The notes under the pieces were generated by a model. It saw only the letters and a program-made list of their open reading frames with translations, did not search any database and was not told the DNA's origin. A program made the position numbers and the translations under genes. From an uncultured Rubrobacteraceae bacterium (lineage in GTDB: Bacteria; Actinomycetota; Rubrobacteria; Rubrobacterales; Rubrobacteraceae), in NCBI GenBank assembly GCA_902805975.1, contig CADCUT010000109.1:1-35872 (forward strand): a DNA stretch of 35,872 nt, written 5' to 3'. Each line of letters starts with the position of its first letter. Position 1 is the stretch's first letter. Shown here one piece after another: positions 1 through 35,872 of this stretch.

Positions 1-55
1 GGGCGAGAAGGGTCAGGAAGGCTATCCAGACGTCCGGGCTCGTCAGCAGATCCAC
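1..55 (-). CDS. TerC-family integral membrane protein, N-terminus only (cut by window edge)
   Basis: Only 18 codons lie inside the window; the gene continues off the left edge. The visible peptide VDLLTSPDVWIAFLTLLA matches the start of TerC-family proteins: a short amphipathic segment with Pro and Trp running into the first membrane helix, just before the family's conserved acidic EIVLGIDN-type motif. TerC proteins are membrane proteins linked to metal (often Mn) export and tellurite resistance. I chose the GTG at 55 because a GAGGAGAGG Shine-Dalgarno lies about 11 bases upstream; an in-frame GTG at 67 sits too close to it. The family call rests on very little sequence. Confidence 0.55.
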   Translation of the reverse strand, partial: MDLLTSPDVWIAFLTLLA

Positions 56-59
56 TAGT

Positions 60-294
60 TGCCCCACCTCTCCTCTTCGCCGCTCGTGCCGTGGCCCCCA
101 ACACTACTACATACCACCCGTCGTCCCGCACGAGACCGCGCCGGTTACCGATCTCGCCAGCCCCCCGGGCCAGGCCCGACGGCGCGCCAGAACCCCCGAG
201 AGGAGAGGGATCGGGGGCCGAGCCGCGCCGGCCCTCAGGCGGAGGTCACGCGCCGCCGGATAATCGAAATCGCTGTGTGCCGCACGTTCTCAAC
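60..294. other. Intergenic region between GFA gene and terC-like gene
   Basis: No convincing gene is seen in these 235 bases. The region holds the hairpin at 193-217 and the Shine-Dalgarno of the left-edge gene. Because TerC genes are often preceded by a manganese (yybP-ykoY) riboswitch, I looked for its conserved GGGGAGUA and CAUAC-type segments on the minus strand and did not find them. Confidence 0.5.
193..217 (-). terminator. Hairpin downstream of the dnaE-GFA unit
   Basis: A perfect 7-bp inverted repeat (CCCCCGA at 193-199, TCGGGGG at 211-217) lies about 80 bases after the GFA stop codon. On the minus strand it is followed only by TTCT, so termination may be weak. The position fits the end of the dnaE-GFA transcript. 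Confidence 0.45.
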
Positions 295-783
295 CTACGC
301 GCTCGGCGGGCCGGAAGAGGATCCCGGCACAGAGTCAGGCCCGTAGGCCGCGCGCCATCTCGCCACGAACTCCTCGTCGTCCTCCGTGCGCTCGCGGGGA
401 AGCCCGTCGTCGGTAAAGAAGGGCCCCACGATGCTCTCGGAGCCGAAGTGCTCCACGGGACGCAACAGACCAGGCTCGTCTAAGCTCCCGACGGTGAGGT
501 CCATCTTCTCCCCGTCGTCCAGGTACTCGAACGTCAGCGGCGTGCCGCACTCCCGGCAGAAGCCGCGGCGCGCGATCTCCGAGGACTTGTAGTAGGCCGG
601 TTCGCCCCTCTCCCACCGCAACTCCCGCCTACCGACCGCGACGAACGCCGCGAACAGGTTACCGAGGGCCTTCTGGCACATCCGACAGTGGCAGTAGTAC
701 GCGTCTGTGCTCGCGGTCCGCGCCTCATAACGCACAGCCCCGCACTGGCACCCACCCTGCACGGTCAACGTCTCTTCGCCCAA
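295..783 (-). CDS. GFA/CENP-V family zinc-binding protein
   Basis: This 162-aa protein has the cysteine pattern of the GFA (glutathione-dependent formaldehyde-activating enzyme-like) fold: CQCG at 12-15, CHCRMC at 31-36 and CRECGT at 76-81, followed by a TVGSLDEP segment typical of the family. The family binds one or two structural zincs; a few members bind S-hydroxymethyl-glutathione adducts, but most have no proven substrate, so I do not assign a reaction. The TTG start at 783 has a GGGAGG Shine-Dalgarno four bases upstream. The gene lies 51 bases downstream of dnaE on the same strand, probably in the same transcript, with a heptamer tract (804-838) in the gap. Confidence 0.85.
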   Translation of the reverse strand: MGEETLTVQGGCQCGAVRYEARTASTDAYYCHCRMCQKALGNLFAAFVAVGRRELRWERGEPAYYKSSEIARRGFCRECGTPLTFEYLDDGEKMDLTVGSLDEPGLLRPVEHFGSESIVGPFFTDDGLPRERTEDDEEFVARWRAAYGPDSVPGSSSGPPSA

Positions 784-803
784 AGATCCTCCCGAACAAA
801 TCT

Positions 804-838
804 CCTGAAACCTGGAACCCGAAGCCTGAGACCTCTAA
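804..838. repeat. Heptamer tract H1 at the dnaE stop codon
   Basis: Five consecutive 7-mers can be read on the plus strand: CCTGAAA, CCTGGAA, CCCGAAG, CCTGAGA, CCTCTAA. The dnaE stop codon (complement of cta, 835-837) lies inside the last unit. The same degenerate heptamer recurs at several other gene ends in this window. Confidence 0.75.
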
Positions 839-3800
839 GACACCTGCTCCATCTCCGGCTCGGGGGGCGGCGCGGCCTCCCTCCTCGCGTACGAGAGGCA
901 CCTGGGGCCGAGGATCTGCTTCAGCTCCGCGTGCAGATCCGAGGAGTCCTCCACGTCGAAGACGCGCTCTTCCAGGCCATCGCCCGGGGATACGAGGAAG
1001 ACGGGGCTTGCGCCCGGGTGCTTCGCGAGCAGGCCGAACGCCTCCTCGGCGGACGCCCTCGGCAGCCCGACAAAGCAGGAGGCGTCGAGGTAGACGGGGT
1101 CGGGGCCGGGCTCGAGGTGGAGCTCCTCCATCTCCATGGCGATGATGCGCGGGATGCCCTCCTTGCGCTCCACACGCCCCTTGACCTTGAGCACGGCGTC
1201 CTCGCGCACGCACTCTGCGCACTTGGCAAAGACCCTCGGGAAGACCATCACCTCCGCAAGACCGCGGGTGTCGTCGAGCTGGAGCATGCCCATCATGTCG
1301 CCCTTGCGCGTCGTGTTCGTCCTGACGCTCGTCGCGAGCCCCCCCACCCACACCATCGCCCCGTCCCTGCAATGGTCGAGGTCGGAGACGGTCGTGTCCG
1401 TGTGCTTCTTGAGCTTGTGCAGCACGGGCCGCAGGGGGTGGTCCGAGACGTACAGACCTAAAGTCTCCTTCTCCCACTCCAGCGTCTCGCGGCGGTCGTC
1501 CTCGATCTCCGGGAACACGGGCTTCGGCGGCGCTATCTCGGCGTCGTCGAACATCGAGAACTGGTCCTCGCAAGCCCCCTTGAGACCCTTCGTAGACCGC
1601 TCGACGGCCTTCGCGTGCACGGCGACCATGGCAGACCGCGAGGGGCCGACGTTGTCGAAGGCGCCGCACTTTATGAGCGACTCGATGGTGCGCTTGTTGT
1701 AGGTCGAGCAGTCGACCCGCTCGCAGAAGTCGAAGATGTCGGCGAAGGGGCCGCCCGCCTCCCGCGCGGCCTGTATCGCCTCTACCGTGTTCTCCCCGAC
1801 GTTCTTTACCGCAGACAGCCCGAACCTTATGGTGTTCCCCACGACCGTGAACCGGCGGCCGCTCTCGTTCACGTCCGGCGGCAGCACCTCTATCTTCATC
1901 GCCCGCGCCTCGGCCACGTACTGCGGCACCCGGTCTTTGGTGTTCATGACGCTGCTCATGAGCGCCGCCATGTACGCCTCGGGGTAGTGGGCCTTGAGGT
2001 ACGCGGTCTGGAAGGCGAGAAACGAGTAGCACGCGCTGTGGCTCTTGTTGAACGAGTAGCCGCCGGCCTTCTCCATCCAGTTCCAAAGCTCGTCGGCGAC
2101 GTCCGGGGAGACGTCGTTCGCCGTGCAGCCCTCCATGAACTTGTCTTTCAGGGTGGCGAGCATCGCCGCGTTCTTCTTGCCGATGGCCTTGCGCAGCGTG
2201 TCCGCCTGGCCCGGGGTGAAGCCGCCGAGGAGCTTGCTGATCTCCATGAGCTGCTCTTGGTACGCCGCGACCCCGTACGTCGGCTCCAGAATGGGCTTCA
2301 AGCGCTCGTCGCGGTAGTCGACGCTCTCTGGGTCGTGCTTGCCCTTCTTGAAGGTCGGGATGTAGTCCATAGGTCCCGGCCGGTACAGCGCGTTCAGCGC
2401 GACGAGGTCGTCGAAGCGGTCCGGGCGGACCTCCTGGAGCATCCGCTGCATCCCCCCGGACTCGAACTGGAAGACCCCGAACGTGTCGCCGCGGGCAAAC
2501 ATCTTCAAGGTCTTCTCGTCGTCGAGCGGGATGTTCTGGATGTCCACCTCCTCGCCCGTGTTCTGCCGGATCGTCTCCAGCGTCTCCTCTATGACGTCGA
2601 GGTTGCGCAGGCCCAGGAAATCCACCTTGAGCAAGCCCAACGCCTCCACGTCGCTCATCGGGTGCTGGACCATGACGGAGTCGGTGTCCTTGACGCGCTG
2701 GAGGGGAACGATATCCGTGAGGCGTTCTTCCGAGATCACGACGCCGGCTGCGTGGGTGCCGGCGTGGCGGGCGAAGCCTTCTATCTCGAAGGCCGTGTCG
2801 AGGACCTCCCTGGCGCCCTCGTTGCCGTTGACGAACTGGATGATCTCGCGGGCCTGCCCCGGGTGCTTCTCCCCCGCCACGTACGCGCCGTCCGGCCCCT
2901 GCGTCAGCACGTCGCGCAAGGTCGTGCCGACGGGCTTGTCCGGGATAAACTTGGCGAGCTTGTCGGTGTCGGAGTACGGGTACTGGAAGATGCGCCCGGA
3001 GTCCCTGATGGCAGCCTTGGCGCCGATGGTCCCGAAGGTGATGATCTGGGCGACGTGCTCCCATCCGCCGTACTTGTCCGTGACGTACTTCATCACCTCG
3101 GAGCGCCCGGAGACCGAGAAGTCTATGTCCACGTCCGGCATGTTGATCCGGTCGGGGTTCAAGAACCGCTCGAACAGCAACGAGTAGTGCAGGGGGTCGA
3201 GGTCCGTGATCCCGAGGGCGTAGGCCACGATGGACCCGGCGGCCGACCCGCGCCCGGGCCCGACCGCGATCTTCCGATCCTTCGCGTACTTGACGAAGTC
3301 CCACACGATAAGGAAGTAGTCGGCGAACCCCATCTTCCCGATGGTCGAGAGCTCGAACTCCAGGCGCCCCTGCACCTCGGTCCCCCTCGCCCGCTCCCCA
3401 TACCGCGCCCGTAGCCCCCGCTCGCACTGCTCGCGCAGGTACTGGTCGGCCGTGTACCCCTCGGGTTTCGGGAAGTTGGGCAGCCTGGTCTTGCCGAGCT
3501 CTATGCCGATGTCCTCGACGCTCTCGACGACCTTGAGGGTATTCGAGAGCGCCTCGGGCTGGTCCGGGAAGATGCGGGCCATCTCCTCGATGCTCTTGAC
3601 GTAGAATTCCTCGCCGTGAAAGCGCATCCGGTTCTGGTCGTTAAAGAACTTGCCCGTGCCGATGCACAGGAGCGCGTCGTGCATCTTGGCGTCGTGCTTG
3701 GTGGTGTAGTGGGAGTCGTTGGCGGCGATCAGGTCGAGGCCGGTCTCCTTGTGCAGCTTTACGAGCCCCTCGTTGACCCGCCGCTGCTCGGGAATGCCGT

Positions 3801-4326
3801 GGTCCTGCATCTCGAGGTAGACGGCGTCGAAGATCTCACCGTACTCGTTGAGCAACCCCCGCGCCTCGTCCAAGCGCCCCTCGAGGATCCGGGTCGGCAC
3901 CTCGGCGGAGAGGCACCCGGAGAGGCAGATGATGCCCTCCCCGTGCTTCCTGAGCGTCTCCATGTCCACGCGCGGCTTGTAGTAGAAGCCTTCGAGAAAA
4001 CCCGCCGTAGAGAGCTTCATCAGGTTCCTGTACCCGGCTGCGGTCCGGGCGATGAGCGTCAGGTGGTAGTAGGGGGCGCGGCTCCGGTCGCGCCTATCGG
4101 CGGTGACGTAGACCTCGCACCCGACGAGCGGCTTGATGCCGGCGTCCTTGGCCTCCTTGTAGAACCGGACGGCCCCGTACATCACCCCGTGGTCCGTGAG
4201 CGCAAGCCCCGGCATGTTCTGCTCTTTGGCGAAGGAGACGAGGTCTTTGATGCGGCTCGCCCCGTCGAGCATCGAGTACTCCGAGTGACAGTGCAGGTGC
4301 GCGAAAGCGCCCGACCCTCCCGACAA
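835..4326 (-). CDS. dnaE: DNA polymerase III alpha subunit
   Basis: This is the replicative polymerase catalytic subunit, 1163 aa, normal for DnaE1. An N-terminal PHP domain begins with HLHCHSEYSMLDG (about residue 9). The polymerase core carries GPGRGSAAGS (about 355) and the catalytic PDVDIDFS motif (about 395). A helix-hairpin-helix region follows, then an OB-fold around residue 980 and a short C-terminal domain. The TTG start at 4326 is supported by a GAGGGAGG Shine-Dalgarno just upstream. A good promoter lies at 4416-4445. The stop codon is embedded in heptamer tract H1. The long open frames antisense to this gene are shadows of its GC-rich codons. Confidence 0.97.
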   Translation of the reverse strand: MSGGSGAFAHLHCHSEYSMLDGASRIKDLVSFAKEQNMPGLALTDHGVMYGAVRFYKEAKDAGIKPLVGCEVYVTADRRDRSRAPYYHLTLIARTAAGYRNLMKLSTAGFLEGFYYKPRVDMETLRKHGEGIICLSGCLSAEVPTRILEGRLDEARGLLNEYGEIFDAVYLEMQDHGIPEQRRVNEGLVKLHKETGLDLIAANDSHYTTKHDAKMHDALLCIGTGKFFNDQNRMRFHGEEFYVKSIEEMARIFPDQPEALSNTLKVVESVEDIGIELGKTRLPNFPKPEGYTADQYLREQCERGLRARYGERARGTEVQGRLEFELSTIGKMGFADYFLIVWDFVKYAKDRKIAVGPGRGSAAGSIVAYALGITDLDPLHYSLLFERFLNPDRINMPDVDIDFSVSGRSEVMKYVTDKYGGWEHVAQIITFGTIGAKAAIRDSGRIFQYPYSDTDKLAKFIPDKPVGTTLRDVLTQGPDGAYVAGEKHPGQAREIIQFVNGNEGAREVLDTAFEIEGFARHAGTHAAGVVISEERLTDIVPLQRVKDTDSVMVQHPMSDVEALGLLKVDFLGLRNLDVIEETLETIRQNTGEEVDIQNIPLDDEKTLKMFARGDTFGVFQFESGGMQRMLQEVRPDRFDDLVALNALYRPGPMDYIPTFKKGKHDPESVDYRDERLKPILEPTYGVAAYQEQLMEISKLLGGFTPGQADTLRKAIGKKNAAMLATLKDKFMEGCTANDVSPDVADELWNWMEKAGGYSFNKSHSACYSFLAFQTAYLKAHYPEAYMAALMSSVMNTKDRVPQYVAEARAMKIEVLPPDVNESGRRFTVVGNTIRFGLSAVKNVGENTVEAIQAAREAGGPFADIFDFCERVDCSTYNKRTIESLIKCGAFDNVGPSRSAMVAVHAKAVERSTKGLKGACEDQFSMFDDAEIAPPKPVFPEIEDDRRETLEWEKETLGLYVSDHPLRPVLHKLKKHTDTTVSDLDHCRDGAMVWVGGLATSVRTNTTRKGDMMGMLQLDDTRGLAEVMVFPRVFAKCAECVREDAVLKVKGRVERKEGIPRIIAMEMEELHLEPGPDPVYLDASCFVGLPRASAEEAFGLLAKHPGASPVFLVSPGDGLEERVFDVEDSSDLHAELKQILGPRCLSYARREAAPPPEPEMEQVS

Positions 4327-4415
4327 AAGCCCTCCCTCGCTCGTGCTCCCGGCGACGCCCGGAAAGGACGCCGCCGGTCGCCTGTTCTCCCCGTCGATCC
4401 ATCCTCGACCCGGCT

Positions 4416-4445
4416 ACTATACGAGACGACCCCACCGGCTGGCAA
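4416..4445 (-). promoter_or_regulatory. Predicted promoter of dnaE
   Basis: On the minus strand a -35 TTGCCA (4445-4440) is separated by 18 bases from a -10 TATAGT (4421-4416), a good match to the housekeeping sigma consensus. It lies about 90 bases upstream of the dnaE start. Confidence 0.6.
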
Positions 4446-4495
4446 GGCCACCTGAAGTAGAAGGTGAGGCTAATTTTGCAGGACTTTTCAGAGGA

Positions 4496-4674
4496 GATTT
4501 CAGGTCACAGGTTTCAGGTTTCAGCTAGATATGCGGTGCGCAGCGGCGGCCCGTGGTCGCATATTGTGGTTTGAGGGAGAGTGTTTTAATCCCCCGATTA
4601 CGTTGTTCCGGAGAACGCCGGGCCGGTCGAAAGAAAATCTTCCCTGGTACCTGAAGCCTGATGCCTGAAACCTA
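4496..4674. repeat. Heptamer-bounded intergenic element A
   Basis: The left arm is GATTTCA, GGTCACA, GGTTTCA, GGTTTCA (4496-4523). The right arm is CCTGGTA, CCTGAAG, CCTGATG, CCTGAAA (4643-4670), the same heptamer in inverse orientation. Just inside the left arm is ATGCGGTGCGCAGCGG (4531-4546), which shares the ATGCGGTGCGC/GTGCGGTGCGC core with elements B and C. The right arm runs into the stop codon of the 82-aa gene. No reading frame inside is convincing. The 345-base gap from 4327 to 4671 otherwise holds only the dnaE promoter. Confidence 0.65.
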
Positions 4675-4920
4675 CTCTTCTTCGTCCTTCCACAGAAACC
4701 AGTTTATGGCGATCTGGGCGCTCAGGACGGCTAAGAGGAGTGCGAAGACGCCGTTCTGGAGGTCGTGGCTGTAGGCGGTGTAGACGACGAGGGCTGAGGA
4801 GATTGCGAGGGCTGCGACGACGAAGAGGAGGGTGACGCCGAGCACGGCGACACGGAAGGCCCGTCGGACGAGGCCCTCGCGGCGGGGTTCATTGTGCGGC
4901 AGGTCAGCGCCGCGGGCCAC
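4672..4920 (-). CDS. Small two-helix membrane protein, unknown
   Basis: I do not recognise this 82-aa protein. After a basic, polar N-terminus (about 22 residues) come two hydrophobic segments, about 24-48 (VAVLGVTLLFVVAALAIS) and about 56-76, and a charged KDEEE tail. This predicts a two-helix inner-membrane protein. The GTG start at 4920 lies 7 bases after the upstream FmdB-type gene, so the two are probably cotranscribed. The stop codon is directly followed by heptamer tract units on the minus strand (the right arm of element A). Confidence 0.65.
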   Translation of the reverse strand: MARGADLPHNEPRREGLVRRAFRVAVLGVTLLFVVAALAISSALVVYTAYSHDLQNGVFALLLAVLSAQIAINWFLWKDEEE

Positions 4921-4927
4921 GAGGGGA

Positions 4928-5245
4928 TCAGTCCTTTGATCCGGAGGATTTGGACGATGCCGCCGGCTTCTCCGCGGACTTCTCCGCGGACTTCTCCGCG
5001 GACTTCTTGTCCTTGGTGTCCGACTTGGAGTCGCCGTTGGTGGATGCGGCGGGCTCCTTGGGGCCCTTCTTGGAGCTGTAGTCCGTGGAGTAGAAGCCAG
5101 AGCCCTTAAAGGAGATGCCGACCGGCTGGAGGACCTTGCGGACCGGGGCCCCGCACTCGATGCAGGTGGTCAGGGGGTCGTCCGACATCTTCTGCATCAC
5201 GTCAAAGACGTGATCGTTCTCGCACTTGTACTCGTAGATCGGCAT
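4928..5245 (-). CDS. FmdB-family zinc-ribbon protein with Lys/Ser/Glu-rich tail
   Basis: This 105-aa protein starts MPIYEYKCENDHVFDV and continues with SDDPLTTCIECGAPVRKV, the small FmdB/CxxC-type regulatory zinc ribbon. The first knuckle is C8-x3-H12 rather than CxxC; the second is CIEC (28-31). The family motif KGSGFYSTDY follows. The last 40 residues are low-complexity and charged, with three SAEK units encoded by a 12-base tandem repeat. Function in this family is poorly known; transcription regulation was proposed for FmdB itself. The ATG start is shared with all family members. Confidence 0.8.
   Translation of the reverse strand: MPIYEYKCENDHVFDVMQKMSDDPLTTCIECGAPVRKVLQPVGISFKGSGFYSTDYSSKKGPKEPAASTNGDSKSDTKDKKSAEKSAEKSAEKPAASSKSSGSKD
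4967..5005. repeat. 12-bp tandem repeat inside the FmdB-type gene
   Basis: Plus-strand unit GACTTCTCCGCG is repeated about three times in register with the reading frame, giving SAEK-SAEK-SAEK. A slippage-prone coding microsatellite in the disordered tail. Confidence 0.7.
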
Positions 5246-5310
5246 CCGGCCTCCATCTGACAGCTCGCAACGGAGGGAATTATACCGCCCGGGGGATGTT
5301 TGGTCCGCCG

Positions 5311-5589
5311 CTACTCGGGACGGCGGCGCGGGTCGAGCTCGCCGGAGTCGAAGTCCTGCCGCATGTTCTCGTGGGCCGTTTCGAGGAGCTTGGGGTTCTG
5401 CAGGATCTCCTCTACCTCTGCCGGCGAGGCGTTGCGGCGCACGTACTCCTCTTGCGTCACCTCACGCAGGGTGGCACCCTCCCCGATCCTGTGCACGATG
5501 TACCCGATGACCCTCTCCTCCCGCGCGGAGCGCTTGTTCGTGCTGAACAACCGCTGCCAGAAGGACCGTTTCTCCTGCTCCTCAGCCAT
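5311..5589 (-). CDS. Conserved-looking small protein, unknown
   Basis: A 92-aa soluble, charged protein (starts MAEEQEKRSFWQRLF) with no motif I recognise and no membrane segment. The central part, EERVIGYIVHRIGEGATLREVTQEEYVRR, looks like a compact helical domain followed by a conserved-looking EVEEILQNPKLLE helix. It has its own strong promoter at 5640-5669 with a leader of about 45 bases. The ATG start at 5589 has an AGGAG-type ribosome site just upstream (gaGAGGAGtacggtc). Coding pressure is supported by GC-rich third positions and a promoter, not by homology. Confidence 0.65.
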   Translation of the reverse strand: MAEEQEKRSFWQRLFSTNKRSAREERVIGYIVHRIGEGATLREVTQEEYVRRNASPAEVEEILQNPKLLETAHENMRQDFDSGELDPRRRPE

Positions 5590-5639
5590 GACCGTACTCC
5601 TCTCGCCCCGTCTCAGGGACAGCGCCCGCCACGGCCTTC

Positions 5640-5669
5640 AGTATAGCGAGTCGGGGAGCCCGGTATCAA
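5640..5669 (-). promoter_or_regulatory. Strong predicted promoter of the 92-aa gene
   Basis: The minus strand reads -35 TTGATA (5669-5664), an 18-base spacer and -10 TATACT (5645-5640). This is among the closest matches to the sigma-70-type consensus in the window. The predicted transcript starts near 5633. Confidence 0.65.
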
Positions 5670-5908
5670 AAACCGCGCCCCCCGACGCCAAATCTCCGGG
5701 TCATGCCCCGTCGACCGGTGAACCCGACGCCGGGGCGGCTCCCAGGGAGGTGAACGTCCGCGCGAGCCCGGGCCACTTCGTCGCACGGTGCCTCGCCCAA
5801 GCGCAGGCAGGAGGCACCTGCCAGAGAGGGTAGCGGGAAGATCCGAGCCCCCTCCCCGCGCATCAGCCCTTATACGTGCTGGCAGCAGAGGTTCTCAGAA
5901 CGCGGACA
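5670..5908. other. Gene-free stretch with two mutually exclusive hairpins
   Basis: No convincing gene lies between the promoter at 5640 and the GNAT stop. A perfect 8-bp inverted repeat (GGTGCCTC 5787-5794, GAGGCACC 5811-5818) overlaps a second one (GGCAGG 5806-5811, CCTGCC 5817-5822). Both cannot form at once. The element lies downstream of the asd-GNAT transcript and upstream of the 5640 promoter, so it may simply be a terminator region. Confidence 0.4.
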
Positions 5909-6394
5909 TCAAGCGCCGGAGGCGAGATCTTCCAGGGCCGTCCCTGAGATCCGGTACACCGTCCAGTCGTCCATCGGGACGGCGCCGAGCTTTCTGTAGA
6001 ACCCTATCGACGGCTCGTTCCAGTCGAGCACCCACCATTCGAGCCGTCCGCAGTCGCGCTCCCTGGCGAGCCGCGCCAGGCGGACCAGCAGTTTTCTCCC
6101 GATCCCGGCGCCCCGGAACTCGGGCTTCACGTAGAGGTCTTCAAGGTAGATTCCGGGCTTGCCGAGGAACGTCGAGAAGTTGTGGAAGAAAAGCGCGAAG
6201 CCGGCCGGGGCACCGTTATGCTCGGCGATCAGGACCTCCGCGTACCGGCGCCCTCCGAAAAGGTTCTCCCGCAACCCCTCCTCGGTAGCCACGACCTCGT
6301 CGGAGAGCCTCTCGTACTCGGCGAGCTCGCGGACGAGCGAGAGGATGAGCGGGACGTCTTCTCCGGTAGCTTCCCGGATCCGGGTTCCGGCCAC
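5909..6394 (-). CDS. GNAT acetyltransferase, SAT-like (diamine/thialysine acetyltransferase type)
   Basis: A 161-aa GNAT-fold protein. The acetyl-CoA loop is in PEFRGAGIGRKLL, preceded by GKPGIYLEDLYV. The C-terminal RLEWWVLDWNEPSIGFYRKLGA segment and DDWTVYRI closely match the spermidine/spermine N1-acetyltransferase (SSAT)-like bacterial family. Members acetylate polyamines or thialysine, but the true substrate here is unknown. The GTG start at 6394 lies only 6 bases after asd, so it is the last gene of the metX operon. Linkage to the aspartate pathway may be only positional. Confidence 0.85.
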   Translation of the reverse strand: MAGTRIREATGEDVPLILSLVRELAEYERLSDEVVATEEGLRENLFGGRRYAEVLIAEHNGAPAGFALFFHNFSTFLGKPGIYLEDLYVKPEFRGAGIGRKLLVRLARLARERDCGRLEWWVLDWNEPSIGFYRKLGAVPMDDWTVYRISGTALEDLASGA

Positions 6395-6400
6395 CCTGGG

Positions 6401-7366
6401 CTAGACTCGGACGCCGACGAGCTCTTCGGCGATCTGAACGGCGTTTGTGGCAGCGCCCTTGAGCAGGTTGTCCGAGACGCACCAGTACTGCACGACGTTG
6501 CCCTCGACCCGCACCCGGCCAACGAACGTGTTCGGGTCGCCGGCGGCCTCGAGCGGCGTCGGGAAGTCGTCGGCATCGCCGGAGAAGGTTACGCCGGGGG
6601 CGGAGGAGAACGCTTCGAGGACCTCTTCGAGGCTGGTCTCCCGCGCGAGTTCGACGTAGACGCTCTCGGAGTGGCCCGTGTGGACGGGGATGCGGACCGC
6701 TGTCGCGTGGACCTCGAGGTCTGGGAGGCCCATGATCTTGCGCGTCTCCAATCGCATCTTGGTCTCTTCTGTCGTGTACCCGTCGTCACCCACACCCCCG
6801 ATGAGCGGGATGGCGTTGCGGTCTATGGGCTTCGGGTAGACGCCCTCGCGCCCGTCTTCGAGCGCCTCCACCCCGCCGCGGCCCGAGCCGGAGACCGCCT
6901 GGTAGGTCGAGACGACCACCTTCTCGAGGCCGAACTCGCGGGCGAGCGGGGCGAGCGTGACGACCATCTGGATGGTGGAGCAGTTGGCGTTGGCGATCAG
7001 GCCCTCGTGGTCCTTGGCCGCCTGGGCGTTGACCTCGGGCACGACGAGCGGCACGTCCGGGTCGAGCCTGAAGTCGCTGCCGTTGTCTATGACGACTGCG
7101 CCCCTGGAGATCGCCTCCCCCGCGAGCTGGACCGCGGCGCCCTTCTCGCCCTCGGTGCCGGCGAAGAAGGCGATATCAACGCCCTCGAACGCCTCGGGCT
7201 CCGCCACCCCGACCTCGAAAGGCTCGCCGGCGAGCGTCGCGGTCCTCGCGCTGCGGGCGAGTATTCGAAGGTCTTTGAGGGGGAAGTTCCGGCGTCCTAG
7301 CTCGGCGACGATCCGGTCCCCGACCAGCCCCGCTCCGACCACTGCTACCGTGTATCCTTCACCCAT
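6401..7366 (-). CDS. asd: Aspartate-semialdehyde dehydrogenase
   Basis: Reduces aspartyl phosphate to aspartate semialdehyde with NADPH, the branch point to homoserine and lysine. The ATG at 7366 (321 aa) has GGGAGG six bases upstream; a longer frame reaching 7495 is an artefact. The N-terminal Rossmann motif reads GAGLVG rather than the usual GATGxVG. The active-site cysteine is C129 in NANCST. The QAVSGSGRGG substrate loop and a late HTGHSE segment with the acid/base histidine are present. It lies 22 bases after hom, within the metX-to-asd operon. Confidence 0.95.
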   Translation of the reverse strand: MGEGYTVAVVGAGLVGDRIVAELGRRNFPLKDLRILARSARTATLAGEPFEVGVAEPEAFEGVDIAFFAGTEGEKGAAVQLAGEAISRGAVVIDNGSDFRLDPDVPLVVPEVNAQAAKDHEGLIANANCSTIQMVVTLAPLAREFGLEKVVVSTYQAVSGSGRGGVEALEDGREGVYPKPIDRNAIPLIGGVGDDGYTTEETKMRLETRKIMGLPDLEVHATAVRIPVHTGHSESVYVELARETSLEEVLEAFSSAPGVTFSGDADDFPTPLEAAGDPNTFVGRVRVEGNVVQYWCVSDNLLKGAATNAVQIAEELVGVRV

Positions 7367-7388
7367 CTTAGGCCTCCCTTTCTGTCTA

Positions 7389-8458
7389 TCAGTCGTCTTG
7401 CAGCGCCCTGTGGGCGATGTCCAGCAGGTCCCAGACAACGCCGCTCGCGGTGCGCTCCGGGCCGGCGCCCGGGCCGCGCACGGTGAGGGTAACATCCGAG
7501 TAGCGGCGCGTGCGGAAGTCGAAGACGTTCTCGGGACCGCTTATGGGTCCGAACGGGCTCTCGACCGGGGTCTCCGCGAGGCCCACCGACACGGAACCCT
7601 CCTTCGGTATGCGCGTCAGGTAGCGGAGCATGTGGCCCGGTTCCACCGCCGTCATGCGGGCGGCGAACGCCTCGTCGTGGTCGGGGAGGCGGGCCATGAA
7701 CTCGTCCAAGTCAACGTCTTCGAGGTCTTCGGGGACGAGGGACTCGTACGGGATCTCCCCGGGCTCGATAGAGCGACCCATCATGCGGGCGAGGATGATC
7801 GCCTTGCGGGCGACGTCGAGCCCCGAGAGGTCGTCGCGGGGGTCGGGCTCGGCGTAGTGGAGGTCCACCGCCTCGCGGACGGCTTCTGAGAAGGATCTCC
7901 CCGCCTCCACCGCGCTCATCACGAAGCCAAGAGTTCCGCTTGGACTGGCCTGTATCTCGAGGATCTCGTCACCCGTCTCGATCAGGCCACCTAGAGTCGA
8001 GATGATCGGCATCCCGGCGCCCACGGTGGCCTCGTGCCAGAGCCTGTCCGGCACCTCGTTGACGAGCCGCTCGTACTGGGCCGTGCTCCCCGAGAGCGGT
8101 CCCTTGTTGGAGAGCACGAGGTAGGACCCGTTCTCTATCCCGATCAGATCCAGATCAAACGTCCCCCCGTGCACCGCCACGTCCACCACGACCCGCGTAA
8201 ACCCCGGCTCGGGCTCCGAGCGCAGGACGTCCTCGAGCGGCTCGGTACCGAGGTCGGAGAGCCGACCGCCGTCCTCCTTGAGCCTGACGGCCTGGGGTAG
8301 CAAGTCCTCGCCGACGAGCGCCCCCGAGGTGTCGGAGACGGCCCGGTAGCGGACTTCGATGTTGCGGCGTTCGAGCCAGCGCTTGCGTTCTTCGAGCACG
8401 ATCTGGGCGACCGCGCGCCCTACGTGACCTAGGCCTATCTGGACGATCTCAAGCCGCC

Positions 8459-8462
<4 letters not shown>
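7389..8462 (-). CDS. hom: Homoserine dehydrogenase
   Basis: Makes homoserine from aspartate semialdehyde. This 357-aa protein has an NAD(P) motif GLGHVG (10-15), the catalytic EATVGAGMPII segment, and the family signature YAEPDPRDDLSGLDVARK. There is no C-terminal ACT domain, so threonine feedback through that domain is not expected. The TTG start overlaps the stop of the aspartate kinase gene by four bases (TTGA), implying translational coupling. It sits between the kinase and asd in the SAM-riboswitch operon, which points to supply of homoserine for methionine. Confidence 0.95.
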
Positions 8463-11010
<2,548 letters not shown>

Positions 11011-11020
<10 letters not shown>

Positions 11021-12147
11021 GTTATGAACGGTTTTACCGCCTCCGCGAGTTCGGTCCAGTCCTTGAGGAAGGCGTCGTGGCCGCTTAGGGTGTCTATCTC
11101 GGCGTAGCGGGCTCTGGCTCCGGCGTCGCTGGCCCTCTCCGCCGTGTCCCTGACCTCGCTCGCGGGGAAGAGCCAGTCGCTGGTGATGCCGACGAAGAGG
11201 AGGTCGGCCGAGACGCGGGAGAGGGCCTCCCCCACCGACTCGTAGCCGCCCGCGACGTCGTACAGGTCCATGGCGCGGCTCAGGTAGAGGTAGGAGTTGG
11301 CGTCAAAGCGGCCCGTAAGGTCGCGGCCCTGGTAGTGGAGGTAGCTCTCTATCTCGAGCCGGCCGCCGAACTCCGGGTAGAGCGCGGGGCGTCCGGCGGG
11401 CCTGCGGCCGAAGCGTTCCCACTGGCCGGGGGCGCTCTGGTAGGTCATCATGCCGGCCATGCGGGCGATGGCGAGGCCCTCTTCCGGGGTTCTTCCCGTG
11501 CCGTAGTACGAGCCGTCCTGCCAGTTCGGGTCCGCCATGATGGCGCGGCGCCCGATCTCGCTCATCCCAACGCCCTGCGGGCCCAAAGCACCCGTCGCCG
11601 CGACGGGCGCGGCCTTCTCGACAAAGTCCGGGAACTCGACGGCCCACTCGAGCGCCTGCTGGCCCCCGATGGAGCCGCCGATGACGAGCGCCAGGCGGCG
11701 CACGCCGAGGTCGTCGAGCAGACGCCTCTGGGCGCGGACCATGTCCCGGATCGTCACGATCGGGAAGCTCGCGCCGTAGGGCTCACCCGTCTGGGGGTCT
11801 ACAGAGGCCGGGCCCGTGCTGCCCGCGCAGCCGCCGAGTACGTTCGAGCAGACGACAAAGTATTCTTCGGTGTCTATGGGCCGCCCCGGTCCGACCATCG
11901 GGTCCCACCAGCCGCCGCGCCGGTGGCCGGCGGAGGGTCCCCCCGCCGCGTGCGAGTCGCCCGTCAGGGCGTGGGTCAGCAGGACGACGTTATCCGCACG
12001 CCCGTTCAGGACGCCCCACGTCTCGTAGGCGAGGGTCACGTCGGCGAGGTTTCCGCCAAGCTCGGGCTCGAACAAGCCGATGGCGTGGTGGTGGATGCCG
12101 GGAAGGGCCGGGGCCTGGCTAGCGCCGGCCCCCGGGTCTAGTGTCAT
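11011..12147 (-). CDS. metX: Homoserine O-acetyltransferase
   Basis: Activates homoserine with acetyl-CoA; pairs with metY. This 378-aa alpha/beta hydrolase has HALTGDSHAAG, the WWDPMVGPG loop and the nucleophile S159 in GGSIGGQQALEW (the family usually reads GGSMGGMQ). Late Asp and His appear in ITSDWLFP and LSGHDAFLKD. The ATG at 12147 lies 17 bases after the best Shine-Dalgarno (GGAGG at 12169-12165), unusually far, so a CTG six bases upstream is a possible alternative start. It is first in the operon, directly under the SAM-I riboswitch. The final codons merge with heptamer tract H4. Confidence 0.95.
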
Positions 12148-12161
12148 ACTCAGCGGTAATA

Positions 12162-12259
12162 CAGCCTCCTTCTCTCTCGTCGGGTCCTACGCCTCGGCGT
12201 CCGTCCGGGCCCAAGCCCAGAGGTCCGCCCCTCGCGCAACCCGCCCGTAGAAGAGGCTG
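12162..12259 (-). promoter_or_regulatory. Putative translational expression platform of the SAM riboswitch
   Basis: CAGCCTC on the minus strand just 3' of the aptamer (12259-12253) is the exact complement of GAGGCTG (12168-12162), which includes the metX Shine-Dalgarno. There is no oligo-U hairpin between aptamer and gene. I infer control by sequestering the ribosome site rather than by termination. Confidence 0.45.
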
Positions 12260-12266
12260 CCCACCC

Positions 12267-12387
12267 CTCCCCACATCTTCCGGGACGGTAATGGCCGTCC
12301 CGCTGGACTTGGCACCTCGCGAAGAGAAGTCTCCGCCGGTTGCCGCGGTTTCTCGGGGCCAGTTCCCTCCACCGCTCTCGATGCGAG
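12267..12387 (-). ncRNA. SAM-I (S-box) riboswitch
   Basis: The minus strand shows the conserved S-box blocks in order: AGCGGTGGAGGGAACTGGCC, GAGAAACCGCGGCAACC, AGGTGCCAAGTCC, a hairpin GGGACGG...CCGTCCC, then GAAGATGTG. The ends pair as P1 (CGCATC near 12386 with GATGTG near 12272). S-boxes bind S-adenosylmethionine and switch off methionine genes. Here it precedes metX-metY-kinase-hom-asd, so the whole path from aspartate to homocysteine is expected to fall when SAM is high. Confidence 0.93.
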
Positions 12388-12403
12388 TTCGCGCTACGCA
12401 GGG

Positions 12404-12432
12404 ATGCTAAACAAGCGGGGCCCCGCCGTCAA
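12404..12432 (-). promoter_or_regulatory. Promoter of the metX operon
   Basis: -35 TTGACG (12432-12427), 17-base spacer, -10 TAGCAT (12409-12404) on the minus strand. The predicted start near 12397 is ten bases before the aptamer P1 stem. It lies immediately downstream of the secreted-protein gene that ends at 12443. Confidence 0.7.
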
Positions 12433-12442
12433 GGGCGGATCA

Positions 12443-13402
12443 CTATCGCCGGGCGAAGGGGAATCGCACGGCGACCCAGGCGTTCTGGTACCGGTCCAGC
12501 CCCAGCCCCCGGGCCGCGCGCGGCGTCAGGTCCACGCCGGCGGGGTTGAGCACCTTCCGGCCGAACTGATCCTTGCCGTTGTTGTAGTTCCTGTAGTAGG
12601 CCGCGCGCGCCTCGGGGATGCATCGCGGAAGGTCGGACCAATCGTCGCGCTTCTTGCCCGTCCGCCAGTAGTTGTCGCGGATATTCCACGGGCCTACTTC
12701 CTTGATCCTGGGCCGGATGGTCTTCTTGCCGCGCATGATGGGCACCTCGGGCCGGTCCCCGAACTTGAGCGCCCGGTGGGGCAGGGCGGCCTCGAAACGG
12801 GTGTAGCCGTCGTACTGGGTGGCGAAGACCCTGTCGCAGACGAGCGCGCGTCGCCCCCCCTTGCTCTCGACCACCCGCCCTGATCCGTCCTCATAAGCCT
12901 CCGCCACCTCGGCCCGCCAGCGCTCGTCCACCCACGCCGAGAGGCGCTCCGAATCGGCCAGAAACGCCGCGATCCCGTCCTTCGTCTCCTCGACGGCCGA
13001 GGAGACCGCCTCGTCGTAGTCGGAGGCGGCTATCTTGCCCGAGACCTCGCGGTCGGGGAGCGCGCGGTTGGTGGCGACTATCTCCTCGCTCTCGGCGTAC
13101 TCCTTCGCGAGCCGCTCGTTCTCCGCGCGCACGAGGGATAGGACTCTCTGCATCTTCCGGTCGTCGAGGTCGAACGTCCTCCGGAAATCCTGGATGTTCT
13201 CATCTTCTGAGAGGAGGTAGGAGATCACGGGCTTCTCCGGGTCGGCGTAGGCCGAGTACTCCCGCCCCCCGGCGTCCCCCGCCTGGGCCAAACCCCCGGC
13301 GACGCACAGCGCCAAGCACGGCGCCACGAGCCGCCTGCCGCGCCCACCGGTGCCGAGCGATGCCACTAGGCGCCCCAACGGACGCGTCAAAAGAGATCTC
13401 AT
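12443..13402 (-). CDS. Secreted protein with double-psi-barrel-like C-terminus
   Basis: A 319-aa exported protein: basic N-terminus, then a hydrophobic run (LVAPCLALCVAGGLAQA, about 25-42) as signal peptide. The middle (about 60-180) is helical and charged. The C-terminus reads VPIMRGKKTIRPRIKEVGPW, then PRCIPEARAAYY, VLNPAGVDLTPRAARGLGL and WVAVRF. That order (a basic 'V.DVGPW' strand, then a 'DLTP.AA..LG' turn) is typical of RlpA/expansin-like double-psi beta-barrels acting in the cell wall, but I do not see a full catalytic set. The ATG at 13402 has GGAGGGGG close upstream. It has its own promoter at 13447-13475. Confidence 0.7.
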   Translation of the reverse strand: MRSLLTRPLGRLVASLGTGGRGRRLVAPCLALCVAGGLAQAGDAGGREYSAYADPEKPVISYLLSEDENIQDFRRTFDLDDRKMQRVLSLVRAENERLAKEYAESEEIVATNRALPDREVSGKIAASDYDEAVSSAVEETKDGIAAFLADSERLSAWVDERWRAEVAEAYEDGSGRVVESKGGRRALVCDRVFATQYDGYTRFEAALPHRALKFGDRPEVPIMRGKKTIRPRIKEVGPWNIRDNYWRTGKKRDDWSDLPRCIPEARAAYYRNYNNGKDQFGRKVLNPAGVDLTPRAARGLGLDRYQNAWVAVRFPFARR

Positions 13403-13446
13403 GGAGCCCCCTCCACTGCCACGGGCCTAACGACCTGACAGGGCCA

Positions 13447-13475
13447 ATGTTACCCGCGGATCCTCCCTCGGTCAA
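13447..13475 (-). promoter_or_regulatory. Promoter of the secreted-protein gene
   Basis: The minus strand reads -35 TTGACC (13475-13470), a 17-base spacer, and -10 TAACAT (13452-13447). The leader is about 40 bases. This separates the gene from the structured region upstream. Confidence 0.6.
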
Positions 13476-13514
13476 AACCCGAGGAGAGCGGCCGGGTTCA
13501 TTAACCCATTTGGG

Positions 13515-13670
13515 CAGAAAAAGCTACTCGATCCGGGCGATGTACCAGCCCGGAGCCGCTGTTACTTTGCGAGTAGGCACGGTGGAAGTCCCTAGCGGAA
13601 CCCGTGGTGGGGTAGGCGTGACGGGCCCCCGCCAGCGGCCAGACGGACTTCCTGGGCGACGACAGCGTCA
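13515..13670 (-). ncRNA. Highly structured intergenic region, candidate small RNA
   Basis: No convincing protein frame is present. Five inverted repeats occur within about 145 bases: CTACTCG/CGAGTAG (13524-13530, 13570-13576), CCGGGC/GCCCGG (13533-13538, 13548-13553), CGCTGT/ACAGCG (13557-13562, 13662-13667), GGAAGTCC/GGACTTCC (13584-13591, 13645-13652) and CCCGT/ACGGG (13601-13605, 13621-13625). The last three nest. On the minus strand the first hairpin is followed directly by CTTTTTCTG (13523-13515), a terminator-like end. It lies between the proS terminator and the next promoter, so it looks like an independent transcript. I match it to no RNA family with confidence; strand is inferred from the T-run. 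Confidence 0.4.
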
Positions 13671-13710
13671 CCCGGAGGTTCAACGTCTGCCAAGTAGAGG
13701 CGCCAACAAT

Positions 13711-13745
13711 GGAGGCCCGGGTAGAGCATCGTTGCCCGGGCCTCC
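13711..13745 (-). terminator. Strong terminator-like hairpin after proS
   Basis: A perfect 11-bp inverted repeat, GGAGGCCCGGG (13711-13721) and CCCGGGCCTCC (13735-13745), with a 13-base loop, lies 54 bases after the proS stop. It lacks a long T-run on either strand (ATTGTTGG follows on the minus strand). Confidence 0.6.
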
Positions 13746-13798
13746 GCTGTGCCTTCCGAAGGTGCGAGGCTCACCGGCCCCGGACGGCTGAATCCTTC

Positions 13799-15229
13799 TC
13801 AGTACGCGCGGGCGAAGACGGCCGTCTTGCCGGGGCGGCCCGAGACCAGGTCTTCCCCCTCCTGGCGCTCGAAGGGCAGCAGGCGGATGGTGGCCTTGGT
13901 GTCTTCTTTGATCTTCTGCTCGGTCTCGTCGGTACCGTCCCACGGGGCGACGACGAAGCCGCGCTTCTCGGCGATGATCTCCTTGAACTCGTCGTAGCTC
14001 TCGGCCTGGCGGGTGTTCTCGTGCCGGAACGCGGAGGCCTGGCGGAGCATGTTCTCCTGGATCTCCTCCATGAGGTCCCGCAATCGGCCCGGCAACTCCT
14101 TTCTATCTACGAACTCCTTCTCCCGCGTGTCACGCCGAACCAGGACGGCCTGGCCCTTCTCGATGTCTTTGGGACCTAACTCGACGCGCACCGGGACGCC
14201 GCGCAGCTCGTGCTCGTTGAACTTCCAGCCCGGCGAGTGCTCCTCATCGAGGTCGACCTCCATACGAAGGCCGGCGTCTTTTAGCTCCGCGTAGAGCGCC
14301 TCGGCCTCGCGGCGCACCTCGCCCTTGTTGTTGCCGCGCCAGATCGGGACGATCACCGCCTGCGTCGGGGCGATTCTGGGCGGCAGCTTCAGGCCCCGGT
14401 CGTCGCCGTGGACCAGGATCAGGCCGCCTATGGTCCTCGTCGAGAACCCCCACGACGTCTGGTACGGGCGGACCCGCTCCTGCTGCTCGTCAAGGAAAGT
14501 GATGTCGAAGGCCTTTGCGAAGTTCTGGCCGAGGTCGTGGCTCGTCGCCGCCTGCAGCGCTCGTCCGTCCCCCATCAGCGCCTCGCACGTGAACGTCTCG
14601 ACAGCACCCGCGAATCGCTCCGAGGGGCTCTTCATGCCCGTAAGGACGGGGATGGACATCGCCTCGTGGAAGCAGTCCTGGTAGATGTTTAGCATCTGCA
14701 GAGTCTCGGCGCGGGCCTCCTCGGCGGTGGCGTGGACCGTGTGGCCCTCCTGCCAGAGAAACTCCGAGGTGCGGAGGAAGGGACGGGTCACCTTCTCCCA
14801 GCGCAGGACGTTGCACCACTGGTTTATTAGGATCGGGAGATCTCGGTAGCTCTGGATCCAGTTCTTGTAGAAGTCGCAGATGATGCTCTCGCTCGTCGGC
14901 CTGATGGCGAGCCGCTCCTCGAGCTCCTCCCTCCCCCCTATCGTCACCCAGGCGAGCTCGGGGTCGAAGCCCTCGACGTGCTCGGCCTCTTTCTTCAGGT
15001 AGCTCTCGGGGATGAGAAGCGGGAAGTACGCGTTCTTGTGGCCGGTCGCCTTGAAGCGGTCGTCGAGGTCGCGCTGGACGCGCTCCCAGATCTCGAACCC
15101 GTAGGGCCGTATGGCGAAGGTCCCACGGACCGGCCCGTAATCCGCCAGCTTCGCCATCCTGACGAGCTGCAGGTACCACTTGCTCGGGTCCTCGCTCTTC
15201 TTCGTAAGCTTCTCGACCGCCTCGGCCAT
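13799..15229 (-). CDS. proS: Prolyl-tRNA synthetase (archaeal/eukaryotic-like class)
   Basis: Charges tRNA-Pro. The 476-aa protein has class II motif 2 (WEKVTRPFLRTSEFLWQEGHTVHAT) and motif 3 near GLILVHGDDRGLKLPP; an anticodon-binding domain follows (APTQAVIVPIW). It lacks the inserted editing domain of the bacterial-type enzyme and ends in Tyr (FARAY), both marks of the archaeal/eukaryotic-like ProRS found in some bacteria. I chose the ATG at 15229 (MAEAVEKLTKK) because GGAGAGGAG lies seven bases upstream; the frame extends to 15253. A TATACT -10 box (15274-15269) precedes it, with a poor -35. Confidence 0.95.
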   Translation of the reverse strand: MAEAVEKLTKKSEDPSKWYLQLVRMAKLADYGPVRGTFAIRPYGFEIWERVQRDLDDRFKATGHKNAYFPLLIPESYLKKEAEHVEGFDPELAWVTIGGREELEERLAIRPTSESIICDFYKNWIQSYRDLPILINQWCNVLRWEKVTRPFLRTSEFLWQEGHTVHATAEEARAETLQMLNIYQDCFHEAMSIPVLTGMKSPSERFAGAVETFTCEALMGDGRALQAATSHDLGQNFAKAFDITFLDEQQERVRPYQTSWGFSTRTIGGLILVHGDDRGLKLPPRIAPTQAVIVPIWRGNNKGEVRREAEALYAELKDAGLRMEVDLDEEHSPGWKFNEHELRGVPVRVELGPKDIEKGQAVLVRRDTREKEFVDRKELPGRLRDLMEEIQENMLRQASAFRHENTRQAESYDEFKEIIAEKRGFVVAPWDGTDETEQKIKEDTKATIRLLPFERQEGEDLVSGRPGKTAVFARAY

Positions 15230-15290
15230 TCGGACGCTCCTCTCCTGATGCAAACTCGGGTGGAGGAGAGTATAGCGTCCGGTCCCCGGG

Positions 15291-16304
15291 CTATTGCTCT
15301 ATACCGCCCTCCGGGATTGCAGTCGGCATCCCCTCGTTCACCAGAGCCTCGCCGGAGCGCCGCCACATGACCCACCCGAGAAGAACCCATCCCGTGTTTG
15401 TGACCAACTCCGGCATATGCACGATCAGCAGGGTGACGGCCCCCTCCTGTATGGCATGCGGGAGATGCTGCACGGGGAGGCCGGAGCGGATCAAGACCAT
15501 CCGCAACACCGTCCCGGCGAACAGGACCACCAGCGGAAGCATGCTCCACGGTCCGAGGGCCTGTGTTCGCGCCACGGTGAAGCTCAGGATCAGGGCACCC
15601 ACGATGAACAGAGGCACCGACAACTCGACGACGATCAAGGCCGGGTCGGTGTAGATCCCCCCGAGCCGGCCGCCGAAGGCTACCGACATCCTGTAAGTGT
15701 TGGACACCGCGTACACGAGTATTCCGACCACACTGAGGCACATGAGCCCGCCACCCCACAGGGCCAACCGGCCCGAACGCCGCGAGACCAGCGCGTACAG
15801 GCCTACCAAGGCCGTCGCGAAGAGCAGACCGCTCAGCGTACCCAACAGCTCGGGGACGATGGGATGCAACAGCACTATGAACGGAGAGTAACCGGAACCC
15901 CCGTCCTGGTACGCCAACAGGGCGTTGAAGATCGGCTCCTCCAGGAGCGCGAGGGTGAGGACGCCCAACGTCGTGGCAACGAGGGAGAAGACCGCGCCGA
16001 CGATCGCCGACGCGCCACCCCAGCGGACCATGCGCGGGGAACCGGCCACGGGTATGACGAAGGTGGCGCCGGGAGCCGTCCGGGTCCGCTCGGAGGCCGC
16101 CGTCCGGAGAAGATCCAGGACAGTACGGGCCCACAGCACGGCCAGCCCGACCAGCCCCGCCCTCTCGCGCTGCGCCCGGCACAGGTCCCCGAACACCTGC
16201 GCCATCTGATGACCGTACTGGCGACGAAAATCTTTCGGGTACACCGAGAGCAACGCCTCGTAGACGCGCTCGGAACGACCCGAACCGTTGCCGCGCCCGC
16301 TCAT
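15291..16304 (-). CDS. PadR-linked multi-pass membrane protein
   Basis: A 337-aa protein. The N-terminal RVYEALLSVYPKDFRRQYGHQM is the motif seen in membrane proteins encoded next to PadR regulators. It is followed by about seven hydrophobic segments between residue 90 and 325. There is no transporter signature, so the function is unknown. The ATG at 16304 overlaps the padR stop by one base (TGATG), which fixes the start and indicates coupled translation; an upstream in-frame start at 16328 would overlap padR further. The gene runs opposite to no neighbour and ends 61 bases before the proS start. Confidence 0.7.
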   Translation of the reverse strand: MSGRGNGSGRSERVYEALLSVYPKDFRRQYGHQMAQVFGDLCRAQRERAGLVGLAVLWARTVLDLLRTAASERTRTAPGATFVIPVAGSPRMVRWGGASAIVGAVFSLVATTLGVLTLALLEEPIFNALLAYQDGGSGYSPFIVLLHPIVPELLGTLSGLLFATALVGLYALVSRRSGRLALWGGGLMCLSVVGILVYAVSNTYRMSVAFGGRLGGIYTDPALIVVELSVPLFIVGALILSFTVARTQALGPWSMLPLVVLFAGTVLRMVLIRSGLPVQHLPHAIQEGAVTLLIVHMPELVTNTGWVLLGWVMWRRSGEALVNEGMPTAIPEGGIEQ

Positions 16305-16684
16305 CACGCCCCCTCCGGCAACGCCCACGGACGCTTGAGAAGCTTCTTTGCCGCCGCCGTGTTGACCAACCCGGCGAGCCGCTCGGCCTCCGCGCCCGCG
16401 ACCCTCTCCCCGAAGCCGGTGATCCGGTAATAGCGCCGCCGCTGGTCGTCCATTCCAGGGTCGGGGCGCTCGTCTGACTCCTCGATAAGCCCGTCGGCCA
16501 GCATCCGCTTGATCGAACCGTACAACGTCCCGGGGCCTAGCCGCGTCTCCCCACCCGTCCGCGCCTCGACCTCCTGCATGATCCCATACCCGTGCCGCTC
16601 CTCGTCCGCGAGCGCCAGCAGTATCTGCAACACCGCCGGCGTTAGCGGCAGCAACTCCCGCGGTCCTCGTACCTCCGCCACCAC
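16304..16684 (-). CDS. PadR-family transcriptional regulator
   Basis: A 126-aa winged-helix repressor: LTPAVLQILLALADEERHGYGIMQEVEARTGGE (about 14-46), then GTLYGSIKRMLADGLIEE, the recognition helix-wing pattern of PadR, and RRRYYRITGFGERVA. PadR proteins respond to small molecules or stress and usually repress themselves and a neighbouring membrane or efflux gene. Here the coupled gene is the membrane protein at 15291. The operator-like palindromes at 16701-16732 lie directly in front and also face the divergent RTX gene. Confidence 0.93.
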   Translation of the reverse strand: MVAEVRGPRELLPLTPAVLQILLALADEERHGYGIMQEVEARTGGETRLGPGTLYGSIKRMLADGLIEESDERPDPGMDDQRRRYYRITGFGERVAGAEAERLAGLVNTAAAKKLLKRPWALPEGA

Positions 16685-16700
16685 GCCTCCTCAGAGTAAG

Positions 16701-16732
16701 TATCGACGTTCGATATATCTGTACTCGATATA
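16701..16732. promoter_or_regulatory. PadR operator-like palindromes
   Basis: Two overlapping palindromes: TATCGA-CGT-TCGATA (16701-16715) and TATATC-TGTACTC-GATATA (16714-16732). The AT-rich, TCGATAT-containing sites stand out in GC-rich DNA. A plus-strand TATAAT (16729-16734) overlaps the right end. Autoregulation of padR is likely; control of the divergent gene is possible. Confidence 0.6.
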
Positions 16733-16734
16733 AT

Positions 16735-16936
16735 GCCGGTTGGGTGTGGCCGAGTCAAGAGCGGTTAGCATTTGCCTGGATGGCCGAAGGCGTGGACGCG
16801 CTTGCGGTCTGTGCGGTTGTCGCGTCCTTCAGAGCTTGTCCGGAGAAAATGGTCAGTTTGGGGGATACCGTCGGCCGCTGGCGGGCTCATGCTACGGGCG
16901 TCAGGAGGCAAGCAGCTGACGGAGAGAGGAGAGGAC
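16735..16936 (+). other. Leader region of the RTX gene
   Basis: No gene is seen. A hairpin CGTCAG (16899-16904)/CTGACG (16916-16921) lies just before the Shine-Dalgarno, after the plus-strand TATAAT box at 16729. If that box is used, the leader is near 195 bases long. Confidence 0.35.
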
Positions 16937-17449
16937 ATGGTGAGAGCGGGAAAGCTGGGAGCGATGGCCGTGGTGCTGGCGGTGGCGGCGGTGGCGCTGA
17001 CGGCGGGCGTGGCCCTGGCGGCGACCTTCGTCGGCAACGACGCGCCCAACACGATAGTCGGCACTGCGAATAGCGACAACATAGACGGCAGGGGTGGTGG
17101 CGACACCCTCCACGGGCAAGGCTCCGCTGATGCGGTCTACGGCGGGGACGGCGACGATCTCATCAGGGGCGGTCCAGGGGCCGACGACCCCGGCTTCGTT
17201 ATAGGTCCAGGGGTCAGGGGCCTCTACGGCGGCGACGGCGACGACCGCGTCGAGGGCAACGGCGGCGACGACTTCGTAGTGGGCGGGGCGGGCGCCGACC
17301 TCCTGCTCGGCGGATCCGGCGACGACCAGATCGGCGACCCCGGGCCGGGCGCGCTGGACGACATCCGCTGCGGCGATGGGGTCGACTTCGTGGAGGCCAG
17401 CCCGGGCGATGCCGTGGCCGCGGACTGCGAGAGGGTAGAGCGTCCCTAG
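16937..17449 (+). CDS. Secreted RTX-type calcium-binding repeat protein
   Basis: A 170-aa exported protein. Residues 1-31 form a signal peptide (Lys/Arg start, Ala/Val core, ALAA cleavage region). The rest is made of hemolysin-type nonapeptide turns such as GGDGDDLIRG, GGDGDDRVEG, GGAGADLLLG and GGSGDDQIGD, which bind calcium in a beta-roll outside the cell. It has no enzymatic domain and no type I secretion tail that I can define, so it may be a surface or matrix protein. The ATG at 16937 is chosen by GAGAGGAG five bases upstream and by the signal peptide. A terminator follows at 17470. Confidence 0.85.
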   Translation: MVRAGKLGAMAVVLAVAAVALTAGVALAATFVGNDAPNTIVGTANSDNIDGRGGGDTLHGQGSADAVYGGDGDDLIRGGPGADDPGFVIGPGVRGLYGGDGDDRVEGNGGDDFVVGGAGADLLLGGSGDDQIGDPGPGALDDIRCGDGVDFVEASPGDAVAADCERVERP

Positions 17450-17469
17450 CGCCACGGTCTGACCAAGGG

Positions 17470-17507
17470 GGCCGGGGCTCTGCGGGGTCCCGGCCCTCTT
17501 TCCTTCA
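17470..17507 (+). terminator. Terminator of the RTX gene
   Basis: Stem GGGCCGGG (17470-17477)/CCCGGCCC (17490-17497) followed by TCTTTCCTT, 20 bases after the stop codon. Confidence 0.75.
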
Positions 17508-17620
17508 CCGCCCCGGGTACGCGAAAGAAACCTTCCACGCGCTCGGACGAATCTTGCCCGGCCCTTGCCAGACTCTGTCAAGGGCTCTGGGGATCTTCCG
17601 CATACTCGGGTGAACAGAGA

Positions 17621-17649
17621 GCCGGGGGACCCACGCTGGGCCCCCCGGC
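17621..17649 (-). terminator. Terminator of the DUF11 gene
   Basis: Stem GCCGGGGG (17621-17628)/CCCCCGGC (17642-17649) 41 bases past the stop codon at 17690; on the minus strand it is followed by TCTCTGTTC. Confidence 0.6.
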
Positions 17650-17689
17650 ATGCGTGTAGAGGATGGAGGCTGTCCGCCCGGGTGTAGGG

Positions 17690-18211
17690 CTACTTCTCCC
17701 GGGGCTCCACAACCGCCCTGGCCGCGTCCGAGTACTCCGAGGCATCGCGCCCGAGGGCCGAGGACTTGCCGAAGCTGGCGTAGGCCCTGTTGGTGTAGGA
17801 GCCCGCCACGACCGGCTTGACGTAGATCTTCACCGTTACCGTCCTGTCGGCCCGCAGGGTGCCGAGGCGGCAGGTCACGACACGGTCATCTATGCCGCAA
17901 CTGCCGGGGACTTCCCTGCTCGTACGCGTCTTGACGAACCTGACCTTGGAGGGCAGGGGGTCCCTCATCCTGACCCCCTCGGCCCGGGTTGAGCCGTCGT
18001 TGGTGATCCTGACGGTAAAGACCTGCCGCTCGCCGACCTGCACGGTCGCGGGAGAGACCGTCTTCTTGACGTCCAGATCCACGCTCCGCGTCTCCTGGGC
18101 CCCGGCCGCTCCGCCTCCCCAAAAGACCAGCAGCGCCGCCATCGCCGCGAGCGCCACCACCAACGCCGCCACCCAGGGACCCGTCCTCCGTCCCGACGTG
18201 CTGTTCGTCAT
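17690..18211 (-). CDS. Exported DUF11-domain protein
   Basis: A 173-aa protein with a membrane-spanning signal (WVAALVVALAAMAALLVFWGG, about 13-33) and a single DUF11 beta-sandwich: VDLDVKKTVSPATVQVGERQVFTVRITNDG, then GVRMRDPLPSKVRFV, CGIDDRVVTCRLGTL and VTVKIYVKP. DUF11 modules are found in surface and adhesive proteins; no catalytic residues. The two cysteines (CGI..VTC) may form a disulfide. The ATG at 18211 has GGAGGA five bases upstream; the frame extends to 18304 without support. Confidence 0.8.
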   Translation of the reverse strand: MTNSTSGRRTGPWVAALVVALAAMAALLVFWGGGAAGAQETRSVDLDVKKTVSPATVQVGERQVFTVRITNDGSTRAEGVRMRDPLPSKVRFVKTRTSREVPGSCGIDDRVVTCRLGTLRADRTVTVKIYVKPVVAGSYTNRAYASFGKSSALGRDASEYSDAARAVVEPREK

Positions 18212-18385
18212 GGCGTCCTCCGTTCGTCCACGGGCTGAGGAGAATGTCCCAACCCTTCGTTGCGTATCAGGGATAGCGTACAGGCCCGTGCGGGCACGAC
18301 ACATCCCCCAAAAAGACTATCTTGTAACTACTTTGTCTAGATTCTCCTGCCCCGGAGACGTTGGGTCCGATGATCGCGCGTTCGT

Positions 18386-18397
18386 CCCAGCGCTGGG
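18386..18397. other. 12-bp perfect palindrome after serS
   Basis: CCCAGCGCTGGG lies 17 bases past the serS stop. It could be part of a terminator stem or a protein-binding site; no T-run follows. The 202-base gap to the DUF11 gene shows no other clear feature. Confidence 0.3.
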
Positions 18398-18413
18398 CCG
18401 AGCAGCCCGCCGG

Positions 18414-19700
18414 CTACCGGGGGGTCTGGGACGGCTCGATACGTTCCTTGCCGACGTACGGGATCAGGGCTTCGGGAAGCTTCACGGAGCCGTCCTCTTG
18501 CTGGTAGATCTCGAGCAGGGCTATAAGGGCGCGGCTCATGGCGAGGGCGGTGCCGTTGAGGGTATGGAGGAGTCGGGGACGTCCACCCGGCTCCGCCCTG
18601 CGGTAGCGGATGCGGAGGCGGCGGGCCTGGTAGTCGGTGGTGTTGGAGGTGCTCGTGACCTCGCCGAAGTCGCCGCGGCCGGGCATCCAGGCCTCGAGGT
18701 CGTACTTGCGGTAGGCCGGACCCCCGAGGTCGCCGGTGCAGATGTCCACGACGCGGTAAGGCAGGCCGAGGCCCTGGAAGATCCTCTCTTCTATCTCGAC
18801 CATCTCCTCGTGGACGGACTCCGAATCCTCCGGGGTGGTGAAGGCGAACATCTCCACCTTGGTGAACTGGTGGACCCGGTAGAGGCCGCGGCTCGCCCGG
18901 CCGTGGGAGCCGGCTTCGGTGCGGAAGCAGTGCGAGAGGCCCGCGTAGCGGAGCGGGAGGCGCCCCTCTTCCACTATCTCGTCCGTGAGCTGGCCGGCGA
19001 GCGGTATCTCTGCGGTGGCGACCAGGGAGAGGTCGTCATCTTCGACCGAGTAGATCTGGGTCTCGGGCCCGCGGGGGATAAAGCCCGTGCCCACCAGCGC
19101 CTCGTCGCGGGCGAGGTCGGGTGTGATCGTCGGCTCGTAGCCGTAGCCGGCGAGCAGGTCCAGCGCGTACCGAATTAGTCCTAGCTCGAGGAGGACGGCG
19201 TCTCCCCGGAGAAAGTAGAACTTGCTGCCCGTGGTCTTGGCGCCCGCCTCGAAGTCTATGATGCCAAGGGACTCGCCGAGCTCGACGTGGTCTCTAGGTT
19301 CAAAGGAGAACTCGGGAATCTCGCCGGAGCGCCGGATCTCGACGTTCTCTGAGTCATCCCTTCCGATGGGCGAGTCGGGGTGGGTCATGTTCGGGATCTT
19401 GAGCTGCTCGTCGCGCAGGCGCCCCTCGACCTCGTGGAGCTCGGTCTCTTTAGCGGGGATCTCCTGCTTCATCTCCCTGGACCCCGCTATCAGCCTCTCG
19501 CGCGCCTGCGCGTCGCGCTCCTGGCCGATGCTCTTGGCCATCCGGTTCTGCTCCTGTTTGAGCTCGTTGAGCTGCTGGATGAGCGCCGAGCGCCGGTCGG
19601 CGAGCTCGACGACGAGCCCGACGTCCGCTTCGACACCCCGGTTCCGGCAGTTCTCCTGGACGGCCTCCACGTTCTCGCGGATGAATTTAAGATCGAGCAC
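18414..19700 (-). CDS. serS: Seryl-tRNA synthetase
   Basis: Charges tRNA-Ser (and tRNA-Sec where present). The 428-aa protein has the long N-terminal coiled-coil arm (residues about 30-100, LIQQLNELKQEQNRMAKSIGQ), then the class II core with LSHCFRTEAGSHGRASRGLYRVHQFTKVEMF (motif 2), DLEAWMPGRGDFGEVTSTSNTTDYQARRL, and motif 3 near HTLNGTALAMSRALIALLE. The start is GTG at 19700 with GGGAG eight bases upstream. It lies 77 bases downstream of the methyltransferase gene, with heptamer tract H5 between them. Confidence 0.97.
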   Translation of the reverse strand: MLDLKFIRENVEAVQENCRNRGVEADVGLVVELADRRSALIQQLNELKQEQNRMAKSIGQERDAQARERLIAGSREMKQEIPAKETELHEVEGRLRDEQLKIPNMTHPDSPIGRDDSENVEIRRSGEIPEFSFEPRDHVELGESLGIIDFEAGAKTTGSKFYFLRGDAVLLELGLIRYALDLLAGYGYEPTITPDLARDEALVGTGFIPRGPETQIYSVEDDDLSLVATAEIPLAGQLTDEIVEEGRLPLRYAGLSHCFRTEAGSHGRASRGLYRVHQFTKVEMFAFTTPEDSESVHEEMVEIEERIFQGLGLPYRVVDICTGDLGGPAYRKYDLEAWMPGRGDFGEVTSTSNTTDYQARRLRIRYRRAEPGGRPRLLHTLNGTALAMSRALIALLEIYQQEDGSVKLPEALIPYVGKERIEPSQTPR

Positions 19701-19723
19701 TGGGGGGACTCCCTTCGGTCGCC

Positions 19724-19751
19724 GGCTTCAGGCTTCAGGTTTCAGGCATCA
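19724..19751. repeat. Heptamer tract H5 between methyltransferase and serS
   Basis: Plus-strand units GGCTTCA, GGCTTCA, GGTTTCA, GGCATCA. It starts 24 bases before serS on the minus strand. Confidence 0.7.
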
Positions 19752-19777
19752 GCAAGGAGCTGACGGCGAGGGTTATC

Positions 19778-20293
19778 TTAGCCTGCAAGCTCTTTGAGTG
19801 CGCGGTTCTCGGTCCTGATGCGGACGTAGAGGAAGAGGGCGTTGAGCAGCGAGAAGACCAGCGCCGTGACCCAGGCGCCGAAGATGAGGGGCAGCGTTAG
19901 CACCTCGACGGCGACGACGATGTAGTTGGGGTGCGGGAAGAGGCGGTACGGGCCGCGCAGGACCAGCTTCCGGCCCGGCACGAAGAGCACCCGCACGTTC
20001 CAGTTCTCGCCGAGCGCGTAGATGGCCCAGTAACGCAGGGGCTGCGCCAGCAAGAACAATCCGAGCGGCACCGGCCACCAGGAGGGTGGATCCGGCCCCC
20101 GCAACAACCCCTCCGCGAGCGTCGAGGCGAGCCAGAGCGCGTGGATCGCGACCATCGCCGGGTAGTGCCCCCTCCCCCGCTCCACCGCCCCCTTCGCCCG
20201 GAGCCGCCGCTCGTTCCGCCGCGAATACCGCAGCTCCAGAAGCCGTTGCACGGCCACGAGCCCGACGGCCAGCAGAAGCAGTCCCGCCCTCAG
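19778..20293 (-). CDS. Isoprenylcysteine carboxyl methyltransferase-family protein
   Basis: A membrane methyltransferase of the ICMT family. The C-terminal part has the SAM-binding signature GPYRLFPHPNYIVVAVEVLTLPLIFG and RIRTENRAL; earlier there are hydrophobic segments. Next to type III PKS genes such enzymes (BpsB/YpbQ, SrsB) O-methylate alkylpyrones or resorcinolic lipids. The start is uncertain: a GTG at 20257 would cut the first membrane helix. I propose CTG at 20293, because GAGGGG sits exactly five bases upstream and the extra residues (RAGLLLLAVGLVAVQ) complete that helix. No ATG/GTG/TTG exists in frame between there and the PKS stop. Confidence 0.8.
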   Translation of the reverse strand: MRAGLLLLAVGLVAVQRLLELRYSRRNERRLRAKGAVERGRGHYPAMVAIHALWLASTLAEGLLRGPDPPSWWPVPLGLFLLAQPLRYWAIYALGENWNVRVLFVPGRKLVLRGPYRLFPHPNYIVVAVEVLTLPLIFGAWVTALVFSLLNALFLYVRIRTENRALKELAG

Positions 20294-20332
20294 AGAAGCC
20301 CCTCGCCGGAGCGGAGGTACCGGAAACCACCA

Positions 20333-20367
20333 CCCGAAGCCCGGTACCTCAATCCTGAAGCCTGAAA
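20333..20367. repeat. Heptamer tract H6 across the PKS stop codon
   Basis: Five plus-strand units: CCCGAAG, CCCGGTA, CCTCAAT, CCTGAAG, CCTGAAA. Read in frame on the minus strand it encodes the last residues of the PKS (FRLQD) and its TGA. Confidence 0.7.
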
Positions 20368-21404
20368 ACCACGTGCTCGGCGGAGAAACCCGGTCCCATC
20401 GCAGAGAGCACGCCGAGGTCTCCCGGCCCGTACTCCCCGCTCTCTAGGAAGCGCTCGAGGATGAACAGCACCGTTACGCTGGACATATTGCCGTACTCGC
20501 GCAGGACACTGCGGGATAAGGTGAGATCGCCGCGCTCGATACCGAGCACGTCCTCGAAGGCGTCGAGCACCTTCGCCCCGCCGGGATGGAGGATGAAGTG
20601 ACGCAGGGTGTCGAAGGAGAGGTCGAGCGAATCACAGGCTCCCTGGAGGTCCCCCCGGAGCTTGGTGCGGACTATGTCGGGGACGCTCTTCGAGAGCTGA
20701 ACCTTGAGGCCGGTCTCGATCAGGCCCCACCCCATCACCTCCTCGGTGCCGGGCCAGGTGGTGCTCCGGCTACCTATGATCTCGGGCCCGTCCCCCACCC
20801 CGAGCACCGCCGCCGCAGCACCATCGGCGAAGAGGCTCGTGGAGATGAGGTTGCTCTTGGAACGGTCGCCACGCTGGAAGGTGAGGCCGGAGAGCTCCAC
20901 CCCGACCATGAGCACCTTCTGGTCCGGGTAGAGGCGAGCGTGCTCGGAGGCGCGGGAGAGGGTGGCAGCCCCCGCCGAGCAGCCGAGGCCCCAGATAGGT
21001 ACCCGCCGCGTGTGCTCCGAGAGGCCAAGGGCGAAGATGAGCTTCGAGTCGAGCGAGGGCGTAGCTATTCCCGTGGTCGAGAAGAAGAAGATCGCGCCGA
21101 TCTCAGAAGGGTCGACCCCCGCCTTGTCCATCGCCCGCCTGGCCGCCTTCTCCGAGAGGTCGAGCGCGTGCTCGACGTAGAGCGCGTTTTTCTCGGGGAA
21201 GGTGTGGTCCCGCTCGAACCATTCGAGGGGCACGCAGAAGAAGCGGTTCTCGACGTGGACGTTGTCGAAGACGGGGGTCAGGCGCTCGATGTCCCGGTAC
21301 ACCTCTCCGAACATGCCGCGCGCGAACTCCTTGACCTCGGCCTGCCCAACCCTGTGCGGCGGCACGGCGGTCGCCACGGAGAGTATGTTCGGATGGCCGC
21401 TCAA
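20349..21404 (-). CDS. Type III polyketide synthase (chalcone synthase-like)
   Basis: A 351-aa ketosynthase that extends an acyl-CoA with malonyl-CoA to alkylpyrones or alkylresorcinols. The catalytic triad is visible: C142 in [10 protein letters not shown]273 in [12 protein letters not shown]306 in YGNMSS. The family C-terminal GPG motif appears as [10 protein letters not shown]. The bacterial relatives are BpsA/BcsA and SrsA rather than plant enzymes. The TTG start overlaps the nitroreductase stop by four bases (TTGA). The last residues and stop codon are written by heptamer tract H6. Substrate chain length cannot be read from sequence. Confidence 0.93.
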
Positions 21405-22234
21405 CGATCCGCCTGTCGGGTCGCCGTCCCGAAGCCGGGATCGGCCTCCGGGTCCGGCTCCGGCGTCTCGCAGGTCTCCCTGAAGACGTACTGGGAGATC
21501 CTCTTGCGCTGCCGGCTCGACCAGTCTATGGTCGGGCGCCGCCTCTCCTCCGGCAGGTATCCCAGGCGGTAGACGGCCATGAGTTCCAGGTCCTCGGGAA
21601 CCTTGAGGAGGTCCTGAAGCCTCTTCCAGTTCTCGGGGATCTCCATCGGCGTCGAGACGAACTGGATGCCCATGCCGAGCTCCGTCGTGGTGAGCCAGAT
21701 GTTCTCGATGGCCGCACCCATCCCGAAGACCGAGTAGAAGCCGGAGAGCTCGCCAGGCCGGTACTCCGTCTTGTCCAAGAGGACGGCGAGGAGGAGCGGG
21801 GAGCCTGCGACGAGCCTGCGGTTGTCCTCGCCGAGCGTCCTGGGTACCCCGAAGCGGTTCATCACGGCCTGGCCGGTGTTCGAGAAGACTTGGCGCGAGA
21901 ACGGCTTCAGGACGGCCGGCATCTGGTCGAAGAAGATCCCGTCGCGTCGCTCCTCCATCTCGGCTTCGGAGAAGCGGAAGTACGGCCGGTAGCGCTTCCA
22001 GAACGTGCCTTCTTCGAGCAGCTGCCTCATGGAATCGCCGCTGATCCTGGCGACCTCCTCGATCCTCTCCCTGTTCTCAACGAGCACGAAGCGCCAGGGC
22101 TGGCTGTTGAAGTGGGACGGGGCCATGCCCGCGACCTCGACGAGCAGGCGCTGATGCTCCGGCTTTATGGGGTCTGGCAGAAAGGGACCGTTCGTGGTCC
22201 GGCGGCGCCTCACGACTTCGAGAAAATCCAACAA
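21401..22234 (-). CDS. Nitroreductase-family flavoprotein
   Basis: A 277-aa FMN-type oxidoreductase. It has the N-terminal [15 protein letters not shown] and [16 protein letters not shown] segments (FMN phosphate and ring contacts) and the later [24 protein letters not shown] and [17 protein letters not shown]. The substrate is unknown; related enzymes reduce quinones or nitro groups or oxidise cyclic amide-type substrates. Its tight coupling to the type III PKS suggests it acts on the polyketide product, in the place a flavin hydroxylase (SrsC) takes in Streptomyces. The start is TTG at 22234 or 22231 behind GGAGGG. Confidence 0.88.
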
Positions 22235-22240
22235 ACCCTC

Positions 22241-22549
22241 CTACAGGGAGAACACGAGCCCGGTGGCGTAGAAGACCATCGCGGCCCCCGCGAGCGCCGC
22301 GTGACCGGCTGTCCCCGCCCGCACCCTTGGGAGGAAGACGTACAGGGCGAGGACCGGCAACAGCGCCCACCGGTAAGGCGCCTCCTGCCAGAAACCCGCC
22401 GCCACGGCGAGGACCGCGGAGACGAAGACCGCGAAGAACAGCGCGTGGTGGAGCCACCGGAAAGGCTTTGTGTCGACGATGCGAAGTTGCACGAGCACCC
22501 CAAGGGCGAAGTTCGCTACGAACAAGATCGAGGCGGAGTAGAAGATCAC
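22241..22549 (-). CDS. Small four-helix membrane protein, unknown
   Basis: A 102-aa protein almost entirely hydrophobic, with about four segments (residues 5-22, 33-52, 60-76, 80-101) and few charges between. I recognise no family with certainty. It ends 7 bases before the nitroreductase start and so heads the PKS operon. It may anchor or serve the lipid pathway; this is inference from position. The start is GTG at 22549. A TATAAA box lies on the minus strand near 22588 without a good -35. Confidence 0.6.
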   Translation of the reverse strand: MIFYSASILFVANFALGVLVQLRIVDTKPFRWLHHALFFAVFVSAVLAVAAGFWQEAPYRWALLPVLALYVFLPRVRAGTAGHAALAGAAMVFYATGLVFSL

Positions 22550-22722
22550 GGACGCCAGGGGGTGCTCCTTCCAATTACGCTCACCCGTTTATAGCACAGC
22601 CCGCGTCCCCGAACGTACCCGCCTTCACCGCCGCCCGGGGATGTTGGCCCGCGCCTCTTGCGCGACCTTCGGTGCTAAGATGCGTGGGTCCTGCACGGTC
22701 TTTTACGTTCACGGGGGGCGAG

Positions 22723-23964
22723 ATGGAAAACGGACGCCCGGCGGCTTTTATAACGGGTATCGGGGTGGTCAGCCCCATCGGTGTCGGCCGCAAAGAGTTC
22801 TGGAGCTCGCTGCTCGCCAACGAGAGCGGGGCCGGGCCCATCACCCTCTTCGACACCGACGGGTTCGACGTCAGGATCGCCGCCGAGTGCGACTCCTTTG
22901 AGCCCACGGACTTTATGGAGCGCAAGGTCGCCGCCCGAACCGACCGCTTCGCCCAGATAGGCCTCGCCTCCGCCAAGCTCGCCCTCGAAGACGCAGACGC
23001 CTGGGGCGAGCTGGAGAACAACGCCGAAAGGGTGGGCCTCGTGCTCGGCAGCGGCATCGGCGGCGTCACCAGCATGGAGACGACCCAGGCCACCATAGAC
23101 TCCAAGGGCCCAGCAAGGGTCAACCCGTTCTCGGTCACCAAGATCATGCCGAACTCCGCCGCGGCCCACGTCGCCATCCAGCTCGGCGTGCAGGGACCAT
23201 CCATAACCGGTGCGCTCGCCTGCACGTGCGGGACCGACATGATGGCCTTGGGATACGACCTGATCCGGCGCGGCGACGCCGACGTGGTCCTCTGCGGCGC
23301 CAGCGAGGCTTCGATCACCCCGGTAATCGTCGCCGGCTTTATCGCGATGCGCGCGATGAGCCGCCGCAACGACGACCCGGAAGGCGCCTGCCGCCCCTAC
23401 GACGTGGGCCACTCGGGGTTCCTTATCGGGGAGGGGTGCGCGGTGATGGTGCTGGAGAGCGCCGAGTCCGTCGAGCGCCGCGGCGCCGAGCCCTACGCCA
23501 AGATCACCGGCGTCGGCCGCAGCACCGACGCCTACAACCTCACCGACCCAGACCCGAAGGGGCGCGGTATCACGAGGGCCATGCGGCTCGCCGTCGAGTC
23601 CTCGGGCCTCAGCGGGGATGAGATCGACTACATCAACCCCCACGGCACGGGCACGGTCGCCGGCGACGGGCCCGAGTCGATGGCGATGGCCGAGATCAAC
23701 CCGAACGCCATGGTCTCCGCGACGAAGTCCACCCTGGGCCACTCTTTGGGCGCCTCGGGTGCCATCGAGACCGCCATCTGCGCCCTCGCCATCAACGCGA
23801 AGACCGTCCCCCCCATGCGCAACCTCGACAAGCTCGCCGAAGGCTGCGCGGACCTCGACTACGTCGTGAACGAGCCCCGCAAGGCGCCTGACCTCGAAGC
23901 CGCCCTCTGCGCCAACCTCGGCGTCGGCGGCCACAACGCCGCCGTAGTCCTCCAGAGGGCGTAG
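22723..23964 (+). CDS. fabF: 3-oxoacyl-ACP synthase II (KAS II)
   Basis: Elongates acyl-ACP with malonyl-ACP. The 413-aa protein has the condensing-enzyme triad: C167 in ALACTCGTD, H307 in NPHGTGT and H340 in TKSTLGHSLGASG, with K335. The nucleophile context (ACTCG) differs from the common ACATG, and the segment between H307 and K335 is short, so it may be a divergent or specialised KAS rather than the housekeeping enzyme. The ATG at 22723 has GGGGGGCGAG upstream; longer frames start in noncoding DNA. It is divergent from the PKS operon and overlaps the next gene by one base. Confidence 0.9.
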   Translation: MENGRPAAFITGIGVVSPIGVGRKEFWSSLLANESGAGPITLFDTDGFDVRIAAECDSFEPTDFMERKVAARTDRFAQIGLASAKLALEDADAWGELENNAERVGLVLGSGIGGVTSMETTQATIDSKGPARVNPFSVTKIMPNSAAAHVAIQLGVQGPSITGALACTCGTDMMALGYDLIRRGDADVVLCGASEASITPVIVAGFIAMRAMSRRNDDPEGACRPYDVGHSGFLIGEGCAVMVLESAESVERRGAEPYAKITGVGRSTDAYNLTDPDPKGRGITRAMRLAVESSGLSGDEIDYINPHGTGTVAGDGPESMAMAEINPNAMVSATKSTLGHSLGASGAIETAICALAINAKTVPPMRNLDKLAEGCADLDYVVNEPRKAPDLEAALCANLGVGGHNAAVVLQRA

Positions 23965-24545
23965 TGGCATCCGGCATGGACAACTTTTTGCAGTTGCCGG
24001 CGGACCTCCCCGAGCCTACCGACGACGGCGCGGCCGACCACCTGCCGGGGAGGCACCTGGCGCCTCTCCCGCTGGCGTCCACGAGCGGCGGCCGGGTGGA
24101 CCTATCGGCGCTTCCGGGCCTGACGGTCGTGTACTGCTACCCGATGACGGGGAGGCCGGACCGGGATCTCCCGCCCGGGTGGGACGAGATCCCCGGCGCC
24201 CGCGGCTGCACGCCCCAGTCCTGCTCCTTCCGCGACCACCACGAGGAGCTCGGCGAGCTCGGGGCGCGCGTCTTCGGCCTGAGCACCCAGGACACGGAGT
24301 ACCAAAGGGAGGCCGCCGAACGGCTGCACCTCCCCTTCGCCCTCCTGAGCGACGAGGACCTGACCTTCGCCGAAGGGGTCGGGCTGCCGACCTTCGAGGT
24401 AGAGGGCGACGTGCTGGTGAAGAGGCTGACCATGATCGTGGACGAAGGCGTTATCTCCAAGGTCTTCTACCCCGTCTTCCCGCCGAACGAGAGCGCGCAG
24501 CGGGTCGTCGAATGGCTCTCCGCGCGCGACGAATTGGAGGAGTGA
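23964..24545 (+). CDS. BCP/PrxQ-type peroxiredoxin
   Basis: A 193-aa thiol peroxidase of the AhpC/TSA superfamily. The peroxidatic C82 and a second cysteine C87 in GCTPQSCSFRDHHEEL give the C-x4-C arrangement of BCP/PrxQ, where the second cysteine resolves the sulfenate. VVYCYPMTGRP is the preceding strand-loop, and it has an extra N-terminal segment of about 30 residues. The GTG at 23964 shares a base with the fabF stop; an in-frame ATG lies at 23976. It may protect unsaturated lipids or thiol chemistry in this operon, but this is only contextual. Confidence 0.88.
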   Translation: MASGMDNFLQLPADLPEPTDDGAADHLPGRHLAPLPLASTSGGRVDLSALPGLTVVYCYPMTGRPDRDLPPGWDEIPGARGCTPQSCSFRDHHEELGELGARVFGLSTQDTEYQREAAERLHLPFALLSDEDLTFAEGVGLPTFEVEGDVLVKRLTMIVDEGVISKVFYPVFPPNESAQRVVEWLSARDELEE

Positions 24546-24550
24546 TAGAA

Positions 24551-25405
24551 GTGCAGAACGTTTCTGCTGACCCCCTGGAGCAGCGGCTCCGGGAACTCGA
24601 AGAGATCGTCGCCCCCTACGAGAGCGCGCTGGTCGCCTTCTCCGGCGGCGTCGACTCCTCGCTCGCGCTCGCGGTGGCCGCCCGGGCGCTGCCCGCGGGG
24701 AGGGTTCTCGCCGTCACCTCCAACAACGAGACCTACCTCCCCTCTGAGCTGGATCTCGCCCGCGACTTCGCCGCCTCGCTCGGGGTGGAGCACCTCGTGG
24801 TCAACACGAGGGAGCTGGACGACCCGAACTACGCCTCCAACCCCACCAACCGCTGCTACTTCTGCAAGAGCACCCTCTACTCGGACCTGGCGAAGCTGGC
24901 CGAAGAGAAGGGCTACGGGTGCGTCGTGGACGGGGCGAACAAGGACGACGAGGGGGACTACAGGCCGGGCCGCAAGGCGGCCAAGGAGCTGGGCGTCGTC
25001 TCGCCGCTCTCGGTGGCCGGGGTCGGCAAGGCCGAGGTCAGGGAGCTCGCCAAGCGTCTCGGGTTGCCGAGTTGGGACAAGCCGGCGCTCGCCTGCCTCA
25101 GCAGCCGGTTCCCGTACGGGCAGGAGATCACACCGGAGAAGCTCGCCCAGGTCGCGCGCGCCGAGGAGTTCATGCGCCGGGAGGGCTTCCGGCAGGTCCG
25201 CGTCAGGCATCATGGCGAGATCGCCCGCCTCGAAGTCGGCCCCGAGGAGCTCGAACGCGCCTTCGCCGAGCGCGAGAAGATCACGGCCGAGCTCCTCGAC
25301 GCGGGCTTCCTCTACGTGACCCTCGACCTCGCCGGCTACAAGTCCGGCAGCCTGAACGCGGCCCTCAAGAAGAAGGGCAGAAAGTCCCTGCCCGTCCTCT
25401 CCTGA
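24551..25405 (+). CDS. larE: LarE-type ATP-dependent sulfur transferase, three-cysteine form
   Basis: LarE inserts sulfur into the nickel-pincer nucleotide cofactor of lactate racemase-type enzymes. The 284-aa protein has the PP-loop SGGVDSS (31-37), then CYFCK (C102, C105) and the late C182 in ALACLSSRFPYG. The single-cysteine class sacrifices that last cysteine; proteins with all three are known to use an iron-sulfur cluster and turn over catalytically. I chose GTG 24551 because GGAGGA lies nine bases upstream; the GTG at 24542 touches it. No larB, larC or larA is in the window, so the target is unknown. Confidence 0.88.
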   Translation: MQNVSADPLEQRLRELEEIVAPYESALVAFSGGVDSSLALAVAARALPAGRVLAVTSNNETYLPSELDLARDFAASLGVEHLVVNTRELDDPNYASNPTNRCYFCKSTLYSDLAKLAEEKGYGCVVDGANKDDEGDYRPGRKAAKELGVVSPLSVAGVGKAEVRELAKRLGLPSWDKPALACLSSRFPYGQEITPEKLAQVARAEEFMRREGFRQVRVRHHGEIARLEVGPEELERAFAEREKITAELLDAGFLYVTLDLAGYKSGSLNAALKKKGRKSLPVLS

Positions 25406-25986
25406 TGCCCGATCTCCCCGAAGGCACGCTCCTCGTCGTCACCCTGATCGTGATGTTCGTAGGTCTCGTGGGCAGCGTGCTCCCGGCGCTTCCTGGGGTC
25501 ACCCTGATCTTTATCTCGGCCCTCGTCTACGCCTTCTCCACCGGCTTCGAATTCGTGGGCGGCTGGGTCATCGCCCTCCTCGGGCTCTTCGCAGCCCTCG
25601 CCCTCGTCGCGGACTTTGTCGGCACGAGCTACGGCGCCCGGCGCTTCGGCGCGAGCAACTGGGGAACCGCCGGCGGCGCCATCGGCGGCATCGTCGGCGC
25701 CCTGGCCGGCCTCCTCTTCCTCGGCATCGGCTCCCTATTTGGCCTGATCCTGGGCTCCGTCGCCGGCGTCTTTCTCGGCGAGTACCTAAGGCGCCGCCGC
25801 CACGGAGCCCCAGCCCAGGGACCCGAAGGACCGAGGGTCCGCCCCGCCCGCGCCGAGGACGACGACTGGAGGCGCACGGGACGCGCGGCCGGCGGCGTCT
25901 TTGTCGGCTACCTAATCGGCGCCGCCGCCCAAGGCGTTCTCGGCCTGCTGAGCGTGATCATCTTCGTGCTAGCGCTGATCTACTAG
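25405..25986 (+). CDS. DUF456-family membrane protein
   Basis: A 193-aa glycine-rich membrane protein: hydrophobic segments at about 8-30, 32-47, 50-72, and two long Gly/Ala-rich helices around 85-125, then a charged loop (RRRRHGAPAQGPEGPR) and two last helices (GGVFVGYLIGAAAQGVLGLLS). VGSVLPALPGVTLIF near the start is the DUF456 signature. The function is unknown. Its ATG shares one base with the larE stop (TGATG). It ends four bases before heptamer element B. Confidence 0.8.
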   Translation: MPDLPEGTLLVVTLIVMFVGLVGSVLPALPGVTLIFISALVYAFSTGFEFVGGWVIALLGLFAALALVADFVGTSYGARRFGASNWGTAGGAIGGIVGALAGLLFLGIGSLFGLILGSVAGVFLGEYLRRRRHGAPAQGPEGPRVRPARAEDDDWRRTGRAAGGVFVGYLIGAAAQGVLGLLSVIIFVLALIY

Positions 25987-25989
25987 ATA

Positions 25990-26141
25990 GGTTTGAGGCT
26001 CTAGGTTCCAGGCATAAGGGGTGCGGTGCGCGACCGGAGCCCGGCGTCGCCGCCGCCAAGATTAGCCAGAGATCGCCGCATGTTCATAGTGTCTTCGCTC
26101 TACAAAGCCTCAAACCTAGAGCCTAGAGCCTCAAACCTACT
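25990..26141. repeat. Heptamer-bounded element B between convergent genes
   Basis: Left units GGTTTGA, GGCTCTA, GGTTCCA, GGCATAA (25990-26017); right units CCTCAAA, CCTAGAG, CCTAGAG, CCTCAAA (26108-26135). GGTTTGAGGCTCTAGG (25990-26005) and CCTAGAGCCTCAAACC (26122-26137) are a perfect 16-bp inverted pair. Inside lie the core GGGGTGCGGTGCGCG (26018-26032) and CTCTACAA just before the right arm. The right arm reaches the PAC2 stop codon. It could serve as a two-way terminator, but the loop is over 100 bases. Confidence 0.75.
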
Positions 26142-27018
26142 CCTCGTCGTTGCGCTCGCGGAGGAACCCTTCGAGTTCCTGGGCGAGGTCGTCGCCGGTT
26201 GGGAGGTTGCGTTCCCCGCCCTCTACCTGCGAGTCGAAGCGCTCTTCTAGCATCTGGACGTAGGAGGAGAGGTCGGAGTCCTGGGAGACGGCGACGGAGA
26301 CCTGCTCCTGGTAGCTGGTCGCGGTCTCCTCGAGGTCCGAGGTGTCGACGTCGACCTTGAGCAGGACGGAGAGGTTCTGGAGTAGGGCCAGCGCCGCGGG
26401 TGCCGAGGGCACGGCGGGCAGGTAGTGGGGAACGGAGGCCCAGAAACTCACCGAGGGCAGGCCCGCTTCGGCGCAGACGCGGTGCAGGACGCCGGTGATG
26501 CCGGTCGGCCCCTCGTAGCGCGAGGCCGTGAGGCTCAGGTTCTCAACGAGGACGGGGTCTTGGGAGTTGGCGGAGACGGAGACCGGGCGCGAGTGGGGCA
26601 CGTCCGCGAGCAGGGCGCCCATCGTCACGACCATCTCGGCACCCAGATCCTTCGCCGTCTCAGCCACGGCGTCGCAGAAGGAGCGCCAGCGGAAGTTCGG
26701 CTCCGGGCCGGAGAGCAACACGGCGCCGCGCCCGCGCAGGGCCTCGACGACCGGGGCCGTCGCGCTCAGGGTGTTCTCTGGCCACTCTATCGTGCGGGTC
26801 ACGCCGTCTGAGAGCGTGATCTGGGGCCGCGTGGCCTGGAAGTCGAAGAACTCCTCGGCGTCGAAGTGGCCGAACCGTTGCGCGTCCCACGCGTCGTTCA
26901 ACGTGCCCACCGCGAGGCTCGAAGCCTCCGCCGCATCGTTCCATCCCGTAAAGCCGGCGATCAAGACGGGCCTCTCGAGCTTCGGCATCCGATCTAATTT
27001 GACGTATTTATTAGCCAT
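26137..27018 (-). CDS. PAC2-family protein
   Basis: A 293-aa member of the PAC2 (proteasome assembly chaperone 2-like) family, common in actinobacteria. The family opening RPVLIAGFTGWNDAAEASSLAV (17-38), DFQATRPQITL, LLSGPEPNFRW and the GALLADVPHSRP and GLPSVSFWASVPHYL segments are all visible; a Glu-rich helical C-terminus follows. The molecular role is unproven; a proteasome link is plausible in actinobacteria. The ATG at 27018 has no Shine-Dalgarno, so the mRNA may be leaderless or the second Met (residue 11) may be used. Its stop touches element B. Confidence 0.85.
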   Translation of the reverse strand: MANKYVKLDRMPKLERPVLIAGFTGWNDAAEASSLAVGTLNDAWDAQRFGHFDAEEFFDFQATRPQITLSDGVTRTIEWPENTLSATAPVVEALRGRGAVLLSGPEPNFRWRSFCDAVAETAKDLGAEMVVTMGALLADVPHSRPVSVSANSQDPVLVENLSLTASRYEGPTGITGVLHRVCAEAGLPSVSFWASVPHYLPAVPSAPAALALLQNLSVLLKVDVDTSDLEETATSYQEQVSVAVSQDSDLSSYVQMLEERFDSQVEGGERNLPTGDDLAQELEGFLRERNDEE

Positions 27019-27034
27019 GAAGCAAGCTTACCAC

Positions 27035-27053
27035 GCTGTCCGGAGCGGACAGC
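27035..27053. terminator. Perfect hairpin between the dehydrogenase remnant and PAC2 gene
   Basis: GCTGTCCG-GAG-CGGACAGC (8-bp arms, 3-base loop) lies six bases past the stop at 27059 on the minus strand and 17 bases before the PAC2 start. No T-run follows. It could be a terminator or an operator for PAC2. Confidence 0.45.
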
Positions 27054-27058
27054 CGCGC

Positions 27059-27565
27059 CTAAGGTCTGGTCCCGGCGGGGCCGTAATCCACCCTGTTCAC
27101 GAAGCCACCCGACCGCTCCAGGTAATACAGGTCTGCATCGGGACCGACTTGCAGGTCCACCGTGCGGGGGACGCCCGAGGCGAAGGCGTACGCCCTGTCC
27201 GCCTCTGGGTCGTAGCGCCGGATCCAGCCGTTACAGAAGTCGGCGAAAAAGTAGTCGCCGACGTAGTCTTCTGGGTAGGTCGGGGCGGCGGGGTTGTAGA
27301 ACGCGCCGCCGGTGATGGCGCAACCTGTCTGCTCGACGGGACCGTCGTGGCGGTAGGCGAAGATCGGGGGCCGGAAGCGCCCCATGGACTCGGGGCCCTC
27401 GACGCGGGGCCAGCCGAAGTTGGCGGCGGGTCCTCCGCGGTTGATCTCCTCCCACTCGTGCAACCCGACGTCGTTGATGAAGATGGTTCCCGTGCCCGGC
27501 TGGACGGCGAAGCTGAACGGGTTGCGCAACCCCCGCGCCCAATCGACATGCCTGCCCGGTCCCCC
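27059..27565 (-). pseudogene. 5'-truncated PQQ-type sugar (glucose/sorbosone) dehydrogenase remnant
   Basis: The visible frame (ARGLRNPFSFAVQPGTG, then IFINDVGLHEWEEINRGGPAANFGWP, YVGDYFFADFCNGWIRRY, VDLQVGPDADLYYLE) is the C-terminal third of the GSDH beta-propeller family. The N-terminal two thirds are missing: upstream of about 27565 the frame turns Arg-rich and shows no family resemblance, and it runs into aat. No Shine-Dalgarno is seen. I read it as a decaying gene cut at its 5' side. Alternatively it is a short secreted fragment, but there is no signal peptide. The stretch 27566-27713 holds nothing I recognise. Confidence 0.65.
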
Positions 27566-27713
27566 GGCACCGTCGCTTCTACGCGCGAACCTCAAAGCCA
27601 ATCTCCCCCGCGACACACTCTGTATGCGCCTACCAGTATCATGCAGCGGCACGAAACGCGGCCTCGTAACGGCGCCGCGATTAGGGTGATGAAAGGGCCT
27701 CACGAACCGCCGC

Positions 27714-28289
27714 TCAGACGAAAGTGGGTTGGAGTTCCAGGGCAAGGTTCAGCCGCCGCAGGTACTCGTTCTCGGGGATCTCCCTCGCCCCCATCCGGGC
27801 GAGGTGGTCGTTCTGAATCTGGCAGTCGAGCAGCACGAACCCGCGTTCTTGCAGACGCTCCACTAGACGGACCAGGCAGACCTTCGAGGCGTCGCTCGCG
27901 CGGCTGAACATCGACTCGCCCATGAATGCCCCTCCCAAGGCCACGCCGTAGAGCCCGCCGACGAGTTCGCCCTCCCCGTCGTAGGCCTCGACGCTGTGGG
28001 CCTTGCCGGCGCGGTGCAGGCGGACGAAGGCGCGGATGATGCGGCCGTCGATCCAGGTCTCCTCCCGGTCAGCGCACGCCCTCACCACACCCTCGAAATC
28101 CTCGTTCACCCGCACCTCATAGAGGCCCTTGCGGATCACACGCCGGAGCGACTTGGAGACGCGCAGGTCCCCAAACTCCAGCACGCTGCGCGGGTCCGAC
28201 CGGTAGAACTCGATGCGCCCGTACCCGTCGGACATCGGGAACGCGCCGGCCCGGTAGCAGGCTTCGAGAAGATCCACCGTCAACTCCAT
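27714..28289 (-). CDS. aat: Leucyl/phenylalanyl-tRNA--protein transferase
   Basis: Transfers Leu or Phe from tRNA to N-terminal Arg/Lys of proteins, marking them for ClpS/ClpAP-type degradation (N-end rule). The 191-aa protein has AYRAGAFPMSD-like ACYRAGAFPMSDGYGRIEFYRSDPRSV at the start, ETWIDGRIIRAFVRLHRAGKAHSVE, and GGLYGVALGGAFMGESMFSRASDASK, then LLDCQIQNDHLARMGA. It is slightly shorter than the enterobacterial enzyme. The ATG at 28289 lacks a Shine-Dalgarno, and a TATAAG box lies only eight bases upstream, which suggests a leaderless message. Confidence 0.95.
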   Translation of the reverse strand: MELTVDLLEACYRAGAFPMSDGYGRIEFYRSDPRSVLEFGDLRVSKSLRRVIRKGLYEVRVNEDFEGVVRACADREETWIDGRIIRAFVRLHRAGKAHSVEAYDGEGELVGGLYGVALGGAFMGESMFSRASDASKVCLVRLVERLQERGFVLLDCQIQNDHLARMGAREIPENEYLRRLNLALELQPTFV

Positions 28290-28297
28290 GGACGTAT

Positions 28298-28303
28298 CTT
28301 ATA
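28298..28303 (-). promoter_or_regulatory. -10 box of aat (leaderless)
   Basis: The minus strand reads TATAAG ending eight bases before the ATG. No good -35 is seen. The predicted transcription start is within about two bases of the start codon. Confidence 0.4.
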
Positions 28304-28357
28304 GCCGCCGGCCGTTATCTTTCCGGCCTCTGGCACCGCCTGCGCGCCCGGAGCGTC

Positions 28358-28363
28358 TAGAAT
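28358..28363 (+). promoter_or_regulatory. -10 box of the DUF1499 gene (leaderless)
   Basis: TAGAAT ends 10 bases before the ATG at 28374; no Shine-Dalgarno between. The -35 region (ACCGCC) is poor. Confidence 0.4.
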
Positions 28364-28373
28364 AGCCCAACCA

Positions 28374-28727
28374 ATGAACGAGATAGAACGCCCAACCCCG
28401 AACTCGGCCCGCGCCGTCCGCGCCTACCCCGTCGCCCCCGCCCCCCTGCTGGCCGCGATCCGGCGCGCCGTCGAAAAGCTCCCCCGCTGGAGGATCGAAG
28501 CCTCCGAGGGGGATGAGGTGCGGGCTGTTCGCACGACTCGCCTCCTCCGCTTTAAGGACGACGTGACGGCGCGGGTATACCCGGACCCCGAAGGCGCCAG
28601 GGTGGAGCTCACGAGCGCTTCACGCCTGGGCAGGGGAGACCTCGGCCAGAACCCCCGTAACCTCAAGGAGCTACTCGGGGGTCTGGACCGCGAGGTTGGT
28701 CCGCCCGGCCCGTCTCCGCGGGATTAG
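28374..28727 (+). CDS. DUF1499-family protein
   Basis: A 117-aa soluble protein. The family pattern is present: a Pro-rich start, LLAAIRRAVEKLPRWRIEASEGDEVRAVRTTRLLRFKDDVTARV, then VELTSASRLGRGDLGQNPRNLKELL. The SASRxGxxDxGxNxxRI-type stretch is the DUF1499 hallmark. The function is unknown. It is divergent from aat across 84 bases. No signal peptide is seen, unlike many DUF1499 proteins. Confidence 0.85.
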   Translation: MNEIERPTPNSARAVRAYPVAPAPLLAAIRRAVEKLPRWRIEASEGDEVRAVRTTRLLRFKDDVTARVYPDPEGARVELTSASRLGRGDLGQNPRNLKELLGGLDREVGPPGPSPRD

Positions 28728-28774
28728 GTCCGTCGGGTACATCCGAGTACATTTAACCTAGTTTTTGCCCTCGT

Positions 28775-28806
28775 TTGACACTCGGGGCTCGCGAGGCCCG
28801 TAGACT
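28775..28806 (+). promoter_or_regulatory. Possible promoter of the EEP-family gene
   Basis: A perfect -35 TTGACA (28775-28780) and a TAGACT (28801-28806) are separated by 20 bases, longer than ideal. A CTCGCGAG palindrome lies in the spacer. Confidence 0.4.
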
Positions 28807-28829
28807 GGGGCTTGCGACCCGGGGCCAGC

Positions 28830-28863
28830 GTTGTTCCCGGCCCGTGGTTGTTCCCGGCCCGTG
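28830..28863. repeat. Perfect 17-bp tandem duplication in a 5' leader
   Basis: GTTGTTCCCGGCCCGTG occurs twice in immediate succession (28830-28846, 28847-28863), just upstream of the EEP-family ribosome site. Confidence 0.9.
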
Positions 28864-28884
28864 TCCGGAATGGAGGGAGATCCC

Positions 28885-29877
28885 GTGGTCGATTTCGTGG
28901 TGATGACCTGGAACGTCGAGAACCTCTTCGCGCCCGCGGACGGGGCGCCGGAGGAGGAGAGGGAGGGATACGGGCGCAAGCTCGGGCTTTTGGCTTCCGT
29001 GATCGGCGATGCGGGCCCGGACGTTGTGGCCCTCCAGGAGATCGGCGGCGAAGACGCCCTCGTGGACCTCGGCGAGGCGCTTGGCGGGAGCTACCCGCAC
29101 CGGGCCGTATCCGCATTCCCCGACGGACGCGGCATCCGGGTCGCGTTCCTCTCCAGGCACGTTATCGAGGAGACCGAGGACCTCGCGGACTTCCCGCCGG
29201 GTCCGGCCCTGAACGTCAGCGACCTGACCGCGGAAGGCGGCGCCGAGCCCGTGACGCGTATGGGCCGCGGCGCCCTGCGGGCCAGGGTGCGCAAGGAGGA
29301 CCTGGCGGTGGACCTCGTGACCGTCCATTTCAAGAGCAAGCTGCTCTCCTTCCCGAGGCCGTGGGGCACGAGCTTCGCGCCCAGGGACGAGGACGAGCGG
29401 GCCCAGGCCACGGGCGTGGCCCTGCACCGCCGCGCCGCCGAGGCGGTGACGGTTCGCGTGTGGGCGAACGAGCTCCTCGGGGCGGGCGACGTTCCCCTGG
29501 TCCTTCTAGGGGACCTCAACGACGTGCCAGAGGCGCAGACCTCCCTGCTGCTAAACGGGCCGCCCGGCTCCCAGATCGGCTCGGGCGGCTTCGGGCGGCC
29601 AGACAAGGGAGACGCCTCCCGGCTCTTCAACCTGGCGCCCCTGATCCCCGAGGGTCGACGCTACTCACGGGTCCACGAAGGACGCCCCGAATTGCTGGAC
29701 CAGATCCTGGCCTCCGCGGGGCTGGTGCCCCAGGGTGGGGATGGGCTGTCCCCGTCGGCCGACGCCCTCGTCGACTTCAGGGACAGGCTACCCTCCGTAA
29801 GGGACGACCCCGCGGAGCGGGAGGGCGCCGAGGCCCCGGACCACGCGCCGGTCGTGGCGACGTTCGCCACCCGGTAG
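28885..29877 (+). CDS. Endonuclease/exonuclease/phosphatase (EEP) family protein
   Basis: A 330-aa metal-dependent phosphodiesterase-fold protein. TWNVENLF near the start, ALQEIGGEDALVDL (metal Glu), VTVHFKSKLLSF, LLGDLNDVPEAQTS (the catalytic Asp/Asn) and DHAPVVATF (catalytic His) are in the normal EEP order. There is no signal peptide, so it acts in the cytoplasm or by unknown export. The substrate (nucleic acid, phosphoinositide or other) is not predictable. The GTG at 28885 has GGAGGGAG five bases upstream; ATG 28870 lies before the Shine-Dalgarno and is unlikely. It ends 37 bases from the convergent LCP gene. Confidence 0.85.
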   Translation: MVDFVVMTWNVENLFAPADGAPEEEREGYGRKLGLLASVIGDAGPDVVALQEIGGEDALVDLGEALGGSYPHRAVSAFPDGRGIRVAFLSRHVIEETEDLADFPPGPALNVSDLTAEGGAEPVTRMGRGALRARVRKEDLAVDLVTVHFKSKLLSFPRPWGTSFAPRDEDERAQATGVALHRRAAEAVTVRVWANELLGAGDVPLVLLGDLNDVPEAQTSLLLNGPPGSQIGSGGFGRPDKGDASRLFNLAPLIPEGRRYSRVHEGRPELLDQILASAGLVPQGGDGLSPSADALVDFRDRLPSVRDDPAEREGAEAPDHAPVVATFATR

Positions 29878-29914
29878 CCGCCTGGCTGCGCGGAGCGTCC
29901 GCCGGGGCGGTCCG

Positions 29915-31057
29915 CTATTCGCGGAAATCTTGCAGGATCTCCTCGTTCGCCTCCCAATCCGGGAGCAGAACCTGGGCGCCGTCCGGAAGCGTCTCGGGGT
30001 AGCCTTTGAGTTGGACGGCCGTAAGGTCGCCCTCGCCGCCTCGGAGGACCAGGGCGCGTCCGAGCGAGATCGCCTGAACGAGGCCGAGGTCGGTGTCGAT
30101 GTTCTCGTTGGCGATCCTCAAGACCGAGGGAAGCGTCGTCACCGTGTTCCAGCCGAGCACCTTGGAGCGGAGGGCGGCGAGAAGCTGTTGCTGGCGTTGG
30201 ATCCGGTCGAGGTCGCCGCCGGCGGTGCCGCGGTAGCGGGCGAAGAAGAGCGCCTGCTCGCCGTTTAGGGTCTGGAGGCCGTCCTGGATCTCGTACTTCG
30301 GCGGAACCTCGTCGGCGACGTCGACCTCGACCCCGCCTATAGCGTCTATGACGTCCTCGAAGCCCTGGAAGTCGATGATGGCGTGGGCGTCTATGGGTAC
30401 GCCGGTGAGGCCCTCCATGACGGCCCTCGCCTGCTCGATCCCGCCGTAGGCGTAGGCCGTGTTGATTCGGTCCTCGACCCCGGGCTCGACCGTGACGAAC
30501 AGGTCCCTTGGCACGGAGAGTAACTCGACGCGCCCGCTCCCCGGTGAGACCTGGGCGAGCATCATGGTGTCCGACCGGCTCGAGGCGCTTTCGCCCTCGC
30601 TCGGCCTCCGGTCCACGCCCAGGATCAGCACGTTGAGCGGCTCACCCGACGCGGGCGGCGGCGGCTCCGGTTTCTCGGGCGCGTCCTCTTCGGGCTCCGC
30701 CCCCTCCTGTTCACCCGCGGCCTCGACCCGCGCTTCGCCGGTCGTCTCCTCCGGCCGGGGCGTCGAGGACTCGCTCCCGGCGGACAACACCGTCCCCTCG
30801 GCGGGGGTTTTGTCTGCGGCGAGGCTGGGCTCTTCCGTCGCGCCGGAGGGGGAACCTCCGCGCGCGAGGTCGTCGTTGGAGGGCATGAGCGTGGGAAGTG
30901 AGACCCCCGCCTGGGCGGCGACGCCCACCATCACGCCCACCACTACCGTGAGCAGGGCCAGCCAACGCCTCCTGCGATACGCCGCCCGCGTCCGCCCGCG
31001 CTGCGCGGACCGCATCTGCTGGGCGGCGGTACGGTATTGATCTTCTCTGCTGTACAA
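29915..31057 (-). CDS. LytR-CpsA-Psr (LCP) family cell-wall glycopolymer ligase
   Basis: LCP proteins attach glycopolymers from polyprenyl-phosphate carriers to peptidoglycan outside the membrane. The 380-aa protein has a short basic cytoplasmic tail, one membrane helix (about 32-50), a long Pro/Glu/Ser-rich linker (55-138), then the LCP domain: LNVLILGVDRR, SRSDTMMLAQVSP, VELLSVPRDLFV, INTAYAYGG, FARYRGTAGGDLDRIQRQQQLL. These contain the phosphate- and metal-binding Arg/Asp residues. The best start is TTG at 31057, although its AGAAGG site is close. ATG at residue 15 is an alternative. Confidence 0.93.
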   Translation of the reverse strand: MYSREDQYRTAAQQMRSAQRGRTRAAYRRRRWLALLTVVVGVMVGVAAQAGVSLPTLMPSNDDLARGGSPSGATEEPSLAADKTPAEGTVLSAGSESSTPRPEETTGEARVEAAGEQEGAEPEEDAPEKPEPPPPASGEPLNVLILGVDRRPSEGESASSRSDTMMLAQVSPGSGRVELLSVPRDLFVTVEPGVEDRINTAYAYGGIEQARAVMEGLTGVPIDAHAIIDFQGFEDVIDAIGGVEVDVADEVPPKYEIQDGLQTLNGEQALFFARYRGTAGGDLDRIQRQQQLLAALRSKVLGWNTVTTLPSVLRIANENIDTDLGLVQAISLGRALVLRGGEGDLTAVQLKGYPETLPDGAQVLLPDWEANEEILQDFRE

Positions 31058-31239
31058 GCCTTCTCTCTTTGCTGCGCCTTCTGGCGGCCGCGAGTATCCT
31101 CCGCGTCCATCACGGGTGGACGCGTCTACGATGGCGCTACATTCCCCCCGGCGGGAACACTAAACGATCGGGCCGTCGCGGGAGTCTACAACAACGCGGG
31201 CCAATCGACCCGAAGCCCCCGGATTCCGGCAGGCGGAGT
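31058..31239 (-). other. Region upstream of the LCP gene
   Basis: No gene is seen. It holds an 8-bp hairpin CGCGTCCA (31102-31109)/TGGACGCG (31117-31124) about 45 bases before the LCP start. I find no convincing promoter. Confidence 0.35.
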
Positions 31240-31560
31240 TCACGGCCCCCGGCTCCGTCCTCGCCCGGGCGGTTGCGGCCTCGCCGGGCCAGATCCCCCG
31301 GGAGACCGCGGCCTTCCTGGCGGGCTTCCTGGCGGGCTTCCGGCGCGGTCTCTTAGTCCGCCGGCCAGAAGGGCCGCGACCATCCCGTCGCCCAGGGCGG
31401 CCGTGCGGCGGCGCAGATCCATGACCGTTGCCAACTCCTCCGCCGTAAGGGCGTAGCCGTACGCCGCGAGCGTGGCCTCAGGTGCCCTGCGGAGGCCGGA
31501 CAAGAAGGCCCGGTCAGACGAGGCGCGGGCGGCCAGGCTTCGCAGAACGTCTTCACGCAT
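31240..31560 (-). CDS. Small leader-like peptide with Pro/Gly/Arg-rich tail, candidate RiPP precursor
   Basis: A 106-aa protein in two parts. Residues 1-70 are a helical, charged segment (FLSGLRRAPEATLAAYGYALTAEELATVM spans 19-47) resembling the NHLP/Franean1_4349-type leaders: a 'L..P..aL..yg..LT.eE...' pattern seen in putative ribosomal peptide precursors. Residues 71-106 are low-complexity (AGSPPGSPPGRPRSPGG and a Gly/Pro/Arg end). It starts 27 bases after the O-methyltransferase gene and is last in a coupled operon. The AAAGG ribosome site is seven bases upstream. The tail could instead be read-through of a terminator hairpin. The family link is by pattern memory only. Confidence 0.5.
   Translation of the reverse strand: MREDVLRSLAARASSDRAFLSGLRRAPEATLAAYGYALTAEELATVMDLRRRTAALGDGMVAALLAGGLRDRAGSPPGSPPGRPRSPGGSGPARPQPPGRGRSRGP
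31302..31352. repeat. 9-bp inverted repeat enclosing 12-bp direct repeats
   Basis: GAGACCGCG (31302-31310) and CGCGGTCTC (31344-31352) are perfect complements around two copies of TTCCTGGCGGGC. It lies inside the tail-coding part of the small peptide gene and may act as an operon-end hairpin. Confidence 0.55.
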
Positions 31561-31587
31561 GGGACAACCTTTCGAAGGGTTGGGCGA

Positions 31588-32547
31588 TCATTCGGCCCTG
31601 CGGGCGAAGATCAGGTGCGAGCTACGACCGGCCACGGGCTCGAACTCGATGGCGCCGTAGCCGGCTTCGAGTAGCCACCGCTCGTACTCCCCGGCCGTGT
31701 AGGTGCCGCCGCGGGGCGTAAGAACCAGCATGTTCGCCGCGAAGAGCGCCGCGTCCTCGCCGAGCCCGCGCACGAACTCCCGCACCACGAGCAGACCGCC
31801 CGGCGCGAGAGACCGTCGCATCCTCTCGAACAGCGCCCGGTTCTCCCCGGGTCCGTACATGTGAGAGGTATTGCCGAAGTAGACGGCGTCGAAGGGGCCG
31901 CCCGGCAGTCCCTCGTTCATATCCCCCGCCTCCGTCCCGATCCCGGCACCAGATAAAGTCTCTCTCATAAGGTCTATGACCTCGGGACGGTCGAAGACCG
32001 TTACACGGGCCCCGCCCGCGGCGAAAGCCTCGGCGTTGGTGCCGGGCCCGCCCCCGACGTCGAGGATGCGCGCCCCTTCTGCCAGCCGCGCGAGAACCGC
32101 GTCGGCGACCGCCGCGGCGCCCGGCCTCGCCCCGCGGCGCATCGCCGCGATAAACGTCTCCGTCCCCCCGAAGCCGGGGGCGGTCCGGTCCTCGACGGGC
32201 CTTCCGGTGCGCAGGATCTCCGGTATCCGGCCCCAGCTGACGATCAGTTCGAACCGATGCACCACGCTCTGGCCCACGAAGTCGGGATGGTGCCGGTCGA
32301 GCAAAGGCCCCCGGTGCTCTTCCCGCAGCCGGAACTCTTCCCCCTCCTCTTCCAGAATACCGAGCTCGGCGAGCGCGGAGAGGACGACGTAGACGGCCCT
32401 CGCGTCCATCCCGAGTTCTCTCGCCACCAAATCAGACGACCGCGCCCCGCCGGCGACGGCCCCGATCAGGCCCTCCCTTACCGCCGCGCCGAGGAGTATG
32501 GCCCACCGCCAGTCGAGCTCGACGTAGTCCACCCGGTCCCCGCTCAA
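31588..32547 (-). CDS. Class I SAM-dependent O-methyltransferase (winged-helix dimerisation type)
   Basis: A 319-aa small-molecule methyltransferase. The N-terminal half is a winged-helix dimerisation domain (AILLGAAVREGLIGAV, ELGMDARAVYVVLSALAELGIL). The catalytic domain has motif I ILDVGGGPGTNAEAFA, the acidic VTVFDRPEV, DAVYFGNTSHMY and LAPGGLLVVREFV. Such enzymes methylate hydroxyl groups of polyketides, carotenoids or peptides. The TTG start overlaps the asparaginase stop by four bases (TTGA), so translation is coupled. The next gene is the small leader-like peptide, making a peptide substrate worth considering. Confidence 0.87.
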   Translation of the reverse strand: MSGDRVDYVELDWRWAILLGAAVREGLIGAVAGGARSSDLVARELGMDARAVYVVLSALAELGILEEEGEEFRLREEHRGPLLDRHHPDFVGQSVVHRFELIVSWGRIPEILRTGRPVEDRTAPGFGGTETFIAAMRRGARPGAAAVADAVLARLAEGARILDVGGGPGTNAEAFAAGGARVTVFDRPEVIDLMRETLSGAGIGTEAGDMNEGLPGGPFDAVYFGNTSHMYGPGENRALFERMRRSLAPGGLLVVREFVRGLGEDAALFAANMLVLTPRGGTYTAGEYERWLLEAGYGAIEFEPVAGRSSHLIFARRAE

Positions 32548-33530
32548 ACGAGCGGCCCGATCTCGCCCACCGCCACGCCGTGCAGATCCTCTTTGAGCTG
32601 GGCCTCATCCCCCGATACCGCCACGCCCCGCCGCCCGAGCGCGGCGACGGCCGCCGGCCGCACGGCCCGCCCGCCGCCGTCGGAGATCTTGACCGCGAGC
32701 CCCCACCCCTCGCCGCTTCCGGCGCCGAAGACGCCCTCGGCCCCGCTCTTGCACACGAGGTCCGTCGTTCGCATGACCTCCGTATCGAACCGTCCCGTCC
32801 CCGCGACCATGAACGGGTATCCCCGCATCGCGCGCCCGAGCCTCTCCGCCGCCCCGGCCACCTCGTCGGAGAGCCCCCCGCCGGTCGCGAACCGGGCGAA
32901 GCCCGTCGCGAGGCTCCTGAGGGGAAGCGCGAAGGCGGGGACGCCGCAGTCATCGCCGGCCAACAGCACCTCGTCCTCGCGAAGGCCGCAGACCTCCGCG
33001 ACGAGGCCCAGTAGCCGGCGCTGGAGGGGATGTTCGGGGTTGCGGTAGCCGCCGGTGTCGAGGCCCTCGTGGACGCAGACGGCGAGCATCCCGGCGTGCT
33101 TGCCGGAGCAGTTGCCGTGAATGGGCCGGGGGTCCTCCCCGTCGCGGGCGAGCTTCGCCGCGGCGGGAGCGTACATCGGGGGATGGGCGCCGCTCTGGAG
33201 GTCGTCCTCCGATAGGCCCGCCTTCTCCAGCAGGGATCTGACGGCGGCCAGGTGCTGTTCTTCGGCGTTGTGGGAGGCGCAGGCGACGGCCAGCTCCCCA
33301 TCCGTGAGGCCGAAGGCGTCGGCGGCGCCGGAGAGGACGAGGGGGAGTGCCTGGAACGGTTTTGCCGAGGAGCGGGCAAAGACGTAGGCGTCCGGGTCGC
33401 CCGTCGCGTCGAGGACGTTGCCGGCGGGGTCGCAGAAGATGAAGCGGCCCCGGTGGACGCTCTCGACGACGGCGCCGCGGCGCACGGCGACCAGCGGGGC
33501 GTCCTCGGGGAGGCCCGCGGGCCTATCCAT
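32544..33530 (-). CDS. Asparaginase II-family protein
   Basis: A 328-aa protein of the asparaginase II (PF06089-type) family: RRGAVVESVHRGRFIFCDPAGNV, FARSSAKPFQALPLV, ELAVACASHNAEEQH, IHGNCSGKHAGMLA, AGDDCGVPAFALPL and VAGTGRFDTEVMR are all family landmarks. The family is predicted to hydrolyse asparagine; few members have been tested. The ATG at 33530 overlaps the preceding gene by eight bases. Its place between an amidohydrolase and a methyltransferase is unusual for simple asparagine catabolism. Confidence 0.9.
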   Translation of the reverse strand: MDRPAGLPEDAPLVAVRRGAVVESVHRGRFIFCDPAGNVLDATGDPDAYVFARSSAKPFQALPLVLSGAADAFGLTDGELAVACASHNAEEQHLAAVRSLLEKAGLSEDDLQSGAHPPMYAPAAAKLARDGEDPRPIHGNCSGKHAGMLAVCVHEGLDTGGYRNPEHPLQRRLLGLVAEVCGLREDEVLLAGDDCGVPAFALPLRSLATGFARFATGGGLSDEVAGAAERLGRAMRGYPFMVAGTGRFDTEVMRTTDLVCKSGAEGVFGAGSGEGWGLAVKISDGGGRAVRPAAVAALGRRGVAVSGDEAQLKEDLHGVAVGEIGPLV

Positions 33531-33831
33531 CGCCGAGGCGGATCAGGTACAGCGCCATCAGGTCGTGGGCCACCCTCATGCGGGCCATCGCGGCCGGCGG
33601 GTCGCCCTCGGCCAGGTAGGCGCGTCCCTCCCCGACCAGTTCCCGGACCTGGGTCAGGATCTCATCGTCCATGTTCGCCGGGCTGTCGCCGCGAAGGCTC
33701 CCCACGACCATGCCGAGGATCACGTCCACGCGCGGGCTGTTCGTCCACATCGAGATAATCGCGATATCCATGTAGCTGTGGACCCTGAGCAGGTGCGCCG
33801 TCCGGGTAGGTAGGTCCGCCCTCTCCTTCAC
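33523..33831 (-). CDS. Small helical protein, unknown
   Basis: A 102-aa soluble protein (VKERADLPTRTAHLLRVH at the start). The C-terminal half, EILTQVRELVGEGRAYLAEGDPPAAMARMRVAHDLMALYLI, reads as a pair of amphipathic helices like a TPR-type hairpin. I recognise no family. Coding is supported by the four-base GTGA overlap with the amidohydrolase stop, an eight-base overlap with the asparaginase start, and codon bias. It probably partners one of its operon neighbours. Confidence 0.65.
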   Translation of the reverse strand: MKERADLPTRTAHLLRVHSYMDIAIISMWTNSPRVDVILGMVVGSLRGDSPANMDDEILTQVRELVGEGRAYLAEGDPPAAMARMRVAHDLMALYLIRLGDG

Positions 33832-34607
33832 GAGAACCACCTCCGGATGTTCCCAGAGAGGATGCCGGGCAGCGCCTCGTCCGGCACGCCGGCGGCGTCC
33901 GCGGCGGCCAGGGCCGAGTGCAGCGTCGAGGGGAAGTCCCCGTAGGGTATGTCCGACCCGTAGCTTATGCGCGAGGGATCGAGGGTGGAGAAGAGCACGT
34001 ACAGGTCCTTCGCCCGCACCACCGAGGTCTCGAAGAGCACGTTCGGATGGTCCTCGAACCGGCGGACGGCTTCGAGCACCTCGATCATCGCGGCGTGGCC
34101 GAGGATGAGGCGCAGGTTCGGGTGGCGCTCTACGGTCGGCAGCAGGGGCTCCACTATGCGCTCCATGGCGAAGCCGGCGTGGATCAGGACCGGCAGGTCG
34201 GCCTCCGCCGCCATCGCGAAGAGCCGGGTTACGCGCGGGTCGTCGAGCTCGAAATTCTGAGAGACGGGGTGCAGCTTGAGCCCCCTGAAGCCCCGATCCA
34301 GGCACCTGGAGAACTCCCTGTCGTAGCCCAGATGCGGGTTGAGCCTGAAGAACGGCACAAAGAAGCCGGGGTGCTCCTCGTGGGCGTTCCAGACGACCTC
34401 GTTCGGCCCGGAGTAGTCGTCGCGGGCGTTCGGGTCGTTGAGGGGGAAGACGATGCTCCGGCTGATATCGGCGGCCTCCATCCTCTCGCGCATCCCCTCG
34501 GCGGTCATCGTCCGCCCGTCCACGTCGGCCCCGATGTGGGCGTGGGCGTCGAAAACCTCGACGCCGTCCGGAATCTTGTTCTGCACCCACTCCCAGACGG
34601 CGGCCAT
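33828..34607 (-). CDS. Amidohydrolase (TIM-barrel, amidohydrolase-2 type)
   Basis: A 259-aa metal-dependent hydrolase. Metal ligands are visible in order: DAHAHIG (HxH, about 20-25), GLKLHPVSQNF (Lys/His), VLIHAGF, LILGHAAM and the final Asp in YGSDIPYGD. Members hydrolyse or decarboxylate small organic substrates; the substrate here is unknown. The barrel is short. The ATG at 34607 is chosen from alignment with the HxH motif; its ribosome site is weak, and the frame stays open to 34739. It heads the operon ending in the leader-like peptide. Confidence 0.83.
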   Translation of the reverse strand: MAAVWEWVQNKIPDGVEVFDAHAHIGADVDGRTMTAEGMRERMEAADISRSIVFPLNDPNARDDYSGPNEVVWNAHEEHPGFFVPFFRLNPHLGYDREFSRCLDRGFRGLKLHPVSQNFELDDPRVTRLFAMAAEADLPVLIHAGFAMERIVEPLLPTVERHPNLRLILGHAAMIEVLEAVRRFEDHPNVLFETSVVRAKDLYVLFSTLDPSRISYGSDIPYGDFPSTLHSALAAADAAGVPDEALPGILSGNIRRWFS

Positions 34608-34675
34608 GGTCCCGCTCGTCAAGGCTTCGACACCCGTCTTGCGCTCCGTCTCAGTCGCCAAGGCTACCGCCGATC

Positions 34676-34687
34676 TAGCCAGAGATC
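34676..34687. repeat. 12-mer shared with element B
   Basis: TAGCCAGAGATC here is identical to 26063-26074 inside element B, with CCGCC just upstream in both places. It lies about 45 bases left of element C. Confidence 0.55.
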
Positions 34688-34733
34688 CAATAGATGGGAC
34701 AACCGTGCAATGGTAGCAGGGGGAAAGATGGTA

Positions 34734-34863
34734 GGCCACAGGCTTCAGGTCGCCCCCGACGCCGAGGCTTTCAGGTTTCAGGTATCAGGGGTGCGGTGCG
34801 CGGCTTGGAATCCGGCATCGTCACTCTACAACCCCTCAAAACCTGGAACTTCAGAACCTCAAT
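34734..34863. repeat. Heptamer-bounded element C
   Basis: Left units GGCCACA, GGCTTCA, then after an 18-base break GGCTTTCA, GGTTTCA, GGTATCA (to 34787). Core GGGGTGCGGTGCGCG (34788-34802) is identical to that of element B, and CTCTACAA (34824-34831) again precedes the right units (CCTCAAA, CCTGGAA, CCTCAAT, 34834-34863). It lies between the start of the amidohydrolase operon and the 3' end of the next minus-strand gene. Confidence 0.7.
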
Positions 34864-34888
34864 ACCTTGTCCTCGCCGCCGTACCCGG

Positions 34889-35287
34889 CTATTGGTCGGC
34901 GGAAGGGGAGGCGGACGCCGAGGCGGAGGCGCTCGGGGAGGCCGAAGGCGAAGCTTCGGGCGACGCCGTCGGCCCGGTCGGCTCGGGGACGGTGGGTTCG
35001 GTTACGGTCGGCTCGGGCCTGTCAGGCGGGGCGTTCTGCTCGCGGGAGGGCTCCTGCCGGGGCGCGGGGTCTTCGGGGGCTGCCGCCGGCTCCTCGAAGG
35101 CGGCGGAGAGGGCGGTCGAGGCCACGACGGCGGCGAAGGCGGTGCCGAGCAGGAGGACCGGCGAGAGCACGACCGTCAGGACGTAGAGGAGGGGGCGCGA
35201 GATCTCCGTATCGCGCAGGCCGAGGTAGATCGCCAGCGCGCTCACGGGCAGGCAGGCGGCGAGCATCCACAGCGGGACGTAGTACAC
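34889..35287 (-). CDS. Small membrane protein with Pro/Thr/Ser-rich tail
   Basis: A 132-aa protein with two hydrophobic segments (about 5-24, LWMLAACLPVSALAIYLGL, and 31-62) followed by an extracytoplasmic-looking low-complexity tail: EPTVTEPTVPEPTGPT then repeated Ser-Pro and Ser-Ala pairs. There is no recognised domain. The tail resembles cell-wall-spanning or glycosylated linkers. The GTG at 35287 follows AGAAGGTGA. A promoter (TTGAAA, 16 bases, TATTCG) lies at 35366-35339. Confidence 0.65.
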   Translation of the reverse strand: MYYVPLWMLAACLPVSALAIYLGLRDTEISRPLLYVLTVVLSPVLLLGTAFAAVVASTALSAAFEEPAAAPEDPAPRQEPSREQNAPPDRPEPTVTEPTVPEPTGPTASPEASPSASPSASASASASPSADQ

Positions 35288-35338
35288 GAATCACCTTCTC
35301 CTTTGGCCTATCGGCTCGCGTCCCGGCTCGGGACACCG

Positions 35339-35366
35339 CGAATACCGTACAGAGCCGAGGTTTCAA
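35339..35366 (-). promoter_or_regulatory. Predicted promoter of the 132-aa gene
   Basis: The minus strand reads -35 TTGAAA (35366-35361), 16 bases, -10 TATTCG (35344-35339). An inverted GTAAC/GTTAC pair lies just upstream (about 35384-35399). Confidence 0.45.
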
Positions 35367-35411
35367 GAACGCGACGGCCAGGTAACGTTCCGGTTACACA
35401 AGGTAGCGGCG

Positions 35412-35872
35412 CTAAGTCTTCTCGCCGCGGCGGAGGGTCAGCATGGAGACGCGCTGGCCGTCCACGCTCTTGACGTGGAGGGTGGCCCCGTCCGCCTCCA
35501 CGGAGTCGCCGGCCTCGGGGGGCCGTCCCAAGGAACCGAGGACGTAGCCGCCGATGGTGTCGAAGTCCTCGTGGGGCAGGTCGAGGTTGAAGTGTTCGTT
35601 GACCTCGGTGATGGGTATACGCCCGTCGATGGCGAAGAGGCCGTCGCTGATAGGTTCGATGGCCGCCTCGCCCTCGTCGAACTCATCCTGGATCTCCCCG
35701 ACTATCTCCTCGAGGACGTCCTCTATCGTGATCAAACCCTCCACAGAGCCCCACTCGTCGATGACTATCGCCATCTGGAGCTTGCGCGTCTGGAACTCCC
35801 TCAAGATCTGCTCGATAGGCTTGTTCTCGGGGACGACGAGGCACTCCCGGACCACGTCCCTGATGTCGAACC
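35412..35872 (-). CDS. CorC/HlyC-type CBS protein, C-terminal part (cut by window edge)
   Basis: The gene enters from the right edge. The visible 152 residues hold the end of a CBS pair (PENKPIEQILREFQTRKLQMAIVIDEWGSVEGLITIEDVLEEIVGEI) and the CorC_HlyC transporter-associated domain (FAIDGRIPITEVNEHFNLDLPHEDFDTIGGYVLGSLGRPP). In full-length relatives a CNNM membrane domain precedes these, and the proteins are linked to Mg/Co efflux. The frame is open to the edge, so a GTG at 35855 is not the true start. Confidence 0.9.
   Translation of the reverse strand, partial: FDIRDVVRECLVVPENKPIEQILREFQTRKLQMAIVIDEWGSVEGLITIEDVLEEIVGEIQDEFDEGEAAIEPISDGLFAIDGRIPITEVNEHFNLDLPHEDFDTIGGYVLGSLGRPPEAGDSVEADGATLHVKSVDGQRVSMLTLRRGEKT

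Follow-up and report, generated by a model that had tools for sequence, protein, structure and literature searches.

Short non-coding units armed with heptamers occur in dozens of copies in the genome of an uncultured Rubrobacteraceae bacterium, mostly against the 3' ends of genes, and units have apparently been copied from site to site and replaced by others from one species to the next. They are probably, though far from certainly, a non-autonomous repeat resembling REP and MITE elements that proliferates at the 3' ends of genes and whose arms are kept paired by a process acting on DNA. A unit consists of a left arm of heptamers in AGG phase, an apical part and a complementary right arm in CCT phase, the apical part in one subfamily being a core of ~111 nt, GTGCGGTGCGC. 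Any function of the elements is a candidate only and unproven. The stretch analysed, referred to here as the window, is 35,872 nt on contig CADCUT010000109.1 of the metagenome-assembled genome GCA_902805975.1, which belongs to a soil relative of Rubrobacter and is 82% complete; genomes of sister species (G002, G003, G004, G005, G006, G008 and G014) were used for comparison. No published account of these Rubrobacter repeats was found in the open-licence PMC literature.

Elements in the window and across the genome

Element B has a left arm of AGG heptamers (25989..26019, + strand) that begins 2 nt past the TAG stop of the + strand gene 25405-25986, a core (26010..26124, +) matched at 87.7 bits by core model R1, heptamers at both ends included, and a right arm of CCT heptamers (26106..26139, +) terminating in the stop of gene 26137-27018 (- strand). 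In element C the left arm (34733..34789, +) is broken by a small nested hairpin, AGGTCGCCCCCGACGCCGAGGCTTTCAGG, at 34747-34775; the core (34780..34850, +; R1 match of 67.8 bits) is shortened, with ~40 internal nt missing in the alignment, and is closed by CCT heptamers (34832..34867, +). Element A carries degenerate TTTCAGG/GTCACAG heptamers on the left (4498..4524, +), detected by TRF at a site with orthologues in sister genomes, and CCTGAAG-type heptamers on the right (4650..4673, +) that overlap the stop of gene 4672-4920 (- strand); the part between them (4525..4649) contains ATGCGGTGCGC at 4531-4541. Arrays were located by TRF at 4498-4524, 4650-4673, 26115-26131 and 34769-34789. TGCGGTGCGC was present at 4532, 26022 and 34792, on the + strand in all three cases, and CTCTACAA at 26098 and 34824. 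The positions and heptamer arrays described in the first-pass annotation were thus confirmed. The single family with a shared core into which it had placed A, B and C was upheld for B and C, both among the 15 sequences from which R1 was built; A is armed with heptamers and is unrecognised by R1 in the window at E<=1e-3. The GCGGTGCGC of element A is part of a separate element, the site of which, upstream of dnaE, is kept in sister species.

Single arms were also present: CCTGAAA units (804..834, +) adjoin dnaE, called at 835-4272 on the - strand, at its stop codon, GGTTTCA units (10989..11016, +) lie between two - strand genes and overlap the stop of gene 11011-12147, and GGCTTCA units (19724..19752, +) lie between genes 18414-19700 and 19778-20257, the orthologous place in G006 being occupied by TCAGC-type heptamers. 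An Rfam search of the window left A, B and C unmatched, its sole match being a SAM riboswitch elsewhere.

Across the whole genome, the array AGGN4AGGN4AGGN4AGG was found 294 times, against once for the reversed pattern. The ~111-nt core (AGGGGTGCGGTGCGCGG...CTCTACAACCCCTCAAAACCT) yielded at least 52 matches at E<=1e-3, seven of them model-building sequences, and at E<=0.1 at least 66 in the same genome, 35 in G004, 29 in G006 and 13 in G003; these counts are lower bounds, since 150 candidates were scored per genome. AGGGGTGCGGTGCGC with at most one mismatch occurred 13 times versus 0 in the control. The bare core 10-mer was rejected as a family marker, being unenriched (17 occurrences versus 19 in the reversed control); 8 of the 17 are flanked by heptamer arms. 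Within the window alone a 14-mer with up to two mismatches was unremarkable (three found, one of them a non-element, versus 1.1 expected).

Removal of two weak opposite-strand matches from 72 R1 matches in four genomes left 70 core-selected elements, 12 of which are model-building sequences. In the 36 nt flanking the core match, two or more in-phase heptamers were present on one side or both in 57/70 and on both sides in 32/70, or 47/58 and 24/58 without the model-building elements; the one-sided background was 34/976 for AGG and 24/976 for CCT. Coincidence had been the expected verdict should fewer than about ten copies, or cores without arms, be found; at least 52 cores were recovered and 57 of the 70 are armed. 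Arms vary in length and in unit sequence among elements.

Gene 3' ends and the pairing of arms

Core matches lay within 46 nt of a gene 3' end in 79 of 86 distances and of a 5' end in 8 of 48, and gene contexts were convergent in 23 cases and divergent in 4. In unbiased sequence of G006, strict paired arms were found in 4/20 convergent versus 1/27 divergent gaps (p=0.15), and with one arm accepted in 9/20 versus 2/27 (p=0.004). TAG stops were over-represented beside arrays, in the window's own genome (28/39 v 60/117, p=0.027) as in G006 (15/19 v 83/188, p=0.007); no claim is made on this excess, since TAGG/TAGC heptamers may alone explain it. Elements may persist at 3' ends since an insertion at such a place leaves coding and promoter sequence intact, and once settled an element would supply a 3' hairpin to both convergent transcripts.

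The arms were ordered AGG...core...CCT in every paired case counted. Array clusters (n=48, built from 100 listed of the 294 array places) that contained both strands ran + then - in 10/10 cases, sequence having been retrieved for 40 of the 48 loci, and in 200 kb from G006 all 12 paired gaps had constant polarity; 87 kb of G003 contained no paired gaps. Arms matched each other better within elements than between them, the observed score being reached in none of 20,000 permutations. For 20 same-site pairs, which are non-independent and include one element thrice, the Watson-Crick score gave p=0.0046 (Wilcoxon) and duplex energies p=0.076. Matching was weak in the array-selected sample (481 and 901 of 20,000 permutations), and the permutation test for element A gave 275/40,320 with two poorly pairing sites included, that of G008, which is of TCAGC type, and that of G002, which is decayed. 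Such matching could arise through template switching or slippage at the palindrome, by which one arm would be copied onto the other, or alternatively through conversion between elements with common heptamers.

The pairing might instead be maintained by selection on RNA, the elements being bidirectional transcript ends in which a hairpin of the arms terminates or protects both convergent mRNAs. We regard this as unlikely, though it agrees with the tight placement at 3' ends, the convergent excess and the occurrence at one site of different hairpin families in different species. Stems are strong in the window, where the folded elements were more stable than dinucleotide shuffles (z=-6.0 for B, -3.3 for A and -2.5 for C), and U-tract terminators there were no commoner than in shuffles, in a scan limited to loops of 3-8. 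Among tandem genes the core also lay more often on the sense strand (28:12, p=0.017), a suggestive bias that fell to 18:10 (p=0.18) after orthologues were removed by hand. Against selection on RNA, wobble pairs were symmetric with respect to the direction of transcription: G.U numbered 60 and A.C 54 in tandem contexts and a second count gave 21:24, so that no strand-specific signature was found and the attempt to read RNA-level selection from wobble asymmetry gave no signal. In the terminators of Bacillus cereus, G.U is described as the commonest intermediate (PMC5381666). Stems at the B site reached z<-2 in only 5 of the 12 genomes with gaps of at least 40 nt, the gaps being shorter than 40 nt in four more, and the occupants of another site, L224, folded like shuffles in G004 (z=-0.2) and G003 (z=-1.0). 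By eye, no U-tract follows either arm of A, B or C, and the terminator scan (loops 3-8) had no match there. A terminator family, one of the identities first proposed for the elements, has their position at gene 3' ends in its favour, and the missing U-tracts at A, B and C, the wobble counts and the several species whose B site lacks a stable hairpin against it. A new promoter behind the elements was likewise rejected, -10 motifs being found in 5/38 segments versus 3.7 in shuffles.

The core was also considered as a conserved structured RNA. Of the 70 cores, 66 were aligned, four shorter than 95 nt being omitted, and 60 were passed to RNAalifold after six badly aligned sequences were dropped. 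The consensus energy was -16.9 against -12.3 (sd 2.8) for column shuffles, with a covariation term like that of the shuffles, and the candidate was rejected for want of covariation.

Apparent copying and replacement across sites and species

An arm-core-arm unit of 150 bp, 93% identical and ending in arms, is common to L224 in the window's own genome and L264 in G003, and the ~1.9 kb surroundings contain no further match, i.e. the two sites are unrelated. In G004, the relative with the most similar L224 flanks (95% and 92% identity), the element is missing and the site measures 43 nt instead of ~214 nt. These are the one unit caught at two unrelated sites and the one clear element-less site on which movement is judged. 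A clean junction with a target-site duplication is unreadable at L224, because the 43 nt in G004 are of other sequence. Movement is infrequent, given the many sites common to this genome and G004 (12 of 20 sampled G004 elements).

In 11 element pairs shared with G004, identity was 0.72 versus 0.85 at neighbouring third codon positions, random pairs having 0.61. The occupant of a shared site is often not the nearest relative: in 17 same-site groups, which exclude the unrelated pair L264/L224, seven had reciprocal nearest relatives, one a one-way relationship and nine neither. TCAGC-type hairpins occupy the B site in G006, G005 and G014 and the dnaE site in G008, and the dominant heptamer differs between sister species, being of AGG type in the window's own genome and of TCAGC type in G006. 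The site of element C in G003 holds a CCTGATGCC remnant and no element, an absence that may reflect loss.

Turnover of this kind could also mean that gene 3' ends are fixed addresses for exchangeable hairpin cassettes, with heptamer arms acting as short homologous docking ends and with units and whole heptamer families (AGG/TCAGC) swapped between sites and copied from arm to arm by replication template switching, with no dedicated transposase; we consider this improbable. Conventional MITEs, with terminal inverted repeats, ordinary target-site duplications and a transposase encoded elsewhere or lost, are a decidedly improbable identity. The elements resemble them in being small, non-coding and dispersed, with inverted termini, and in one clear case each of non-orthologous copies ending in arms and of a site without the element. 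However, arm length and unit sequence vary, sister species differ in dominant heptamer family, the 150-bp unit was unmatched in plasmids and phages, and half-core models found no autonomous parent with widely separated left and right core halves in the 82% complete genome among 150 candidates. Nor did Y1_Tnp (PF01797) match there, the control matching in 5/14 genomes, and L240/L244/L247, a candidate transposase-linked copy, proved to be a normal orthologous locus whose arms are short. The miniature mobile element suggested by the first-pass annotation is supported in part by the unit at two unrelated sites, the element-less site in a close relative and the dispersed non-coding cores, while a Y1 transposase, an autonomous copy and a readable target-site duplication were not found in these searches.

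Putative docking sites for gyrase, for a nucleoid protein (a further candidate of the first-pass annotation) or for an OB-fold protein that reads in 7-nt steps, situated between convergent genes at points of supercoil accumulation, would accord with AGG in a fixed 7-nt phase, constant arm polarity and convergent positions, as well as with three such sets of sites proposed in Geobacter as recognised by IHF/HU (PMC2700814). The dominant heptamer is nevertheless unconserved between sister species and single-arm arrays exist, and we hold this to be very improbable. Pure slippage, in which neutral tandem heptamers expand locally and acquire arms by chance inversion, is possible for single arms and fits degenerate units and variable lengths, but is the least credible general account, since the occurrence of homologous ~111-nt cores in dozens of places, constant polarity and a unit at two unrelated sites need copying beyond local slippage, and the 150-bp unit contradicts it for the core subfamily.

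Relation to known repeats

Multicopy arrays of degenerate heptamers have been described in Xanthomonas, where GGGAATC repeats form 186 and 183 mostly intergenic arrays (Rehm et al. 2015, PMC4692102), at a mean of 28 nt from the 5' neighbouring ORF and 160 nt from the downstream ORF, 16% lying between convergent and 7-8% between divergent ORFs. The elements described here share with them the degenerate 7-nt arrays in many copies, close convergent pairs and an upstream gene end nearer than the next start. Unlike the Rubrobacter unit, that of Xanthomonas is G-rich and was studied as a quadruplex former (PMC4692102); AGG units consist of AGG plus four bases, mostly AGGY..., with G-runs of two, and are not of the quadruplex-forming GGGNATC type. 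The description of the Xanthomonas arrays makes no mention of a shared inter-arm core, arm co-variation, a unit copied at an unrelated site or a swap of heptamer family from species to species (PMC4692102). In Geobacter metallireducens, 'global regulator binding sites' are likewise multicopy tandem repeats and mostly paired: class 1 (octanucleotide GTTGCTYN, 48 sequences) and class 2 form opposite-strand pairs at variable distance, and class 3 comprises five heptanucleotides MTYCTGA (16 sequences); they are proposed IHF/HU sites, and their description mentions neither a core nor a position at 3' ends (PMC2700814). Because pairs were already known in both genera, the Rubrobacter elements are no new kind, and the unfamiliarity initially claimed for the arm-core-arm design was overstated (PMC4692102, PMC2700814).

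Elsewhere, the REP sequences of E. coli are positioned at gene 3' ends, and complementary degenerate heptamers occur in both strands in the STRR and tRNA-Leu intron P6b hairpins of cyanobacteria, which differ in lying within an intron or in single arrays. REP/BIME elements are described as dispersed intergenic palindromes exceeding 100 copies per genome, the short palindromes starting with GTAG/GTGG and being associated with RAYT, a Y1 transposase (PMC2817692). The Rubrobacter elements are also dispersed and intergenic, but are variable heptamer arrays with no fixed GTAG/GTGG head in an 82% complete genome with no Y1_Tnp match, and identity with RAYT-associated REP/BIME was rejected. The 169 sets of TAACTGA arrays reported in Beggiatoaceae are intergenic; unlike the present elements, they are direct repeats (one indirect) found mostly just 5' of start codons (PMC4679880).

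Paired arrays of heptamers or octamers had been viewed separately, as possible quadruplexes in Xanthomonas and possible IHF/HU sites in Geobacter. Comparison of sister species contributes a core common to elements, a unit present at two unrelated sites and an element-less site, together with arm matching within elements that bears no strand signature and the replacement of one heptamer family by another at a single gene end. With these elements one can test how palindromic repeats originate in bacteria, how their symmetry is preserved and how they come to lie at gene 3' ends. TCAGC...GCTGA arrangements of the same polarity were found in environmental viral-type contigs (retrieved stretches of 42-72% GC, 80 of the 120 being examined), and the class is therefore probably broad.

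Arms and core of the heptamer elements

Inspection of the window agreed with the first-pass annotation, which had described three heptamer-armed intergenic elements, A (4496-4674), B (25990-26141) and C (34734-34863): GGGGTGCGGTGCGCG and CTCTACAA are common to B and C, and ATGCGGTGCGC is present in A. The core model R1, built from 15 sequences that included B and C, scored these two at 87.7 and 67.8 bits respectively, and gave no match to A at E ≤ 1e-3. E-values of this model are rough (short calibration), with 150 candidates scored per genome. Matches at E ≤ 0.1 numbered at least 66 in the source genome, 35 in G004, 29 in G006 and 13 in G003, the last three being relatives; counted from the match list, at least 52 in the source genome lay at E ≤ 1e-3.

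The arm pattern AGGN4AGGN4AGGN4AGG occurred 294 times in the source genome against once for the reversed control, and was also counted in 60 relatives. Eight sister species of the genus held 9 to 114 matches. Distribution among 27 other genomes of the family was patchy (99 in G028, 36 in G015, 12 in G014; 0 to 2 in 20 of the 27), while 24 other genomes of the phylum were at or near control level, the largest excess being 5 versus 0, from unrelated units in G049. NNTCAGC, a second family of heptamers, gave 394 matches to a three-unit pattern in the sister species G006 (control 0) and one in the source genome. At L129-L138, loci of G006, NNTCAGC/GCTGANN hairpins adjoin the 3' ends of genes, and some have GC hairpins nested in them. 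At E ≤ 0.1 the core model had no matches among the candidates scored in G002, G005, G008, G015 or G028, all of which carry heptamer arrays; arms and core are therefore separable, the arms being the wider feature and the core a subfamily mainly of the source genome, G003, G004 and G006. Heptamer arms were present at 8 of 12 near-core places displayed from sister genomes, and the other four were coding or unrelated.

Inter-arm parts cut out automatically from 37 loci of the source genome ranged from 24 to 238 nt; six measured 40 nt exactly, and the long core was present in several of about 90-117 nt. Alignments of this core had mean column identities of 59-77%. A covarying fold was looked for in the core and not found. 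Arm order was constant: AGG preceded CCT in all 10 mixed-strand clusters (among 48), and the TCAGC or AGG arm came first in 12 of 12 paired gaps of G006. On viral-type contigs, a TCAGC partner lay upstream of 18 of 71 GCTGA arrays and downstream of none, and a CCT partner downstream of 4 of 27 AGG arrays and upstream of none. Four-unit GCTGAWR arrays were seen in at least 120 stretches of such contigs (L330-L409), which may represent a repeat class of very wide distribution. Many arms have a small hairpin, of the TCGCCTCC-TTCG-GGAGGC type, nested between their heptamers (34747-34775, L084, L226, L227, L231 and others), as if it were a second copied module.

Position at gene ends

Gene contexts were assigned with a purpose-written codon-usage caller trained on the window. 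The 70 core-selected elements (33 from the source genome, 20 from G004, 10 from G003 and 7 from G006, orthologous sites included) lay in ++ (28), +- (23), -- (12) and -+ (4) contexts, with three at contig edges. The core match was within 46 nt of gene 3' ends in 79 of 86 distances and of 5' ends in 8 of 48. A 200-kb stretch of G006 supplied the comparison: its gaps of 60-700 nt were convergent to divergent at 20:27, as against 23:4 for the elements (p=0.0005) and 14:3 for those of the source genome alone (p=0.009). The 48 array-selected clusters of the source genome comprised 10 +-, 12 --, 7 ++ and 3 -+; a further 13 overlapped called genes and three lay at edges. An unbiased stretch of G006 held strict arm pairs in 4 of 20 convergent, 7 of 65 tandem and 1 of 27 divergent gaps (p=0.15); accepting one arm, the counts were 9, 18 and 2 (p=0.004). 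None of 42 gaps in 87 kb of G003 was paired.

The elements could plausibly serve as transcript ends in both directions; that this chiefly explains their structure is rather unlikely. No U-tract terminator was found at elements A, B or C, either by eye or in a scan that allowed loops of 3-8. Stem mismatches in tandem contexts showed no strand signature (60 G.U on the transcribed strand versus 54 A.C, p=0.64), whereas selection on the RNA in one direction would be expected to enrich G.U, as is seen in Bacillus cereus terminators (PMC5381666). This balance points to a DNA-level process, as a hint rather than proof.

Turnover and arm matching

The elements almost certainly form a dispersed repeat family, and REP/MITE-like multiplication at 3' ends is the best, moderately probable reading. 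L224 of the source genome and L264 of G003 share one unit, 93% identical over 150 bp with both ends inside arms, and their loci of about 1.9 kb do not match beyond it. At the L224 site, G004 has 43 nt between flanks 95% and 92% identical, versus about 214 nt in the source genome, and no target-site duplication was readable. Other occupants are a tandem 13-mer in G003, a TCAGC hairpin in G006 (z=-6.4) and another hairpin in G005 (z=-3.7); those of G004 and G003 fold no better than shuffles. A convergent gap of G003 (L451) holds a different repeat type, tandem GGCGTCCCGGCGA, where the source genome has a heptamer element. No Y1 transposase was found in the source genome, a MAG of 3.53 Mb in 238 contigs that is 82% complete, nor any split core there as a possible autonomous parent; the unit had no plasmid or phage match.

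Twelve of 20 sampled G004 elements occupied the same site as one in the source genome, with homologous flanks 85-96% identical (two placed by the single available flank). Eleven such pairs averaged 72% identity (50-90%) versus 85% at neighbouring third codon positions; random element pairs reached 61%. Among the 70 elements, 17 same-site groups were reciprocal nearest relatives in seven cases, one-way in one and neither in nine. Element C is absent from G003 (gap of 99 versus 227 nt), where CCTGATGCC is possibly what remains of it; in G006, elements occupy three places where the window has short gaps of 65, 6 and 84 nt. Relatives sharing the gene beside element B included Rubrobacter sp., uncultured Rubrobacteraceae MAGs and one distant Acidimicrobiales MAG. 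At that site, folds with z<-2 were present in 5 of 12 genomes with gaps of at least 40 nt (two with AGG arms, three with TCAGC arms) and lacking in seven; four further genomes had gaps under 40 nt. The dnaE site has a TCAGC hairpin in G008 and a decayed one in G002.

In the 70 core-selected elements, own arms beat shuffled partners in 20,000 of 20,000 permutations; matching was weak in 38 array-selected elements (481 and 901 of 20,000), and the test at the element A site in 8 genomes gave 275 of 40,320. Watson-Crick scores of 20 same-site pairs were higher within than across species (13 of 20 pairs, p=0.0046), with no significant difference in duplex energy (p=0.076). At L274/L239, GGCATCAGGTTTC is opposite GAAACCTGATGCC in one species and GGCGTCAGGTCTC opposite GAGACCTGACGCC in the other.

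Known systems and neighbouring features

REP, MITE and terminator membership each fails or misses a defining feature. In Geobacter metallireducens, multicopy tandem-repeat sites are described as mostly paired, with two classes on opposite strands and a third of heptanucleotides (PMC2700814). Relative to paired arrays as so described, the present elements have a different repeat unit, a dispersed core, a whole arm-core-arm unit at unrelated sites, and one heptamer family standing in for another at the same gene end.

Elsewhere in the window, a SAM riboswitch (RF00162, 82.5 bits) at 12270-12387 on the minus strand lies upstream of the minus-strand gene at 11011-12147, and GTTGTTCCCGGCCCGTG forms a perfect 2 x 17-bp tandem at 28830-28863, just 5' of the called start of the plus-strand gene at 28870-29877.
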